A stretch of DNA of 64,000 nucleotides from NCBI RefSeq assembly GCF_012999535.1, contig NZ_JABBWV010000013.1, positions 1 to 64,000 of the forward strand. Direction: 5' to 3'. The stretch is from Microbispora sp. H11081. Lineage in GTDB: Bacteria > Actinomycetota > Actinomycetes > Streptosporangiales > Streptosporangiaceae. Of the stretch, positions 1-64,000 are shown in pieces. How positions within the stretch are numbered: the stretch's first letter is position 1; each line of letters starts with the position of its first letter. The notes beneath the pieces were generated by a model. That model was not told the DNA's origin, did not search any database, and saw only the letters and a program-made list of their open reading frames with translations. The position numbers were made by a program, and so were the translations under genes.

Positions 1-31
1 GTCGTCAGCGTTGTCGTCAACGCGAATCAAG

Positions 32-63
32 AACGCCCCGGAGCGTGATCGCTCGGGGCGTTT
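32..63 (-). terminator. Terminator of the tRNA Glu-Asp-Phe operon
   Basis: A near-perfect GC-rich inverted repeat (arms of 13-14 bases with one bulge and a 4-base loop) lies 18 bases downstream of tRNA-Phe. Read on the minus strand it is followed by a short T-containing tail. It is the obvious end of the leftward tRNA transcript. Confidence 0.7.
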
Positions 64-80
64 GGGCTGTTCAGAGAGTG

Positions 81-154
81 TGGTCAGGGGCAGGGTCGAA
101 CTGCCGACCTTCCGCTTTTCAGGCGGACGCTCGTACCAACTGAGCTACCTGACC
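81..154 (-). tRNA. tRNA-Phe (GAA)
   Basis: Read on the minus strand, the acceptor arms GGTCAGG and CCTGACC pair fully. The anticodon stem TCCGC/GCGGA closes a CTGAAAA loop with anticodon GAA. The T-loop TTCGACC-type sequence is present. No separate 3' CCA is encoded. It is the last gene of a three-tRNA operon. Confidence 0.93.
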
Positions 155-174
155 TCGGCTGCTGCCGCTGTGCG

Positions 175-249
175 CGGTCCTGACGGGACTTGAACCCGCG
201 ACCTCCACCTTGACAGGGTGGCGAGCACTCCAAACTGCTCTACAGGACC
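175..249 (-). tRNA. tRNA-Asp (GTC)
   Basis: On the minus strand, acceptor arms GGTCCTG and CAGGACC pair. The anticodon stem CCACC/GGTGG encloses CTGTCAA, giving anticodon GTC. A normal GGTTCAAGTCC T-arm follows. It lies between tRNA-Glu and tRNA-Phe, a common actinobacterial arrangement. Confidence 0.93.
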
Positions 250-359
250 TTTATGTCCGGGGAGCTTTTCGCTTCCCCGTGTTGTTCGGCTCGCCTAGCT
301 TACCAGGTTCCGGGAGGTCTTCGACCTTCCGTCATCCGGTGCGCTCGACGCGCCCCACG

Positions 360-432
360 TGCCCCCAACGGGATTCGAACCCGTGCCGCCGCCTTGAAAG
401 GGCGGTGTCCTAGGCCGCTAGACGATGGGGGC
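360..432 (-). tRNA. tRNA-Glu (TTC)
   Basis: On the minus strand, acceptor arms GCCCCCA and TGGGGGC pair. The anticodon stem CCGCC/GGCGG encloses CTTTCAA, giving anticodon TTC. It is the first gene of the Glu-Asp-Phe operon. Its 5' end abuts the stop codon of the upstream metallophosphoesterase gene. Confidence 0.94.
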
Positions 433-2064
433 TCAAGGCTTTCGCCCTGTTCCGTGACGCCTTCCGTCGGAGACCTCTGAAGCATAGGGGACGTTTGCCC
501 CTGATGCCAAAGCGACCGGCGACGGCGAGCCGCTGCCTGTTGCCGTCGGCGACGGCGCCAGTGGCGACTCGGGGAAAATTGTACGACCAGGGTCGGGCTC
601 GATATGACGCTGGCACTGGATCCACTGCTCACCGAGGCCTCCGACGGTGATGTCGTCCCAGGCCTCCAGGCGGTGGCTGCTCTTGCCGAAGTAGAGCACC
701 GAGGCGGTCAGCGGGGTCGGCTCGTCGTGTTCCAGGCCGCGCAGGCCGGCTCCTCCGGTGGACCCCTGGATCATCAGCCGGGTGCCCGAGGGCATCATCT
801 CGGTGGACCGCGCGTGGACGTGCCCGCTGAGCACGAGCGGCACGTACCCGGACAGACCCCTGCCCACGGTCGGGTCGTGGACCGCCACGATGTCGGCGGC
901 GATCTTCTCCGGGGCCGAGGTGGACGTGCTCCGGGGCCAATCGCGCGGCGCCAGCTTGCCCGCGTTGACGCGGCCGAGGTCGAGGAGGCTCTTGCTCTGG
1001 TCGCCCTCCGCCTGGACGGACTTGTCCGGGGTGAACCTCGGGTCGCCGATGCCGTACACGGTGAGCCCCTTGACCGTGGCGGCGGCGCCGTCCAGCACTA
1101 CCGCGTTCTTCTGCTTCTCGACCGCCCGCTGGGTGGTCATGGAGTCGTGGTTGCCGCGCACGTAGACGTACGGGACGCCGAGCGAGCCGATCTCCTTGAC
1201 GTACTCGTTCTCGGCCTTGGTCCCGTGGTCGGCGATGTCGCCGGAGTCGATGATCATGTCGACCTTGAACTGATCCTTCAGTGACTTGATCACGTTCCAG
1301 CCCAGCGGGTTGATGTGCAGGTCGGAGACGTGCAGCACGCGGATGGTGTCCGGGTCCGGGTCGAAGATCGGCAGGTTGGACCCGGCCTCGTACAACTGGG
1401 ACACGTTGGTTACCAGCTTGGCGAGCTGGCCTCGATATTCGGAGAACTTCGTCACGATCGACTGGGCGCTGCCGACCAGGGACGGCACGCCCGTGAGCAG
1501 CCCGGTGTACCGGGGCTCGGCGATCGAGCGGGGATTGAACGTCAGCGCGGCGACGCCGCCGAGGGTGACGACCATCGCCAGCGAGCCTGCCGCGGTCCAG
1601 GCCGCCCGCGACAGCCGGCGGAAGGCGACCAGGCCGGTGAGGAACCCGGCGGCGACGGCGAACAGCACCGCCCGCAGGACGAGTGTCCGCAGCCCGGAGA
1701 TGACGTCGGCCTCGATGGTCGTCGGGAGTCTGTCGGCCCACCGGGGGTTCTTGAGTATCTCCTCCGCGGCCTCGGGGTGCACCGCCTCGATCGTCAGGTC
1801 GAGCCGCAACGGGCCGCTGTGGCTGTCGAAGCTGAGCGTGCCGAGGGGCCGTACGTCGATGACGGTCTCCCCGCCCCACGACGGAGCCAGGGACATCCCG
1901 ATGTCCGCGGGCCCGACCGGAGTGTCCACTTTCGCACCGAAGGCCAAACCGAGCCATCCGCCGACCACCGCCGCCAGCACGACCGCGAGCACACGGACGA
2001 GCACACGAGCGAACCGGCTGCCGACCATCCTGCGGGCAAGCGCCCGCAACCGCGAGTTCTCCAT
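433..2064 (-). CDS. Membrane-anchored metallophosphoesterase
   Basis: Calcineurin-like phosphoesterase of 543 residues. The N-terminus is basic and followed by a membrane segment near residues 20-45; a second hydrophobic segment (about 130-150) and a third (about 158-178) bracket an extracytoplasmic region. The catalytic domain has the metal-binding blocks SDLH (near 247), SGDIADHG (near 272), RGNHDS (near 305) and SGHVHAR (near 416), so two metal ions can be bound. This family hydrolyses phosphomonoesters or diesters; the substrate here is unknown. The C-terminal tail is low in complexity and runs into the tRNA promoter, ending one base before tRNA-Glu. The start at 2064 gives the basic leader expected before the first membrane helix. 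Confidence 0.85.
   Translation of the reverse strand: MENSRLRALARRMVGSRFARVLVRVLAVVLAAVVGGWLGLAFGAKVDTPVGPADIGMSLAPSWGGETVIDVRPLGTLSFDSHSGPLRLDLTIEAVHPEAAEEILKNPRWADRLPTTIEADVISGLRTLVLRAVLFAVAAGFLTGLVAFRRLSRAAWTAAGSLAMVVTLGGVAALTFNPRSIAEPRYTGLLTGVPSLVGSAQSIVTKFSEYRGQLAKLVTNVSQLYEAGSNLPIFDPDPDTIRVLHVSDLHINPLGWNVIKSLKDQFKVDMIIDSGDIADHGTKAENEYVKEIGSLGVPYVYVRGNHDSMTTQRAVEKQKNAVVLDGAAATVKGLTVYGIGDPRFTPDKSVQAEGDQSKSLLDLGRVNAGKLAPRDWPRSTSTSAPEKIAADIVAVHDPTVGRGLSGYVPLVLSGHVHARSTEMMPSGTRLMIQGSTGGAGLRGLEHDEPTPLTASVLYFGKSSHRLEAWDDITVGGLGEQWIQCQRHIEPDPGRTIFPESPLAPSPTATGSGSPSPVALASGANVPYASEVSDGRRHGTGRKP
481..510 (-). promoter_or_regulatory. Probable promoter of the tRNA operon
   Basis: On the minus strand a TTGGCA -35 box (505-510) and a TATGCT -10 box (481-486) are separated by 18 bases, about 50 bases before tRNA-Glu. 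It lies inside the 3' end of the metallophosphoesterase frame, so the last 25 or so codons overlap a promoter. Confidence 0.6.
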
Positions 2065-2300
2065 CCCCTCCTGACTACCCGAAGACGGAGCCTTTTTGGT
2101 TATCGGAACACGGTGTTCCGGTTACCGGGCGCCCGGCCGGCCCTCGATGCGCCCGCTCGTATCGGGCAGAAGCGTCACAAGGCGGACGGCGCGAGGCTGT
2201 CCAGTGCCTCGCCCGGAAAGAGCAGGACTCGTCGAAGGGGTTCGGGCCAGTGGCCGTACGGCGTTACCGCACCGCCACCTCGTGATGACACGATGAGCAT

Positions 2301-2642
2301 GTGATCGACGTCCCGCTGAAGAGGTTCGAGGAGCTCGTGGCCGAGGCGCTGGACACGATCCCCGCCAACCTGGCCAAGGTCATGGACAACGTGGTGGTCG
2401 TGGTGGTGGACGACCCGCCCGAGCCCGGCCTGCTCGGGCTCTACACGGGCATTCCGCTGACCGAGCGTGGTGAGTGGTACTCGGGGGTGCTTCCCGACCG
2501 GATCGAGATCTACCGGAACCCGACGCTGGAGATCTGCGAGACCGAGGCCGACGTGATCGAGGAGGTCCGCATCACCGTCGTCCACGAGATCGGCCACCAT
2601 TTCGGCATCGACGACGAGCGGTTGCACGAACTCGGCTGGTAA
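2301..2642 (+). CDS. Minimal zincin metallopeptidase-family protein
   Basis: A 113-residue protein with a C-terminal HEIGHHFGIDDERL motif, the extended zinc-binding signature of the bacterial minimal metallopeptidase family (formerly DUF1025). Two His of HEIGHH and a downstream acidic residue would bind zinc, and the Glu would be the catalytic base. Proteins of this family are small and cytosolic, and the biological substrate is not established. The start is a GTG because the nearby ATG codons are out of frame. It stands alone between a leftward phosphoesterase gene and an MFS gene. The length matches the family norm. Confidence 0.85.
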   Translation: MIDVPLKRFEELVAEALDTIPANLAKVMDNVVVVVVDDPPEPGLLGLYTGIPLTERGEWYSGVLPDRIEIYRNPTLEICETEADVIEEVRITVVHEIGHHFGIDDERLHELGW

Positions 2643-2764
2643 GGCCTTTCCCGGCTGGGTCCAGGCGTCGTCTCGCGTTCGCGGCCCGAGAAAGGGGACC
2701 GTCAGCGGCTTGCAAAAGTCACCTCCGCCAGGCACTGTAAGTGACATGTTGACCACGGACCGTC

Positions 2765-4117
2765 ATGATCAGTCGCGGCGACGGACCCCGGCGGACCCAG
2801 CCGGCGGAGCGACCTCTGCGTAGTGAGATGGCGGCCGCCAAGCCCGGCAGGCTGTCCGGCCGCCATCGGCGTCCTCCCCAGGTGCGGACCACCTACCGCG
2901 AGGTCGCCGCGATCCCCGAGTTCCGGGCCCTGTGGCTCGGACAGGGCATGTCGCTGCTCGGCGACCAACTCGCCCAGGTGGCGCTCGCGGTGCTGGTCTA
3001 CAGCCGGACCGCGTCGCCGCTGGCCACGGCCGCCGTCTACGCGCTGACCTACCTGCCGCCCATCCTCGGCGGCCCCTTGCTGGCCGGGCTAGCCGACCGG
3101 TACCCACGCCGGCGGGTCATGCTCTGGTGCGACGTGCTGCGCGCCCTGATGCTCGCCGTGATGGCCCTGCCCGCGACGCCGTTCCCGGTGCTGTGCGCAC
3201 TGGTCTTCTGCGTGGTCCTGCTCGGCGCGCCGTTCTCCGCCGCCCGCGCGGCGCTGCTGCCCGAGGTGCTCGACGGCGACCGGTACGTCGTGGGGTCGGC
3301 CCTGCAGAACGTGACCAACCAGGCCGTGCAGATGCTGGGGTTCGCCGCCGGAGGCGCGGCTATCGCCGTGCTGGGGCCGTACCGGGCGCTGGCGCTCGAC
3401 TGCGCGACGTTCCTCGGTTCCGCCCTGGTCATCGTCGCGGGGGTGCGGCACCGCCCGGCACCGGGGCGGGAGGACGGCCGCCCGTCCATGTGGCGGATGA
3501 CGCTGTCCGGCGCGCGTCTGGTGTTCGGCGAACGGCGGCTGCGCACACTCGTCCTGTTCGCCTGGCTGTGCGGGTTCTACGTGCTTCCCGAGGGCATCGC
3601 GGCGCCGTACGCGGCATCGCTCGACGACGGGAGGCTGCCCGTCCCCGTGGTCACGGGCCTGCTGATGGCGGCCATGCCGACGGGCACGGTCATCGGCGCG
3701 TTCTTCTTCGGGCGGTTCGTCACGCCGGCGGGGCGGCTGCGGGGCATGGGCTGGCTGGCCATGCTGACCTGCGCGCCGCTCGTGCTGTGCGTGCTCCGGC
3801 CGCCGCTGGAGTGCGTGATCGCGCTCTGGGTGCTGTCCGGAGTCGGCGGGGCCTACCAGCTCGCGGCGAACGCGGCCTTCGTACAGTGCGTCCCGGCTTC
3901 CGGGCGGGCCGCGGCGTTCGGGCTGGTGCAGTCGGGGCTGCTGGCCGCGCAGGGCGCCGGCATCCTCGTCGGGGGCGCCGTCGCCCAGCGGCTCGGCCCA
4001 GAGCCGGTGGTGTCGCTTGCTGGCGTGGCCGGGCTGTGCGCCGCCGCCGTGCTCAGCGTGCTCTGGACCGAATCGCGTAGGGAGATCATCGCCAAGGTCC
4101 GGGCCACCGCTGCCTGA
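2765..4117 (+). CDS. MFS transporter, EntS-like exporter subfamily
   Basis: A major facilitator protein of up to 450 residues with about 12 hydrophobic segments. A YREVAAIPEFRALWLGQ segment precedes TM1, and the loop after TM2 carries the GLADRYPRRRVM signature (G-x-x-x-D-R/K). This subgroup (MFS_3) includes the enterobactin exporter EntS and macrolide exporters, but nothing nearby indicates the cargo. The first 21 residues are polar and poorly conserved in type, so the ATG at 2828 (MAAAKPG) is an equally good start. It converges on the PspC gene with one base between the two stop codons, so the two share a termination region. Confidence 0.85.
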   Translation: MISRGDGPRRTQPAERPLRSEMAAAKPGRLSGRHRRPPQVRTTYREVAAIPEFRALWLGQGMSLLGDQLAQVALAVLVYSRTASPLATAAVYALTYLPPILGGPLLAGLADRYPRRRVMLWCDVLRALMLAVMALPATPFPVLCALVFCVVLLGAPFSAARAALLPEVLDGDRYVVGSALQNVTNQAVQMLGFAAGGAAIAVLGPYRALALDCATFLGSALVIVAGVRHRPAPGREDGRPSMWRMTLSGARLVFGERRLRTLVLFAWLCGFYVLPEGIAAPYAASLDDGRLPVPVVTGLLMAAMPTGTVIGAFFFGRFVTPAGRLRGMGWLAMLTCAPLVLCVLRPPLECVIALWVLSGVGGAYQLAANAAFVQCVPASGRAAAFGLVQSGLLAAQGAGILVGGAVAQRLGPEPVVSLAGVAGLCAAAVLSVLWTESRREIIAKVRATAA

Positions 4118-4118
4118 G

Positions 4119-4541
4119 TCAGGCCTGCGGACCCTGGTTCTGGGCGTCGCCGGTGGAGGACCGGCCGTACGGGTGCTGCTCGTAGCCGGGGGCGGTGGGG
4201 GCCGGCGGGGGGTAGGAGGCGTCGTTGGAACGGCCGCCCTGGTTCCAGCCCTGCTGGACGTTGTCCCACTTGGACTTGGCGTCCTGCCAGACGCGGCCGT
4301 CCTTGTTCTTGTCGATGAGGTCCTGGACGATCGAGGTGTTCTTGCCCTCCTCGGGGAGGAGGAGCCAGGCGACGGCGTAGATGCCGACGCCGAGGCCGCC
4401 GAAGAAGCTGGCGACGGCGAGCCCGAGGCGCAGGATGTTGGCGTCGATGCCGGTGTACTCGGAGATGCCCGAGCACACACCGGCGACGATCCTGCCGTTC
4501 CGAGTGCGGCGGAGCTGCTTGACCGAACCGTTGGTGTTCAT
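4119..4541 (-). CDS. PspC domain protein
   Basis: A 140-residue protein. Residues 5-65 form a PspC domain: the RRTRNGRIVAGVCSGISEY segment, then a hydrophobic stretch ending in YAVAWLLLPEEG. PspC proteins are small membrane proteins of envelope-stress systems. The C-terminal half is polar, rich in Pro, Gly, Asn and Gln, and probably disordered. Two in-frame ATG codons compete: the one at 4550 directly abuts GGAGGT, while the one at 4541 has the same Shine-Dalgarno at 9 bases, so 4541 is preferred. It is divergent from the acyl-CoA dehydrogenase gene. Confidence 0.85.
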   Translation of the reverse strand: MNTNGSVKQLRRTRNGRIVAGVCSGISEYTGIDANILRLGLAVASFFGGLGVGIYAVAWLLLPEEGKNTSIVQDLIDKNKDGRVWQDAKSKWDNVQQGWNQGGRSNDASYPPPAPTAPGYEQHPYGRSSTGDAQNQGPQA

Positions 4542-4635
4542 CTCGTTCATACCTCCACTGTGCCTTCGAGGGGGATGGACGCACATCGGGATTCCCCCTG
4601 GCCCTACCCCGAGGAACCCCGGATACCCTGACGGC

Positions 4636-5793
4636 ATGGACGACCTCCTCGAACTCGACGACCAGCTCGACCCCGAGCACCGCATGGTCAGGGACTCCGT
4701 CAGGGAACTCGTCTCCGGCGAGGTCCTCCCGTACGTCGGCGAGTGGTTCGAGCAGGGCACGTTCCCCGCACGCGAGCTCGCCCCTGCCCTGGGCTCGCTC
4801 GGCCTGCTCGGCATGCACCTGGAGGGGTACGGCTGCGCCGGGCTCGACGCGGTCTCGTACGGCGTGGCCTGCCGGGAGCTCGAGGCGGGCGACTCGGGGC
4901 TGCGGTCGTTCGTGTCCGTTCAGGGATCGCTGGCGATGTTCCCGATCTGGAAGTACGGCTCGGACGAGCAGAAAGAGGAGTGGCTGCCCAGGCTGGCCTC
5001 GGGTGAGGCCATCGGCTGCTTCGGCCTGACCGAGCCCGACCACGGGTCCGACCCCTCGGGCATGCGCACCACCGCCAAGCAGGACCCGTCCGGCGACTGG
5101 ATCCTGAACGGCGCCAAGATGTGGATCACCAACGGTTCGATCGCCGACGTGGCCGTCGTGTGGGCACAGACCGACGAGGGCATCCGCGGTTTCGTCGTCC
5201 CGACCGCCACCCCCGGGTTCACCGCCCCTGAGATCCACCGGAAGCTGTCCCTGAGGGCCTCGGTGACGTCGTCGCTCTACTTCGACGACGTACGGCTGCC
5301 GGCCTCCGCGGTCCTGCCGGGCGTCGTGGGCCTGAAGGGCCCGCTGTCGTGCCTCACCGAAGCGCGGTTCGGCATCCTGTGGGGGGTCGTCGGAGCGGGC
5401 CGCGCCTGCCTGGAGGCGGCCGTGGACTACGCGACCACCCGCGTGCAGTTCGGCAAGCCGATCGGCGGCTTCCAGCTCACGCAGGAGAAACTGGCCTGGA
5501 TGGCGGTCGCCCTCGGCCAGGCCGGGCTCACCGCCCTCCACCTCGGCCGGCTCAAGGACGCCGGGAAGCTGAAGCCCACCCAGGTCAGCTTCGGCAAGCT
5601 CGCCAACGTCCGGGCCGCGCTGGACATCGCCCGCCAGGCGCGTACGGTGCTCGGGGCCAACGGCGTCACGCTGGAGTATCCCGTCATCAGGCACATGACC
5701 AACCTGGAGTCCGTGCTCACGTACGAGGGCACCCAGGAAGTGCACCTGCTGACGCTGGGCAAGGCGCTCACGGGCCTCGACGCCTTCCGCTGA
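4636..5793 (+). CDS. gcdH: Acyl-CoA dehydrogenase, glutaryl-CoA dehydrogenase type
   Basis: An FAD-dependent acyl-CoA dehydrogenase of 385 residues, the normal family length. It contains CFGLTEPDHGSDPS (FAD/substrate loop) near residue 133, the WITNG strand of the middle domain and a C-terminal TYEGTQEVH motif in which the Glu is the expected catalytic base. This combination and the ITGLDAF-like tail resemble glutaryl-CoA dehydrogenase, which converts glutaryl-CoA to crotonyl-CoA and CO2 in lysine and tryptophan breakdown. A broader medium-chain role cannot be excluded. The ATG at 4636 fits the family N-terminus. No partner gene is adjacent. Confidence 0.8.
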   Translation: MDDLLELDDQLDPEHRMVRDSVRELVSGEVLPYVGEWFEQGTFPARELAPALGSLGLLGMHLEGYGCAGLDAVSYGVACRELEAGDSGLRSFVSVQGSLAMFPIWKYGSDEQKEEWLPRLASGEAIGCFGLTEPDHGSDPSGMRTTAKQDPSGDWILNGAKMWITNGSIADVAVVWAQTDEGIRGFVVPTATPGFTAPEIHRKLSLRASVTSSLYFDDVRLPASAVLPGVVGLKGPLSCLTEARFGILWGVVGAGRACLEAAVDYATTRVQFGKPIGGFQLTQEKLAWMAVALGQAGLTALHLGRLKDAGKLKPTQVSFGKLANVRAALDIARQARTVLGANGVTLEYPVIRHMTNLESVLTYEGTQEVHLLTLGKALTGLDAFR

Positions 5794-5924
5794 CGCGCCC
5801 CTGGCCACGTGGGCGGGGCGATCAGGGACAATGTCGTCGCCGAAGACGCGGTACTCTCTGTACCCTGCATTGTGGGGAGTGTTCTGGGGATCACCCGCTG
5901 TGGGGACCCGAGGACCACGACCAA

Positions 5925-5996
5925 GGGGTGCTAGCTCAATGGCAGAGCTGCGGACTTTTAATCCGTCGGTTCAGGGTTCGAGTCCCTGGCGCCCCA
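5925..5996 (+). tRNA. tRNA-Lys (TTT), integration target
   Basis: Acceptor arms GGGGTGC and GCGCCCC pair. The anticodon stem GCGGA/TCCGT encloses CTTTTAA, giving anticodon TTT. The gene is intact because the inserted element supplies an identical 3' part. From the anticodon loop to two bases past the discriminator, the sequence is repeated at 21903-21946. Confidence 0.95.
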
Positions 5997-5998
5997 CC
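5955..5998 (+). repeat. attL: 44-bp att core in tRNA-Lys
   Basis: Forty-four bases, from the anticodon loop through the tRNA 3' end plus CC, are repeated without mismatch at 21903-21946 in the same orientation. The flanking bases differ at both ends. This is the usual core of tyrosine-recombinase integration into a tRNA 3' end. Confidence 0.92.
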
Positions 5999-6048
5999 CT
6001 CAACGAGCTGGGCAGACTCCCGAATCGTGATCGTTCGGAAGCCTGCCC

Positions 6049-6067
6049 GGTTGCATTTCTGGTTGCA
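6049..6067 (+). repeat. Left pair of GGTTGCA repeats (possible integrase arm sites)
   Basis: GGTTGCA occurs at 6049 and 6061, 12 bases apart, 51 bases inside attL. An equivalent pair with the same 12-base period and orientation lies at 21799 and 21811 near attR. Paired direct repeats on both sides of a core are typical of arm-type integrase sites; the binding role is inferred. Confidence 0.5.
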
Positions 6068-6084
6068 GTTGTGCAGTCGCCGGT

Positions 6085-7443
6085 TCACTCGTCCCACAGC
6101 GCCCGGCCCATCCGCGCCATGGCGTCGCCGGCCAGGTTCTCGGTGACGTGGGTGTAGCGCTTCGTCGTGGTGAGCTGGGAGTGGCCGAGGATCACCTGAA
6201 CGACCCGCATGTCTATCCCCTGCTCCAGGAGCAGCGTGGCCGCCGTGTGCCGGGCGTCGTGGACCCTGGCGTCCTTCTCGACCTCGGCCAGGCGGAGCAG
6301 TTCCTTCCACTCCTCCCAGTCCTGCCGCGAGTCGATCGGGCTGCCGTCCGGCTCGCACCAGACGAGGTCCCGGTCCTGCCACCTCTCCCCCGCCGCCGCG
6401 CGTTCGGCCTCCTGGGCTTCACGGTGCAGCTTGAGGAGCGGGATCAACGGCGGAGGAAGCGGGACGACTCGCCTGCTCTTGCCTTTGGGCTTCACGAAGG
6501 TCCATCCGCCGACGCGCTGGGGGCATGACGGCGCGTGCTTGGTGCAGCCGGGTTCGCAGAACTTCGGACACTTGCCGCCGTGCCGGTCGCACGAGGCCGG
6601 ACACCGCTGCTTGACGCAGGTGTGCCGCCGTCCGGACGTCCGCTTCGCCTTGGGGCAGTCGGCCGGGCACGGGTACCGGTGGAGGGCGGCCCCGCAGGCA
6701 TGCGGATCTGCGCAGCCGTGCCGGTAACGCTGGTGCTTGATCTGCCAGAAGATCCGAAGCTGCCCGCGCTTTAGGTCCACGTACTTCCACCGCAGGCCGA
6801 GCGCCTCACATTGCCGAAGACCGAGCGCGAGAGCCACCGACCAGCGCGTCCCGTTCCGGCGATCCTTGGCGACGTCGAGGATGTCGCGCGCCTCGTCCTC
6901 CGACAGCGGCTCTATCTCGACCTCCTCCCCGGTCGGTGCGTCGATCAACCCGCAGACGTTCCGGGCGACGATCTCCCGCCGTACGGCGAGCTTGATCGCG
7001 CGCGACAGGATGCGGTGGATTTGCAAGATCGTGTTCGGCCGGAGGTCCTGCTTGTTCAGCCAGCCGTAGAAGGCGTCCAGGTGTTCCGGCCGGAGCCGGT
7101 CGAGCCGGTGAGCACCGAGCCGAGGAATGATCCAGTGCTCGACCTTCGGTCGGTAGGTGCTGACGAGGGTGGACTGACTTACGTTCAACGGGGCGATCTC
7201 GTCGAGGTAGACCCGCATCCACTCCTTGACCGTCGGCACCTTGCCCGGCTTGTCGATCTTCCCCGAGTCGCGCGCCTTCTCCAGCTCTTGAACCTTGCGG
7301 GTGACCTCCGCTTCGGTCTTGCCAATACGGTGACGGCGATCGGGCGTGCCGTCGTCCTTGACGCCCATCGTGACCCAGCCGTGCCACTTGCCGTCCTTGC
7401 CGAAATAAATTGAGGACCGGCCGTTGGGCTTCCGAGACATCAC
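6085..7443 (-). CDS. int: Tyrosine recombinase (AICE integrase)
   Basis: A 452-residue site-specific recombinase expected to catalyse attP x attB recombination at tRNA-Lys. The N-terminal half contains an arm-binding and a core-binding SAM-like domain (about 70-170). Catalytic residues are visible: Arg in [11 protein letters not shown] (near 209), Lys in KPKGKSRR (near 320), HDARHT (near 392), GHSQ (near 415) and the nucleophile Tyr in KRYTHV (near 428). Between Arg and Lys lies an unusual insert, residues about 240-310, with 11 Cys and several His, resembling zinc knuckles. The gene overlaps the excisionase by 4 bases (GTG start) or 1 base (ATG at 7440), so the two are translationally coupled. 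Confidence 0.95.
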
Positions 7444-7637
7444 GCCGCCCTTTCCGGCGTCGAGCCCACTTCGAGCGCCCGCGCGAACTCCTGAAGAGCG
7501 TCAGCAGGCACCAGCCGGTATCCCTCGTACTTCACCGAGCGAAGCTCACCGGTCTTGATCAGCCGGAAGACCGCCGTACGGCTCATGCCGAGGACGACCG
7601 CCGCGTCTTTGGGTCGGTAGAAGAGTCTGTCCATCAC
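7440..7637 (-). CDS. xis: Excisionase-like helix-turn-helix protein
   Basis: A 65-residue protein with a winged-helix/MerR-like DNA-binding fold: [22 protein letters not shown] is the helix-turn-helix, and [10 protein letters not shown] is the wing and last helix. Such proteins direct the integrase toward excision. It sits between rep and int with overlaps at both ends (GTGA), the order seen in pSAM2-family elements. GTG at 7637 or ATG at 7634 could be the start. Confidence 0.88.
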
Positions 7638-9250
7638 GCTGCCCTCCCTTCAGTTGCCGAAAGATCTTGGCCGTCGCCGAGTGCCTGGAGTTGGTTCATG
7701 TGGTTGCGCCAGCGCTGGCGTTCGTGGACCGAGCGCAGGAGCCGGACGCCGATCGGGGCCAGTTCGGGATCACCGGGCTTGACGGGCTTCCAGACGTAGC
7801 GGTGGGGGTCGACCGGTTCGTCTTCGACGCCGAGGGCTTCCAGGACCCAGGTGCGGCGGTCCTGCTTGTGCTCGGTGAGGGTCTTGTTGGACCACTTCCT
7901 TGAGACCAGGACGCGGCGGCCCGCGTAGCCGAGGTGGTCGGGCTTGTGTGCCTTGCCCTTGCACCGGCCGGGGGCCATGCCCGGTTTGGCGCCCTTTGGC
8001 TGGATCCCGTAGCGCAGCCAGTTCGGGCAGGTCGGCGAGCACGGTTCGAACCGCAGGGCGTCGAGCAGCCGTTCCGCGTGCGTCTTCCTGCGTGGGTCGT
8101 CGGTGCCGAGGGCGTCGCCGAGGGACTTGGTCAGGTACTTCGACAGGTACTGGATGAGCTGGTCGGCGTCCGGGGTTCCGGCGAGGACGCTTTGTATGTC
8201 GAGCTGGTCGCCGAAGCGGAGCACGTGCAGGGGTTCGGCGTCCTCGTCGGCGTCGAGAGCGTCGAGGGCCTGTTCCCAGGTCGGCAGGACTTCCCCCGTG
8301 GTCGGGTCGAGGTAGCCGGCCCCGTCCTCCCACACCGGCAGGTGGTCACCCTCGAACCGGATCGTGTCCATCGGGGGCCACCACACCTGGTGATAGGTGG
8401 CCGCGATGATCTGCCGCAGTTCCGCACGGGGCAGGGTGCCGCGGATCGCCATGTGCAGATGAGGGGCGAGCCGCTTCTGAGGCTCGACGGTGGCGAAGTA
8501 CTGCACGTCATAGCCCGCCACCCGGCGGAGGTTCTGCACGAAGCGGTCCACGAGCTTGGAGAAGTGCAGCGCGTCGCGGGCCGCCCGCGCGTAGTCATAC
8601 CGGTCCGGGTCCAGGGGCGCACCCTCCAGCACCCGCCCGTACGACGGGAGGGTGAGCGTGACGAACATCGACGGCCGGTAGGTCTTGCCGTCCGAGCCGG
8701 TGAAGGTCCGCCCGAGGGTGGTCTTGGTCATCTGCCGCTTGGGCAGGTCCGGGGCGTCCTGCCGCCGCTTCGTGGACCGCGTGCGCTTGCCCGAGGTGCG
8801 GCCGAGGACGTTGCCGCGCATGCCAGCGGCGTTGATTTCCTCGTCCAGCTCGGCGATGGCGGCGTCCAGATCGGTGGTGTCGCCGCCGGCCTTTTCCACC
8901 TCATCCCGCCACGCCTGGGCATCGGCCCGCAGCTCGACAAGGTGACGCTGATACTCGTCGGCGTTGTCCGGGAGGTTCACGGGCTCGGCTTCCAGGTGCC
9001 AGCCCTCCCGGCACTGCGCCCGCCGCAACTGGCGATTGCGCTTCGCACACGGCGGGCACTTGCTCTCCAAGGTGGCCCCGCACGGCACGTCGATGACCTC
9101 GGTCTGCCCGGTGAGGATGTCCTGCCGCCGCAGCGGGACCGGGCGGATGCACACCCCGTACTGCTTGGCGATCTCTTCCACGACCTCACGGGCCAGCGGT
9201 TGAGCCATCCGGACGGCGCGGGGGGTGGAGCGGTCGGGCGGGTTGGTCAC
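7634..9250 (-). CDS. repSA: RepSA-type rolling-circle replication initiator
   Basis: A 538-residue initiator of the actinomycete RepSA family that nicks the excised circle and starts rolling-circle replication. The HUH metal motif is in RLAPHLHMAI (near residue 263), and the nucleophile is expected in QYLSKYLTKS (near 370). An early Cys cluster (CPPCAKRN, near 65) and a late one (CSPTCPNW, near 405) look like zinc sites. It starts with GTG, overlapping the Zn-ribbon gene by 4 bases. All family motifs are present, so it appears functional. Confidence 0.92.
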   Translation of the reverse strand: MTNPPDRSTPRAVRMAQPLAREVVEEIAKQYGVCIRPVPLRRQDILTGQTEVIDVPCGATLESKCPPCAKRNRQLRRAQCREGWHLEAEPVNLPDNADEYQRHLVELRADAQAWRDEVEKAGGDTTDLDAAIAELDEEINAAGMRGNVLGRTSGKRTRSTKRRQDAPDLPKRQMTKTTLGRTFTGSDGKTYRPSMFVTLTLPSYGRVLEGAPLDPDRYDYARAARDALHFSKLVDRFVQNLRRVAGYDVQYFATVEPQKRLAPHLHMAIRGTLPRAELRQIIAATYHQVWWPPMDTIRFEGDHLPVWEDGAGYLDPTTGEVLPTWEQALDALDADEDAEPLHVLRFGDQLDIQSVLAGTPDADQLIQYLSKYLTKSLGDALGTDDPRRKTHAERLLDALRFEPCSPTCPNWLRYGIQPKGAKPGMAPGRCKGKAHKPDHLGYAGRRVLVSRKWSNKTLTEHKQDRRTWVLEALGVEDEPVDPHRYVWKPVKPGDPELAPIGVRLLRSVHERQRWRNHMNQLQALGDGQDLSATEGRAA

Positions 9251-9438
9251 CGGTCACCGTCCCAGGCTCCGAGGGGGTCGAGGAGGTCGGCCGGGCCGAG
9301 GCCATCGACCATCACGGAGGCTTTCTCGCCGCACTCGTGGCACTCGACGATCCCGCGCACCGGGTCGAGCCACAGCACATCGAGCGCGCCACAGCCCGAA
9401 CAGCGCAGGCCGTCGAGGAGGTGAGCCAGACGCATCAT
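9247..9438 (-). CDS. Small Zn-ribbon protein of the AICE backbone
   Basis: A 63-residue protein with two CxxC pairs (CSGC near residue 13 and CHEC near 33), forming a probable zinc ribbon. It overlaps the translocase gene upstream and the rep gene downstream by 4 bases each, so it is made with them. Small proteins of this type lie between tra and rep in many AICEs; the function is not known. Confidence 0.75.
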   Translation of the reverse strand: MMRLAHLLDGLRCSGCGALDVLWLDPVRGIVECHECGEKASVMVDGLGPADLLDPLGAWDGDR

Positions 9439-10856
9439 CGGCCCACCCCCGCGAACTCCGCGACCATCGCCCGGATGTCGGCGTCGGAGACGTAGGCCGC
9501 CCGCACCCGCACCGGATCAGGTGAGGTCTCTAGCCGGACGTAGCCGACTCCCGCGCCCAGCTCGGGGACCGGTGAGATGTGGTCGGCCAGTGCGCCCCGG
9601 TCGCGTGCGCCGTCGCCGAGGACCATGTCCACCTGCTCGGACTCGTCTAGCCGGAGGGCGATCTTGTCGGGGAACAGGTTGCGGATGTTCATGACCTCCT
9701 TGCGAGGGTCCTGGAGCGCGGCCATGACGCCGACGCCGACCGCCCGGCCCTGGGTGGTCAGGGTGGCCAGGGCCGCCGTGATGCGCTGACGGAGTTGCTT
9801 GTCGGGCTGGTAGGCGGTCAGGAACGCGACCTCGTCGACGAGCACCAGGACGAACGGGTCAGCAGGCGTGGGGGTGTGGGAGCGCTGGAGGCCGGCGAAC
9901 CGGTCGGCTCGCTCCTGCATCACGCACACGGCCTCATCGAGCAGGTCGGCGCACTCCTTCGGATCGGCCGCGTACCGACTGCCGAAGAGGGCACGGCCGA
10001 AGGACAGTTCCATCCGCTTGGGGTCGAGCGCCCACACCTGCACCAGCCCGGCCCGCATCGCCGGGAGGAGCCCGCGGATTGTCGACCACAGGTAGGAGCC
10101 TTTGCCCGCGCCCGTGGCACCGGCGATCAGGACATGGGTGCCGTGGACCTTGAGCCGGTAGGGCGTGCCGTCCTCGCACCGGCCGATCTCGACCGGCCCC
10201 ACCGAGGCGACCTCAGGCACCGGAAGCGCGGGCAGGGGTTCGGCGAGGGGGTCACGCCGGGGGAAGGTGAGCACGAGCCGCCCGGCCCGAGCGACGGCCA
10301 CCCGGCAGGAGGGCGCGCCGAAGCCGTGGGCCAGGTGCTCGATGCGGTCGGCCCAGTCTTTGACGGCTTGGCCGTTGAGCATCTTCACACTGACGCGGTC
10401 GGCCCAGCCGTCGCACTCCACCCGCACGAGGCGGGGCAGGTAGTCGCGTCCCCGGATGTGCCGCCCGAGGCCGGAGACGACCATCACGGGTTGCCAGTGC
10501 CGCCGGTACACGGCGACCAGCCGCCACCAGGCCAGCAGCGGCCAGCCGACCAGGCGCAGGAACGAGGCCCGACCCAGCAGCGCCCACGACAATCCGGCCG
10601 AGGGCAGGAAAGCGGCCATCACCAGGGCCACGCGCCAGCCGTACAGGGTCCAGATCACCCCGAGGCCGACCGGCACGGCCACCGCGACCGGATGCCGCAC
10701 GACGAGACGGACCAGGCCCGCGAGCAGGCGGGACAGCCAGATCACGATGGTGACGATGGCGGGGGTTCGGACGACGGCCGGGCGGAAGACCACGGCCGTG
10801 TCCGGGGTGGTGGAGACGAGGTTACGTGCCTCGTCGCCAGGCAGTTTTCGGAACAT
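9435..10856 (-). CDS. traSA: FtsK/SpoIIIE-family DNA translocase (TraB/TraSA type)
   Basis: A 473-residue protein with two or three N-terminal membrane helices (about 30-110) and a C-terminal FtsK motor. Walker A is GATGAGKGS (near 247) and Walker B is VLVLVDEVAF (near 337). Proteins of this type form a hexameric pump that moves double-stranded plasmid DNA between mycelial cells, which explains the lack of relaxase and secretion genes. The length is typical for AICE Tra proteins. It is the first gene of the coupled tra-Zn-rep-xis-int run. Confidence 0.92.
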   Translation of the reverse strand: MFRKLPGDEARNLVSTTPDTAVVFRPAVVRTPAIVTIVIWLSRLLAGLVRLVVRHPVAVAVPVGLGVIWTLYGWRVALVMAAFLPSAGLSWALLGRASFLRLVGWPLLAWWRLVAVYRRHWQPVMVVSGLGRHIRGRDYLPRLVRVECDGWADRVSVKMLNGQAVKDWADRIEHLAHGFGAPSCRVAVARAGRLVLTFPRRDPLAEPLPALPVPEVASVGPVEIGRCEDGTPYRLKVHGTHVLIAGATGAGKGSYLWSTIRGLLPAMRAGLVQVWALDPKRMELSFGRALFGSRYAADPKECADLLDEAVCVMQERADRFAGLQRSHTPTPADPFVLVLVDEVAFLTAYQPDKQLRQRITAALATLTTQGRAVGVGVMAALQDPRKEVMNIRNLFPDKIALRLDESEQVDMVLGDGARDRGALADHISPVPELGAGVGYVRLETSPDPVRVRAAYVSDADIRAMVAEFAGVGR

Positions 10857-10900
10857 TAGACTTCGTGTCCTCTCGTGATTTCGCAGTCAGGGAGAGTTGA

Positions 10901-10934
10901 GGGGCCGCCGGAAGTTGCCGCTTCCTGCGGCCCC
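10901..10934. other. GC-rich hairpin between AICE backbone genes
   Basis: GGGGCCGC and GCGGCCCC form an 8-bp stem that continues, after one mismatch, with GGAAG/CTTCC around a 6-base loop. It lies between the small backbone genes (10944 onward) and the tra gene. There is no T-tract, so it may be an attenuator or mRNA-stability element rather than a full terminator. Confidence 0.45.
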
Positions 10935-10943
10935 GCTTGCATG

Positions 10944-11270
10944 TCAGGCCGCCGTCTCCCCGAGGGGAAGGGCGAGTTGATCGGAGTCGGCCGACTGGTC
11001 GGCGTGCATGCGCTCGCAGTCGGCCAGGTACCGGGCGGCAGCGTCGAAGATGCGCCGGGCGGTCTCCACGTCGTTCGCGGTGGCCGGTCCGGCCCCGGTC
11101 GTGGAGATCGACACGTACGCCTCGTCGGACTCCAGGACCAGGTACGGCCGCCCCGACTCCAGCTTCCGAACGACCGCGCGAAGAGCGGGGGTGTAGAACC
11201 CGACATTCACCCGTGGCCGCTCGTCGGAGGTGATGGAGATGGTGAGGTAGGTGTAGGGGCCCGGGGTCAT
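10944..11270 (-). CDS. AICE backbone protein of unknown function
   Basis: A 108-residue protein, predicted soluble, with a beta-rich N-terminal half (TYLTISITS, then VLESDEAYVSIS) and a helical C-terminal half (ARRIFDAAARYLADCERMHA). It resembles the next gene in size, layout and C-terminal helix (each has a VETARRIF/VEFARCLA-like segment), so the two may be diverged paralogues. Start and stop overlap the neighbour by 4 bases (ATGA). I do not recognise a named family. Confidence 0.65.
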   Translation of the reverse strand: MTPGPYTYLTISITSDERPRVNVGFYTPALRAVVRKLESGRPYLVLESDEAYVSISTTGAGPATANDVETARRIFDAAARYLADCERMHADQSADSDQLALPLGETAA

Positions 11271-11545
11271 CGGACCGCCACCCCCTCACCGTCCGGGAGG
11301 CCGTGGAACATCCGCTCCACCGACCGGGCGAACGAGGCCGCCTCACGCGCCAGGCAGCGGGCGAACTCCACGTCATCGACGGTGACCCGGTCTCCGGCGG
11401 AGGTGGTGACGAGCACCTGGACACCGCCGAAGACCAGCCCGAGGACGGGTGACCGCTGCGGGTAAGGGTGGTTGGCCGCCGATGCGCCCGGCCCGGTCTT
11501 GAGGTTGATCGTGCTGACCGGGTGCACGGTACGCCGCCCCGTCAT
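11267..11545 (-). CDS. AICE backbone protein of unknown function
   Basis: A 92-residue protein (MTGRRTVHP start). Its layout parallels the downstream gene: a beta segment (LGLVFGGVQVLVTTS) followed by DDVEFARCLAREAASFARSVERM. It overlaps the Pra-like gene upstream and the 108-residue gene downstream by 4 bases each. The ATG at 11545 is chosen because it gives that overlap; longer versions would read through the pra coding region in another frame. Confidence 0.65.
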   Translation of the reverse strand: MTGRRTVHPVSTINLKTGPGASAANHPYPQRSPVLGLVFGGVQVLVTTSAGDRVTVDDVEFARCLAREAASFARSVERMFHGLPDGEGVAVR

Positions 11546-11958
11546 GCCGCGTCCTTCGCCTGAGCAGCGGCCCGGCCACCGCCCGAGCGGGGAGCGCGCA
11601 TCTCCCGCACGCGGATCGAGTAGGCCAGGCGGCCCGCCTGGTTGACGTACGGCGTGACGCTGATCCCGTCGAACTCCACCGGGGTGAACGGCAGGCCCGC
11701 CATCGGGGCTGGCGGCACCGGCTGGACGGGAGCCAGGATCTTGACGGCCACCGTCTTCTGCGCGGGCTTCAGGGTCGGGTCGGCGTCCATCACGGCGACC
11801 TGCCAGACGAGTTCCCCCGTCTGCTTGTCCCGCGCCTGGACGAACCGGCCGTTGGTTGATGCGTCGAAGTCCTTGACCTGCTCGACCTCCCCGACGACGT
11901 AGCAGCCGTGCGGGAAGACCATGTCGAAGGTCACTGGGATGGGTCCTTGTAGTGCCAT
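11542..11958 (-). CDS. pra: Pra-like activator of AICE replication, integration and excision
   Basis: A 138-residue protein starting MALQGPIPV. The body (FPHGCYVVGEVEQVKDF, then TGELVWQVAVMDAD and FDGISVTPYVN) matches what I recall of the actinobacterial plasmid replication, integration and excision activator family named after pSAM2 Pra. In pSAM2, Pra turns on rep, xis and int and is itself repressed by KorSA. A GGGAG Shine-Dalgarno 7 bases before the ATG at 11958 supports the start. Two KorSA-type operators sit directly upstream, as the model predicts. Confidence 0.78.
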   Translation of the reverse strand: MALQGPIPVTFDMVFPHGCYVVGEVEQVKDFDASTNGRFVQARDKQTGELVWQVAVMDADPTLKPAQKTVAVKILAPVQPVPPAPMAGLPFTPVEFDGISVTPYVNQAGRLAYSIRVREMRAPRSGGGRAAAQAKDAA

Positions 11959-11982
11959 GAGACATCTCCCTTCTCTCGTCCT

Positions 11983-12050
11983 CTCGACAACTCGTATTGT
12001 CGAGCTGTCTTGAGAGTATCCACCTTCCGCGTACTCGACAAGTCGAGTTG
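11983..12050. promoter_or_regulatory. Two GntR/KorSA operators between pra and imm21
   Basis: First site: CTCGACAA (11983) and TTGTCGAG (11997) form a perfect 8-bp inverted repeat with a 6-base spacer. Second site: ACTCGAC, AA, GTCGAGT (12033 onward), whose complement CAACTCGACTTGTCG recurs at 13373 before the GntR gene. The region serves the leftward pra gene and probably the rightward Imm21 gene. Confidence 0.65.
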
Positions 12051-12089
12051 CCGAGAATCTTGACGTGTTGCCTGCGTACGCTCTGCGAC

Positions 12090-12611
12090 ATGACCGCAAA
12101 TGACCCGAAGCAGGCGGAATGCAGCGGCCTCACGTGGGTGGACACCTTGGGCGGCCCGCACATCCTCGTGCCGCAGTCAGCACTCCCGTACTGGCACGGG
12201 GCGCCGATGGACTCTTCCGAGGACGAAGGCGATTACGGCCGCGCCTGCTCGGTGCCCGGGTACATCGGGCTGATCCGGGTTGGTCCGGCCGAAGCCTTGG
12301 TCAAGGCCGAGCCATCCCCTACGACGTTCCTCGCCGAGCGCAAAGCCCTCATCTCCTGGGTCGGGGCGTACTCAGAGCAGGAACTGGTGGACGTGGCTAC
12401 GGAGGTCATGGACGCAGAGTCAGTGCCAGAAGGCGAGGAGTTGACGTATACCGTCGACGAGCCGCTGGTTCTCTTCGATTCCGTTTATGGGCATGACGAC
12501 GTCGCGCCAGAAAATCGTCTCGTCATCGACCTTGCCCCAGGTCGGTACACGGTACGCGCCGCATACGTGGAGCATCCCAGGGCGTATCTGATCCTCGTTC
12601 AGTTCACATGA
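12090..12611 (+). CDS. Imm21-family immunity protein (orphan)
   Basis: A 173-residue soluble protein. Segments WVDTLGGPHILVPQSALPYW, GYIGLI and a C-terminal DLAPGRYTVRAAYV match my recollection of the Imm21 family, immunity proteins found with polymorphic toxins in actinobacteria. No toxin gene is adjacent. On a mobile element, an orphan immunity protein could protect the host against toxins of neighbouring strains. The ATG at 12090 (MTANDP) is preferred over upstream in-frame starts, which fall inside the operator region. Its coding sequence converges on the GntR gene with 16 bases between them. Confidence 0.72.
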   Translation: MTANDPKQAECSGLTWVDTLGGPHILVPQSALPYWHGAPMDSSEDEGDYGRACSVPGYIGLIRVGPAEALVKAEPSPTTFLAERKALISWVGAYSEQELVDVATEVMDAESVPEGEELTYTVDEPLVLFDSVYGHDDVAPENRLVIDLAPGRYTVRAAYVEHPRAYLILVQFT

Positions 12612-12627
12612 GCCGAGCGCCAGCGTG

Positions 12628-13359
12628 TCAGAGAGAGTATGCGTCTTCCAGTTCGTGAAGGTCGCCGGGGAGGACCAGATCCACGATGAGGGCGGGTCGG
12701 CCGCCGCCGTTGTAGACGCTGGCCAGCACGCCGAGGACGGGCGCGGTCTTACGAAGCTCCAGGAGCTTGGCTTCTTCCGTCGAGGGGTGCCGTGCGCTGA
12801 GCCGTTCCGCGACGTGTTCGAGCTTGAGGCCCTTCGTGTGCTGGAGATGCTGCCGGATGCCGGCGGTGAGCGGTTCAATTTGACCCAGGCCGGTACCTTC
12901 GGCCAGTTCCACCGGGCACCAGATGGTGATGAGGTCGACCGGCCGGTCGGCATCGCGGAACAGGACGCGCCGCATCATGACGGATGACTTCTCAGGGACG
13001 CCGAGGAGCTTGGCGACGCTCGCGGGGGCCGGGTGCTCACCGACGCTTACCGGGGAGCCGTTCTCGTCGGCTTCTGCGCGGTCGAGCACGGCCCGGCCGG
13101 GCCGGGAGGCTTCCTCAGCCGCGGCCGGCGGCGTGGCTTTCACGAAGGAGCCTTTGCCGTGCTCCCGCTCGATCACGCCCCGCAGCTGGAGGACCTGGAG
13201 AGCGCGGACGACGGTGGGCCGGCTGACGTGGAACTCGTTGATGAGTTGCGTCTCTGAGGGCAGGAGCGAGCCCGGAGGATAGGTGCCGTCCGCGATGCGT
13301 CGCCGGATGGCCTGGACGATCTGCGCGTACTTCGGCGGAGCGTACTCTTCAGACGACAT
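12628..13359 (-). CDS. korSA: GntR-family repressor with UTRA domain (KorSA-like)
   Basis: A 243-residue regulator. Residues 8-75 are a GntR winged helix (PSETQLINEFHVSRPTVVRA, then GVIEREHGKGSFV), and residues about 100-240 are a UTRA effector-binding domain. In pSAM2-family AICEs, the equivalent KorSA represses pra and itself. The same CAACTCGACTTGTCG sequence stands 14 bases before this start and in the pra promoter, which agrees with autoregulation and control of pra. The UTRA ligand is not known. Confidence 0.85.
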   Translation of the reverse strand: MSSEEYAPPKYAQIVQAIRRRIADGTYPPGSLLPSETQLINEFHVSRPTVVRALQVLQLRGVIEREHGKGSFVKATPPAAAEEASRPGRAVLDRAEADENGSPVSVGEHPAPASVAKLLGVPEKSSVMMRRVLFRDADRPVDLITIWCPVELAEGTGLGQIEPLTAGIRQHLQHTKGLKLEHVAERLSARHPSTEEAKLLELRKTAPVLGVLASVYNGGGRPALIVDLVLPGDLHELEDAYSL

Positions 13360-13372
13360 GACGACTTCCCTA

Positions 13373-13388
13373 CAACTCGACTTGTCGT
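13373..13388 (-). promoter_or_regulatory. Autoregulatory operator of the GntR repressor
   Basis: CAACTCGACTTGTCG lies 14 bases upstream of the repressor start. The same 15 bases occur in inverse orientation at 12036-12050 in the pra promoter. Confidence 0.65.
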
Positions 13389-13458
13389 CAGCTTAGCTAT
13401 CCGTCCTGATTCTGTCTGCCCCGTCGAAAGCAGAAGGCGCGACGGCGCGGGAGTTCCC

Positions 13459-13776
13459 TCACTGCCCTGAGGACTCGACCACGCCGACGCGCCCGTTCAC
13501 CCGCACCTGACCGGCCAGCATCGCCGCCCAGGTGAGCCATGCTTCCCGCAGCGGCCACCGGTGCGTCTCGGCGATCACCGGCTCACGCTCGTCCTGGACC
13601 GTCTTCCTGATGAACGCGACCCCGCCCGACTGGATCAACTGGAAGAAGATCGCCAGGCAGTCGCAGGTCCAGGCCAAAACGAGCTCACGGCTGGTGGGCG
13701 TGGGAGCGAACCATACGAGCACTTCGGCGTCGGCCTGAGGGCGCGGCAGGTGAGGACTCAGATGCCGGGCGGTCAT
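13459..13776 (-). CDS. AICE protein of unknown function
   Basis: A 105-residue soluble protein starting MTARHLSPHL. It has a hydrophobic core around WTCDCLAIFFQLIQSGGVAFIRKT and no recognisable catalytic motif. It overlaps the gene upstream (13773-14132) by 4 bases. The two neighbours form a short conserved-looking AICE unit downstream of a small CxxC protein. I do not assign a function. Confidence 0.6.
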   Translation of the reverse strand: MTARHLSPHLPRPQADAEVLVWFAPTPTSRELVLAWTCDCLAIFFQLIQSGGVAFIRKTVQDEREPVIAETHRWPLREAWLTWAAMLAGQVRVNGRVGVVESSGQ

Positions 13777-14132
13777 GCGCCGCCGTCCTCGATGTACCGA
13801 GAGTAGGGGTGCGTGCGCCGCAGTTCCTCCCGCAGCAGGGCCACCCGCCGGGCGGTGGTCACGATGTCGTGCGCCGGGGCGAAGGCGAACACGAGACGGC
13901 CGCTGGCCGAGCGCCGCCCTGTCGACCAGCGGAACCACCGGCCGTTGGTCCACACGAGCAGGTCAACCCAGACCGACAGGAACGCCACCCCGTGCCCGGC
14001 ATGAACGTCAGTGGCGATGCCGTGCCCGATGGACAACTCGGCGGACAGCAGCCCGGCCGCCCGCTCAGCGGTCAGCGGCACATCAGGCGGCAGCGAAGGA
14101 GAGGCGATCGGGTCGAGCCAGCGGGCAGCCAT
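13773..14132 (-). CDS. AICE protein of unknown function
   Basis: A 119-residue protein starting MAARWLDPI. The middle (GIATDVHAGHGVAFLSVWVDLLVWTNGRW split over two strands) is beta-rich, and the C-terminus is helical and basic (RRVALLREELRRTHP). The start at 14132 is chosen over longer versions because the extra upstream residues overlap the preceding CxxC gene. It is translationally coupled to the next gene. Family not recognised. Confidence 0.6.
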   Translation of the reverse strand: MAARWLDPIASPSLPPDVPLTAERAAGLLSAELSIGHGIATDVHAGHGVAFLSVWVDLLVWTNGRWFRWSTGRRSASGRLVFAFAPAHDIVTTARRVALLREELRRTHPYSRYIEDGGA

Positions 14133-14137
14133 CGGCC

Positions 14138-14302
14138 TCACTCCTCCGGCGCCATGCCGGAGCCCTGGCAGCCCAGGCACTCGACCGTGACCCGCTCACC
14201 CGCCACGGTCTCGCCGGCCCCCTCTTCGGCCGCGACGACACCGCGCCGGGGACTGGCGTATTTCCAGCCCCGCCCTCCGCACAACCCACACTGACCAGCC
14301 AT
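14138..14302 (-). CDS. Small CxxCxGxG zinc-finger protein
   Basis: A 54-residue protein with two DnaJ-type repeats, CGLCGGRG at residues 5-12 and CLGCQGSG near 43-50, predicted to bind zinc. It starts at ATG 14302, five bases before the next gene of the run. Small DnaJ-type finger proteins are common in actinomycete plasmids and AICEs. It is divergent from the DUF5919 regulator gene. Confidence 0.65.
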   Translation of the reverse strand: MAGQCGLCGGRGWKYASPRRGVVAAEEGAGETVAGERVTVECLGCQGSGMAPEE

Positions 14303-14456
14303 GATCCAACAATTGCCCGGCGGGCTGTCGCGTCTCGACCGCGTGGATGTCCCGCCTGGGCGCATCGTGTCTCGCTTCGTCTCGTCTTTGTCTCCCCGTG
14401 ATCCGCCGCGCTGGTTAACCTGGGCCTACCAGGGCTCCCCAACCCCGAGGGCGCGG

Positions 14457-15332
14457 ATGATGACCGAGCAACCGATCATGCTGAAGTCGCTCCTACGCCA
14501 GCGCCACTGGCAGACCTACAGCACCTTCTGCCGGGAGTACGACAGGGCCGCCAAGAAGGTGGACCCCGCCCTCGCGGGCAGGTGGCCCAGCCGCGCCCAG
14601 CTCCACCGCTGGCTGTCCGGCGAACTCAAGGGCCTGCCCTACGCCGACCACTGCCGGGTCCTGGAGGCGATGTTCCCCGGCCTGACCGCCCACCAGTTGT
14701 TCTCCGCCGAAACCACAGCGGCAGCGGCCGTACCGGCACCCAGAAGCACCCCAGACAACACCACTCCCGCGCCCGACCCGTGCGAGGACGCGCGCTTCGC
14801 CGACGTGACAGCCGTCTTCAGCAGCCGGTCCGCCTACAGCGCCGCATACCCGCCCGCGTCCTTGTTCGACGGCGCCAAGGAGATCAACGCCTGCGGCCTG
14901 TCGCTGAACGTGATCTGCCAGAGCTACCCCGACCACCAGCTCACCCGCCTACTGGAGAGCGGCACCCGCATCCGCTGCCTGTTCCTGGACCCCAAGGGCG
15001 AGGCCATCAAGGCCCGCGAGCGCGAAGAGCACTACACCGACGGCACCCTCCAGACGTTGACGGCGCTCAACATCAGCATGCTCACCCGGCTCCGCGACCG
15101 CCTCGACCCCGAAGCCGCCGAACGGCTGGAGATCCACGTCTACGACGAGACGATCCGCTTCAACATCCTGATCGTGGACGGCTCGACCTGCGTCGTACAG
15201 CCCTACCTCCCGGCCGCCCGCGGAGTCGACTCACCTACGCTCGTCATCACCGACAACACCGCCGCCGACGGGCTGTTCCCCGTCTTCGACCAGGTCTTCA
15301 CCTCTATGTGGGAGCGGAGCAAACCCGTATGA
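14457..15332 (+). CDS. DUF5919-domain regulator
   Basis: A protein of 291 residues (ATG at 14457 or 14460). Residues about 10-80 form a helical DNA-binding-like domain (HWQTYSTFCREYDRAAKK, then SRAQLHRWLSGELKGLPY). Residues about 120-290 match my recollection of DUF5919, a domain distantly like phospholipase D folds (AKEINACGLSLNVICQSY, then TRIRCLFLDPKG). It may sense a metabolite and control transcription. The stop overlaps the start of the inositol-monophosphatase-family gene by 4 bases (ATGA), so the two are one functional unit. Confidence 0.72.
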   Translation: MMTEQPIMLKSLLRQRHWQTYSTFCREYDRAAKKVDPALAGRWPSRAQLHRWLSGELKGLPYADHCRVLEAMFPGLTAHQLFSAETTAAAAVPAPRSTPDNTTPAPDPCEDARFADVTAVFSSRSAYSAAYPPASLFDGAKEINACGLSLNVICQSYPDHQLTRLLESGTRIRCLFLDPKGEAIKAREREEHYTDGTLQTLTALNISMLTRLRDRLDPEAAERLEIHVYDETIRFNILIVDGSTCVVQPYLPAARGVDSPTLVITDNTAADGLFPVFDQVFTSMWERSKPV

Positions 15333-16141
15333 CCCTTGACGCCCGCGCGCTACTGCCCATAGCTGAGCAGGCCGTCACCATCGCCAGCCACATCATCACC
15401 ACCAAGCTCCCCGGCCTCGTCACAGCCAAAGGCGACCGCGACATGGTCACCGAAGTGGACTACGCCGCCGAGCACGCCGTACGCGACTTCCTATCCCGAG
15501 AGACCCCCGAGATCGGGTTCCTCGGCGAGGAGGAAGGCATCACCAGCGCCGGCGACGGCCTCATGTGGGCACTCGACCCACTCGACGGCACCGCCAACTT
15601 CACCCACGGCATCCCCCTGTGCGGCACCTCGCTTGGCCTGATCGACCACGACCGCTCCATCCTCGGCGTGATCGACCTCCCCTTCCTCGCCACCCGATAC
15701 GCCGCAGCCGAAACCGGCGGAGCCACCGCCAACGGCCACCCCATCAGCGCCAGCACCACCGACGCCCTACAGGCCGCCATCGTCTCCGTCGGCGACTACG
15801 CCGTAGGCAAGGACGCCGAGGCCAAGAACCGCGTCCGCCTACCGCTCAACTACCAACTCGCCACCCGCGTGCAGCGCGTCCGCATGTTCGGCTCCGCCGC
15901 CGTCGATCTCGCATGGGTCGCCGAAGGCAAAACCGACGCCTGCATCATGCTGTCCAACAACCCCTGGGACACCGCCGCAGGCGTCCTCATCGCCCGTGAA
16001 GCCGGAGCCATCGTCACCGACATCGACGGCAGCGCTCACACCATGAAGGCCCGCGCCACGATTGCAGCGGCGCCCAAGATCCTCGCTGACTTGGTCAAGC
16101 TCGTCGCAGGTGCCGAGAAGGACGCGGAGCGTACGGCGTAG
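15329..16141 (+). CDS. Inositol monophosphatase family protein
   Basis: A 270-residue, probably Mg-dependent, phosphatase. Family metal-binding motifs are complete: MVTEVDYAAE (near 36), GEEEG (near 67), WALDPLDGTANF (near 80) and NNPWDTAAG (near 211). Substrates in this family include inositol phosphates, fructose-1,6-bisphosphate, histidinol phosphate and 3'-phosphoadenosine phosphates. Coupling to a DUF5919 regulator on an AICE suggests signalling or modulation rather than housekeeping use. The length is normal for the family. Confidence 0.85.
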   Translation: MTLDARALLPIAEQAVTIASHIITTKLPGLVTAKGDRDMVTEVDYAAEHAVRDFLSRETPEIGFLGEEEGITSAGDGLMWALDPLDGTANFTHGIPLCGTSLGLIDHDRSILGVIDLPFLATRYAAAETGGATANGHPISASTTDALQAAIVSVGDYAVGKDAEAKNRVRLPLNYQLATRVQRVRMFGSAAVDLAWVAEGKTDACIMLSNNPWDTAAGVLIAREAGAIVTDIDGSAHTMKARATIAAAPKILADLVKLVAGAEKDAERTA

Positions 16142-16339
16142 CGCCGAAGCCGCCGGTCCCCAGTGGAATTCCTTTATCCCAGGCTGTTCAGGGAACGTCC
16201 GACTACCAAGCTAGGGATAATCGCCGGACAGCCTCCACATGCACAGGAGCAGGATATGTCGTCCATCGTTGACCATTCGTGATCAATGTCGGCGCATGGA
16301 CGGGCAGCGTGACATGGCGTGGGGCTCTGCTGTCCCGCG
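16142..16339. other. Gap with no gene seen
   Basis: The DUF5919/phosphatase pair ends at 16141 and the convergent methyltransferase gene ends at 16340. I see no supported coding region in between. Confidence 0.5.
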
Positions 16340-19300
16340 TTAAATCAGCGTCGGAGCGGTACCCCCGTCATCGGGGGATGAGCTCGCGAGACTGTGACGA
16401 GGTTTACGGTCTGCGCGAGTCGTTGGCCAGCGGACGCCATCGGATGACAGTTCCGCGCTAGTCAACTGCGAATCCGACAAGATTTTATCCAACAGTTCGG
16501 CCTGAACCTGCTCAATATCAACGAGACGAGTCAGCATGGTAAGCAGGTCGATGAATTCACCGGTCCATTCCGACGGCCACGTATCGGGATGAATGTCGTT
16601 TAGTGGAGACCCGGCTCGTCCGCCCGGTTCTTTTCTGCGGTAGTTGAACCACGATCCGATCACGTTTCGGCCACCTACGGCGTACGCCCATACCTCTGGG
16701 CGCACCGGACCAAACTCGCCATCTCCTAGTAGGATTACCTGCCGTTCCGGCACGTAGGTCATGAGCTGCGGCATCGCTGTGATCGGAGCGTGCGATAGAG
16801 GCTGACGAGGATCGCCTGCGGGATAGCGAATCGATCCTTCAGGGCGATCGGCGCTAGTGAAAGTCAGACCATACGTATGCAGCCAGACAACATAGGAGCC
16901 AAGCTCTACAGCATCGCCCCAGTGAGCGGCGTTTGCGGTAATTGGTACTCGTATCCCGGGAGTGGTTAGCTCGTCAGCGAAATTGCTTGTGAAGTGGGGG
17001 TGCGCGGTAACGCCCGCGATGTAGGCGATCACATCTGCAGCGCCCACCTCGATATCTAGTCGGCTCGATAGCGATTGGAGCAGACCAGGTGCCAAGTTCG
17101 GCGATCCATCTGGGTGAACAAGTGGCAGTGTTCGACCTCCCCGGTTGTTGAAGTAGTGAAAGTCGGGGATCAACGCACTGAACACGAGCCCTGGCCCTGA
17201 AGTGATTACCTCTGTGTGCTGTTCGACGCAAAATATCTGCCCTGGAATGCGAGCAGCCCACAAGTCCTTGCGAGGCATATCCATGAGACGAGGGTCAGCA
17301 ATTACCCATTGACGGTCGAAGGCCCGGTAACCAACGCGGACACTGGTAACGGATGAATTGGTCTCTTGGCCAACCGCGGTACCGGTATGCCGGTGGGTGT
17401 CGCTTCCGGGCAGAGGTGGCTTCACTTTGTTGAGGTTGGCGTCACGCCCCTCCTTAAATAGCTCAGACTTGCGGTTGGGATCGTTCTCGCCGATCAGCAT
17501 CGCCCAGCGCCTACTTAGCGTCTCACCGCTAGGCGCATATACCCACGTTCGCGTGGGAAATATGCCTGGGGAGTACCAGGGAAGTAGGTCAGCAAGCGCT
17601 GGATAGTCGTCCCATCCACTTACGGCTGCGGGGGTGAAGGGCGCTTCCCATCCAGTACGACAGTCTCGCCAATCGTCGCCGCCGAGTTCGGTCCCACAAA
17701 GCTGCGCGAACTTTTCTGATTGACGGCCATGCAGGGCGCGGTAGTGAATGGGAGCAGGCTCTTCGTCCGAACTGCCGACCCGGCGTACAAAAATCCCGAT
17801 CGCCATTTCCTGGCGGACGCCAGGGAAAATCCTGGTAGGTACATCCGGGGTCTGACCTTCGGGGGTTAGGTCGATGATCCAGCCTTCAGAAGCGTACTTG
17901 CGCAGGTACTTCCGCATGCCCTTGAAGGCAGTTCCAGTAAGGTAGCCAGACAGAGTGATGAAACATATCACCCCAGCGTCGCTTTGAGAATCAGTGGGGG
18001 TGGACTCCCAAACCTTCCAGGTTGCCCACCGCCAGAAGTAGATATACAGGTTCTTGAGCTTGGCCTTAAAACGCTCCATGCCCGGGATGTACCAGTCGTC
18101 CAAAATAGCATGACGGCTCTGGTCTAGGCTTCCATTCTCAACCCAGCCGCCGACCCCGTTGGCCAGCTCCCCCCAGGGCGGGTTGCCGATGACTACGGTG
18201 ACGTTTGTGCGTGCTTTAATCTCGTTGGCGCGCCTGCGCGCCTGCGCGATGAGTTGCATTGCGTAACCGAGCTGAGCTTCGGCTGCATACGGGTCATCGA
18301 GGGTATCGGTTACATACAGTTTCATCCCGCCATTGGGCGGCTGTGCGCCATGCAAAGCCAAAAGATCTGCAGCACGTAGTTCAGCGACTGCATATGGGCC
18401 CATTTGCAATTCAAAACCGATAGTTCGCTCGGCTGCACTTCTAACTGCGCCAGGGACCGAACCGGGACCATCATGTACTGAGGCGTTCGCCGCAATCCGT
18501 TCAAGAACAGTTTGAAGATACGTTCCGGTGCCCATTGCAGGGTCCACCGTTGTCACAGTCTCGTCAGCAAACCCGCGCGACTTGCCTAGCCGCGTAACTA
18601 GCACGTCTTCGGTGAGCCGAACCATCTGCTCGACCAGCTCGACGGGCGTGTAGTAGGAGCCGGACGCCTTTCGAAGTTCAGGATCGTACTGGTCGAGAAA
18701 GTGTTCATACAGATGTAGATAGGTGTCACGGCGCCCGCGACGTACCCGGGGCCAGTTAACCGCATCCACGACCCGAGCAAGTAAATCGAGTGTGACCTTG
18801 AAGTCGGCCACTAGGTCGTCAGTGAGCAACTGGAGGGCTTTCCCCATCAGAGAGTGTTCGGCCCTCAGTTCCTCGCCAATAAGATGCAGGGATTTCCCCG
18901 CAACTGTGATTCCGTTCGTGCGAGCTAGTAGCAGAGCAAAGGTGACGGTCTGAGCGTAACCGTCTGCGAACGTATCGTCAGAAGCCTGTGGGAACAGCAT
19001 TTTACGCCAGTCCTGCGCCAAGCCTAGGAACGGCTGGACGCTGGGATCTGCACCCCCACGTATGGCTGCCCGTTCGGCAGCTAGTTGGTCGAGGACTTCG
19101 CCACGTAGCAATCGGGTGAGTGGGGCAACGGCACGTACCAGAGAGGCCACGCTGGTTATTGGAGCTGGGTTCCAGCGTAGGAATTCTATCAGCAGCTTTT
19201 CAAATGCTGGGGGCGCAGTCACGTCACCGCTGTTTAGGTCCCCAAGGAATTGGACAGGTGTGTCGACCGCCTCGCCGTCACGGTAAAGCCGCCACTCGGT

Positions 19301-19651
19301 GCCGTTCGTGTACAGCAGGTTGGGCAGGTCCCGTTGCCGTTCCCATTGAAGTTTATCGTGATCCCGCAGACTGGCAGGATCGATACTCTTCCCCGGAGCC
19401 TTGACCTCAACGTAGCCAGTGATGGCCCCGTTGATGCTGACACCATAGTCCGGACGCACCTGCCGTTGCGTATCGCGCACTTCGTCATGGAAGACGGCCG
19501 TGAGACTGAGTTGCTGGCCGGCAGCGCTGAGGAGTGCCTCTATTGGGCTGCGGATCGCCGCTTCACGCTCACCGGGGCCGGCGAGTTTGCTCGCGCAGGC
19601 AGCACCGAACTGACGAACAGCGAGGTCAAGCCATGCCGGGACTTCTGTCAT
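16340..19651 (-). CDS. Single-chain restriction-modification enzyme, type ISP-like
   Basis: A 1103-residue fused enzyme. The N-terminal domain carries a PD-(D/E)xK nuclease signature (RPDYG, then YVEVKAPG near residue 80). The centre is an N6-adenine methyltransferase with motif I DPAMGTG (near 368) and motif IV NPPW (near 487). The C-terminal part (about 750-1090) resembles the target-recognition domain of type ISP enzymes such as LlaBIII. A superfamily 2 helicase, which genuine type ISP enzymes carry, is not visible, so it may act more like a type IIG enzyme. The start at 19651 (MTEVPAW) is preferred; 21 more residues could precede it. The gene is less GC-rich than its neighbours, which supports separate acquisition. 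Confidence 0.78.
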   Translation of the reverse strand: MTEVPAWLDLAVRQFGAACASKLAGPGEREAAIRSPIEALLSAAGQQLSLTAVFHDEVRDTQRQVRPDYGVSINGAITGYVEVKAPGKSIDPASLRDHDKLQWERQRDLPNLLYTNGTEWRLYRDGEAVDTPVQFLGDLNSGDVTAPPAFEKLLIEFLRWNPAPITSVASLVRAVAPLTRLLRGEVLDQLAAERAAIRGGADPSVQPFLGLAQDWRKMLFPQASDDTFADGYAQTVTFALLLARTNGITVAGKSLHLIGEELRAEHSLMGKALQLLTDDLVADFKVTLDLLARVVDAVNWPRVRRGRRDTYLHLYEHFLDQYDPELRKASGSYYTPVELVEQMVRLTEDVLVTRLGKSRGFADETVTTVDPAMGTGTYLQTVLERIAANASVHDGPGSVPGAVRSAAERTIGFELQMGPYAVAELRAADLLALHGAQPPNGGMKLYVTDTLDDPYAAEAQLGYAMQLIAQARRRANEIKARTNVTVVIGNPPWGELANGVGGWVENGSLDQSRHAILDDWYIPGMERFKAKLKNLYIYFWRWATWKVWESTPTDSQSDAGVICFITLSGYLTGTAFKGMRKYLRKYASEGWIIDLTPEGQTPDVPTRIFPGVRQEMAIGIFVRRVGSSDEEPAPIHYRALHGRQSEKFAQLCGTELGGDDWRDCRTGWEAPFTPAAVSGWDDYPALADLLPWYSPGIFPTRTWVYAPSGETLSRRWAMLIGENDPNRKSELFKEGRDANLNKVKPPLPGSDTHRHTGTAVGQETNSSVTSVRVGYRAFDRQWVIADPRLMDMPRKDLWAARIPGQIFCVEQHTEVITSGPGLVFSALIPDFHYFNNRGGRTLPLVHPDGSPNLAPGLLQSLSSRLDIEVGAADVIAYIAGVTAHPHFTSNFADELTTPGIRVPITANAAHWGDAVELGSYVVWLHTYGLTFTSADRPEGSIRYPAGDPRQPLSHAPITAMPQLMTYVPERQVILLGDGEFGPVRPEVWAYAVGGRNVIGSWFNYRRKEPGGRAGSPLNDIHPDTWPSEWTGEFIDLLTMLTRLVDIEQVQAELLDKILSDSQLTSAELSSDGVRWPTTRADRKPRHSLASSSPDDGGTAPTLI

Positions 19652-19805
19652 CCGCGCTCCTAGATCGTGGTGCTCCTGAAACACTACCGACAGACGGCAC
19701 CTAACCCCAGACATCTTGGCTAGTCTGTGATCTTGGCTTTCTCTAAGGGTTGCGATGCAGCCAAACGGGATGCGCAGGTAGAAACTGGACGTCTAAGCTC
19801 AGCTC

Positions 19806-20540
19806 ATGCGGAGCATCGAAGACGTCTTGACATACGCCCGCGCGCAGGCTGACGCGCTTGAGCAGGACATGATCTGGACTCCTGGCGACTATGGAGGAGG
19901 CTGGTGGGCAGCCTCCCCGCAGAGTCTCCAGTCACGAATAGTGGCTCGGGCCGCCGCCGCCTTGGAGTTCCTTCGCCAGTACGCAGGGCCGAACAGTTTC
20001 TGGACGCTCCAAGCAACCACCGTCTACAACAACAAGGGCGAGAATCAATCAACCGAATCCGGAGCACGTGCCATCGGCGAGCTCTTGCGCGCATGGGCGG
20101 ATCAGGTCGAGGCGGGGATTGTTGAGATTGTTGGAGCCCGAGCTTGGGCTGAGTTCGGTGTTGCCAGCACGGATCTTATGAGTCAGGTTCGCCGACTTCT
20201 TGAAGACCACGAGGCGCACCCCGCAGCAGCAATCGTCCTATGTGGGGCAGCGTTGGAAATCGCGCTGCGCGCTGCGGCAGAAGCTCACAGCCTCGTGCTT
20301 CCCCCCCGGCCCACGTTGAGCACCCTCACTGCGTTGCTACGGAGTGCGAATCTGATCACCAAGCAAGATGTCAAGGACATCGAGGCTTGCGGTGGCATCC
20401 GCAACGCGGCAGCGCACGGCTTATTCGATGAGCTGAGCCGCGAGCGGGCTGGCGTCATGGAGTTACAGACGAACATCCTGCTGCGCCGACTCGCCGATCT
20501 GCATTCAGGCCCGAACCCGGAACAGGCCCTTCCTGCCTAG
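19806..20540 (+). CDS. HEPN-like protein of unknown function
   Basis: A 244-residue soluble, largely helical protein. The C-terminal half (AAIVLCGAALEIALRA, then a helix pair and IRNAAAHG near residue 197) resembles HEPN domains, whose R-x4-6-H motif cuts RNA in toxins and defence systems. The Arg and His of RNAAAH fit that spacing. It is divergent from the restriction-modification gene, with 154 bases between them. A role in phage defence or as an RNase effector is inferred from motif and position only. Confidence 0.6.
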   Translation: MRSIEDVLTYARAQADALEQDMIWTPGDYGGGWWAASPQSLQSRIVARAAAALEFLRQYAGPNSFWTLQATTVYNNKGENQSTESGARAIGELLRAWADQVEAGIVEIVGARAWAEFGVASTDLMSQVRRLLEDHEAHPAAAIVLCGAALEIALRAAAEAHSLVLPPRPTLSTLTALLRSANLITKQDVKDIEACGGIRNAAAHGLFDELSRERAGVMELQTNILLRRLADLHSGPNPEQALPA

Positions 20541-20598
20541 ACATGGCTGTCCACTTAGCAAACGCAGAGCTTGCCGAATTGTTCTTTTAGGGATCAAG

Positions 20599-20700
20599 GG
20601 CGGCGCTCCGCGCCGCCTCGCGGCCCTGCGCCCGCTCGGCGGCCGGGCATGCGGCCTTAGGGGCCGGTCCCGGCCGCCGGCAGCTCGGGCCGCCAGCATT
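20599..20700. other. GC-rich structured non-coding block
   Basis: GGCGGCGC, TCC, GCGCCGCC forms a perfect 8-bp hairpin at 20599-20617. It is followed by about 80 bases of dense GGCCG/CGGCC inverted repeats. The block sits between cargo genes, has no convincing coding frame, and contrasts strongly with the AT-rich gene that follows. It could be a single-strand origin, transfer locus or integrated cassette boundary. Confidence 0.4.
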
Positions 20701-20846
20701 GCATGGGTAGCGACCTCGAAGGGTTCCCTTACCTGCACGAGGTTTCGGGCCGTTTTAATTCACCTTTCGACGGAACGCGTGGACATCGCATCGAATCTGA
20801 TGTACCTCTATTTATGTCAGCGTTGTTCCGCGTCCCAGGAGAATCA

Positions 20847-21668
20847 ATGAGTTCAGAGGGCCGGGTAGTCTCGGAAGAGTTACTAGACCTCAATCAGCAG
20901 ATTCTGAGAAAAGAGTTCGACCTGAGCCGAGCCAAACTATTTCAAAAGCTTTTTAAGATAGGGATAGTTCTTGGGCCTGTCAGCTTTGTGGCAATATATG
21001 TAGTCACATGGGCAACTTATGGCAGATTCGACATGATGCCAGTAAATCTTATTGCAATCCCTTTAACTCTAGCAACTCTCTTTGCATGTGGTGCTTACGC
21101 AAGTGAGGTTAACTCGCCCGATACAAGAACGAAGTCACCAGGAGAGGTGGCTCTAGAGCTTGCGATCCTCATTGAGAAAAAGAGACTGAAGGCGTCCGAA
21201 CTAGCCTTATCGGTGAAGGAGCGGCGCACAATCTATCGAGAGGACGCAGTTCGAGATATCAAAGGATTAAGGAAGGAGAGTAAGTATTATAGGCGTATTC
21301 ATAATCTGATGCAATCGGCGGTAATCGTTGGCTCGCTTGCAACTACAACGGTCAGCGGGTTGGCAGTCGAGCAAGACAACCTCCGATGGGCCTCCGTCGC
21401 GAGTAGCTTTGTCGTAGGAATAGCTGCAGGATTCACCGGATATTTTAAATTCAAGGAGCGTGGATTTTATCTGCAGCAAACTGCTGATGCCATTGAGCAA
21501 GAATGGCATGCTGTCGAACTCGGCATCGGGCGATACAAGCGGATACCGAAAGAAGAGGAGCAGCTGGCAGAATTTGTCGAGGAAGTTGAGCGACTTAAGT
21601 CTGAACAGCGTAAGCGTGAACAGAATCTAGAGCAGCCGCCGGAAAGTAGAGAATCGGCGTCTAGTTAA
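20847..21668 (+). CDS. SLATT/DUF4231-type membrane protein
   Basis: A 273-residue protein with four hydrophobic segments: about 30-55, 65-85, 152-172 and 182-202. The second pair of helices and the following segment (FKERGFYLQQTADAIEQEW, then AVELGIGRY) match the SLATT/DUF4231 family. SLATT proteins have been proposed to act as pore-forming effectors in nucleotide-activated conflict systems. AGGAG four bases before the ATG at 20847 decides the start over upstream frames. The gene is AT-rich for this genome and uses TTA, AGA and ATA codons, so it was acquired recently from elsewhere. No nucleotidyltransferase is adjacent. Confidence 0.75.
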   Translation: MSSEGRVVSEELLDLNQQILRKEFDLSRAKLFQKLFKIGIVLGPVSFVAIYVVTWATYGRFDMMPVNLIAIPLTLATLFACGAYASEVNSPDTRTKSPGEVALELAILIEKKRLKASELALSVKERRTIYREDAVRDIKGLRKESKYYRRIHNLMQSAVIVGSLATTTVSGLAVEQDNLRWASVASSFVVGIAAGFTGYFKFKERGFYLQQTADAIEQEWHAVELGIGRYKRIPKEEEQLAEFVEEVERLKSEQRKREQNLEQPPESRESASS

Positions 21669-21798
21669 GATCATCACGCTGATATTGAACGCAGTTCTGC
21701 CTCACGATCGCCTGTAAGTGGCTGACGACGTGCGCTGGCTGGGGGCGATCGGCGGTCCGGGACTTCGTTCCTCAGCCCCGGCCCAACGGAGCGCCGTT

Positions 21799-21817
21799 GG
21801 TTGCAGTTTGGGTTGCA
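21799..21817 (+). repeat. Right pair of GGTTGCA repeats (possible integrase arm sites)
   Basis: GGTTGCA at 21799 and again at 21811, 12 bases apart, 86 bases before attR. Spacing and orientation match the pair at 6049 and 6061 near attL. Confidence 0.5.
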
Positions 21818-21902
21818 GTACAGGGCAGCCCAGGGCAGTTCAAGATGGACCGAACAGGCCCGCTGACCTGTATTGAACCGTTCGGAACCATGATCGGCCG
21901 AG

Positions 21903-21946
21903 CTTTTAATCCGTCGGTTCAGGGTTCGAGTCCCTGGCGCCCCACC
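21903..21946 (+). repeat. attR: 44-bp att core
   Basis: An exact copy of 5955-5998. The tRNA 5' half is absent here, so this is not a second tRNA gene. It marks the right end of the element. Confidence 0.92.
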
Positions 21947-21959
21947 TGCGAAAACAGCC

Positions 21960-22530
21960 CTACGAGGGTGATCGTTTGGAGCTGTTGACGGCTACGGTCC
22001 TACGCGAGTCCCCCGAGCGCCTTTTCGAGCTTGTCGAGCGCGGTCGCCTGGTGCTCGGGCAGCACGTGACGATCGTGCTGTGGCCGAGGATCTCCATGAT
22101 GGTTCTGTTCGGGTGTCCACGCCCTGAGCGAGCAGGATCGTGGCGCAGGTGTGCCGGAGGTCGTGCAGCCGTACCCGCCGCGTCGCACACGGCCCGGAAG
22201 TGCCGGTAGAGGTTCTCCGGCTCGATGGCGGTCCCGATGTGCGTCGTGAAGACCAGGCCGCGCGGGTTGTTCCACGCCGTCCCGGCCGCCAGGCACTCCG
22301 CGGCTTGCTCGGCCCTGTGCTCCTTGAGGACCTTCACCAGGTTCTCCGGGAGCCGGATCGTACGACGAGAGCGCTGCGTCTTCAGCGGCACGAGCTTGAG
22401 CCCTTCGCCCTTCTGCCGCTGGAGTGCCTGCCGGACGCGGAGCACGCCGTTGTCCAGGTCGACGTCATCCCAGCGGAGCCCGAGCGCCTCACCGCGCCGA
22501 AGGCCTGCTGGAGGCAGTCCGTGGTGCGCT
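21960..22530 (-). pseudogene. Decayed tyrosine integrase of an older element
   Basis: Read on the minus strand, the catalytic half of an AICE-type integrase is visible but shifted between frames. GLRRGEALGLRWDDVDL and LKTQRSRRTIRLPE come first, then HDLRHTCATILLAQGVDT in one frame, then MEILGHST and a C-terminal LDKLEKAL segment in others. The N-terminal half is missing and no start is evident. It begins 14 bases past attR, the same position relative to att as the intact integrase at 6085, so it is the remnant of a second element that once used this tRNA site. Upper limit approximate. Confidence 0.8.
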
Positions 22531-22664
22531 GTCGATTACTGGTATCGAGGAGCTGTGCGGCTGTGGTTGACATCCCCTGCCGCCGATTCTCGTGCGGCAA
22601 CGATGCAGCAGTCGGAAACGGATCAGGGCCCGCACCCGTGAAGGTGTGAGCCCTGATAATTTTG

Positions 22665-22871
22665 TCAGGCGGCAACGATGCTCTCGGCCTGAGGGCCCTT
22701 CTGGCCCTGGGTGACATCGAAAGCCACCTTCTGGCCCTCACGCAGCTCGCGGTAGCCGCCCTGAGAGACGATGTTCGAGTAGTGTGCGAAGACGTCGGCG
22801 CCGCCGCCGTCCTGCTCGATGAAGCCGAAGCCCTTTTCCGCGTTGAACCACTTCACGGTGCCAGAAGCCAT
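22665..22871 (-). CDS. cspA: Cold-shock protein
   Basis: A 68-residue single cold-shock domain. RNP1 is KGFGFIEQ and RNP2 is VFAHYSNI; these aromatic strands bind single-stranded RNA or DNA. Such proteins act as RNA chaperones in cold or stationary phase. GAGGAG lies 6 bases before the ATG at 22871. The leader is long and contains a hairpin with a T7 tail (22965-23001), so expression may be controlled in the leader. Confidence 0.95.
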
Positions 22872-22964
22872 GTTGATCTCCTCTTGATGGGCGTAGCCGA
22901 AATCCGCACTGTCACGAATTCCGCGTTGCCGCGATAGGCCCACACCCGGAGAAGACCGGCAAAC

Positions 22965-23001
22965 AAAAAAATGCACCTGAGGCTACATACCGTCAGGTGC
23001 A
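22965..23001 (-). terminator. Intrinsic terminator or attenuator upstream of cspA
   Basis: TGCACCTGA and TCAGGTGCA form a perfect 9-bp stem with a 12-base loop. On the minus strand it is followed immediately by seven T residues. It sits about 94 bases before the cspA start. It could end transcription from the 83-residue gene upstream, or act as an attenuator in a longer cspA leader. Confidence 0.75.
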
Positions 23002-23338
23002 CACAAGTTCACTATGGGTACCACAACTGCAACTGCGTCTAACCTAACACCCGTGAGGCGTCTCTCACGCTTCCCGGCGGACCGAACATCTGACGTCACG
23101 GCTACGTCAGGGGTTGACTCGGCCTGCGAATCACCCTCTCCCTGACAGCACCCTGCCCGTACCTGTCTCGGTTACTGCGTGTAACCGGCCTGGACCGCAC
23201 CATCTCAATGGTGGCCTAGCCAAAGACTCGTATCCTGCCCCACGACGCAGGCATCATGCTCTCGCCTGGGAAGCGAGCGATCCGCGCGGGCGAAGACCCA
23301 CGGGCGCGTCGTGGCCGAAGAGGGCCCTTCGCGATGGC

Positions 23339-23590
23339 TCAGAAGCTGCTGATCCGTGTCGTGGTATACGGGGCGAGCCGTGCCGCCACCACATGCCTGA
23401 AGTTGACCACGTAGGTGAATGGGCCCGGCTCTCCCTCGTGGGAAATTTGGAGGGACACCACAGTGCCCTGCTCCATCCAACTGACGAGTTTCTCGGCTGT
23501 GGGCATCGTGCCCTGCATGCGGAGGATCAGTTCCTTTTCCTTGCCAACGCTGAGTAAGTAGAGCAGCCCCGAGGGGGCGTCCGTGGCCAT
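23339..23590 (-). CDS. Small protein of unknown function
   Basis: An 83-residue soluble protein. It alternates strands and a helix (LLYLLSVGKEKELILRMQG, AEKLVSWMEQGTVVSLQI, TYVVNFRHVVAARL), so a small alpha/beta fold is likely. GAGGAG 6 bases before the ATG at 23590 supports expression. No motif or family is recognised, and no operon partner is adjacent. Confidence 0.6.
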   Translation of the reverse strand: MATDAPSGLLYLLSVGKEKELILRMQGTMPTAEKLVSWMEQGTVVSLQISHEGEPGPFTYVVNFRHVVAARLAPYTTTRISSF

Positions 23591-24179
23591 ACGATTCTCC
23601 TCGCATCAGGGACGGTGGCCCGGTCCACATCGGTATCCCCGCGATCCTCGGGCGTAGCCGGATCTCAGCGGTGATGTCCACGGCGGGAATCCGCGTCGCC
23701 GCTGCCGAGGCTTCTGGAGCCGTGCCGTCGCAGGCTCGCCGGGATCGGCCTCGTCCGGCCGGAGTGCCCGGCGGAGTCGACGGGCCACCGAACACGCCGG
23801 CAACCACGTGTCTCCGACCTGGGCACCCCGGAGGCCGCTCTGGGGTGGTCCGAATCCCCACGGACCGCGGCCCATCTCACAGTCAAGCCCCGGGCGCCTC
23901 AAGAGGAAACCGGCAACGCCAGATGAGCCGATCACCCCTGCTGATGGTGGCACCCGGTCAGCGTGGGTGACCGAGCGCTCCTGCTCAGGCCCGGACTCCG
24001 GCCTGCACCTGGACGACGCGGTCAGCGCTCACCAGGCCTGTCGCAAGCCCGCCCACCGGCCAGCGGAAGGAGTAGAATTCCTAATACCGAGGGCATTTCC
24101 AATGCCGGCAATGGCGTCGGCACGTCTGCGGCGTTTCATCAGACGCAGCCCCGCCAGCGCTGAGACAGGTCGGCCGATC
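23591..24179. other. Long gap with no gene seen
   Basis: About 590 bases without a supported coding region. Frames that stay open here are typical of high-GC sequence and have no family resemblance or ribosome-binding site. The last 110 bases, slightly more AT-rich (GAATTCCTAATAC near 24075), may hold the promoter of the DUF5994 gene. Confidence 0.5.
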
Positions 24180-24710
24180 ATGACGCTGACGCACACTCCC
24201 TCCCCGCCGGCAGTTCCCATCGCCCTTGTTCTGGCGGAGCAGTCGCATGACGTATCCGTCGTACGGCTCAGCCTGGAACCCAGCTCTCGTCGCACGCGTG
24301 CTGTGGACGGGGAATGGTGGCCCAGGTTAACGGATGCGGCGGCCGAACTCCCGGGTCTCATCGCAGCCGTCGACCGCCGGCTGGGGAGGATGACACTCCG
24401 GGTCGGCCTGCATGTGGACGCCTGGAGCAACATTCCGCACCGTATTCCGGTCGCCGGCCGGGCTGTGAAGGTCGGATGGTTCCAATCCATGGACCGCGGG
24501 CTGGTTACCCTGACCATCAACGGCCACGAGGGAATAACGTTGCGGGTGATACCGCCGGAGGCCGCATACGCGTCGGCCCCCAGGGACCCGAACGGTGCGC
24601 CTCCCGTGGAGGACCGAACTCCCGCGCCCGGGGTCCCGGCGGAACAAGAGGCAGAGCAGGATGTCTGGGAGGACGAAGGCGGCCGCTTCGGGCGATCTGG
24701 CTTCCCGTGA
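24180..24710 (+). CDS. DUF5994-family protein
   Basis: A 176-residue soluble protein. VVRLSLEPSSRR, then DGEWWPRLTDAAAELPGLI, RVGLHVDAW and VKVGWF are the characteristic blocks of an actinobacterial family I know as DUF5994; no biochemical function is established. These genes often lie in stress-related or sigma-factor neighbourhoods. The last 30 residues are acidic and probably disordered. The ATG at 24180 is used because upstream in-frame sequence shows no family similarity. Confidence 0.7.
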   Translation: MTLTHTPSPPAVPIALVLAEQSHDVSVVRLSLEPSSRRTRAVDGEWWPRLTDAAAELPGLIAAVDRRLGRMTLRVGLHVDAWSNIPHRIPVAGRAVKVGWFQSMDRGLVTLTINGHEGITLRVIPPEAAYASAPRDPNGAPPVEDRTPAPGVPAEQEAEQDVWEDEGGRFGRSGFP

Positions 24711-24861
24711 TACCGCATCGCGTCCGGCTCTCTGCCCGCCTTCGCGTTCTCGCTGGGCCACTTCGTGCCGACGAACCTCACCGCCGGCGAGACCGTCAGA
24801 TCGGTGGGACACGTCGCGCGCCTACGATGTCGCGCTAGGGGTAATAGACCCGTTCCAACGT

Positions 24862-24990
24862 GCAGATCACTCATTCTCGATCTGTCTGGTGTGGCGGCAT
24901 GCGACGGCTGCGGGCTGGGAGTCCCGGTCGGCATCCAGCGCCGCGCCAAGACGATGGGGATCACCCTCTCCCTGACATGCCTTCACGGGC
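24862..24990 (+). pseudogene. Remnant of a STAS-domain (anti-sigma antagonist) gene
   Basis: About 40 codons read SLILDLSGVAACDGCGLGV followed by QRRAKTMG, which fits the core of a STAS domain. The conserved D-S-T phosphorylation site is replaced by D-G-C, the N-terminal strands are not recognisable, and the frame runs on into the ferredoxin reductase gene. It looks like a decayed antagonist gene. Limits approximate. Confidence 0.45.
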
Positions 24991-25160
24991 CCGACCGCCT
25001 ACCAGTCCGTTACCGGTCCTGGATCGCTTCCTGTGTCCATCATGGCCCCGGCCTGCGGCTGCCGGACGCGGGCACCGGGTACACATCCGTACGGGTGGCC
25101 GTTCGTGGCCTGGGTCCTCGGTGGTTGCCGCTCCCTCGGAAGGCTCTGTCTGTGATCCTT

Positions 25161-26237
25161 ATGCGTGCGTCCGCATCCCCTGCATTCCTGCGCCCACTGG
25201 CGACAGCCGCGCAGTGGCTGACGACGCCGCTGCTTCCCGAGGACTACTTCGGGTTGATCAACCCGCTCTGGGGCGCGGAGGAGCTGTGCGGCCGGGTCGA
25301 GACGGTGCATGCGGAAACCGCCGACGCGGCGACCCTGGTGATCCGCCCGGGCCGGGGCTGGGTCACGCACCGCCCCGGCCAGTGGGTCCGGATCGGCGTC
25401 GACATCGACGGGCGGCGTCACTGGCGCACCTTCTCGCTGTCATCGGCCCCAGACAGGCCCGACGGTCGCGTCACCGTCACGGTCAAGGCCGCGCACGGCG
25501 GGCTCGTCTCCAACTACCTGGTGCGGAGCACGGCGCCCGGGACGCTGCTCAGGCTGGCCCGGCCCGAGGGGGCGTTCGTCCTTCCCGAGCCACCACCCCC
25601 ACGACTGCTGTTCGTGACCGCCGGGAGCGGCATCACACCGGTGATGGCAATGCTGGACGGCCTGCGTCCAGACGATGCGGACGGACCGGATGTCGTACTG
25701 GTCCATTCGGCGCCGACATCCGCCGACGTCATCTTCGGCGGGCGACTCCGGAGCCTGGCCGCGCGATGGCCGCGGCTTCGGTTGCACGAACGGCACACGC
25801 AGCCGGAGGGGCGGCTGCGGCCCGCGGATCTGGCCCGGCTCTGCCCGGACTGGACCGAACGGTCCGTCTGGGCGTGCGGACCGCCGGCGATGCTCGACGA
25901 CATCGCCGCGTACTGGACCGGCCCCGCGGACGGGCTCCATGTCGAGCGCTTCAGCCTGGTGCCGTCGGCGGCAGCGGGTTCGGGGGGACGCGTCCGGTTC
26001 ACCCGGAGCGGCCGAGAAGCCGAGGCCGGCGGCGGAACGCCGTTGCTGGCCGTCGGCGAGAGCGCGGGGGTGCTCATGCCGAGCGGCTGCCGCATGGGCA
26101 TCTGCTACGGATGCGTCGCGCGCCTTCGCTCCGGCCAGGTACGTGACGTACGGACCGGCCAGGTGCACGGAGACGCGGGAGAGATGATCCAGACCTGCGT
26201 GTCGGTGGCGGCCGGCCCGGTCGAGATCGAGCTGTGA
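25161..26237 (+). CDS. Ferredoxin-NADP reductase-type electron donor to the desaturase
   Basis: A 358-residue reductase in the order FAD domain, NAD domain, plant-type [2Fe-2S] ferredoxin domain. FAD binding: HWRTFSLSSAP (near residue 92). NAD binding: TAGSGITPVMAML (near 153). Iron-sulfur ligands: CRMGICYGC near 309, with the last Cys in QTCVS. It should pass electrons from NAD(P)H to the desaturase encoded directly downstream. The pair resembles Mycobacterium Rv3230c with DesA3. ATG 25161 or GTG 25152 could be the start; upstream sequence in frame belongs to a STAS remnant. Confidence 0.88.
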   Translation: MRASASPAFLRPLATAAQWLTTPLLPEDYFGLINPLWGAEELCGRVETVHAETADAATLVIRPGRGWVTHRPGQWVRIGVDIDGRRHWRTFSLSSAPDRPDGRVTVTVKAAHGGLVSNYLVRSTAPGTLLRLARPEGAFVLPEPPPPRLLFVTAGSGITPVMAMLDGLRPDDADGPDVVLVHSAPTSADVIFGGRLRSLAARWPRLRLHERHTQPEGRLRPADLARLCPDWTERSVWACGPPAMLDDIAAYWTGPADGLHVERFSLVPSAAAGSGGRVRFTRSGREAEAGGGTPLLAVGESAGVLMPSGCRMGICYGCVARLRSGQVRDVRTGQVHGDAGEMIQTCVSVAAGPVEIEL

Positions 26238-26248
26238 AAGGAACACTC

Positions 26249-27358
26249 ATGCCTGCCACATCCCGTCCGGTCCCATTCGACGCCGAAGGGTTCGGCCGCG
26301 AGCTGGACAAGATTCGCGACGAGGTGCTCGCGAGCCTCGGCGAGCGGGACGCGGCTTATATCCGGCGTCTCATCGCAGTCCAGCGCAAGCTGGAGCTGGG
26401 CGGAAGGGCGCTGCTGTTCGCCTCCTGGCTGCCCCCCGCCTGGGCCGCCGGCACGACGGCACTGGCCGTCGCGAAGATCCTGGAGAACATGGAGATCGGG
26501 CACAACGTCCTGCACGGGCAGTGGGACTGGATGCGGGACCCGAAGATCCACTCGACCACCTGGGAGTGGGACTTCGCTTCTCCGGCCGATCAGTGGAAGC
26601 ACTCCCACAACTTCGTCCACCACACCTGGACGAACGTGCTCGGCAAAGACCGCGACATCGGCTACTCGGCGATGCGGATCAGCCCGGAGCAGCGATGGCA
26701 TCCGATCTATCTCGCTCAGCCGTTCTACAACGCGCTGCTGGCGCTCTTCTTCGAGTACGGCATCGCGATATACGACCTGGAACTCGAGCGCATCCCGTCA
26801 GGGAAGAAGGACCTGAAGGAGGCCTTGACCCAACTTCGTGCCGTCGCGGGCAAGATTCGGCGCCAGGTTGTCAAGGACTACGTCGCGTTCCCGCTGCTCG
26901 CCGGTCCGGCCTTCCTCCCGGTCCTGCTCGGCAACCTGACCGCGAACCTGGCCCGCAACGTGTGGGGGCACACCATCATCTTCTGCGGCCACTTTCCGGA
27001 GGGCGCGGAGGTCTTCACCGAGGACCGGCTCGAGAACGAGACCCGCGGCGAGTGGTACGTACGGCAGCTACTCGGTTCGTGCAACATCGACGGCGGACGC
27101 CTGTTCCACATCATGAGCGGCAATCTGAGCCACCAGATCGAGCATCACCTGTTTCCCGACCTGCCCAGCAACCGGTACGGGGAGATCGCGCCGCGGGTCC
27201 GCGCCCTGTGCGAGCGTTTCGGTCTGCCGTACACGTCCGGATCGCTGGCCCGGCAGGCGGGTTCGGTCTGGAAGCGTGTCCTGCGCCTGGCCCTGCCGGG
27301 GCCGAGCCCGCAGCGACCGGCGGCCGGGCCGCCGGCGTCGTTCAAGGCGGCGGCCTGA
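26249..27358 (+). CDS. Acyl-CoA/acyl-lipid desaturase (DesA3-like)
   Basis: A 369-residue membrane desaturase. The three histidine boxes that hold the di-iron centre are complete: HNVLH (near residue 85), HSHNFVHH (near 117) and HQIEHH (near 295). Two hydrophobic regions separate them. The family introduces a double bond, commonly at position 9, into long acyl chains, changing membrane fluidity. AAAGGA 6 bases before the ATG at 26249 supports this start, although a GTG at 26234 overlapping the reductase stop is possible. It is co-transcribed with the reductase. Confidence 0.9.
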   Translation: MPATSRPVPFDAEGFGRELDKIRDEVLASLGERDAAYIRRLIAVQRKLELGGRALLFASWLPPAWAAGTTALAVAKILENMEIGHNVLHGQWDWMRDPKIHSTTWEWDFASPADQWKHSHNFVHHTWTNVLGKDRDIGYSAMRISPEQRWHPIYLAQPFYNALLALFFEYGIAIYDLELERIPSGKKDLKEALTQLRAVAGKIRRQVVKDYVAFPLLAGPAFLPVLLGNLTANLARNVWGHTIIFCGHFPEGAEVFTEDRLENETRGEWYVRQLLGSCNIDGGRLFHIMSGNLSHQIEHHLFPDLPSNRYGEIAPRVRALCERFGLPYTSGSLARQAGSVWKRVLRLALPGPSPQRPAAGPPASFKAAA

Positions 27359-27401
27359 GCCCGAGCGGATCCACTGCCGCATGGCACGGCCCCGTACAGG
27401 A

Positions 27402-29105
27402 TCAGGTGTCAGCGCCGCACGCGGGAAGGCGTAGCGCGAGAAGGGCGACGTCGTCGGTGGTTCCGAGGGGTATGCGTCGCACGATCTCGTCGCACAAGTC
27501 CTCCAGCGGGCGGTGAGCCGCGGCCGCGGCCTGACGCAGCAGCCGGGCCAGTCCGGTGGCCAGGTCGCTGCCGGGGCTTTCAACGAGGCCGTCGGTGTAG
27601 AGCACGAGGGTGCTCCCGGCCGGCATCTGCTCGACGGCGTCGCGCCTGGTTGATTCGATATCCATGCGGAGCCCGAGCAGGAGATCCTGCCTGTGTTCCA
27701 GGTAGCGGGCATGCCCGTCAGGGGTGACCAGCAGAGGCGGCGGATGCCCGGCGTTGCTCCAGCGCAACTGCCAGGGACCACCTTCGGGGCCCTCCACACG
27801 CCCGAAGATCATCGTCGCCATGGGCACGTCCGTCACGGCCGACATCGCCTCATCCACGCGGTTGACGACCAGGCTGGGCGACACGCAGCGGTCCCACGCC
27901 AGCGTGCGCACCATGCTGCGCAGCTGGGCCATCTCAGCGGCGGCCGTGATGTCGTGGCCGACCACGTCACCGATGACCAGGGCGGTGACGCCGTCGGGCA
28001 GCAGGAAGGCGTCGTACCAGTCGCCCCCGACCTGAGACCCCACCGGGGCCGGCAGGTAGCGCGCGGCCATCTCAAGGTGGCCCACCTGCGGCAGCGGGGC
28101 CAACAGGTGACGTTGCATCATTTCGGCCACCTCGCGTTGCCGGCCGAACAGGCGCGCGTTGCCCACTGCCAACCCCGCGCGCTGTCCGATGTCGGCGACC
28201 AGCGTCACATCGGTGGCGTCGAAGGGGCGGGCCGGGTCGGTGCGCGCCACGGTGAGAGCCCCCAGCACCTGCCGCTGGGTGCGTAGCGGCGTGATGATCG
28301 CCGACACCGCTCCCCGGACCGCGAACAGCTCACGCTGCGCGGCGGCCATGCCGGAGCCCGCCTCGCCGACCATCTCATCCGGACCCAACAAGACGGTCTC
28401 ACCCCGGTCCAGCACCCGTGCCAGCAGGGGACTCGATGGCTCGGGCAGCGGGGGCCTCCTCGCCTCATCCGCAGGAGGGATCACCACCACCCGCTGCACC
28501 TCATCGTGATCGATACGCAGATCCACCACCGCCCAGTCGGCCAGTCGCGGGACGATCAGCCTGCCCAGCCGTTGCAAGGCCTCGTCCACGTCCAGCGTCT
28601 GGGTCAGCACAGAGGTGATCTCAGTGACCAGCGTCAGGCGGGCATTGAAATGCTCCAACATGGCCAGTTGGTCGGCCTGCTGACGAGAAAGGTGCAGCCG
28701 CTCGGTGATGTCGGAGAAGACGACGATCAACCCGAGCACCTGCCCGCCCTCCAGTATCGGAGCGGCCGACAAGGAGACCGGCAGCAGGCTGCCGTCGCCC
28801 CGTGAGAAGGTCGACTCTTCGCCACGCGCCGGACGACCGTGCTCCAGCACCCCCATCAGCCGGCAGGTGGAGCGGGAAGTCACCACATCGTCGGCGTCCC
28901 TGTGCAGCAAATCGTGGGCATCGGCGCCCAGCATCTCCGCCACGGGACGGCCCAGCAACGCCCCGGCCTGCCGGTTCGCCATGGTGATACGCCCGGCATG
29001 ATCAGTCAGATAGATACCCGCCCCCGCGCTGTTGAAGGCCGCCCGCAGCAACCTCTGGTCGGGCAGCCCGGCATGGCCATGCGCACTGGGCAGATGCCGC
29101 ATCAT
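27402..29105 (-). CDS. PAS-GAF-PP2C (SpoIIE-type) serine phosphatase
   Basis: A 567-residue sensor phosphatase: PAS domain (about 20-140, GIYLTDHAGRITMANR), GAF domain (about 165-320) and a SpoIIE-type PP2C domain (about 335-560). PP2C metal-binding blocks are visible: GGDWYDAFLLPDG and GDVVGHDI (near 370-390), SNAGHPPPLL (near 450) and YTDGLVE (near 505). Such proteins dephosphorylate anti-sigma factor antagonists and so release sigma factors in response to a small signal. No membrane segment is seen. The decayed STAS gene at 24862 is the closest potential partner and is no longer functional. Confidence 0.9.
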   Translation of the reverse strand: MMRHLPSAHGHAGLPDQRLLRAAFNSAGAGIYLTDHAGRITMANRQAGALLGRPVAEMLGADAHDLLHRDADDVVTSRSTCRLMGVLEHGRPARGEESTFSRGDGSLLPVSLSAAPILEGGQVLGLIVVFSDITERLHLSRQQADQLAMLEHFNARLTLVTEITSVLTQTLDVDEALQRLGRLIVPRLADWAVVDLRIDHDEVQRVVVIPPADEARRPPLPEPSSPLLARVLDRGETVLLGPDEMVGEAGSGMAAAQRELFAVRGAVSAIITPLRTQRQVLGALTVARTDPARPFDATDVTLVADIGQRAGLAVGNARLFGRQREVAEMMQRHLLAPLPQVGHLEMAARYLPAPVGSQVGGDWYDAFLLPDGVTALVIGDVVGHDITAAAEMAQLRSMVRTLAWDRCVSPSLVVNRVDEAMSAVTDVPMATMIFGRVEGPEGGPWQLRWSNAGHPPPLLVTPDGHARYLEHRQDLLLGLRMDIESTRRDAVEQMPAGSTLVLYTDGLVESPGSDLATGLARLLRQAAAAAHRPLEDLCDEIVRRIPLGTTDDVALLALRLPACGADT

Positions 29106-29211
29106 CGCCGCGTTGCCTTCCTTCGATCCATCGCTGCCTACGCCCTACCCGCCGACACCCCGAGCACGCGGGGCAACGCGCGGCCATATCGCGGCGCGCG
29201 AGGTCGTCACC

Positions 29212-30198
29212 TCACGAGAAGCTCATCTCCGCCAGACCTTTCTCCACCGTCACGTCAGGCGAGTAGCCCAGTTCCGTCCGCGCGGCGGTGATGTCGTAGG
29301 AACGGTCACGGCCGGTGAAGCTCACCAGCCAGTTCGTCAGCGGGGGCGCCGTCTTGCGGCGAAGCAGGCGTGCCGTGCGGTCCATCATCGCGGCCATGGG
29401 CACCGCCATCGCCAGAGGGACGCTGCGGCTCTTGGACAGATCCACGCCGCGGGTCGCCAGCAAGGGGGTGAGGAAGTCTCGAACGGGCATCGGCGTGCCG
29501 TCCGTCACGTAGTACACCCCGCGGTGGCGGCCCCGTGTGAGCGCGAGGATCGCGGCACCGGCCAGGTTTTCAACGTGCACGAAGTCGACGATGTGCTTAC
29601 CGTGATCGATCCAGGCGAACCGTCCCGCCTCGGCTACCTCGACCATTTCGTTGATCGTCTTCATTCCGCGACCCCAGATGAACGGCGGGCGGAGCACGAC
29701 CAGCTCGGTGTTCTCGCTGTGGGCTTTCAACAGTGCGCGCTCGGTGGCCAGCTTGACACGGCTGTAGGCGATGTTCGGCCGGCCTTCCGCCGTCGACTCG
29801 TCGACGACGGGATGACGTTGACTGCCCGTGGAGACAGACGCGGCGCTGATGAGCACGAAGCGTCGCACCCCGGCCGCGACGCTCGCGGCGTGTAGCGCGA
29901 CGGTCGGCACGTGGTTGGCCTGTTCGAAGAGCGAGTCGGGCCCCCAGAACTCCATGTGAGCCGCGACGTGCACGACCGCGTCGGCCTCGCGCAGCTTGGC
30001 GAGCCAGGTCGGCGCCGGGGAACCGGCCCGGCCGAGCTCGGCGAGATCGCCAGGAACGGCATCGGCTCCGGCCGCCTGTACCCGCTGAATGCTCAAGCCC
30101 GATCTGGCAAGCGCCATGACCTCATGTCCTTCGGCGACGAGGAGATGGGCGAGAGCGCCGCCGACGAAACCGCTGCCGCCAGTGACAAAGACCTTCAT
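29212..30198 (-). CDS. NAD(P)-dependent epimerase/3-beta-HSD-like SDR
   Basis: A 328-residue extended short-chain dehydrogenase. The N-terminal VTGGSGFVG binds the dinucleotide, and catalytic YSRVK (near residue 145) follows the upstream Ser strand LISAAS. The C-terminal half holds the variable substrate domain (VYYVTDGTPMPVRDF). Relatives act on nucleotide sugars, steroids or dihydroflavonols. AGGAG 7 bases before the ATG supports the start. It is divergent from a MarR regulator that shares its promoter region and probably controls it. Confidence 0.88.
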   Translation of the reverse strand: MKVFVTGGSGFVGGALAHLLVAEGHEVMALARSGLSIQRVQAAGADAVPGDLAELGRAGSPAPTWLAKLREADAVVHVAAHMEFWGPDSLFEQANHVPTVALHAASVAAGVRRFVLISAASVSTGSQRHPVVDESTAEGRPNIAYSRVKLATERALLKAHSENTELVVLRPPFIWGRGMKTINEMVEVAEAGRFAWIDHGKHIVDFVHVENLAGAAILALTRGRHRGVYYVTDGTPMPVRDFLTPLLATRGVDLSKSRSVPLAMAVPMAAMMDRTARLLRRKTAPPLTNWLVSFTGRDRSYDITAARTELGYSPDVTVEKGLAEMSFS

Positions 30199-30282
30199 GC
30201 TTGCACTCCTTGTGATTGAGGACGCACTTCTCGTGCGCGCCCGGTTGTCGGCGCCGTACCAGATACATCGCTATCGAATAGT

Positions 30283-30310
30283 TTGGTATCAATGCATCGA
30301 CGTCTATGTA
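30283..30310 (+). promoter_or_regulatory. Possible promoter of the MarR gene
   Basis: TTGGTA at 30283 and TATGTA at 30305, 16 bases apart, lie in the AT-rich interval between the divergent SDR and MarR genes. ATCGCTATCGAATAG just upstream could contribute to an operator. This is a tentative call. Confidence 0.4.
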
Positions 30311-30348
30311 ACCTCCCGTACGATGGGTGCGTCAAGTGGAGGTGGGCG

Positions 30349-30801
30349 ATGCCGCACGCGAGGAAGAGCGTGACCGCAGCACAGGTCGCCGACGAGTTCA
30401 GTCGTACGGCGAAGGTGCTCGTACGTCACTTCAACGAGCGTCTGGGCGAGCATGGGGTGTCGACGCCGAGGTCGCGCCTGGTGGTGGAGGTGGCACGTTC
30501 GCAGCCGATTAGGCTCACCGAGCTCGCTCTCGCTGTCGGTATCGCCCAGGGGACCGCCTCCACCCTGGTCGACGCGCTCGTACGTGACGGACTGCTCGAA
30601 CGCCAGACCAGCGCGGACGACCGCCGGTCCGTACTCCTTCGAGTGACGGCGCAAGGGGCCGCACTGGCCCAGGACTGGACGGCCGGCTATGAACGGGCAG
30701 CGGAAGAGCTGTTCAGGCCGCTCACCCCCGAGCAGATGTCGACGCTGGTCGACATCTTGCGGACCCTCACCGCCGACGAGGCGTCGCCCGCCGGCGGCTG
30801 A
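30349..30801 (+). CDS. MarR-family transcriptional regulator
   Basis: A 150-residue regulator with the winged-helix core IRLTELALAVGIAQGTAST and the wing SADDRRSVLLRVTAQG; these are the DNA-recognition helix and beta-wing of MarR proteins. Most act as dimeric repressors released by a small ligand. GGAGG 6 bases before the ATG at 30349 fixes the start. The divergent SDR gene is the likely target. Confidence 0.88.
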   Translation: MPHARKSVTAAQVADEFSRTAKVLVRHFNERLGEHGVSTPRSRLVVEVARSQPIRLTELALAVGIAQGTASTLVDALVRDGLLERQTSADDRRSVLLRVTAQGAALAQDWTAGYERAAEELFRPLTPEQMSTLVDILRTLTADEASPAGG

Positions 30802-30974
30802 AGAAGACCTCGCCGGCGCGTGGACTGCCGGAGCGTCGCCCGCCACCGATGACCTGCGATCGCGAAGTCGCAGGTTGTCCAGGTCTTCCCTGAACCGCTA
30901 GGCACGTTCGCGACGCCGCCCTCACCCCAGGAGATCGGCCGCAGAGGATTCTCCCGCCGCAACGCGGCCGCAGG

Positions 30975-31988
30975 TCAGTCTTGGCTGGATTCGAGATAGC
31001 CGGTGAGATAGCGCAACGACGCGGCGATGTCCTCGCCCGCGCCGTGCGGCCGGCGCAACTCGTCGACGAAGATGGCGATGTCGGCGAGCCGCCACCAGAG
31101 CGGATAGAGAGCGAGGCCGGCCGGGGTGACGGTCCGGCCGGTGGCTCGGGTGTAACGGACGAGTACGTCATCGTCGCCGACCGGGTTCTCGCCGAGCATG
31201 CGGGCGAGGGCGGGGGTGAGCATCCACAGATCCCGCTCTGGCGGAGCGATCTGCACGGTGTCCCAGTCGATGAGCCGCGGTCCGGCCGGAGTGCGCATGA
31301 CGTTCCCTGGGTGTGGTTCGCCGTGCGTGACCACCCACTCAGCGGCGGTGCTCCGTACCTGGTCGACGAGCCGATCGAAGTCGGCGAGCAGTCGTCGGAT
31401 CCGTCCGGCATGGACGGACAGCAGCGTGCGGGCCGGCTCGGCGTGGGGCCCTCCGGTCCACTCTCGATCGAGGTCCCCCAGTGCCTCCTCCAGCCTGTCC
31501 CGTGCGGGCAGCACCAGGTCGGCCCGTGCTGCGACGTCCGCCACGATCGGAGTCGCCTCGTGCAGCGCGGCCAGCAGGTCGACCACCTCGGCACGGTCCT
31601 CGGGCCGGTGCGTGCCGAAATTTCCGGCGGTTCCCGCCACCATCGGAAACACCGACAGGGCGTAACGCGAGTTCAGCCGCCGGATCGAGGCGCCGGTCGT
31701 GGCCGGGATCGGCGCGAGGACGAAGTCGAGCCCCGCGTCCCGCCGCAGTGCCAGGGCAGCGCCGAACGACCGGCCGAGCAGGTCGAACGCGGCGTCACGT
31801 CCAGCGTCCTCGACGCCGAGGTCGGCCACCTTGACGAACCACGCCGTCCCACGTCGATCCACCACCGACCAGTGGTAGCTGCCCGCGCCCACCGGGAGGT
31901 ACTCGACGGAGTGGGGCTCCACGCCCCAGCCCTCCGTCAGCGCCACCATCAGTTGGGCCTCCGCCAGGCCTGCCGGTTTGTCCCTCAT
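30975..31988 (-). CDS. APH-family phosphotransferase
   Basis: A 337-residue kinase-like protein. The catalytic loop HGEPHPGNVM (near residue 221) and the metal-binding LIDWD (near 240) are intact. The N-terminal lobe contains YHWSVVDRR and the Lys in WFVKVAD. Its general layout recalls spectinomycin/macrolide-type or homoserine-kinase-like members; the actual substrate is unknown, and resistance is not demonstrated. It stands alone, leftward, beyond the MarR gene. Confidence 0.82.
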   Translation of the reverse strand: MRDKPAGLAEAQLMVALTEGWGVEPHSVEYLPVGAGSYHWSVVDRRGTAWFVKVADLGVEDAGRDAAFDLLGRSFGAALALRRDAGLDFVLAPIPATTGASIRRLNSRYALSVFPMVAGTAGNFGTHRPEDRAEVVDLLAALHEATPIVADVAARADLVLPARDRLEEALGDLDREWTGGPHAEPARTLLSVHAGRIRRLLADFDRLVDQVRSTAAEWVVTHGEPHPGNVMRTPAGPRLIDWDTVQIAPPERDLWMLTPALARMLGENPVGDDDVLVRYTRATGRTVTPAGLALYPLWWRLADIAIFVDELRRPHGAGEDIAASLRYLTGYLESSQD

Positions 31989-32029
31989 ACGCCGGAATCA
32001 TCTCTCATTCACGCGGAGCACCATAAAGA

Positions 32030-32782
32030 TCAAGGCGAGGGAAGGAAGCCGATGACCAGTTCGGAGGTCTCCGCCGGGCGCTCCAGGCTGGGCAGGTGGC
32101 CCGCCCACGGCAGCCGGACCAGGCGTGCGCCGGGGATCCGGTCCGCCAGGTCGGCGGCGGCCCGCTGGAAATAGTCGAGGTCGTGCCCGCCGGTCACGAC
32201 CAGCGTCGGTGCCTCGACCTGGGCGGGGTCCCACTCCGCCACCAGCCGGTCGAACTCCTCCTCGGCCGCGAGCTGCAGGTCGAACGCCTGCCGCTGCATG
32301 CCGCGCACCTTGACCCGCGTCTCGTCGTCGGCGTGCGGCCCCAGCCAGGTGCGGACGTTGAGCTCCACCGCCCCGTCCAGGTCGCCGGCCTCGATCAGCG
32401 CATCCTCCTCGGCGCCGAAGGCCTCCAGCGCCTCGGTCGGCGGGCAGGTGGGTGAGCCCGCCGACAGCAGGACCAGCGCGTCGACCCGCTTTGGCCAGCG
32501 GGCCGCGAACTCCACCGCCACCTTGCCGCCGTAGGAGGAGCCGACGACGGAGGCGCGGTCGATCCCGAGCTCGTCGAGCAGGCGGACGACGTCCTCGGCG
32601 TTGTTGCCCGGCCGGTCCGGCACGGGAGTCTCCCCGTGTCCGGGGAAGTCGCAGCGCACCACCCGGTAGCCGGCGTCGAGCAGGGCCTGCCACTGCGGGT
32701 CCCACATGCGCCGGTCGCAGACGGAAGAGTGCAGCAGGACGACAGGGGAACCGGTTCCTGCCTGGTCGTGAGCGAGCACCAT
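32030..32782 (-). CDS. Alpha/beta hydrolase
   Basis: A 250-residue hydrolase with a catalytic triad: Ser in VVGSSYGGK (near residue 93), Asp in TGGHDLD (near 204) and His in WAGHLPS (near 230). The oxyanion region is VVLLHSSVCD. The fold covers esterases, lactonases and C-C hydrolases, and nothing nearby narrows the substrate. ATG 32782 has AAAGG 11 bases upstream; a GTG at 32794 is less likely because it abuts the same site. Confidence 0.85.
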   Translation of the reverse strand: MVLAHDQAGTGSPVVLLHSSVCDRRMWDPQWQALLDAGYRVVRCDFPGHGETPVPDRPGNNAEDVVRLLDELGIDRASVVGSSYGGKVAVEFAARWPKRVDALVLLSAGSPTCPPTEALEAFGAEEDALIEAGDLDGAVELNVRTWLGPHADDETRVKVRGMQRQAFDLQLAAEEEFDRLVAEWDPAQVEAPTLVVTGGHDLDYFQRAAADLADRIPGARLVRLPWAGHLPSLERPAETSELVIGFLPSP

Positions 32783-32986
32783 GCGTGCGTTCACCTTTCT
32801 ACCGGGGTGTTTCGTGGAGGGCGAAGAAGAAAGTATGCCGGGTGTGGAACGTGTCGTCTCCGATCCCCTGCCGGGTGCGGGAGCGGCGCGGACGCGACAA
32901 ACGGCGCCGATGCCGTGACAGGCTCCGGAGCCGGCCACGCGGACGACACCCGGCCGGCCCGTCCGGCGGACGAGAAGGAGGGAAAG

Positions 32987-34330
32987 GTGGGCAGGACCGG
33001 GGACGAGGAGGTGGAACGCGCTCTCGCCGAGCTGGCCCGGCGCAGCCCGGAGGAGGCCGGTCGGGCGCGGATCGCGTTCGATTCGCTGACCTTCGGGGAA
33101 GGAGTCGAGGCCGTCACCCTGTACGGGCTCCAGCACTGGTTGTGGTACCTGCTGCCCGCCAAGGGGTGGGCCGGCCTGGCGGAACAGCAGCGGCTCGCCG
33201 CCGCGCTCGGTGCGTTGTTCGACCTGCTGGAGATGCCCCGGTACGCCGCCGTCTGCGCCTCCGAGACCACCGTGCGGGTCCTGACCGCCTGGCACCAGGG
33301 CCGCGACGCCGGGTTGAAGGCGTTCGAGAAGGCCATGAACGCCTCCGGGGTGCAGCCGCCCGACGTCCAAGGAGTCCTGACCTGGGGACGGGTGATGGGC
33401 CTCCACGAGAACGAGGCCTTCCTGACGACAGCCGTCCGTCTGGAGATGGCGATGGCCGCGGGCGAGTTCGCTCCTGGAACCCGCGGGTGGCGCGCAGCCG
33501 CGGAACGCGTCACCGCCGAACTCCTCACCTCTACTCGGGCCGCGGGCGAGCGGAGCCGGCTGGAGGACATCCACACAGAACGGATGGAATTGTGGGCCTC
33601 CTCGCATGGCGCGGCCCGCGCCCGCCTCACGAAGAAGATCGTCCCGATGATCCTGCCACCGGTGGCGGTTCCCGAGGACGCGGAGGCACGGCTGGCGCCG
33701 GTCCGCTGGCTGCTGACCCTCGCGGCCACCGACGGCGGCGTCCCGCTGACCGCCAACCACACCCTCGCGAGGGCCGTCGTCGCGGAGGGCTGCCGCCGCT
33801 TCGACTGGCTCACGCTGACCGGAAGACCGCGCTCGGAATCCGACATCCCCGAAGCCTGGACGTTGCGAGAGCTCGTCCGGCAACTCGGGGCCGTACGGCG
33901 CAGCAAGCGCAGCCTGGTCCTCACCCCGGAGGGCAAACGCCTGGCCGGAGCCGATACGGCCACACTGTGGCCGGCCGTGACAGCCGCCCTGATCCCATCT
34001 GATCCCGCCGAGTGCGCAGCGGCGGAGGTCGTCTTGATGCTGCACCTCTCCGAGGCTCCCACCGGCTATTTCGACCGGTGCGCCGCCGTCGCCGACGCCA
34101 TGGCCGGTGAGGGCTGGCACTCCCCCGCCACCGGAACTCCCATCGCCTCGGACGCCGTCGGATGGCTCATGGGCGCGATCCACCGCCGTCTGGACCTGCT
34201 CGGCATGATGCACCGGCGCCGCGGCCCGGACGACCCCGGCGACCGCCTCACCGACACCGGTCGCGCCGCCGCGCGGGCGGCGCTGCGGGCCCGCGCCCTG
34301 CGGCCTCGCACCGATGCCGGGACCGGGTAG
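32987..34330 (+). CDS. Protein of unknown function
   Basis: A 447-residue, soluble, helix-rich protein starting at GTG with GGAGG 5 bases upstream. No membrane segment or signal peptide is seen. Features include YGLQHWLWYLLPAKGWAG near residue 40, an acidic/basic helical middle, and a C-terminal Arg-rich helix. It is expressed toward dnaE with about 110 bases between them. I do not recognise a family; the clean ribosome-binding site and codon use make it a real gene. Confidence 0.65.
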   Translation: MGRTGDEEVERALAELARRSPEEAGRARIAFDSLTFGEGVEAVTLYGLQHWLWYLLPAKGWAGLAEQQRLAAALGALFDLLEMPRYAAVCASETTVRVLTAWHQGRDAGLKAFEKAMNASGVQPPDVQGVLTWGRVMGLHENEAFLTTAVRLEMAMAAGEFAPGTRGWRAAAERVTAELLTSTRAAGERSRLEDIHTERMELWASSHGAARARLTKKIVPMILPPVAVPEDAEARLAPVRWLLTLAATDGGVPLTANHTLARAVVAEGCRRFDWLTLTGRPRSESDIPEAWTLRELVRQLGAVRRSKRSLVLTPEGKRLAGADTATLWPAVTAALIPSDPAECAAAEVVLMLHLSEAPTGYFDRCAAVADAMAGEGWHSPATGTPIASDAVGWLMGAIHRRLDLLGMMHRRRGPDDPGDRLTDTGRAAARAALRARALRPRTDAGTG

Positions 34331-34443
34331 TGATCGGCCGAGGCCGGCGATCGGCCGGTTCCCGCCGGGCCACGACGGCGGCTTCCGGCTCTCGATAGAG
34401 TTGGGTCTCTGCCCGCCCGACCACGAAAGGCCAGAGATCACCA

Positions 34444-38028
<3,585 letters not shown>

Positions 38029-38036
38029 CCCGGCCT

Positions 38037-38062
38037 GGCTCGGCCCGGATCCGGGCCGAGCC
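38037..38062. terminator. Palindrome after dnaE
   Basis: A perfect 26-base GC palindrome centred on GGATCC, starting 8 bases after the dnaE stop. It has no T-tract, as is common for actinomycete terminators, and lies between convergent dnaE and the LysR-like gene. Confidence 0.55.
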
Positions 38063-38133
38063 GTGGCCCGGCGTCGTGACTCGGCGTCGCGGCTCAGCCT
38101 CGGCGGCTCGGAGTCGCGGCTCAGTGCCGCGTC

Positions 38134-38853
38134 TCAGCGGGACCGGCGGCCCTTCCCGCTCCGGCCGGTCCGCGCGCCCCGGCGCCCCGACCCGCCGGGG
38201 ACGGGACCGCGCGGCTGCTTCGGCGCCTTCGCCTTCGCCTCAGCGGGCGCGGGGGCACGGCCCCGCGAGCTGTTCGCCGTACGGCCGCGGACGATGCCGA
38301 TGAAGTCCTCCACCAGTTCGGTCGTCGCATTCTCCGGCCAGGCCAGCGCGACCTGCGACTGCGGCGTCTCCACGACCGGCCGGTAGGTCAGATCCCTCCG
38401 GTGGTGCAGGCGCGCCAGCGACTGCGGGACCAGCAGCAGCCCGGCTCCGGCCGCCACGAGCTGGATCGCCTCCGCCGTCGTCTCAGGACGGGCGGCGGCC
38501 GGCCGTCCCGGCAGGGTCGTCCAGTCAAGGGTGTCGTCCATCGGGCGCAGGATGTCGTCGTCGGCGAGATCGGCGACGGTCACCTCGTCGGCGGCGGCCA
38601 CCACGTGGTCCTTCGGCACCACGACCATGGTGGTCTCGACGTACAGAGGGATCACGCTGAGCCCTTCACGGTCCACGGGCAACCGTACGAACCCGGCGTC
38701 GGCGTCGCCGTCGCGCAGGACCCGCACCGCGTCGGCGGCGGCGACGGAGACCAGGGTGAGCGGCACGTCCGGCACGCGTTCTGCCCACACGCCGACCCAT
38801 TTGGCGGGCGTCACCCCGGGCACGTAGGCCAGCCGGAACTCCCTGTCGGTCAT
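38134..38853 (-). CDS. LysR-type substrate-binding domain protein without HTH
   Basis: A 239-residue protein that is a LysR-type effector-binding domain only. It begins REFRLAYVPGVTPAKWV and includes VVPKDHVVAAADEVTVADL and AGAGLLLVPQSLARL. The N-terminal DNA-binding helix-turn-helix that normally precedes this domain is absent, and no upstream frame supplies it. The C-terminus is a basic, Arg/Gly/Pro-rich tail of about 50 residues. A DUF5997 gene lies divergently next to it, a pair I have seen together in actinobacteria. The role may be ligand binding without DNA contact. Confidence 0.75.
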   Translation of the reverse strand: MTDREFRLAYVPGVTPAKWVGVWAERVPDVPLTLVSVAAADAVRVLRDGDADAGFVRLPVDREGLSVIPLYVETTMVVVPKDHVVAAADEVTVADLADDDILRPMDDTLDWTTLPGRPAAARPETTAEAIQLVAAGAGLLLVPQSLARLHHRRDLTYRPVVETPQSQVALAWPENATTELVEDFIGIVRGRTANSSRGRAPAPAEAKAKAPKQPRGPVPGGSGRRGARTGRSGKGRRSR

Positions 38854-38907
38854 CTGCCCAGGGTACCGATGTCAGGGGAGGCGGCTTCGCGCCATACCCT
38901 TGACCTT

Positions 38908-39273
38908 ATGACCAAGCTCAAGACCACTCAGACGATGAAGCCCGCGACCGCGGCCAAGAAGCTGGGTGTGCTCCTCTCGGCCACTCCCGCCGAGTTCCAG
39001 GAGGGAGTCGTCTCCAGGGATGAGCTGAACGCGCTGCAGGCCAACCCGCCGGCCTGGCTGGCCGACCTGCGGCGCAACGGGCCGCACCCCCGGCAGGTCG
39101 CCGCCGTCAAGCTGGGCATCTCCAACTCGGGCCTGGCCAGGGCGGGCATCACCGGGCCGCTCACCACCGCCGAGATCGACGCCATCAAGGCGGAGAACCC
39201 CGAGTGGCTGCAGCACGAGCGGTCGGTCCAGGCCGAGGTGCGCAAGGAAGCGCAGCGTCTCAAGCAGCGTTAG
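38908..39273 (+). CDS. DUF5997-family protein
   Basis: A 121-residue basic protein starting MTKLKTTQTMKPATAAKKLG. ATPAEFQEG, NPPAWLADLRRNGPHPR and a C-terminal EVRKEAQRLK segment match DUF5997 as I recall it. The family is confined to actinobacteria, and its function is not established. It is divergent from the LysR-like gene and shares its promoter region. A bidirectional terminator (39294-39325) follows. Confidence 0.78.
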   Translation: MTKLKTTQTMKPATAAKKLGVLLSATPAEFQEGVVSRDELNALQANPPAWLADLRRNGPHPRQVAAVKLGISNSGLARAGITGPLTTAEIDAIKAENPEWLQHERSVQAEVRKEAQRLKQR

Positions 39274-39293
39274 TTCCGGCCGCGTACACGCGT

Positions 39294-39325
39294 CCGGCCC
39301 GATCCCCGGATGGAGATCGGGCCGG
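39294..39325. terminator. Bidirectional terminator between DUF5997 and the catabolic cluster
   Basis: CCGGCCCGATC and GATCGGGCCGG form a perfect 11-bp inverted repeat with a 10-base loop, between the DUF5997 stop and the convergent CoA-ester lyase stop. Confidence 0.7.
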
Positions 39326-39364
39326 TGCGGCGGACGCCGTCCTCAAGGGGCGGCATGCCCTGGG

Positions 39365-40216
39365 TCAGCGCGCCCTGCCGACCACCTCGCGGGCCGTACG
39401 GGCGACCGCGGCGTCGATGAGCCTGCCCGCGGCGTCCAGCGCGACACCGCTGCCGCGCCGCTCCGCCTCGGCGAGGCGGTCGAGCACGTCGCGGGCCTCC
39501 GCCAGTTCGGCCGCGTCCGGGGTGAACACCTCGTTGATGACGGCGAGCTGGCGGGGGGAGATGGCCGTGCGCGCCCGGAAGCCCTGGCGCAGCAGGATCC
39601 GGGTGGTCTCCTGGAGCTGACCTGTGTCGCGCACCGCGGTGTCCACGGGCCCCACGGGGGCGAGGATGCCCGCCACCGCCGACGCGACGACGATCCTGGA
39701 CCTGATCGGCCACAGCTCCTCGCGGGCGGGGCCCGGCCGCAGGCCGAGCTCGCCGGCGAGGTCCGCCTCGCCGAGCCCGAGCCGTACGACCCGGGGAGCG
39801 GCCGCGACGTCCTCCGCCCGCGCGACGCCGAGGGCCGACTCGATCAGCGCGAGGACGGCGAACGTCCCGGCCCCGAGGCCGTGCGACGACTCCGCCCTGG
39901 TCAGCGCCGCGTCCGCCCTCGCCAGGATCGCGGGGTCGGCCTTGGGGACGACCACCCCCACCAGTCCTGGCACGGCGACCGCGGCCACGTCATCCTCGAC
40001 GGTCTCCGCGTTCACCCGCACCCAGAGCGCCGGCGCCACCTGCTCGGGGCCGGTGGAGACGACGAACTCAGCCGCCTGCTTTCTCGCCGTCTCCTTGCTC
40101 CCCGCGGCGACCGCGTCCTCAAGATCGAGGATCAGCGCGTCGGCCTCGCTCCCGCGGGATTTGGCCAGCTTGTCGCTCTGGTCCGCGGGAACGTACAGGT
40201 AGCTGCGAGGGGTCAC
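39365..40216 (-). CDS. CitE-like CoA-ester lyase (HpcH/HpaI family)
   Basis: A 283-residue lyase of the citrate lyase beta/malyl-CoA lyase type. Markers are RSYLYVPADQSDKL at the N-terminus, DALILDLEDAV (near 30-40, Mg and substrate binding) and LGLGEADLAGELG (near 145). Relatives split 3-hydroxyacyl-CoA esters such as malyl-CoA or citramalyl-CoA into acetyl-CoA and an oxoacid. It starts with GTG, overlapping the amidohydrolase stop by 4 bases. As the last gene of the operon, next to a CoA-transferase, it probably catalyses the final carbon-carbon cleavage of the pathway. Confidence 0.82.
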   Translation of the reverse strand: MTPRSYLYVPADQSDKLAKSRGSEADALILDLEDAVAAGSKETARKQAAEFVVSTGPEQVAPALWVRVNAETVEDDVAAVAVPGLVGVVVPKADPAILARADAALTRAESSHGLGAGTFAVLALIESALGVARAEDVAAAPRVVRLGLGEADLAGELGLRPGPAREELWPIRSRIVVASAVAGILAPVGPVDTAVRDTGQLQETTRILLRQGFRARTAISPRQLAVINEVFTPDAAELAEARDVLDRLAEAERRGSGVALDAAGRLIDAAVARTAREVVGRAR

Positions 40217-41682
40217 GAACGACCGCCGGGCCGGGCCACGTAGCGACCCTGCGGCTCGCCCACGACCTTGCCGTTCTCCAGCACCCGGTGACCGCGCAGG
40301 AAGGTGTCGACCACCTTGGCGGTGAGCTCGAAGCCCTCGAACGGCGTGTACTCCTGGGTCGACTCGGACTCCTCGGCGCGCACGGTCCAGGTGACGTCGG
40401 GGTCGACGAGGCAGAAGTCGGCGTCGAGGCCCTCGGCGATCGCGCCCTTGTTGCGCAGGCCGTACCGCTGGGCGGGGTTCCACGACAGCAGCTTGGCCAT
40501 GTCGCCGTAGGAGAGCCCGCGCCGCCGGCCCTCGGTGACCAGGCCGGGCAGCAGGTACTCGGCGCCGCCGAAGCCGGACTTGGCCAGGAAGACGTCGTCG
40601 CGCGGGTCACCGAACTTCTGCTCGTCACGGCAGCAGGCGTGGTCGCTGACCACCCAGTCGACCTTGCCGTCGAGCACGTGGGCCCACAGCGCCTCGACGT
40701 CCTCACGCGGGCGCAGCGGCGGGTTGACCTTGCCGCCGATGCCGCTGGCCGTGTCGATGTCGGCGAGCAGGTGGCCGATCGTCACCTCGCGGCGGAAGTC
40801 GACGTGCGGGAACGCGTCCGCCATCCGCAGCGCGGCGTCCATCGCCTTGGCCGACGACAGGTGCAGCAGGTTGATCGTGGGCAGGCCGGTCTCGTGCGCG
40901 AGGTAGGAGGCGATGCTGACGGCCAGGCCCTCCGAGTGCGGCGGGCGCGAGGCGCTGTAGGCCGCCAGGCCGGTGAGCTTGCCCTCCTCCTCCACCATCT
41001 TGGTGTAGGCGCTCATGATCTCGGCCGTCTCGCAGTGCAGCGACAGCGAGATCTCATCGGCCAGGTCGGGGAACTCCTCGCGGGCGGCCTGGATGCCGCG
41101 CATGACGAACTCGAAGTGCGCGTAGTCGTACCGCTCACCCTCGGGGATCATCAGGAACGAGTTCTGGTCGGCGGAACGGCCGTGCAGGCCGTGGCTGCCG
41201 TAGAACATGAACACCTTGAACGAGGTGACCCCGTGGTCGCGCACGAGCGACGGGATCTCCTCGATGTGCCGGCGCATCATCGGCGCGAGGTGGAAGGCGT
41301 AGTCGACGTACGAACGGCCGTCCGACGCCGCCAGGACCTCGGGGAAGACCTCGGCGTACTCGCCGCCCTTGTTGAGGTAGTACTGGCCGGTGCGCATGTA
41401 GGTCAGCGCGGAGGTCACACCGCCCTGGGCGCACGCCCGGCTCTCCGTCTCGGTGTCCACCGACAGCGGGTTGTAGATGCCCCAGTGCTGGTGGGCGTCC
41501 ACCACACCGGGGAAGGCGAGCTTGCCGCCGCCGTCCACGACGGTGCGCGCCTCGGCGGGGTCCAGGCCCTGCTCGACCCGGACGATCCGGCCGTCGAGGA
41601 CGCCGATGTCGGCGACTTCCGCCTCGGCCTTGTCGTGCCGGACGACCCGGACGTTGCTGACGATGAGGTCGTACTGTGCCAC
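40213..41682 (-). CDS. Dihydropyrimidinase/allantoinase-like amidohydrolase
   Basis: A 489-residue cyclic amidohydrolase. Metal-binding positions are visible: VDAHQHW (near residue 64), the carbamylated Lys in TSFKVFMF (near 153), LHCET (near 215), LHLSS (near 272) and the catalytic Asp in SDHAC (near 347). Enzymes of this family open hydantoins, dihydropyrimidines, allantoin or related cyclic amides. Its position between a PrpD and a CoA-ester lyase suggests it opens the ring of the cluster substrate. Sequence alone does not separate the sub-families. Confidence 0.85.
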   Translation of the reverse strand: MAQYDLIVSNVRVVRHDKAEAEVADIGVLDGRIVRVEQGLDPAEARTVVDGGGKLAFPGVVDAHQHWGIYNPLSVDTETESRACAQGGVTSALTYMRTGQYYLNKGGEYAEVFPEVLAASDGRSYVDYAFHLAPMMRRHIEEIPSLVRDHGVTSFKVFMFYGSHGLHGRSADQNSFLMIPEGERYDYAHFEFVMRGIQAAREEFPDLADEISLSLHCETAEIMSAYTKMVEEEGKLTGLAAYSASRPPHSEGLAVSIASYLAHETGLPTINLLHLSSAKAMDAALRMADAFPHVDFRREVTIGHLLADIDTASGIGGKVNPPLRPREDVEALWAHVLDGKVDWVVSDHACCRDEQKFGDPRDDVFLAKSGFGGAEYLLPGLVTEGRRRGLSYGDMAKLLSWNPAQRYGLRNKGAIAEGLDADFCLVDPDVTWTVRAEESESTQEYTPFEGFELTAKVVDTFLRGHRVLENGKVVGEPQGRYVARPGGRS

Positions 41683-41692
41683 TGCTGTCTCC

Positions 41693-43126
41693 TTAGCGCG
41701 CTTTCCCGTCGAGACGGGTGAGGGGGTGCAGCACGTCCGCCACCCCGGTGAGCTGATCGAGTCGCAGGACGAGGTCCTGCACGGTCCTGGCGGTCTCCTC
41801 CGGCAGCCGTCCCGCCACGTTCTCGGTGAACTTGCGGGACAGCTCCGCCTCGGACAGCGGCCTGCGCGGGCCTCCCCGGTTGGCCAGCATCTCTTCGGTC
41901 CACTCGCGGCCGTCGTCCGTACGGACCCGGACCACGGCGGGGAACTGGTAGGGGTAGATCGCGTCGCACCGCTCGTCGGGCACGACGTCGACCTTGGCCA
42001 TCAGCGCGCGGCGCGCGGGGTCCCTGGCCAGCTCGTCGGTGAAGTCGTCCAGTCCGACGCCGAGCCCGGACCCGCCGATCAGCCCCGCCACGACCGCGTA
42101 CGGCCCGCTGAACTGGGCCTGGTAGCCGGTCTCCGGCGCCCGCTTGGTCTCCAGCGGCTGGCCGATGGTGCGGATGACCGCGGACGGCACCCGCAGCTCG
42201 ATGTGCTCGATCCGGTCGATCGGCAGTCCTCGCGACCGCAGCGCCATGCCCGCGTCGATCGCCGTGTGGGTGAAGTGGTTCGCCGGGTAGGGCTTGAAGA
42301 AGATCCCCGGTACGGCCCACTCCTCGCCCAGCCCGTTCAGCACCTGGGACAGGTCGGTCTCACCACGCAGGAAGGCTTCAAAGAACCCGAAGCGCCCCTC
42401 CAGGACCGTGGGCGGACCGGTGAAGCCCCGCTGCACGAGGGCAGCGGCGGTCACGGCCGAGTGCGCGGCCCAGCCGCAGTGCAGCCGCTTGACCGTCCCT
42501 CCCGTGCGGTTCGCCTCGATGATGCCGGACGCGAAGGACGCGGTGACTCCCAGCGCGTTCCGCACGCCGTCCGCCCCGAGATCCATCAGCAGCGCCGCCG
42601 CGGCGGCCCCGCCCATCGCCCCGCAGATGGAGGTGGCGTGCTGCCCGTGCTCGAAGAACACCGAGTTGCCGAGCTCGCTGTCGTAGCCCGCCATGCCGAG
42701 GCGTACCGCGATCTCCAGTCCGACCGCGACCGCGGCGACGGTGTCGGCTCCCGACGCTCCGGACGCCTCCGCCGCGGCGAGCGCGGCGGGGACGACCGCG
42801 GCGCTGGGGTGCAGCACCGAGGGCAGGTGGGTGTCGTCGTAGTCGAGCGAGTGCGCGAGCACCCCGTTGACGAAGGCCGCCTGCGCGGCGGGCAGCTTCG
42901 TCTCGACGCCGACCGCGCTCGCCTCGGGGCGTCCGCCCTGGTCGGCCGCGTAGCCGGCGACCGCGTCGCTGGTCGGCAGCCGGTAGGCGGCGACGCACAG
43001 TCCCAGCACGTCGAGCACCCGGCGGCGCACGCTGTCTGCCACGTCCTCGGGCAGCGCGCCGGACAGGGTCTTGGCCGCGAAGACGGACAGCTCGGTCGCG
43101 AGGACCGGTTCGTTCGTGCCGCTCAT
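41693..43126 (-). CDS. MmgE/PrpD family protein (first copy)
   Basis: A 477-residue MmgE/PrpD protein. Family features include an LDYDDTHLPSVLHPSA segment (near residue 94), HATSICGAMGGAAAAA (near 160) and LHCGWAAHSA (near 220). Known members are 2-methylcitrate dehydratase, cis-aconitate decarboxylase and iminodisuccinate epimerase, all acting on polycarboxylates by proton abstraction. It overlaps the cyclase gene by 4 bases. A second, distinct copy is at 53541, so the pathway may use two such steps or two stereoisomers. Confidence 0.85.
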   Translation of the reverse strand: MSGTNEPVLATELSVFAAKTLSGALPEDVADSVRRRVLDVLGLCVAAYRLPTSDAVAGYAADQGGRPEASAVGVETKLPAAQAAFVNGVLAHSLDYDDTHLPSVLHPSAAVVPAALAAAEASGASGADTVAAVAVGLEIAVRLGMAGYDSELGNSVFFEHGQHATSICGAMGGAAAAALLMDLGADGVRNALGVTASFASGIIEANRTGGTVKRLHCGWAAHSAVTAAALVQRGFTGPPTVLEGRFGFFEAFLRGETDLSQVLNGLGEEWAVPGIFFKPYPANHFTHTAIDAGMALRSRGLPIDRIEHIELRVPSAVIRTIGQPLETKRAPETGYQAQFSGPYAVVAGLIGGSGLGVGLDDFTDELARDPARRALMAKVDVVPDERCDAIYPYQFPAVVRVRTDDGREWTEEMLANRGGPRRPLSEAELSRKFTENVAGRLPEETARTVQDLVLRLDQLTGVADVLHPLTRLDGKAR

Positions 43127-44013
43127 GCGCCGACCACCGCCAGCGGACGGACCGGGGAGCCGGTGGCCCCGAAGATGGGCAGCGGGGAGAGCACGAAGGC
43201 GAACTCGTGCACGCCGTCGGCAGCGAGCTCCTCGAGCGCCATCGTCTCGATGATGTAGACGCCCCGCTCGACCAGGAGCACCCGGTGCGCCGGCAGCACG
43301 CTGTGCCCGCTGCCGGGCTTCAGGCACTCGAACGCGATCGTGTCGGCGCCGGCCGCGTGCGCTCCGCGGTCGGCGAGCCAGGCCGCGCCGGCCTCGCCGA
43401 CACCCGGCACGCCCGAGTCGTTGCCGATGTAGACGCTCCTGTCGCCGCTGCCGAAGAAGCGCCCCCAGCCGCTGCGCACGAGAACCACGTCGCCCGCGCC
43501 GATCGGGGTGCCCTGCCGCTCGACGGCCGCCTCCAGATCCGCCGGGGTGATCTCGTAACCGGGTTCGCAGCCGACCGGCGTGCCAAGGGCCGCGGGGATG
43601 TCGAGCAGGACGCCGCGGCGCACCATCGGGGCGATCGTGTGCACCCCGAGCTCGGCGAAGCGGCCGCCCCGGCCCGCCTCGGCGGCGTCCGATCCGTCGA
43701 GCAGCCTGCCGTCGTGGGACACGTGCGCGAAGGCGTCGATGTGCGTCCCGACGTGCGTGCCCATGGTGATGATGTCGTTGGCCGCCGAGCCGCCGTCCGC
43801 CCGGACCATGTCGCCGTGCCTGCGGGGCAGGGCGTGCCAGAAGGCGGGATGGTTGGGGGACTGCGGCATCCCGATCGTCAGTGGCCGGCCCAGATCGTAG
43901 ATCCGGACCCCTTCGCTGACCGCCCGCAGCAGCAGGCCGGTGGTACTGGTGCCGCCCACGTCGCCTTGTTCCTCGTTCCTGGGTCGAATGCCGGAGATGC
44001 CGGCGCCTGTCAT
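43123..44013 (-). CDS. Cyclase-family hydrolase
   Basis: A 296-residue protein of the cyclase/kynurenine-formamidase fold. The signature HVGTHIDAFAHV (near residue 85) supplies metal-binding His and Asp. Members hydrolyse N-formylkynurenine, isatin or related amides and lactams. In this cluster it could cleave an amide produced by ring opening. The start at 44013 overlaps the CoA-transferase stop by 4 bases, and its stop overlaps the PrpD start, so it is fully coupled. Confidence 0.83.
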   Translation of the reverse strand: MTGAGISGIRPRNEEQGDVGGTSTTGLLLRAVSEGVRIYDLGRPLTIGMPQSPNHPAFWHALPRRHGDMVRADGGSAANDIITMGTHVGTHIDAFAHVSHDGRLLDGSDAAEAGRGGRFAELGVHTIAPMVRRGVLLDIPAALGTPVGCEPGYEITPADLEAAVERQGTPIGAGDVVLVRSGWGRFFGSGDRSVYIGNDSGVPGVGEAGAAWLADRGAHAAGADTIAFECLKPGSGHSVLPAHRVLLVERGVYIIETMALEELAADGVHEFAFVLSPLPIFGATGSPVRPLAVVGA

Positions 44014-45206
44014 GCGATCACCTGCTTGGATCGCAGCTCCGCCACCGTCTCGTCGTCGAGGCCGAGCTCGCCCAGCAGGATCTCGTCGGTGTCCGCGCCG
44101 AGCTCCCGGCCGGTGAAACGGATGCGTCCGGGAGCGCCGGTCATCCGCCACATCACGTTGTGCATGAGCACCGGGCCCAGCTCGTCGTCATCGACGTGCG
44201 TGAGCATCCCGGTGGCCCGCACGTGCGGGTCCTCCACGAGGTCGCGCGCGTTGTAGACGGGCGCCGCCGCCGCGCCCGCGCGCTCGAACTCCTGGATCAC
44301 CTCGTCGCGCGTGCGCGCGGCGATCCAGGAGCCCACGTAGGAGTCGAGGAGATCGGCGTGCTCCGCCCGCTGACGGCCCGAGGCGAACCACGGCTCCTCG
44401 ATGACCTCGGGGTGTCCCACCAGCGTCATCACCCGCTCCGCGATGCTCTGGGCGCTGGTGGAGATGGCGACCCAGCCGCCGTCGCCGCACTGGTAGGTGT
44501 TACGCGGGGCGTTGTTGGAGGAGCGGTTCCCCTGTCGCTTGCCCACGACGCCGAGCTGGTCGTACACGGTGGGGCCCGGCCCGACCGCCGTCGTGATCGG
44601 CTCCAGCAGGCTCATGTCGACGATCTCGCCGCGGCCGCTCTTCTCGCGGGCCCACAGCGCCATCATCGTCGCCGACGAGGCCGCGATCCCGCAGATGCTG
44701 TCCGCCAGGCCGAACGCCGGCAGCGTGGGAGGGCCGTCCGGCTGGCCGGTGAGGTGGGCGAACCCGCTCATCACCTCGGCCAGGGTGCCGAACCCGGGCC
44801 TCGCGGCGTACGGCCCCTGCTGGCCGAAGCCGGTGATCCGGACGATGACCAGCCGGGGGTTCACCTTGTGGAGGACGTCGGGTCCGAGGCCCCAGCGCTC
44901 CAGCGTGCCGGGCCGGAAGTTCTCCACGAGGACGTCGGCCGTCTCCGCCAGCCGCAGGAACACCTCGGCCCCTGCCGGGTCCGACAGGCTCAGGCCCACC
45001 ATCCGTTTGTTCCGGGAGATCTCCTTCCACCAGAGCGGGACGCCCTCCTTCGAGGGTCCGTGCCCCCGCATGCCGTCACCGTGGACCGGGTGCTCGATCT
45101 TGATGACGTCGGCACCCTGGTCTCCGAGGATCTGACAGCACAACGGTCCGGCGAGGATCGTGGACACGTCCAGCACCCTCAGCCCCGTCAGCGGCCCGTC
45201 TTCCAC
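44010..45206 (-). CDS. Class III CoA-transferase (CaiB/BaiF)
   Basis: A 398-residue family III CoA-transferase. GLRVLDVSTILAGPLCCQIL at the N-terminus and IKIEHP, VENFRPGTLERWGLG and PDGPPTLPAFGLAD segments are typical. The expected catalytic Asp lies in the LADS loop near residue 165. It would move CoA onto a carboxylate, preparing it for the CitE-like lyase. GTG start at 45206 has AGGAG 5 bases upstream. It is the first gene of the second transcript of the cluster, with its own promoter and operator at 45220-45280. Confidence 0.87.
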   Translation of the reverse strand: MEDGPLTGLRVLDVSTILAGPLCCQILGDQGADVIKIEHPVHGDGMRGHGPSKEGVPLWWKEISRNKRMVGLSLSDPAGAEVFLRLAETADVLVENFRPGTLERWGLGPDVLHKVNPRLVIVRITGFGQQGPYAARPGFGTLAEVMSGFAHLTGQPDGPPTLPAFGLADSICGIAASSATMMALWAREKSGRGEIVDMSLLEPITTAVGPGPTVYDQLGVVGKRQGNRSSNNAPRNTYQCGDGGWVAISTSAQSIAERVMTLVGHPEVIEEPWFASGRQRAEHADLLDSYVGSWIAARTRDEVIQEFERAGAAAAPVYNARDLVEDPHVRATGMLTHVDDDELGPVLMHNVMWRMTGAPGRIRFTGRELGADTDEILLGELGLDDETVAELRSKQVIA

Positions 45207-45219
45207 CTTGGCTCCTGTT

Positions 45220-45280
45220 GTTCCGCTATAGCGAACGCTGGTCCGCTCAGAGGTTATGGCAACGCTTCTAGTCCGGTCAA
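45220..45280 (-). promoter_or_regulatory. Promoter and IclR-type operator of the CoA-transferase operon
   Basis: On the minus strand, TTGACC (45275-45280) and CATAAC (45253-45258), 16 bases apart, form a probable promoter. Downstream of it lies the near-palindrome GTTCCGCTATAGCGAAC (45220-45236), with a perfect CGCTATAGCG core. A similar site lies at 59975-59991 behind a TTGACC promoter. Confidence 0.6.
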
Positions 45281-45301
45281 ACCCGTGTAAATCGGACCTG
45301 A

Positions 45302-46921
45302 TCAAGAGGAAAGCGCTGATCCGATGGCGTACGCGCGGACCACGGCGGCGGCCAGCGACGTGCCGCCGCCGGGATAGAAGTCGCCGAAGAGGCTCGCCGA
45401 GACGTTCCCCGCGGCGAACAGCCCCTCCACCGGCTGCCCCGAGGGCGTCAGGACGCGGCCCTGGTCGTCGGTCAGCGCGCCGCCGCACGTGCCGAGTGTC
45501 GCGGCGTGCACCGGAACCGCCGTGAACGGCGGGCGCGTGATCGGCGCGAGGCACGGATTGGGCCCGACGGCGGGGTCGCCCAGATGGCGGTCCGCCACCG
45601 AGTCGCCCCGGGAGAACGACCGGTCCGACCCCGAGGCGGCGTCCTCGTTGAACCTCTCGATCGTCTCGGCCAGGCCATCGGCGTCGATCCCGCACGCGGC
45701 CGCCAACTCCTCCAGGGTGTCCCGGGTGACGCCCCACTCGGGCGACGTCCCGCGCGGCACACCCGCCACCGGGTAACGCTCCTGGTAGGCGCCGTCGTAG
45801 ACGAGCCAGGCCGGTGTGTGGCGCGGCACTCCGTTCGCCGGATCCACCTCGCGGAACACCTTCGTCAGGTCGTGGTAGTTCTGCGCCTCGTTGACGAACC
45901 GGCGGCCGGACCTGTTCACCATCACCGACCCGGGACGCGTCATCTCCACGTTGGCCAGCCGTCCCGTGGGCAGGTCCTCGTACCGCACCGACGGGTCCTG
46001 GAACGCGGGAACGCCCCAGGAAGCCGTCATGTCGCGTACGGCCGCGCCGGCGCGCAGCGCCATGAGGAGGCCGTCACCCTCGTTGCCGGGGGCGCCGATC
46101 GGCAGCACCGGGGCGGGCAGATAGGCACGCTGCAGATCCGGGTTCCACTCGAAGCCGCCGCTGGCCAGGACGACCGCCGTCCGGGCCACGACCCGCCTGG
46201 TCCGGCCGTCCTGCCGCAGCGTGACGTGCCAGGCGTCGCCGGAACGCTCCAGCTCCACCGCCCGGGCGCCGACGACGAAGGTGACCCCCCTGGCGTGGGC
46301 GGAGACGGCGAGCGCGCCGGCGAGCGCGCCTCCCATGGTCCTGATGCCCCGGCTCTGCCGCTCCCGCGCGGCCTTCTCCACGTCGAGGCCGGGGCTCTGC
46401 TCCCGCTCCAGCATGGTGATCGCCGGCAGGTAGGTGGCCGGCCTGAGCAGCTCGGCCAGACCGGGGTGCGCGCCGGTCTCGAACGGAAGGTTGTCGAGGA
46501 CGCGCCCTCCCGGCACGGCTCCCGGCAGGTCCGCGCGGTAGTCGGGCCGTCCCAGCGCTGCGAGCCCCACCTCGGTCTCGTCGCACAGGTAGCGGACCGC
46601 CTCGGGGCCGACGTCGAGGAACCACTCGATCCGCTCGCGCGGCATGTCGCCCCGCGTGACCGCCGTGAGGTAGGCCAGCGCGTCCTCCCGCCTGTCGGAG
46701 TAGCCGCCGGCCTCCATCAGGTGGTTGCCCGGCACCCAGAGCACGCCGCCGGAGACCGCGGTCGTGCCGCCGATCAGGTTCGCGCGCTCCACCAGGAGGA
46801 CGTCGTGGCCCGCGTCGGCCGCCCGGCAGGCGGCGACCAGACCGGCCGCACCGCTGCCGAGGACCAGGACGTCGCACGACGCCGGCAGCTCCGACGTGGT
46901 GAAAGCGGTTCGGTTGTTCAT
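45302..46921 (-). CDS. FAD-dependent fumarate reductase/ketosteroid dehydrogenase-like enzyme
   Basis: A 539-residue flavoprotein. The N-terminus has a Rossmann GSGAAGLVAACRAADAG, VERANLIGGTTAVSGG binds FAD, and the C-terminal GNVSASLFGDFYPGGGTSL closes the FAD site. The family reduces or desaturates enoyl-type bonds in steroids, urocanate or fumarate. A second flavoprotein of this family is at 56549. GGAAAG 4 bases before the ATG at 46921 and a 4-base overlap with the MFS gene fix the start. It could reduce the hydroxylated ring in the proposed pathway. Confidence 0.85.
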   Translation of the reverse strand: MNNRTAFTTSELPASCDVLVLGSGAAGLVAACRAADAGHDVLLVERANLIGGTTAVSGGVLWVPGNHLMEAGGYSDRREDALAYLTAVTRGDMPRERIEWFLDVGPEAVRYLCDETEVGLAALGRPDYRADLPGAVPGGRVLDNLPFETGAHPGLAELLRPATYLPAITMLEREQSPGLDVEKAARERQSRGIRTMGGALAGALAVSAHARGVTFVVGARAVELERSGDAWHVTLRQDGRTRRVVARTAVVLASGGFEWNPDLQRAYLPAPVLPIGAPGNEGDGLLMALRAGAAVRDMTASWGVPAFQDPSVRYEDLPTGRLANVEMTRPGSVMVNRSGRRFVNEAQNYHDLTKVFREVDPANGVPRHTPAWLVYDGAYQERYPVAGVPRGTSPEWGVTRDTLEELAAACGIDADGLAETIERFNEDAASGSDRSFSRGDSVADRHLGDPAVGPNPCLAPITRPPFTAVPVHAATLGTCGGALTDDQGRVLTPSGQPVEGLFAAGNVSASLFGDFYPGGGTSLAAAVVRAYAIGSALSS

Positions 46922-48198
46922 CGTCTTTCCTTCCACAGGGCTCGATTCGCGAGCACCATGACCGAGGCCAGCGCGAGGAAGATCGCGGACAGGCTCCACC
47001 CCACGGGGTAGGAGTAGTACTTCGCCGTGGCGCCGACCAGCAGCGGCCCGAGGATCCCGCCGGCCGACCCGCCTGCCTGGACCAGGCCCGACGCCGCACC
47101 CGGCGCCTCCCGGTAGACCTCCGCGAGGGCCAGGGCCACCAGGCCGGTCCATCCCCAGCCCGCGCCGCAGGCGACGCACATGCCGATCACGGCCAGGACC
47201 CGGTCACCCGACATGAGCAGCAGGAAACCCGCCGCGCCCAGCGCCATCATCGCCGCGACCGTCAGCCTGCCCGGCCGTCGTACCCGGCCCAGTCCCAGCC
47301 CGAAGCGGGCCGCGATGATCACCACGCTGCCGAAGGCGAGCGCCACTCCCGCCTCGCTCTGCGAGAAGCCGAGCAGCACGCCGTAGTCGACGAAGAAGCT
47401 GCTCAACGCGGTGGCGGACGCGGAACCGAGGAAGAAGGCCAGGGTGATCAGCAGCAGCGGGCCCACCGGGGCGAGCCGCCCGCGCGGCGCGGGTGCACTC
47501 GTGTCCTCCGCCCGTTCCGACACCGGTTTCGCCGCCCGAGGAGCGGCGTCGGGTATTCGCAGGGCCACGAGCACGATCACGGCCAGCGCTCCCACCAGGA
47601 AGACCAGCCGCCAGTGCAGCACCGTGGCGAGAAGCGGCAGCGAGATGCTGGCCAGGAGCGTCGAGGCGGGGAGCGACGAACGTTCCAGGCCGAACGCGAT
47701 CGGCCGCCGCGAGGGGGCGACGTGCCGCAGGATCAGCAGCGCCCCGACCGGGGCCCCGACCGCGGAACCGATGCCGCCGATCGCCAGGCTCACCAGCAGG
47801 CCCGCCCAGGAACCGCCGAACACCGCGACGCCGACGAGGCACGCGCCCGTCATTCCCGCTGCGATGCGGAGCGCGCGTCTCGGACCCATCCGGTCCGCGA
47901 CGCGCCCTCCGAACGTCATCGCGGTCGCACCGATCGCGAAGAACAGACTGATCGTCAGGCCCAGGGCCGCCCTGTCCAGACCGAGGTCTTCGCGGATCGC
48001 GACGCCCAGGGTCCCCGCCAGGTAGGCGGGGTACATGTAGGTCATGCCGAGGAGTACGGCCAGCAGTACCGCTCTTCGTGGAGCCCATGACCATTTCTCG
48101 GAGAACTCCGGCGATACCGTGGACCGCGGCTCAGAGGAGGCCGGGGGCGGCTTCCTGGACGAGCCGGCGGTCTCGGCTCCGTCTCCTTCAACTACCAC
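46918..48198 (-). CDS. MFS transporter of the catabolic cluster
   Basis: A 426-residue major facilitator protein with about 12 hydrophobic segments and a polar 40-residue N-terminal extension. The loop after TM2 contains GGRVADRMGPRRALR. A central hydrophilic linker (about 215-235) separates the two halves. It lies between catabolic genes and overlaps the flavoprotein gene, so it probably imports or exports the substrate or an intermediate. A second, ABC-type importer is encoded in the same cluster. Confidence 0.85.
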   Translation of the reverse strand: MVVEGDGAETAGSSRKPPPASSEPRSTVSPEFSEKWSWAPRRAVLLAVLLGMTYMYPAYLAGTLGVAIREDLGLDRAALGLTISLFFAIGATAMTFGGRVADRMGPRRALRIAAGMTGACLVGVAVFGGSWAGLLVSLAIGGIGSAVGAPVGALLILRHVAPSRRPIAFGLERSSLPASTLLASISLPLLATVLHWRLVFLVGALAVIVLVALRIPDAAPRAAKPVSERAEDTSAPAPRGRLAPVGPLLLITLAFFLGSASATALSSFFVDYGVLLGFSQSEAGVALAFGSVVIIAARFGLGLGRVRRPGRLTVAAMMALGAAGFLLLMSGDRVLAVIGMCVACGAGWGWTGLVALALAEVYREAPGAASGLVQAGGSAGGILGPLLVGATAKYYSYPVGWSLSAIFLALASVMVLANRALWKERR

Positions 48199-48237
48199 TT
48201 CGCGCGTCCCGCCCTCGGCCTGGACGAGGGCTCACCC

Positions 48238-48585
48238 TCAGATTTCGTCGGCGTAGCTGATGTTGACCTTGCCGCGCCAGCCCGTGGCCTCGTCGCGGCT
48301 CCACTTGTCGCGCCAGTTGGCCGCGTGCTCCAGGATGACCGGGTCGCCGAAGTGCAGCTTGCCGTCGGCGTGAAAGGCGTCGAGGTCGTCGACGAACATC
48401 AGGTCGAAGTGCTTGAACCACTCCTCGCCCCGGACGTTCCGCTTGATCACGAAGTTCGCGTAGTCGAGGATCCTGTCGTTCTGCCGGAACTTCCCGTAGT
48501 CGACCTCCCGGGTGTACTGCTCGTACTCCTTGAGGTCCGTCCCCGGCTTGATGTCATAGGTCAGCAGCACCAGTTTGCGGGCCAT
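48238..48585 (-). CDS. Small HapK-like ferredoxin-fold protein
   Basis: A 115-residue soluble protein. The layout (VLLTYDIKPGTDLKEYEQY, then a helix, FDLMFVDDLDAF, and a C-terminal helix) fits a dimeric alpha-beta barrel (EthD/HapK-like) fold. Members assist oxidation or cyclisation chemistry or bind small aromatic molecules. It lies between the NTF2-like and MFS genes and is likely co-transcribed. The role is unassigned. Confidence 0.6.
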   Translation of the reverse strand: MARKLVLLTYDIKPGTDLKEYEQYTREVDYGKFRQNDRILDYANFVIKRNVRGEEWFKHFDLMFVDDLDAFHADGKLHFGDPVILEHAANWRDKWSRDEATGWRGKVNISYADEI

Positions 48586-48646
48586 GTTCTCTCTACTCCT
48601 TGGGTGTTGGGGGTCAGGGGAGGTTCGGGGGTCACGGGCGGTGCGG

Positions 48647-49093
48647 TCAGGTGGCCGCGGGCCGCCAGCGGGGATCGAGTTCGTCCGCGGTCCGCGCGGT
48701 CAGCACGCCGCTCTGCGCCAGGTCGTTCCAGACCCGCTGCTCCACGATCTTGAGGTCGCGCAGCCGGAACCTGTCGACGTAACGCACGCCGTCGTAGCGG
48801 ACGCCCGCGTTGTTCTCGCCGAACAGCGTCCCCATGGACCAGACGATCACGTCGCCGTCTGCGTCGCTGAACGCCTCGTATTCCGTACGGTGCTTGTCGA
48901 CGTGCCGGTAGCGGGGCGCGGACGCCTGTGCCAGCTCCCGCAGGGTGGCGTACCGCTTGTCGCCCGGGAAGATCATGACCACGCCCTCGGCGAGGTGCGT
49001 CTCGGCCCTGGCCTGGTCGCCCCGGCCGAGCGCCGCGAGGAAGTCCTCGACTACGGCGACGGCCGCGTCGAGCTCGTCGGATGCCTTGTCCAT
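48647..49093 (-). CDS. NTF2/SnoaL-like protein
   Basis: A 148-residue protein with the cone-shaped NTF2-like fold: an N-terminal helix (AVVEDFLAALGRGDQ), then VVMIFPGDKRYATLREL, and strands ending VDRFRLRDLKI. SnoaL-like members catalyse dehydration, isomerisation or cyclisation, or bind small ligands. It precedes the HapK-like gene. No catalytic dyad can be assigned confidently. Confidence 0.72.
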   Translation of the reverse strand: MDKASDELDAAVAVVEDFLAALGRGDQARAETHLAEGVVMIFPGDKRYATLRELAQASAPRYRHVDKHRTEYEAFSDADGDVIVWSMGTLFGENNAGVRYDGVRYVDRFRLRDLKIVEQRVWNDLAQSGVLTARTADELDPRWRPAAT

Positions 49094-49115
49094 GGTGTTC
49101 TCCTCGGGGGTGTCG

Positions 49116-49652
49116 TCAGGCGGAGGGCGGCGGCTCGGCGGACGGCGACTCGGAGCGCTGCGACTCGGGCAGGGCGTCGGGGTCTCCCGCGGCCATCCGG
49201 GTCGCCGCGCGGCGCACCGCGCTCCGGATGCTGGCGTAACCGGTGCAGCGGCAGAGGTTGCCGTTGATCGCCTGGTCGATCGCCGCGTCGTCGGGGTCCT
49301 GGTCGCGGTCGAGCAGTTCGCAGGTCGTCAGCAGCATGCCCGGCAGGCAGTACCCGCACTGGAAGGCGAACTCGTCCCAGAACGCCTGCTGAACGGGGTG
49401 CAGGCCTTCGTCACCCGCCAGGCCCTCGATCGTCGTGATCTCCGCGCCGTCGGCGGAGACGGCGAACACCGAGCACGACTTCACCGACGCGCCGTCCACC
49501 AGCACGGTGCAGGCGCCGCAGTCGCCGGTGAGGCATCCGACGTGGGTGCCGGTCAGGCCGACGTCCTCGCGGATCGCGTGCACCAGCAGCGTGCACGACT
49601 CGACCTCGATCTCGTGCTCCTGGCCGTTCACCTTCAGGCGAACCCTGTTCAC
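49116..49652 (-). CDS. Molybdenum hydroxylase [2Fe-2S] subunit (CoxS-like)
   Basis: A 178-residue small subunit of a three-subunit xanthine dehydrogenase-family hydroxylase. The N-terminal ferredoxin domain binds one cluster through CLTGDCGAC (near residue 40-48) plus a later Cys, and the C-terminal domain binds the second through FQCGYC and CRCTGY. It passes electrons from the molybdenum subunit to FAD. It starts with GTG with GGAGGAG just upstream and overlaps the FAD subunit gene by 4 bases. Confidence 0.92.
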   Translation of the reverse strand: MNRVRLKVNGQEHEIEVESCTLLVHAIREDVGLTGTHVGCLTGDCGACTVLVDGASVKSCSVFAVSADGAEITTIEGLAGDEGLHPVQQAFWDEFAFQCGYCLPGMLLTTCELLDRDQDPDDAAIDQAINGNLCRCTGYASIRSAVRRAATRMAAGDPDALPESQRSESPSAEPPPSA

Positions 49653-50509
49653 GGTGTCTCCTCCTCCCCGCCGGTTTCCAGCGCGCGGGCGATGCTTCGC
49701 GCGGCGGCCACCGGAGCCACACGCCTTCGGTACTCGCCGTCCGCCAGGACGTCGCTCCACGGCTCGGTGACCGCCGCGTCGACGACCTCCCGTACGTGGG
49801 CCCGCCAGGCGGGGTCGGCGACGCCGGCGTCCGGCCGGTCGACCGTGACGAGAAGCGGCGTCGCGGCCACCGCGCCGAGCGCGACGCGCAGGGCGCCGTC
49901 CGGCCCCGGCACGCAGGCCGCGGTGGCGATCGGCCAACTGCTCTCGGCGTGCTTCAGCTTCGTGTAGCCCACGGACGTGCCGGTGAGAGCGGGCAGCACG
50001 AGGGCCGCGAGCACTTCGTCGGGACGGCGCGCGGTGGCGAAGGCCCCGGTGAAGAAGTCGAGGGCCTCGACCTCCCGGGTGCCCGACGCCGACGCCAGCC
50101 GCATCCGCGCGCCGAGCGCGACCAGGCAGGCCGGGACCTCCGACGACGGGTTGGCGTAGGAGGCCGATCCGCCGACGGTGCCCTTGTTGCGGATCTGCGG
50201 ACCACCGGTGACCCCACCGGCCATCACGCGCAGGAGCGGCACCAGGGCCGGGGCGCGGTCGTCGGCCAGCACGTCGGCGTACGTGGTCGTAGCGCCGACC
50301 ACGACCTCGCCGTCACCGGGGGCGATCCCGGACAGGCCCGCCCGCGACAGGTCGACGACCACGTCGGCGCGGGTCCTGCCGTGCGTCATGTCGGGGATGA
50401 GCATCGTGCCGCCGCCGAGGACGACGGCGTCGCCCGCCGCCTCGGCGAGCACCGACACCACCCCGTCCAGGCCGGTGGGCGCGTGGTAGGTGAAATCCTT
50501 TGTGATCAT
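49649..50509 (-). CDS. Molybdenum hydroxylase FAD subunit (CoxM-like)
   Basis: A 286-residue FAD-binding subunit. VVLGGGTMLIPDM (near residue 30) and GPQIRNKGTVGGSASYANPSSE (first 20 residues, near 100-120) are the two FAD-binding loops of the family. It links the iron-sulfur subunit to the final electron acceptor. It overlaps both neighbours by 4 bases, so the L-M-S subunits are translated as a coupled set. Confidence 0.92.
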   Translation of the reverse strand: MITKDFTYHAPTGLDGVVSVLAEAAGDAVVLGGGTMLIPDMTHGRTRADVVVDLSRAGLSGIAPGDGEVVVGATTTYADVLADDRAPALVPLLRVMAGGVTGGPQIRNKGTVGGSASYANPSSEVPACLVALGARMRLASASGTREVEALDFFTGAFATARRPDEVLAALVLPALTGTSVGYTKLKHAESSWPIATAACVPGPDGALRVALGAVAATPLLVTVDRPDAGVADPAWRAHVREVVDAAVTEPWSDVLADGEYRRRVAPVAAARSIARALETGGEEETP

Positions 50510-52902
50510 TTCGTTCGCGCCTCGTCGATGAGAGCGAGGACGGCAGGCGGGGGCAACGGCACCTCGCGCACCGTCACGCCGAAGGGCGCGAGCGCGTCCT
50601 CGATCGCGTTGGCCACGGCGGCCTGGGCGCCGCCCACGCCCGCCTCGCCCGCGCCCTTGTTGCCGTACATGGTGAACGGGCTGGGCGTGACCTGGTGCTC
50701 CAGGCGGATGGTGGGCAGGTCGCCCGCGCGCGGCAGGAGATACGACTTGAAACGGTCGCTGGCGAGCCGGCCCTGCGCGTCGTGGACGAGCCGCTCGGTG
50801 AGCCCGGCGCCGATGCCCATCACGATCGCGCCGTACGCCTGCCCCTCCACCAGTGCGGGATTGATGATGGTGCCGCAGTCGTGGACCATGACGAAGTCCA
50901 GCAGCTTGGTCTGGCCGGTCTCGGCGTCGACCTCGACCACGGCGGCGTGCAGGCAGCTCGAATAGGTGGGATAGGGCTGGATCCGGCCGCGCTCGTCGGG
51001 GACGTGGTCGATATTCCCCGGCTTGTAGGCGCGGGTGGCCTCCAGGACCGGCTCCACCTCGTTGGCGATCGCGAAGGCCCGCGTCACCACCGCGGCGGCG
51101 ACCTCGGGGATCGGCACGGTCCTGCCGTCGCCGACCGCCCTCACGTACCCGTGCGCGACCTCCACCTCGTCCACCGGCACCGCGAGCATCCGCGCGCCGA
51201 CCGTGGCGATCTTGGCGCGCACGTCGCGGGCGGCCAGCGCCGCCGACCCTCCGCCGGTCACCATGCCGCGCCCGCTGAAGTTGCCGAACCCGCCGGGGCA
51301 GCGCTCGGTGTCGCCCTGCACCACGGTGATCCAGCTCATCGGCACACCCAGCTCGTCGGAGACGATCTGGGCGATCCCGGTGTCGTTGCCGCCGCCGGGC
51401 GTGGTCACCCCGGTGTAGACCGTCACCTTGCCGGTCATGGTCATCCGCACCGTGGTGACGTCGAACCCCGAGACGAAGGACCCGGGACCGTCGGCGGACT
51501 CGGGGGTCAGCTCGAATGCCAGCCCCACGCCGAGGTGACGGCCCTCCGTGCGCAGGTCCGCCTGCCGCTTCCTCAGGGCGTCGTAGTCCAGCGCCGCGAG
51601 CGCCTTGTCGAGCAGCCCCGGGAAGTCACCGCTGTCGATGTTCAGTCCCGTGGCCGTCCGGTAAGGGAACTGGCCGGCCGGGATGAAGTTGGTCCGCCTG
51701 ACCTCCGCCGGGTCGAGGCCGAGACCGCGGGCCACCAGGTCGACGACCCGCTCCATCACGAAGTGCGCGGAGTCCTTGCCGAAGCCCCGCGCCGCGTTGA
51801 GCGGCGGCTTGTTGGTCACCACCACGTGCAGTTCCGCCTGCACGTTGGGCACCGTGTAGCCGGACGCGAGCGTCGTGGCCGACATGTTGGGCATCGCCCA
51901 TCCGGCCTGCGCGGACACCGCCCCGGTGTTGGCGACGATCTGGTCGCGGATGCCCACGATGCGGCCGTCGCGCATGGCGCCGACCGTGAACCGGTGCACC
52001 TGCTCGCGCGCGCCGGCCATGAACGCCTCGCGGCGGTCCTCGATCCACTTCACCGGCGCGCCGGTCAGCTTGCTGAGCAGGCAGACCAGGGTCTCCTCCG
52101 GATGACCCTGCATCTTCAGGCCGAAGCTGCCGCCGACCCGCGCGGTGATGACGTGGATCGCGGTCTCGTCCAGGCCGAGGCTGTTCGCGACCATCCACCG
52201 CAGCTGGTGCGGGTTCTGCAGCGACCCGTACACCGTCAGGGTCTCGTCCAGGCGGTCCCACGAGGCGAGATAGCCGCGCGGCTCGATCGGCGCGGTCGTG
52301 CTGCGCGCGATCCGGATCGTGTCCGAGATGACGAGGTCGGCGGACTCCAGGGCCGCGTCCACGTCCCCCGTGCCGTAGTGGTTGTGCAGGACGACGTTGT
52401 CCGGCCACTCCTCGTACAGGAGCGGCGCGTCCGCCGCCAGCGCGTCGTCGCCGTCCAGCACGTGCGGCAGCGGCTCGTACTCCACCCGGACGAGCTCGGC
52501 CGCGGCCTCGGCCTGACGGCGGGTGTCGGCGACCACCGCCGCGACCGGCTGACCCGCGTAGACGACCTTCCCGACGGCCAGGCAGCGGACGTCGGTGTAA
52601 CGTCCGCCCCTGGCGGCGGGGTCGATGAAATGGGGGATCGGGCCGGCGTGGGCGGCGGCGCTCTCCCCCGTGAGGACCAGCGCCACACCCGGGCTCTGCT
52701 CCGCTTCGCGCACGTCGACGCGCAGGATGCGAGCGTGGGGGACCTCGCTGCGCACCACCGCGGCGTATCGCATCCCCGGCAGGGTGTAGTCGTCGACGAA
52801 CCGGCCGCGCCCCGTCAGCAGGGTGTCCCCACCCTCCTTGCGCGCCGAGGAACCGATGGCCGGTCCGGTCACGACGACGTCCGCACTGGTCACCGCGGTC
52901 AT
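50506..52902 (-). CDS. Molybdenum hydroxylase large subunit (CoxL family, not CO dehydrogenase)
   Basis: A 798-residue catalytic subunit binding the molybdopterin cofactor. GGSFGLKMQ near residue 248, and the catalytic Glu in KGAGEAGVGG near 755, are present. The active-site loop of true CO dehydrogenase (AYRCSFR type) is replaced by NAARGFGKDS (near 365), so it does not oxidise CO. Relatives hydroxylate nicotinate, quinoline, purines or other N-heterocycles at carbons next to nitrogen. Start ATG 52902 overlaps the ureidoglycolate-lyase-like gene. It is probably the first oxidation step of the pathway. Confidence 0.9.
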   Translation of the reverse strand: MTAVTSADVVVTGPAIGSSARKEGGDTLLTGRGRFVDDYTLPGMRYAAVVRSEVPHARILRVDVREAEQSPGVALVLTGESAAAHAGPIPHFIDPAARGGRYTDVRCLAVGKVVYAGQPVAAVVADTRRQAEAAAELVRVEYEPLPHVLDGDDALAADAPLLYEEWPDNVVLHNHYGTGDVDAALESADLVISDTIRIARSTTAPIEPRGYLASWDRLDETLTVYGSLQNPHQLRWMVANSLGLDETAIHVITARVGGSFGLKMQGHPEETLVCLLSKLTGAPVKWIEDRREAFMAGAREQVHRFTVGAMRDGRIVGIRDQIVANTGAVSAQAGWAMPNMSATTLASGYTVPNVQAELHVVVTNKPPLNAARGFGKDSAHFVMERVVDLVARGLGLDPAEVRRTNFIPAGQFPYRTATGLNIDSGDFPGLLDKALAALDYDALRKRQADLRTEGRHLGVGLAFELTPESADGPGSFVSGFDVTTVRMTMTGKVTVYTGVTTPGGGNDTGIAQIVSDELGVPMSWITVVQGDTERCPGGFGNFSGRGMVTGGGSAALAARDVRAKIATVGARMLAVPVDEVEVAHGYVRAVGDGRTVPIPEVAAAVVTRAFAIANEVEPVLEATRAYKPGNIDHVPDERGRIQPYPTYSSCLHAAVVEVDAETGQTKLLDFVMVHDCGTIINPALVEGQAYGAIVMGIGAGLTERLVHDAQGRLASDRFKSYLLPRAGDLPTIRLEHQVTPSPFTMYGNKGAGEAGVGGAQAAVANAIEDALAPFGVTVREVPLPPPAVLALIDEARTK

Positions 52903-53474
52903 GGCAGCTGCACTCGCACGCGCTGGCCGGTGCGGTAGAACGGGCTGCGCTTCTCCACGTCGAACTGGTCGAGCTCGCCGTTCTCGTCGAGCTTGCACTG
53001 CAGGCCACGGGTCAGCCGCTCGTGGCTCGTGATCAGGAAGAGCTGGCCGTCGACCGAGGGGAACGGCGGCTCGTGCCAGGTGCCGCGGTACAGGTTGATG
53101 GAGACGTCACCGGGGATGATGAACGCCTTCACCTCGTCCAGGACGGGGAACCCGTTCTCCAGCGGCACCTGCGGCGGCGCGACCACGGCGACGTACGGCT
53201 GGCCGTTGAGCGGGATCATCGTCTGGGTCATCTCGACGTGCCGCTCCAGGAAACGCAGGCTGTCCCCGCGCTGGCCGACGCGGAACACCAGGAACTCCGG
53301 CGTGGTGTCGCAGTCCAGCCGGACCGGGCCGTGCACGGCGTTCTTGCCGGAGTAGAAGTCGATGGGCAGCCGGGGCGTGGCGTCCAGCGACATCGCCTCC
53401 CCGAAGGGGGCGAACGCCTCCGCGGTGAACTCCTGCGGCTTGATGGTGTGCAGGGGGCTGTCTGGGCTGAGCAA
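52899..53474 (-). CDS. Ureidoglycolate lyase-like protein
   Basis: A 191-residue protein with the ureidoglycolate lyase/AllA beta-barrel. The motifs LRFLERHVEMTQTMIPLNG and YRGTWHEPPF match the family. AllA-type enzymes split ureidoglycolate into glyoxylate and urea in purine breakdown. Here there is no complete allantoin gene set, so it may act on a related ureido- or N-acyl hemiaminal. It overlaps the CoxL-type gene by 4 bases. AAGGTTCCTCC upstream is a poor match to a ribosome site when read on the coding strand (GGAGGAACC, 3 bases from the start), but adequate. Confidence 0.78.
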   Translation of the reverse strand: MLSPDSPLHTIKPQEFTAEAFAPFGEAMSLDATPRLPIDFYSGKNAVHGPVRLDCDTTPEFLVFRVGQRGDSLRFLERHVEMTQTMIPLNGQPYVAVVAPPQVPLENGFPVLDEVKAFIIPGDVSINLYRGTWHEPPFPSVDGQLFLITSHERLTRGLQCKLDENGELDQFDVEKRSPFYRTGQRVRVQLP

Positions 53475-53540
53475 GGTTCCTCCGTAGTGAATCGTGACTG
53501 CGGCCGGTCGGCCGGTGGGGCCGGCCGACCGGTCAGGCCG

Positions 53541-54905
53541 TCAGGCCGTCAGCAGAGCGGTCAGCTCCCGTACGGCGGAGCCCGGCGAGGTCAGCACCAG
53601 GCTCACCACCTGGTCCGCCGCCTGCTCCCCCGACACCGGGTGGACGTACCTGCGGAACTTCCCGAGCAGTTCGTCCCGGCTGAGCGGAGCCCGCCGGTCC
53701 CCGGCCGGGAGGTCGACGAAGCTCTCGTGCCGTTTCCCGTCCCGCGTCGTGATGGTCACGCGGGTCGCGGTGAACTCCGGATACAGGGCGTTCATCTCGT
53801 CGGACACACGGATGCGCACGGTGGAGGCCACCTGGTGCACCAGCGGGTCGGCGAGCCGGGACGGCTCGAACTGCGCACCGGAGACGTCGCGGTCCACGAT
53901 GGCGACCGCGGCGGAGTACGGCAGGCTCAACGTGCACGGAATCGCCGACTCCGCGGGCGTCACCGACCGCTCGACCAAGATCCGCGCCACCTCGTAGGTC
54001 TCCACGTCGATGTCGGCGACGTCGGCCGGGTCCAGGTCGTGCTCGATCGCGAGGTCGACACACGCCTGACTGGCTCCGTGCGTGTGCCGGCATCCGGCGA
54101 AGCGCTTCTGGTGCACCTCGAGGATGGTCCACTCGCTGCCGAGCCCGTCGGTGAGCCGGGGGTCGTCGGCCGCGCCGCCGAAGAGCGAGATCATCCCCTT
54201 GGGATGCTCAAGCACCTCGGGCCATCCGGTGAGCCCGGCCTTGGCGTGCAGCGCCCCCTCGACCCCGGACCTGGCGATCTGCCCGGCGAACGCCGGCTTG
54301 ACCGTGTGCCCGGTGAAGATCTGCTCGATCATCACGGCGGGCACGAAGTAGCCTGCCGCGCCCATCGCGGACGCGACGCCCGCCGCGTCGAGGCCGAGCA
54401 GCTTGGCGCAGCCGGCCGCCGCGCCGTACCCCGCGGCCACCGGGAACCAGCCCTTGGTGGTGGCGCCGGGATGCAGCACCCGGCCGATCCGGTTGGCCAC
54501 CTCGTAGGCGGCCACCGCGGCCACGATCAGGTCCCGCAGCGTGGCGTCGGTGGACTCGGCCACCGCGAGCAGCGCCGACAGTGCGTGCGACGGGTGGAAC
54601 CCGCCGAACCGATAACCGTCCTGGTGCTCCAGCACGTCCGAGGCGCAGCCGTTGACGTAGGCCGCGTCGGCCACGGTGGTGGCGAAGTCCCCGCCGAGCA
54701 CCGTGGCCACCGGCCGGCCGCCGCGCGCGCGGACCAGGTCGGTGATGGTCACGATCTCCGGCACGCGGCTGCCCGCCATCGTCACGCCGAAGAAGTCCAG
54801 CAACAGGACCTGCGCCTTGGCGACGACCTCCTCGGGGAGGTCGTCGTAGGAGAGCTCCGCCGCGAACCGTGCCAGGACGGCGGTCGCCCCGCTCGCGTCG
54901 CTCAT
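53541..54905 (-). CDS. MmgE/PrpD family protein (second copy)
   Basis: A 454-residue MmgE/PrpD protein, clearly different in sequence from the first copy at 41693. Family elements include YVNGCASDVLEHQDGYRFGG (near residue 87) and a GYGAAAGCAKLLGLD segment (near 153). Its chemistry is likely dehydration, epimerisation or decarboxylation of a carboxylate. The ATG at 54905 overlaps the ABC ATPase stop (TGATG), so it is tied to the import genes. It leads the enzyme genes of the long transcript. Confidence 0.83.
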   Translation of the reverse strand: MSDASGATAVLARFAAELSYDDLPEEVVAKAQVLLLDFFGVTMAGSRVPEIVTITDLVRARGGRPVATVLGGDFATTVADAAYVNGCASDVLEHQDGYRFGGFHPSHALSALLAVAESTDATLRDLIVAAVAAYEVANRIGRVLHPGATTKGWFPVAAGYGAAAGCAKLLGLDAAGVASAMGAAGYFVPAVMIEQIFTGHTVKPAFAGQIARSGVEGALHAKAGLTGWPEVLEHPKGMISLFGGAADDPRLTDGLGSEWTILEVHQKRFAGCRHTHGASQACVDLAIEHDLDPADVADIDVETYEVARILVERSVTPAESAIPCTLSLPYSAAVAIVDRDVSGAQFEPSRLADPLVHQVASTVRIRVSDEMNALYPEFTATRVTITTRDGKRHESFVDLPAGDRRAPLSRDELLGKFRRYVHPVSGEQAADQVVSLVLTSPGSAVRELTALLTA

Positions 54906-55741
54906 CACACCTCGCCGAGCTGCCGGCGCAGGTACTGCACGATCTCCCCGAAGCGGGGGTCCTTCGAGACGTCCGTGCCGCGAGGCCGCTCGAAGTCGAC
55001 GTTCACGATGTCCTGGACCCGGCCGGGCCGCTGCGAGAGCAGCACGATGCGGTCCGCGAGGAACACCGCCTCGGAGATCGAGTGGGTGACCAGCACGATC
55101 GTCTTGCCGGTGTCCAGCCACAGCTGCTGCAGCATGGAGTTCATCCGGTCGCGCGTCATCGCGTCCAGCGCGCCGAACGGCTCGTCCATCAGCAGGATGG
55201 ACGGCCGGTGGATCAGCGCCCTGGCGATGGCCACCCGCTGCTGCATGCCGCCGGAGAGGGCACGCGGGTAGTGCTCGAGGAAGTCGGACAGGCCCACCGA
55301 CGCGGCGAGCTCCTCGGCCCGCGCGCGCCGCTCCTTCTTCGGCACCCTGGTGACTTCGAGCGGAAGCGCGATGTTCTTCCAGATCTTGCGCCAGGGCATC
55401 AGCGTGGCCTGCTGGAACACGAATCCGAGGGAGCCCAGGGCCTCCCGGGACGGCTGGGTCGAGCCCTCCGCGAACAGGTCCTTGTCCCCGATGGTGATCG
55501 TGCCCTCGGTGGGCGCGATGAGGCCGCCCAGCATGCGCAGCAGGGTGGTCTTGCCACAGCCCGACGGTCCCAGCAGGACGACGAACTCCCGCGGCTTGAT
55601 CTCGAGATCCGTGGGCATCAGCGCACGCACCGGGCCGGCGTCGCTCGTGTACTCCTTGCCGACCCCCTTGATGGAGATCGCCGCTCCGCCGTTGGTGGCG
55701 GGGACCGGTCGTGGCGTGGCGGCGCCGGTGGGCTGTTGCAT
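54905..55741 (-). CDS. ABC transporter ATP-binding protein (SsuB/TauB-like)
   Basis: A 278-residue ATPase of the nitrate/taurine/sulfonate class. Walker A is LLGPSGCGKTT (near residue 62), the signature LSGGMQQRV (near 155), Walker B ILLMDEPFGALD (near 175) and the switch His in LVTHS (near 208). It energises the permease encoded at 59108. GGAG 7-9 bases before the ATG at 55741 favours this start; an ATG at 55789 overlapping the cupin gene would add 16 residues. Confidence 0.9.
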   Translation of the reverse strand: MQQPTGAATPRPVPATNGGAAISIKGVGKEYTSDAGPVRALMPTDLEIKPREFVVLLGPSGCGKTTLLRMLGGLIAPTEGTITIGDKDLFAEGSTQPSREALGSLGFVFQQATLMPWRKIWKNIALPLEVTRVPKKERRARAEELAASVGLSDFLEHYPRALSGGMQQRVAIARALIHRPSILLMDEPFGALDAMTRDRMNSMLQQLWLDTGKTIVLVTHSISEAVFLADRIVLLSQRPGRVQDIVNVDFERPRGTDVSKDPRFGEIVQYLRRQLGEV

Positions 55742-55778
55742 CGCTGCTCCAGGATCGATGGTGCGGACTTGGTTGGCG

Positions 55779-56552
55779 TCAGTCGACATATGCCTTTGCC
55801 GACAGTTCGTCCCAGGTCGCGCCGGGACCTGGCTGCCGGTACTCGGTGGTCGGGGCCGCGTCCGAGCGGATGAACGACATCGTTCCGCCGCGCGAGTAGA
55901 GCGGGCCGTGGAACACGTGGGGTGACCGGAAGAAGTAGCCACCGGTGCGAATGACGCCCAGCGGGCCCATCAAGACGTCGCCGTAGATCTTGAAGGACTC
56001 CTCGTAGACGGGGTGCCCCTCCTCCAGCGGCGACTTCCAGCCCGGCATCATCGCCGCGAGGTAGATGAAGACCTCGTCGTCGGAGCGCAGGACCTTGGAC
56101 ATGGCGCCGACCTCGAGCTGGACCTCGCCGCTCCATCCGGCGGGGACCCACGGCTCGCGCTCGGTGACGATCCGCAGCAGAGGCTCCCCGGAGCCGGTGC
56201 CGGCCTCGAAGCCGGGCGCGCCCCAGAACCCGCAGTAGAGGGTCAGCCCGCGCACCGACGCGACGATGTCCAGCGCCGCGCCCGCCTTGGCGTACACGTA
56301 GTCGCCGGTGCGCAGCGGCTCACCGTCGAGCAGCCCCTCACCGGAGATCACGAAGATGTCCACGGAGCTGGTGAGCACACCGCGGTGGCGGCCGGTCAGC
56401 CGGTGGATCGAGGTCTCCGCGGCGGTGCCTGCGTCCCTGCTGAGCAGCCGCTTGCGCCCGCTCTGGGCGAACCCGAACTCACCCTCGCCGACCGCCTGCC
56501 ACGGCACGTCCTGGCTCTGGATGAAGTCGACGTCAGGCCTGTTCCACATCAC
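55779..56552 (-). CDS. Cupin-like protein
   Basis: A 257-residue beta-rich protein, probably two cupin barrels. The first has IFVISGEGLLDGEPLRTGDY (near 67-86), and the second ends GGYFFRSPHVFHGPLYSRGG, with His residues that could bind metal. Bicupins are often dioxygenases, isomerases or hydrolases of small acids. It lies between the ABC ATPase and a flavoprotein gene, overlapping the latter by 4 bases. Specific function unassigned. Confidence 0.65.
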   Translation of the reverse strand: MMWNRPDVDFIQSQDVPWQAVGEGEFGFAQSGRKRLLSRDAGTAAETSIHRLTGRHRGVLTSSVDIFVISGEGLLDGEPLRTGDYVYAKAGAALDIVASVRGLTLYCGFWGAPGFEAGTGSGEPLLRIVTEREPWVPAGWSGEVQLEVGAMSKVLRSDDEVFIYLAAMMPGWKSPLEEGHPVYEESFKIYGDVLMGPLGVIRTGGYFFRSPHVFHGPLYSRGGTMSFIRSDAAPTTEYRQPGPGATWDELSAKAYVD

Positions 56553-58000
56553 ATGCTCCCAGGGTCGGTATCCGCGCCCGCCGCCCTCCGGCCCAGCATC
56601 CGGCCGAAGCTGAGGGCGGGCGTCACACTCATGCCGCTCACGAAGGACTTGCCGGACAGCGAGCTACCGCCGATGACCTCGCCGGCGGCCCACAGGTTCT
56701 CGAACGGTCCCTCCGCGCCGAGCACCCGCAACTGGCTGTCCACTTCCAGGCCCGCCGGGCTCTTGAGGGTGGAGCCGTGGTTCAGCACCGCGTAGAACGG
56801 CGCCTCCCCGATCGGCGCCGGCAGGTTCGTACGGCCGAACTCGTCCTTGCCCGAGGCGACGGCGCTGTTGTAGTCCGCCACCGTGCGGGCCAGCAGGCCG
56901 GGGTCCATGCCGGTGGCCTCGGCCAGCTCCGCCAGGTCGCCGGCCTTGACGAACGAGGTGTGGCCGGCGAAGGCGCCGTCCAGCTCCTCCTCGGTCCAGG
57001 TCGGGAACAGCGGGGGCGCCGTACGCCGGATCGCCTCGTCGTAGACGACCCAGAACTTCAGATCCGGCTGGTCCAGCAGGGCGTTCTCCCGGACGTCCAC
57101 GCTCGGCGCGTCCTCGGCCACGAAACGCTCGCCACGGGCGTTCACGTGGATCTCCCACGGCTGCCGGGACTGCGGGGTCAGCGACGGGTAGTCGTCCAGG
57201 TGGACGGTCTCCCAGGTGCTGCCCGCCTTGAGCACGCCTCCGTAGGTCGGGAGGAACCGCTCCTGGCCGCGCACCCTGGCGCCCACGCCGACCGCCGCGA
57301 CGATCCCCGACCCGTCCGCCCCGGGAGACGCCGGGCCCGCCAGCGGCGAGCCCGCGGTGAGCTGGGGGAACAGGTCGGGATTGCCGGCGTAGCCGCCGCT
57401 GGTCAGGATCACGACCCGGGCGTCGATGTCGTGGAGCGTTCCATCCGGTCTACGGACAGTGACACCGGCCACCCGGTGGGCGCCCTCGGTCCGCAGCGAG
57501 ACCACCTCGGTGTTGAGCTCCAGCGTCACCGAACCGGCGCAGGCCTTCTCGAACGCCGGGGCCAGCACGTCGAGCACCGACAGACCGGCCCTGCGCCCCC
57601 AGTAGGTGCGGGCCACCAGGTACGGCTCGTGGAAGTGCAGCACGGCGGGGGCGTCGGGATCCATGTCGAACCCGGAGGCCATCAGCCATTCGACCGAGGC
57701 GGGCGCGTGGTCCACCGCCAGCCGGACGAGCATGGGGTCCGCGGTGTTCTTGCTGATCCGCATGACGTCGTCGAAGTGCAGGTCAGGGGTGTCGAGGATG
57801 CCCTTGGCGCGCTGCAGGGACGTGCCGCCCGCGGACAGCTGCCCCCAGGAGCGCCAGAGCGTTCCGCCGATCCGATCCGCCTTCTCGATGACGGCGACCC
57901 GGAGCCCCTGGCCCGCGGCCTCGATGGCGGCGGGCAGGCCGGCCGTGCCGGCGCCGACCACCACAAGATCCACCGTCGTCACCCCGGTCATCGGCCCCAC
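56549..58000 (-). CDS. FAD-dependent oxidoreductase, fumarate reductase-like (second copy)
   Basis: A 483-residue flavoprotein. VVVGAGTAGLPAAIEAAGQG binds FAD ADP; VIEKADRIGGTLWRSWGQLS, then LTSGGYAGNPDLF near residue 200, and a C-terminal AAGEVIGGSSLSGKSF fit the succinate dehydrogenase/fumarate reductase flavoprotein fold. It is related to, but clearly distinct from, the enzyme at 45302. It probably performs a separate reduction or desaturation in the pathway. ATG 58000; a second ATG is three codons later. Confidence 0.85.
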   Translation of the reverse strand: MGPMTGVTTVDLVVVGAGTAGLPAAIEAAGQGLRVAVIEKADRIGGTLWRSWGQLSAGGTSLQRAKGILDTPDLHFDDVMRISKNTADPMLVRLAVDHAPASVEWLMASGFDMDPDAPAVLHFHEPYLVARTYWGRRAGLSVLDVLAPAFEKACAGSVTLELNTEVVSLRTEGAHRVAGVTVRRPDGTLHDIDARVVILTSGGYAGNPDLFPQLTAGSPLAGPASPGADGSGIVAAVGVGARVRGQERFLPTYGGVLKAGSTWETVHLDDYPSLTPQSRQPWEIHVNARGERFVAEDAPSVDVRENALLDQPDLKFWVVYDEAIRRTAPPLFPTWTEEELDGAFAGHTSFVKAGDLAELAEATGMDPGLLARTVADYNSAVASGKDEFGRTNLPAPIGEAPFYAVLNHGSTLKSPAGLEVDSQLRVLGAEGPFENLWAAGEVIGGSSLSGKSFVSGMSVTPALSFGRMLGRRAAGADTDPGSM

Positions 58001-58037
58001 CTCGGCGTCGTGACGTGAAGCATGTGGGTCACACCTC

Positions 58038-59090
58038 TCAGATCGAGTCGATGAACGAGGTGTTGACGAAGTCGGTGACCGGCCGGGACTTGTCCTTCAT
58101 GATCCCCGACTTGCGCATCAGCTCGAGGGCGCTCTCCCAGGCGGCGACGTCGATCGACAGGAACTTGCCGTTCTTGGGCGTGCTGACCTTGACCTCGCCC
58201 AGGATCTTGGCCTTGGCGACCTCGCGGTCGGAGACCTCGATCTCGTTGAGCTTGGCCACCGCCTCCAGCACCTTGTCGGCGTTGGCGGGGTCGGCCATGA
58301 ACTGCCAGGCCTTGTTGCAGGCGCGCAGGAAGCTGGTGACCGCGGCGGCCTCCTTCTCCGCGGTCTCCGTGGTGACGAAGTAGGAGTCACCCGGCAGCGG
58401 CGCGAACTGGTCGGTGTTGAGGTAGTGCAGGTCGATCTTCATCTGACGGAACGCGGTCTCCGTGCCGATGAAGGTGATGAAGCCGTCGACCTCGCCGCGC
58501 TTCAGGAACTCCAGGGAGCCGACGTCGGCGCCCGTCACGACCTTCTTCACCTTGGTGGGGTCGAGCCCGGCGGCCACGGACATCGCGTCCAGCTGCAGCT
58601 CGGTGGTGCCGCCCTTGGAGATGACACCGATCGTCTTGCCCTGCCACTGCTCGGGGTGGGTGAGCGGCTTGTCCGGCAGGGAGGCCACGCTGTACTGGCT
58701 GACCTGGTCCTTCTGGCCGATCGTCACGATCGGGGTGTTCTGGTCCGCGATCAGGGGACAGGTGAGGACGGCGGCCGCCTTGCCGAACATGGCCTGCTTG
58801 GCGGCGACCTGGGAGATCGAGGTCGCGGTGCCGGTGCCGCCGATCGACGTGACCAGCAGGCCCTCCTCCGCGAAGTAGCCCTGGGCGTCCGCCACGTACA
58901 CGTCGGCGTGGGAGATGATGTGCCCGAACGGGGTCATGTAGACGAGGTTGCGCAGGTTCTTGCCGGAGGGGGCGGCGGAGCTCGACGCCCCGGTGCTGGC
59001 GTCGTCGGACCCGCAGCCGACCAGGAACTGGGTGCCGGCCACCGTGGTGATGAGCAGGCCGGCGTTGGTGAGGAACTTACGGCGATCCAT
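58038..59090 (-). CDS. ABC transporter substrate-binding lipoprotein (SsuA/NMT1-like)
   Basis: A 350-residue extracellular binding protein. The N-terminus MDRRKFLTNAGLLITTVAG ends in a lipobox LVGC, with twin Arg that may allow Tat export, then a Ser-rich linker. The body is the two-lobed NMT1/SsuA fold (GIIAT-like GVISKGGTTELQLDAM near residue 156). It binds the cluster substrate outside the cell and delivers it to the permease. Confidence 0.9.
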   Translation of the reverse strand: MDRRKFLTNAGLLITTVAGTQFLVGCGSDDASTGASSSAAPSGKNLRNLVYMTPFGHIISHADVYVADAQGYFAEEGLLVTSIGGTGTATSISQVAAKQAMFGKAAAVLTCPLIADQNTPIVTIGQKDQVSQYSVASLPDKPLTHPEQWQGKTIGVISKGGTTELQLDAMSVAAGLDPTKVKKVVTGADVGSLEFLKRGEVDGFITFIGTETAFRQMKIDLHYLNTDQFAPLPGDSYFVTTETAEKEAAAVTSFLRACNKAWQFMADPANADKVLEAVAKLNEIEVSDREVAKAKILGEVKVSTPKNGKFLSIDVAAWESALELMRKSGIMKDKSRPVTDFVNTSFIDSI

Positions 59091-59107
59091 GGGGCTTTCC
59101 TGTTTTC

Positions 59108-59950
59108 TCAGAGGGAGGTGGGGCGACCGGACGACTCATGCCACGGGATCGCGAATCGGCGAATCGCCGCGGTGACGGTGTAGAGGAGGAAACCGAGCAC
59201 CGTCATCACGATCACGGCCGCGAAGAGCATGTCCGTGCGGAGGCTGGCGAGCATGGTCACGGCGAGTGCGCCGAGACCCTCGTCGCCGCCGAGGTATTCA
59301 CCGACGACGGCGCCGGTGATCGCGAAGACGATCCCCAGCTCCACTCCGGTGAGCACGTAGGGCAGTGAGGAAGGAATGTCCAGCGAGATCACGCGCTTCC
59401 ACCAGGGTGCCTGGATGACGCGCATGAGATCGCGGTGGCCGGGGTCGACCGAGCGGATTCCCAGAATCGTGTTCTGCATCATGACGAAGAACGCGATGAT
59501 CGCCGCCATGAAAATCTTGGACGTGGTTCCGAAGCCGAACCACAGGAGGATCAGGGGCACGATCGCCACCTTGGGCACCACCTGGGTGGCGACGAGGAAC
59601 GGCGAAAGCACTCGTTCCAGGTTGCGGGCCCTGCCGAGGATGATCCCCAGGACCACTCCGACGATCGCCGCGAGCGCGAAGCCGACCAGCGTCTCGTACA
59701 GGGTGACCTGGATCGCCTGGTAGATGGTCTTGCCCTTGAGCAGTTCGACCATCGCCTCGGCGACCGTCTCCGGCGGGGGCAGCAGGAGCGGCCCCACGTC
59801 GAACAGCACCGTGTAGGCCTTCCAGGCACCGAGGAACGCCGCGAGCAGCAGCGGGGTGGTTATCCAGAGGATCGCCGAAGACGACGCCACCTTACGAAGA
59901 GACCTTCGGCGTTGCGCCGACTTGGCCGCATGCTCGGAGCTCGACGACAT
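59108..59950 (-). CDS. ABC transporter permease (SsuC/TauC-like)
   Basis: A 280-residue permease with six hydrophobic segments. The cytoplasmic EAA loop, which contacts the ATPase, is the DPGHRDLMRVIQAP region followed by IPSSLPYVLTG near residues 180-210. It is the first gene of the long leftward operon. Its promoter and operator are at 59975-60039. With the ATPase and the binding protein it forms a complete nitrate/taurine-class importer. Confidence 0.9.
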   Translation of the reverse strand: MSSSSEHAAKSAQRRRSLRKVASSSAILWITTPLLLAAFLGAWKAYTVLFDVGPLLLPPPETVAEAMVELLKGKTIYQAIQVTLYETLVGFALAAIVGVVLGIILGRARNLERVLSPFLVATQVVPKVAIVPLILLWFGFGTTSKIFMAAIIAFFVMMQNTILGIRSVDPGHRDLMRVIQAPWWKRVISLDIPSSLPYVLTGVELGIVFAITGAVVGEYLGGDEGLGALAVTMLASLRTDMLFAAVIVMTVLGFLLYTVTAAIRRFAIPWHESSGRPTSL

Positions 59951-59974
59951 ACGCTGCCTCCAGCCTTTCTGGTT

Positions 59975-60039
59975 GTATCGCTAGGCGGAACGCCGTACCG
60001 GATAGGAGGATGCTAGAGGCGTCATCAAAGTGAGGTCAA
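59975..60039 (-). promoter_or_regulatory. Promoter and IclR-type operator of the import/catabolic operon
   Basis: On the minus strand TTGACC (60034-60039) and TAGCAT (60010-60015), 18 bases apart, form a good promoter. GTTCCGCCTAGCGATAC (59975-59991) lies just downstream and resembles the operator at 45220. GTACCGGATAGGA (59995-60007) overlaps the expected transcription start. Confidence 0.6.
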
Positions 60040-60332
60040 GGGATTGACCTCCCGAATCTTCGTACCTATCCCAAAGTGGGCGTTTTGTGACGGTTTGTAC
60101 CGTATAGGAAGATTCATAGGATGACACACCCGGAGCGCCGAGCGTGAGATTTACCGCACTTTACGTAGTCACCCCAGGACAGGGGCCACTTCACCGGCGT
60201 AGTACGGTGCGGTGGCGGCGGGGCAGACCGCGTGGATGAGGGCGCGCGGGAAGGCGGCGCGCGGAGGACTTCGCGGCGTGGAACGGCCGCCGCCGCGCTC
60301 AGCGCGACAGCGGCCGGGGTGCGATCAGGGGA
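60040..60332. other. Upstream part of the permease promoter region
   Basis: No gene is seen. GTACCGTATAGGA at 60097-60109 repeats the site at 59995-60007 with one mismatch, 102 bases apart. The rightmost 100 bases are GC-rich with weak hairpins and may include the IclR gene terminator. Confidence 0.5.
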
Positions 60333-61184
60333 CTAAGATCCGACGGCTCGGAAACCGAGCTGGCGCGACACCTCCGCCGCGGCCTCCTTGACGAGCCGGC
60401 CGTACTCCTCCGCCTTGCCGGCGCTGAGCCGGCTGACAGGGCCGCACACGGAGATGGAACCGTAGACGCGGCCGTTCGCCTGGAAGACGGCGGCGGCCAC
60501 CGACGCGGCCCCCTGCTGCCGCTCGCCCAGGCTCAGCGCGTAACCGCGCTGCCGGATGAGCTCCAGCTCCTCGGCCAGCCGGTCGCGATCCTGGATCGTG
60601 ATCGGAGTCAGCGCGACCAGTTCCTGGGAGTCGAGATACTCACTGATCTCGTCGGGCCCCATCATGGCGAGAATCGCCTTGGAGGACCCACCCGCGTGCA
60701 GAGGGTAAAGTCTCCCCAGCTGCACCGACATGTGGATCTCCTGGGGCGACAGCACCTGCGTCAGGTACATCCGCTGGGTGCCGTAGCGGACGGAGAGCGT
60801 GGCGGTCTCCTTGGTGCGGGCCACCAGGTTCTCCAGGTAGGGCTGGGCGATCCTCGGCACCTCCATCTGCGCCATCGCCGCGAGGCCCACGCCCACCGCT
60901 CCTGGGCCGAGGCGGTACCTGCGGGTGCGCTCGTCGAAGGAGAAGAAGTCGGCGGCGACCAGCGTGCGCACCACCCGGTGCACGACGGCCTTGCTCAGCC
61001 CGAGGGTCCGCGCCAGCTCCGAGACGCCGATGTCCGGCTCCTTGGCCGCCGCGACAGCGAAGATCACCTGAAGGGCTCGCTCGATGCCGCTGCTCGTCTG
61101 CCCCTCGTCCGCTGTCGGCGCGGTCCTGGCCGCCGAAGACAAGCGCCCGGTATCGCCGTTACTTACGTTCTCGTCCGCCCGCAC
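60333..61184 (-). CDS. IclR-family regulator of the catabolic cluster
   Basis: A 283-residue regulator. The N-terminal winged helix (SELARTLGLSKAVVHRVVRT, near residues 55-75) precedes the effector domain (KAILAMMG, then ERQQGAASVAAAVF). IclR proteins sense a pathway compound and act on short palindromes near the target promoters. It is upstream of, and codirectional with, the permease operon, which carries the matching operator. A GTG start at 61184 is used; no strong ribosome-binding site is seen, so it may be leaderless or start a few codons later. Confidence 0.87.
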   Translation of the reverse strand: MRADENVSNGDTGRLSSAARTAPTADEGQTSSGIERALQVIFAVAAAKEPDIGVSELARTLGLSKAVVHRVVRTLVAADFFSFDERTRRYRLGPGAVGVGLAAMAQMEVPRIAQPYLENLVARTKETATLSVRYGTQRMYLTQVLSPQEIHMSVQLGRLYPLHAGGSSKAILAMMGPDEISEYLDSQELVALTPITIQDRDRLAEELELIRQRGYALSLGERQQGAASVAAAVFQANGRVYGSISVCGPVSRLSAGKAEEYGRLVKEAAAEVSRQLGFRAVGS

Positions 61185-61296
61185 AGGATTTGAGCATAGC
61201 TGTGATCCGCGCCATCGGGCAGGTGGTGATGGCCGCCGACCTGCCTGAAGTGCGAACCGCCCCGGCGCTGTGCGGGCCGGGGACACCACGGCGGAG

Positions 61297-63210
61297 TCAC
61301 GCGTACGGCGCAGGGACGGCGTCCGGGGTGTCGTCCGAGGCGTCGTCCGAGGCATCGTCCGGGGCGTCGTCGACGAGGAAGCCGCCGGACTGGTGGCGCC
61401 AGAGCCGGGCGTACGAACCCTCCGCCTGGCGCAACTCGTTGTGCGTGCCCTGCTCCACGACCCGCCCCCGGTTGAGCACGACAAGCCGGTCCATGCGGAC
61501 CACCGTGCTCAGGCGGTGCGCCACCACGAGTGCGGTCCTGCCCTGCATCAACTCCCACAGGGCTTCCTGCACGAGGATCTCGCTCTCGGAGTCGAGGGCG
61601 CTGGTGGCCTCGTCGAGCAGGAGGATGGGGGCGTCCCGCAGGATGGCGCGCGCGAGCGCGATGCGTTGCCGCTGGCCACCGGAGAGCTTGACGCCGCGCT
61701 CGCCGACCAGGGTGTCGAATCCGTCCGGCAGCGACTCGGCGAACTCCGTGACGTGCGCCGCCCGCGCGGCCCGGAGGATCTCGGCATCGGTGGCGCCCGG
61801 CCGGGCGAACGCGATGTTGTCGCGTACGGACCGGTGGAACATCGCGGGTTCCTGGGGGACGTAGGCGATGAGGCCGCGCAGGTCGGCCTGACGCAGCCGG
61901 GCGATGTCCTGGCCGCCGATCAGGATCCTGCCTCCGTCGATGTCCATGAGACGCAGCAGCAACCGGGTGAGCGTGGTCTTGCCGCCGCCGGACTGGCCGA
62001 CCAGCCCGATCCTGGCCCCGCTGGGAATGTCCAGGTCGAGGTTCTGGAACAGGGGCGGACCACCGCCGTGCCCGAACGTCACCCCCTCGAAGCGGATGCT
62101 CGCGTCGGCGGGGCGCAGTGGTTGCGGATCGTCGGGATCCACGACGGCCGGTGGTTCCAGGAGCAACTCGGTGAACTGGGCCGCTTCCGTGAGGACGCTC
62201 TCGACGCGCCGGTACGTCTGGTTGAACTCGAACATGATGCCGATCGCGTTCGAGTAGTAGGTGAAGGTCACCACGATGGCCTCCACGCCGAGCCCTCCGC
62301 GCAGCGCCACGGCGAGGAGCAGGCCGACGGAACTGGTGAGCACCGACAGCGGGGCGACGACGGTGTCCACCCGCAGGTTGCCGTAGTCCCACGAACGGAG
62401 TGTCAGCCTGCGCTGCTCGGCCAGCCTGGCCCGGTATTCCGCGGCCTCACGCTCCTCGGCGGCGAACGAGCGGACCGTCTCCATGTTGGACAGCACGTCG
62501 GCGACGTGGCCGGACACAAGCACCCTGGCGGCCTCGCGTTTGTCCACCAGAGCCTGGCGGCGGCGGATGAGCGGGGTGACGAGGAGTCCGGTGACGACGA
62601 TGAGACCGACGAGCACGAGGACCAGCAGCGGGTGATACCGCCACAGCACCACCGACGCGAAGACCAGCGGCACCACCTTGGCCATGATCGAGAACGTGAG
62701 CGTGTCGACGAAGTCCTCGAACCTGGAGGAGAACCCGAGGATCCGCTTGGTCAGCGAACCGGCGAAGTTGTCGTGGAAGAACGCGGCGTCCTTGGCCAGC
62801 AGCGCGTCCATGCCCACCACGCCGAGCCGCTCGATGCCCCGGGCGTCGGCGCGGTTCACGAAGTGCAGCCCCACCCGCCACAGCGCCTCGCCCGTCAGCA
62901 GCAACGCGCCGAAGCCGAGCACGTAGGGCAGGAGCGCGCCGGCGGAGCCGTCCCCGCCTCCGGCCAGGCGCCCGACGAGCCCGGCCACCGTCAGCGGCGC
63001 GAGGTAGAACAGGCAGATGTTCCCCAGCGCGGGCAACGTCAGCGCGGGCACGGCGACCCGCCACTGACGCCTCAGCTCGCCGCAGTAGTAGCGCAGGGCC
63101 AGCAGAACCGCCGATTTGCGGGCGGATGTGCCTTTTTCTCCGTCATCGCTCGACCCGAGCGCAGATCCGAGCACAGCCATCCTCCCGAACGCCGGCGCCG
63201 CCGTGGCCAT
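61297..63210 (-). CDS. ABC exporter with fused permease and ATPase domains
   Basis: A 637-residue half-transporter. A six-helix membrane domain spans about 55-330, and an ATPase domain spans about 365-605, with Walker A VGQSGGGKTT, signature KLSGGQRQR and Walker B ILLLDEATSALD. The family exports lipids, peptides or drugs as homo- or heterodimers. The final 18 residues are Asp/Ala/Pro repeats, probably a disordered acidic tail encoded by short tandem GTCGTCC-type repeats. ATG 63210 or 63180 may be the start. No partner gene is adjacent. Confidence 0.85.
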   Translation of the reverse strand: MATAAPAFGRMAVLGSALGSSDDGEKGTSARKSAVLLALRYYCGELRRQWRVAVPALTLPALGNICLFYLAPLTVAGLVGRLAGGGDGSAGALLPYVLGFGALLLTGEALWRVGLHFVNRADARGIERLGVVGMDALLAKDAAFFHDNFAGSLTKRILGFSSRFEDFVDTLTFSIMAKVVPLVFASVVLWRYHPLLVLVLVGLIVVTGLLVTPLIRRRQALVDKREAARVLVSGHVADVLSNMETVRSFAAEEREAAEYRARLAEQRRLTLRSWDYGNLRVDTVVAPLSVLTSSVGLLLAVALRGGLGVEAIVVTFTYYSNAIGIMFEFNQTYRRVESVLTEAAQFTELLLEPPAVVDPDDPQPLRPADASIRFEGVTFGHGGGPPLFQNLDLDIPSGARIGLVGQSGGGKTTLTRLLLRLMDIDGGRILIGGQDIARLRQADLRGLIAYVPQEPAMFHRSVRDNIAFARPGATDAEILRAARAAHVTEFAESLPDGFDTLVGERGVKLSGGQRQRIALARAILRDAPILLLDEATSALDSESEILVQEALWELMQGRTALVVAHRLSTVVRMDRLVVLNRGRVVEQGTHNELRQAEGSYARLWRHQSGGFLVDDAPDDASDDASDDTPDAVPAPYA

Positions 63211-63362
63211 GCTCCCGCAGTGCGTGGTGGGCGAGCCACCGATTTTCCGACCACTCGATTACGGAGCGTGACCATCCGGCGATGGTCTGCGGCCGGTCCG
63301 GAGATCGCCCTCTGCCGCCCCGACGCCTCCCCCGCCCCACCGGCCCGCACGGGCTTGGTGGT

Positions 63363-63460
63363 ATGACCATTGACGTGACTGAATGTCGCATTCAGCCTGC
63401 TGCGGGCGGCGTGAGCGGGCAGAGCGTGATCGTGGACGGCGGGCCCACCCTCCGCCGGAC
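63363..63460 (+). pseudogene. Possible remnant of an SDR C-terminus
   Basis: A short rightward frame reads AAGGVSGQSVIVDGGPTLR, which is the typical C-terminal strand of a FabG-like short-chain dehydrogenase, with no N-terminal part. An intact SDR gene begins 20 bases later. It may be the tail of a truncated paralogue. Confidence 0.35.
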
Positions 63461-63481
63461 GAGCCGAGGAGGACGCGGACC

Positions 63482-64000
63482 ATGGGAGCTCTCGACGGAC
63501 AGGTCGCCGTCATCACCGGGGCGTCGAGCGGGATCGGGGCCGCGACGGCCCGGCTGTTCGCCGCGGAGGGCGCCCGTCTCGCCCTGCTCGACGTCAATCC
63601 CGTCCCAGGCGACCTGCTCGGCCTCGGCGAGGTCACGACCCACGTCACCGATGTCACCGACGCCGCCGCCGTCGAACGCGCGATGGCCGAGGTGGCCGAA
63701 CGGCACGGCCGCATCGACGTGCTGGTCAGCTCGGCCGGCATCCTCGACAGGGTTCCCTTCCTGGAGATGAGCCCCGAGCGCTTCGACCACATCATCGCGG
63801 TCGACCTGCGCGGGGTCTTCCTCGCCGCCCGCTACGCCGCGCCGTACATGGTGGAGGCGGGCCGTGGCCGCATCATCAACATCGCCTCCCAGCTCGGGAT
63901 CAAGGGCGGCGCGGGCCTCGCCCACTACGTCGCCGCCAAGGCGGGCGTGATCGGCCTGACGAAGGCCCTCGCACTCGAACTCGCGCCGATGGGCGTGCTC
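63482..64000 (+). CDS. FabG-like short-chain dehydrogenase (cut by window edge)
   Basis: The first 173 residues of a classical SDR. ITGASSGIGAATARLF binds the dinucleotide, SSAGI takes the place of NNAG, IASQLG carries the catalytic Ser region, and HYVAAKAG holds the Tyr-x-x-x-Lys pair. Members reduce or oxidise ketones and alcohols, for example 3-oxoacyl groups. GAGGAGG 9 bases before the ATG at 63482 supports the start. The 3' end lies beyond the window. Confidence 0.88.
   Translation, partial: MGALDGQVAVITGASSGIGAATARLFAAEGARLALLDVNPVPGDLLGLGEVTTHVTDVTDAAAVERAMAEVAERHGRIDVLVSSAGILDRVPFLEMSPERFDHIIAVDLRGVFLAARYAAPYMVEAGRGRIINIASQLGIKGGAGLAHYVAAKAGVIGLTKALALELAPMGVL

Follow-up and report, generated by a model that had tools for sequence, protein, structure and literature searches.

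Gene content and conservation of the array

The window, a stretch of 64,000 nucleotides from Microbispora sp. H11081 (GCF_012999535.1, NZ_JABBWV010000013.1, positions 1-64,000), contains an array of about 20 adjoining genes, all on the minus strand, between positions 39365 and 61184 (Table 1). Pfam scans recovered in this single array all enzyme classes named in a preliminary description of the DNA, and its two ends agree with those given there, with a CitE-like gene at one and an IclR gene at the other; three genes had been overlooked, those for the cupin-like, SnoaL-like and 115-residue proteins. A codon-usage gene caller returned the identical array, the starts of the IclR, permease, ATPase, MFS, CoA-transferase and first flavoprotein (FAD_binding_2-family) genes being uncertain where the two calls disagree. 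All NCBIfam matches given below for AmdH, CitE, CaiB, UGL, the KstD-like protein and MoL are below curated cut-offs.

Table 1. Genes of the array, in order of position
Gene product	Position	Strand	Matches and remarks
CitE-like (HpcH/HpaI) C-C lyase (CitE), last gene	39365..40216	-	PF03328, 105.3 bits (longer frame reading)
Hydantoinase/allantoinase-like cyclic amidohydrolase (AmdH)	40213..41682	-	PF01979
MmgE/PrpD protein 2 (PrpD2)	41693..43126	-	PF03972, PF19305; closest solved relative B. subtilis IRG1 (7bra)
Cyclase-family metal hydrolase (Cyc)	43123..44013	-	PF04199
Class III (CaiB-type) CoA-transferase (CaiB)	44010..45305	-	PF02515, 388.4 bits; alternative start 45206
KstD-like flavoprotein dehydrogenase	45302..46921	-	Closest solved chain 7p18 (3-oxosteroid 1-dehydrogenase), E 8.6e-86
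MFS transporter	46918..48198	-	PF07690; alternative start 48045
115-aa protein	48238..48585	-	Gene caller
SnoaL-like protein	48647..49093	-	PF12680, 34 bits (cut-off 27)
Mo hydroxylase 2Fe-2S subunit (MoS)	49116..49652	-	PF01799, PF00111
Mo hydroxylase FAD subunit (MoM)	49649..50509	-	PF00941
Mo hydroxylase large subunit (MoL)	50506..52902	-	PF02738, PF20256, PF01315
Ureidoglycolate-lyase-family protein (UGL)	52899..53474	-	PF04115, 69.6 bits
MmgE/PrpD protein 1 (PrpD1)	53541..54908	-	PF03972, PF19305; closest solved relative IDS-epimerase
ABC transporter ATPase	54905..55789	-	PF00005; alternative start 55741
Cupin-like protein	55779..56552	-	PF12973, 26.1 bits (below cut-off 27)
FAD_binding_2-family flavoprotein, fumarate-reductase fold	56549..58000	-	PF00890, 150.9 bits
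ABC substrate-binding protein (SBP), NMT1/THI5-like	58038..59090	-	PF09084, 108.9 bits
ABC transporter permease	59108..59950	-	PF00528
IclR-family regulator, first gene	60333..61184	-	PF01614, 143.5 bits; alternative start 61067

All 11 examined genomes in which UGL accompanies a closely related cluster (the window, G157, G057, L168-L174 and G199) arrange the first 12 genes identically (IclR-permease-SBP-flavoprotein-cupin-ATPase-PrpD1-UGL-MoL-MoM-MoS-SnoaL), and the grouping therefore goes beyond chance. These full clusters come from scattered actinobacteria of several families and keep their gene order nearly constant, with the cupin-like gene present in each; CitE does not adjoin AmdH in two of the 11 (G157, L081), and most have an old-yellow-enzyme-like (OYE) protein where the window has the KstD-like one. 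The 115-aa protein, which has no Pfam match, is 63-81% identical to counterparts in seven other clusters. Its structure model (pLDDT 82.4) has a predicted strand-helix-strand-strand-helix-strand order that we read as a ferredoxin-like fold; the fold matches of the model are weak, none at E 0.001 or better.

Within the family, UGL is rare (7 of 297 genomes). All seven genomes are among the 73 with an AmdH match (58 of these at 68% identity or more), and in each UGL and AmdH are no more than about 15 kb apart on the same contig. A core of CoA-transferase, cyclase, PrpD, amidohydrolase and often CitE is also found without a Mo hydroxylase: among 83 AmdH loci, each ending 10 kb from AmdH, MoL was called in four and MoS in seven, and most have the core, or AmdH alone, and no Mo gene. 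The core is thus widespread and the Mo module rare, and the compound that enters the core therefore need not be aromatic. This distribution, and a locus whose AmdH is 93% identical and which has kept only the IclR gene, a KstD remnant and the core (G236), would agree with two separate neighbouring systems under a shared regulator, in which a Mo-hydroxylase operon adjoins a common lactam/imide core to which it is unrelated. We regard such a juxtaposition as quite improbable, since all 11 full clusters hold both parts on one strand, seven of eight cyclases from Mo clusters (window, L081, L083, L084, L085, L089 and L148; not L118) fall in one eight-row clade (support 98/92; the eighth row is L091, where no Mo gene was called), and in a distant relative, G456 (see below), the Mo module is accompanied by genes that may stand in for the core.

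Enzyme families and their catalytic residues

Among solved chains, MoL is closest to quinoline 2-oxidoreductase (1t3q, E 3.6e-122), with the CO dehydrogenase CoxL almost level (8uem, E 1.4e-120). Large subunits of aerobic CO dehydrogenase carry the motif AYxCSFR; MoL has AARGFGK at the likely place of this motif, and was rejected as such an enzyme, while the catalytic glutamate motif GAGEAG is retained, its Glu753 being the same in all 10 aligned rows (some rows represent one gene twice).

Both flavoproteins had been described as fumarate-reductase-like, and a reduction had been placed after the hydroxylation. The label holds at the level of fold (PF00890), whereas the first flavoprotein lacks the residues of fumarate reductase and was rejected as one: those we take to be catalytic (His365, Arg402, His504 and Arg544 in flavocytochrome c3 numbering) align with Tyr, Val, Leu and Phe, and the last of these, Phe453, is invariant in nine rows. 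In the KstD-like protein, all four presumed catalytic residues of KstD1 (Tyr119, Tyr318, Tyr487 and Gly491) are aligned and identical, counted with a 20-residue offset on chain 4c3x. The reduction is thus doubtful for either protein. The KstD-like protein scores 384.5 bits on the NCBIfam KstD model (cut-off 789), and its nearest models are 4-oxocyclohexanecarboxylate 2-dehydrogenase (394 bits, cut-off 1000) and 3-ketosteroid dehydrogenases. These models and the conserved KstD residues speak for an alicyclic or polyketide-like substrate without ring nitrogen, in which KstD-, SnoaL- and OYE-like proteins would act on a cyclic enone and the cyclase and amidohydrolase would open a lactone or diketone. 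However, hydantoinase-type and caprolactamase-like enzymes attack C-N bonds, and MoL is closest, by a small margin, to quinoline 2-oxidoreductase, so that we consider a substrate of this kind distinctly unlikely.

The hydantoinase-type two-metal site, presumably formed by a lysine, four histidines and an aspartate, is intact in AmdH (H64, H66, K156, H216, H274 and D347, invariant in 13 of 13 rows). Dihydroorotases are marked by an arginine two residues past the HxH motif; AmdH has G68 there, again invariant in 13 of 13 rows, and was rejected as a dihydroorotase. Its best NCBIfam model is allantoinase (224.5 bits, cut-off 357.85), UGL belongs to the ureidoglycolate lyase family, and the IclR regulator is related to AllR and to BhcR, its best NCBIfam model (192.5 bits, cut-off 350). 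A ureide or pyrimidine pathway, in which a purine- or imidazole-like ring would be oxidised and the UGL-like protein, after a hydantoinase step, would take part in setting free urea or ammonia, could draw on these matches, as well as on an isochorismatase of G456 whose best models are RutB (52 bits) and biuret amidohydrolase (48 bits), both below cut-offs. Every such match is nevertheless below its cut-off, including those of UGL to ureidoglycolate lyase models (at most 56.9 bits against cut-offs of at least 160, and 230 for the best-scoring model) and of MoL to the pucD model of xanthine dehydrogenase (292.5 bits, cut-off 783.65). The genome encodes a canonical allantoinase elsewhere (G000:C1:650178, 546 bits, over cut-off) and, at another locus, a xanthine dehydrogenase with 813 bits on the pucD model. 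For these reasons the cluster is not the purine-ureide (allantoin) pathway. Since no carbamoylase-type family was matched in the array by Pfam or NCBIfam, and a ureide route has no use for CaiB and CitE, we find the wider ureide reading unlikely as well. Of the preliminary proposal of an N-heterocycle or a ureide, a cyclic nitrogen compound remains probable and the ureide half is not supported.

The Cyc motif H87-x-G-T-H91-x-D93-x3-H97 is invariant in 51 of 51 rows. CaiB is nearest to the NCBIfam succinate--glutarate CoA-transferase (227 bits, cut-off 750), and CitE to RipC (149.5 bits, cut-off 375). PrpD-family proteins are capable of several reactions.

A proposed route and a distant relative

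From the gene content, the conserved order and the intact metal and catalytic motifs we infer gene functions, reactions, their order and a class of substrate. The array may well form a single conserved unit for the catabolism of a cyclic nitrogen compound, most likely an N-heteroaromatic acid; a pyridine-type ring is our guess. Uptake would fall to the NMT1-type ABC transporter, the MFS protein or both (step 1), and the Mo hydroxylase would put a carbonyl oxygen beside the ring nitrogen to give a lactam or cyclic imide (step 2). A flavoprotein, KstD-like here and OYE-like in most full clusters, would alter a C=C bond next to a carbonyl (step 3), AmdH would open the lactam or imide (step 4), and Cyc would cut the remaining amide and release ammonia (step 5). 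One or both PrpD proteins would then hydrate, isomerise or epimerise the unsaturated acid (step 6), CaiB would form a CoA ester (step 7) and CitE would split it into an acyl-CoA and a 2-oxoacid (step 8).

G456, the twelfth genome with UGL, comes from a different class of the phylum, and of the 12-gene order it has only UGL-MoL-MoM-MoS. After MoS follow a GlcD-like oxidase, a small protein of the muconolactone isomerase family, CaiB, an HMG-CoA-lyase-like protein (297 bits, over the cut-off of 246), HyuA/HyuB, which score best on caprolactamase models (494 and 230 bits, cut-offs 1000), and the isochorismatase. In G456, steps 4, 5 and 8 could be filled by unrelated families, the types of step being alike and the families different; only one genome shows this swap, and its genes need not all form one unit. 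The substitute set therefore favours a scheme of Mo hydroxylation, flavin redox, hydrolytic lactam/imide opening, ammonia release, CoA transfer and C-C cleavage.

A specific form of the proposed route would start from isonicotinate, a pyridine carboxylated at C4. Mo hydroxylation would yield 2-hydroxy- and then 2,6-dihydroxyisonicotinate (citrazinate, which amounts to an aconitate imide), and imide opening and amide hydrolysis would lead to aconitate or tricarballylate, followed by PrpD-type hydration and citryl-CoA-type cleavage by CaiB and CitE. In favour, PrpD2 is closest among solved structures to enzymes of the cis-aconitate decarboxylase and IDS-epimerase types; the model of the tricarballylate dehydrogenase TcuA also hits the first flavoprotein (138 bits, cut-off 369), as the citE model does CitE (126 bits, cut-off 443); and isonicotinate chemistry is reported for Mycobacterium INA1. 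Yet two hydroxylations are needed and a single Mo hydroxylase is present, the flavoprotein lacks the fumarate reductase residues that bind dicarboxylates, and aconitate enters the TCA cycle without CaiB or CitE; we hold this form to be improbable. Among the matches listed, literature searches returned no paper on isonicotinate degradation genes.

Relationship to described pathways

The present analysis supports the earlier view of a catabolic cluster and matched it to no described pathway. Later steps of anaerobic nicotinate breakdown in Eubacterium barkeri use a B12 mutase, an aconitase-type hydratase and an ICL-type dimethylmalate lyase. These have no family counterpart among the Pfam and NCBIfam matches of the array, and the parallel with this pathway drawn in the preliminary description extends only to the types and order of reaction: hydroxylation, change of saturation, hydrolytic opening, rearrangement and splitting (ring steps from the excerpted text of PMC9304392).

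Caprolactam degradation in Pseudomonas jessenii also opens a lactam, by caprolactamase (PMC6061476, in excerpt), and HyuA/HyuB take the place of AmdH in G456; the window differs in having a metal-dependent hydantoinase-type enzyme and a Mo hydroxylase. Itaconate degradation (itaconate CoA-transferase, hydratase and citramalyl-CoA lyase) similarly combines a CoA-transferase with a CitE-like lyase (PMC12290011, in excerpt), whereas no MaoC-type hydratase family was matched in the array and CitE stays below the cut-off for RipC, the C-C lyase of itaconate degradation.

The pAO1 nicotine cluster and the 2-hydroxypyridine pathway of Rhodococcus PY11 share with the array a Mo hydroxylase and a PF04199 cyclase, hypothesised to hydrolyse the ring C-N bond (PMC6214936, in excerpt). 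There, too, a small Dabb protein adjoins the cyclase. Unlike in the proposed route, the ring is opened after a 3-monooxygenase, and an omega-amidase and a 2-oxoglutarate end follow. The cluster cyclase is 38% identical to this type and equally similar to cyclases of other Rhodococcus plasmids (39%). In the cyclase tree the cluster cyclases form their own clade (52 rows, support 99/90), while PKC joins pSI-1 and proteobacterial cyclases (branches near PKC are long, and HpoH itself is absent from the tree); as it falls in a clade separate from PKC, the cluster cyclase was rejected as a 2,3,6-trihydroxypyridine hydrolase (PKC/HpoH).

HxnS of the Aspergillus nidulans hxn nicotinate pathway is a Mo enzyme. 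This pathway resembles the proposed route in its initial Mo hydroxylase, its OYE-type alkene reductase, the opening of a cyclic imide between C and N, a separate amide hydrolase thereafter and a hydroxy-dicarboxylate end; in contrast, its imidase HxnM has peptidoglycan-deacetylase-type relatives, monooxygenases are present, and CoA-transferase, PrpD and CitE are not named among its genes in the available excerpt (PMC9304392).

Taken further, and only tentatively, the cluster might represent an undescribed aerobic route of Actinomycetota. A pyridine-type acid would be converted by the Mo hydroxylase to a cyclic imide, whose opening would need no ring-cleaving oxygenase and would fall to a hydantoinase-type enzyme (elsewhere to an ATP-dependent lactamase); the product would then be split by a CoA-transferase together with a citramalyl-CoA- or HMG-CoA-type lyase. 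In many more actinobacteria the core by itself would act on imides or lactams of different origin. An order of about 20 genes conserved across several actinobacterial families is a ready target for pathway discovery, and the frequency of AmdH (73 of 297 genomes) suggests, without showing it, a widespread natural substrate. If true, the proposal would add aerobic hydrolytic N-heterocycle opening without a ring-cleaving oxygenase, and would give a role to some of the PF04199 cyclases, PrpD and UGL-like proteins, families whose names say little.

Composition and surroundings of the array

Pfam supported each of the enzyme classes that the preliminary description had named in the array, and added a SnoaL-like protein and, at a score slightly below the cut-off, a cupin-like protein; a codon-usage gene caller added a gene for a 115-aa protein. 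With the starts used, neighbouring genes overlap by four bases at 10 of 19 junctions (9 with the starts of the codon-usage caller; several starts are uncertain). The structure model of the cupin-like protein, with an input of two sequences only, was of no use (mean pLDDT 31.7). The 115-aa protein was modelled at a pLDDT of 82.4; all Foldseek matches of this model were weaker than E 0.001, and BLAST comparison of the protein with the Dabb protein of pAO1 gave no match.

Features of the array and its surroundings (window positions)
Feature	Position	Strand	Remark
Catabolic array	39365-61184	minus	IclR first, CitE-like lyase last; Pfam
KstD-like flavoprotein	45302-46921		
115-aa protein	48238-48585		codon-usage gene caller
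FAD protein (fumarate-reductase fold)	56549-58000		
LysR-type protein	38134-38853	minus	seemingly without DNA-binding part
121-aa protein	38908-39273	plus	divergent from LysR-type protein
Low-G+C stretch	16001-22000		perhaps a foreign insertion
SDR	63482		rejected as cluster member

Both NCBIfam matches of the LysR-type protein begin at model residue 113-114. The low-G+C stretch has a G+C of 0.56-0.59, while most of the window lies at about 0.65-0.75. Of the 11 full clusters, 8 have a divergent SDR upstream of IclR; the SDR near the array is only ~30-33% identical to it and is thus not its orthologue.

Rarity and gene order of the full cluster

A gene for a ureidoglycolate-lyase-like protein (UGL; E 1e-30 or better) was found in 7 of the 297 family genomes and in 2 of 396 genomes drawn from the phylum, our own genome counted. 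The cyclic amidohydrolase (AmdH; E 1e-100 or better) was matched in 73 of the 297 family genomes, including all seven with UGL. The order IclR-permease-substrate-binding protein-FAD protein-cupin-ATPase-PrpD1-UGL-MoL-MoM-MoS-SnoaL, where MoL, MoM and MoS are the Mo hydroxylase subunits, is identical in 11 of 11 genomes of a non-random sample: the window, genomes G157, G057 and G199, and seven picked for Mo subunits in their loci (Nonomuraea cavernae, Herbidospora yilanensis, Actinophytocola algeriensis, Umezawaea endophytica, U. tangerina, Nakamurella leprariae and Nocardiopsis sp. JB363). Three named genomes are the same as G226, G149 and G229 of the family sample, having equal match positions, and were counted once. 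An eighth genome beside those seven (locus L092) had no UGL match.

Downstream of these 12 genes follow an old-yellow-enzyme-like (OYE) and/or KstD-like protein, the 115-aa protein, often an MFS transporter, and then the CoA-transferase CaiB, the PF04199 cyclase, PrpD2 and AmdH, with the C-C lyase CitE after AmdH in 9 of 11 full clusters. KstD stands alone in three of the 11 and OYE alone in seven; one cluster has both, and none lacks the two together. This pattern suggests that these proteins substitute for one another.

The core without the Mo module, and a distant relative

Scanning named genomes for relatives gave at least 592 stretches, at least 562 of them being relatives. The best 80 loci, reaching at most 10 kb from AmdH, together with L075, L076 and L078 form a survey of 83 loci, in which CaiB was labelled in 60, the cyclase in 50, IclR in 49, PrpD2 in 48, CitE in 44, an FrdA-like protein in 28, a PrpD1-like protein in 19, MoS in 7 and MoL in 4; FrdA and PrpD1 labels given at ~30% identity hold at the level of the family only. 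Two loci kept in this denominator (L120, L121) had almost no genes called, in our opinion due to a caller trained on high-GC genes. Other partners of the core vary (SDR, alpha/beta hydrolase, M20 peptidase, Asp/Glu-racemase family protein, other ABC transporters). On Rhodococcus gordoniae plasmid pDND3A (L075) the core adjoins HyuA, HyuB, an amidase and MaoC, as well as another CaiB/PrpD pair.

The closest core relative, with AmdH at 93%, is in G236 (L036/L037, G236:C5, at ~27-35 kb in the joined stretch). There, IclR adjoins only residues 302-539 (the last 238) of the KstD-like protein, followed by the core; the Mo module seems to have been lost by internal deletion.

Six Streptomyces AmdH loci (L106, L107, L111, L116, L117, L076) had none of the other core genes. 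In these loci AmdH stands behind two ABC transporters, one NMT1-type-like and the other of families F16-F18, and behind a member of an unnamed family of 432 aa (F13). A distant proteobacterial relative of AmdH (33%; Variovorax sp. PBL-E5 plasmid 3, L077) adjoins the F420 biosynthesis genes cofC, cofD, cofE, cofG and cofH and an F420 reductase.

A distant cluster is found in another class of the phylum (G456, L205:3031-18978), in the order GntR-UGL (52%)-MoL (58%)-MoM-MoS, then a GlcD-like oxidase, a 106-aa muconolactone-isomerase-family protein and CaiB (42%). Further genes encode an HMG-CoA-lyase-like protein, HyuA, HyuB, an isochorismatase and an SSF symporter. The HMG-CoA-lyase-like protein exceeds its cut-off (297 against 246 bits); HyuA and HyuB score best with the caprolactamase model, at values under its cut-off. 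No AmdH, PrpD or cyclase label was found in this cluster. Judging from these assignments, unrelated families may fill the same steps: ring opening by AmdH or HyuAB, amide cleavage by the cyclase or isochorismatase, and C-C cleavage by CitE or HMG-CoA lyase. Such alternative families for like steps are our strongest ground for proposing this order, in a comparison with one genome whose genes may not all belong together.

Proposed chemistry and comparison with known pathways

Hydantoinase-type metal positions are kept in 13 of 13 aligned AmdH rows, the cyclase metal motif in 51 of 51, and the MoL catalytic-glutamate motif in 10 of 10, some of these last being one gene fetched twice. The solved chain nearest to MoL is quinoline 2-oxidoreductase, by a small margin over CoxL. 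The catalytic residues of ketosteroid dehydrogenase have aligned counterparts in the KstD-like protein, which is therefore more probably a dehydrogenase that acts next to a carbonyl than a reductase of the fumarate type. In the alignment of the FAD protein, the fumarate-reductase residues are absent. PrpD1 is nearest to IDS-epimerase; PrpD2 is nearest to proteins of the cis-aconitate decarboxylase type, and IDS-epimerase follows closely, so neither need be a hydratase.

The cluster had been read as probably serving an N-heterocycle or a ureide. The ureide half fails, because scores missed the model cut-offs and the canonical allantoinase and xanthine dehydrogenase sit elsewhere in the genome. 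The parallel drawn with anaerobic nicotinate breakdown holds for the order of reactions, and for that alone. As a chemical guess to which the sequence lends little support, the substrate would be a six-membered ring substituted opposite its nitrogen, for example isonicotinate; such a ring would suit a route in which an imide or lactam is opened and a lyase of the citramalyl-CoA or HMG-CoA type then acts.

The pAO1/PY11 type shares a Mo hydroxylase, a small Dabb protein and a PF04199 cyclase with the cluster, but the cluster cyclases form their own clade, and no match to the monooxygenase and omega-amidase families was found within the array. Orthology with PKC, the pAO1 cyclase proposed to hydrolyse a ring C-N bond, was rejected on this tree; cyclases from other Rhodococcus plasmids are just as similar (39%) as PKC (38%). 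Arthrobacter sp. AK-1 plasmid pSI-1 (L198) carries a Dabb-cyclase pair similar to that of pAO1, and an LLM flavin oxidoreductase and a C-N hydrolase lie close to it. The best functional analogue is the fungal hxn route (PMC9304392), with ring hydroxylation, OYE, imide opening and amide hydrolysis.

No report of this gene combination was found among the titles and abstract openings listed; this is weak evidence for novelty, since some of the listings gave part of the matches, several queries were narrower and most subscription journals lay outside coverage. The gene cluster is real, well-conserved and assembled from known enzyme families, not a new kind of system, and it merits experimental study.
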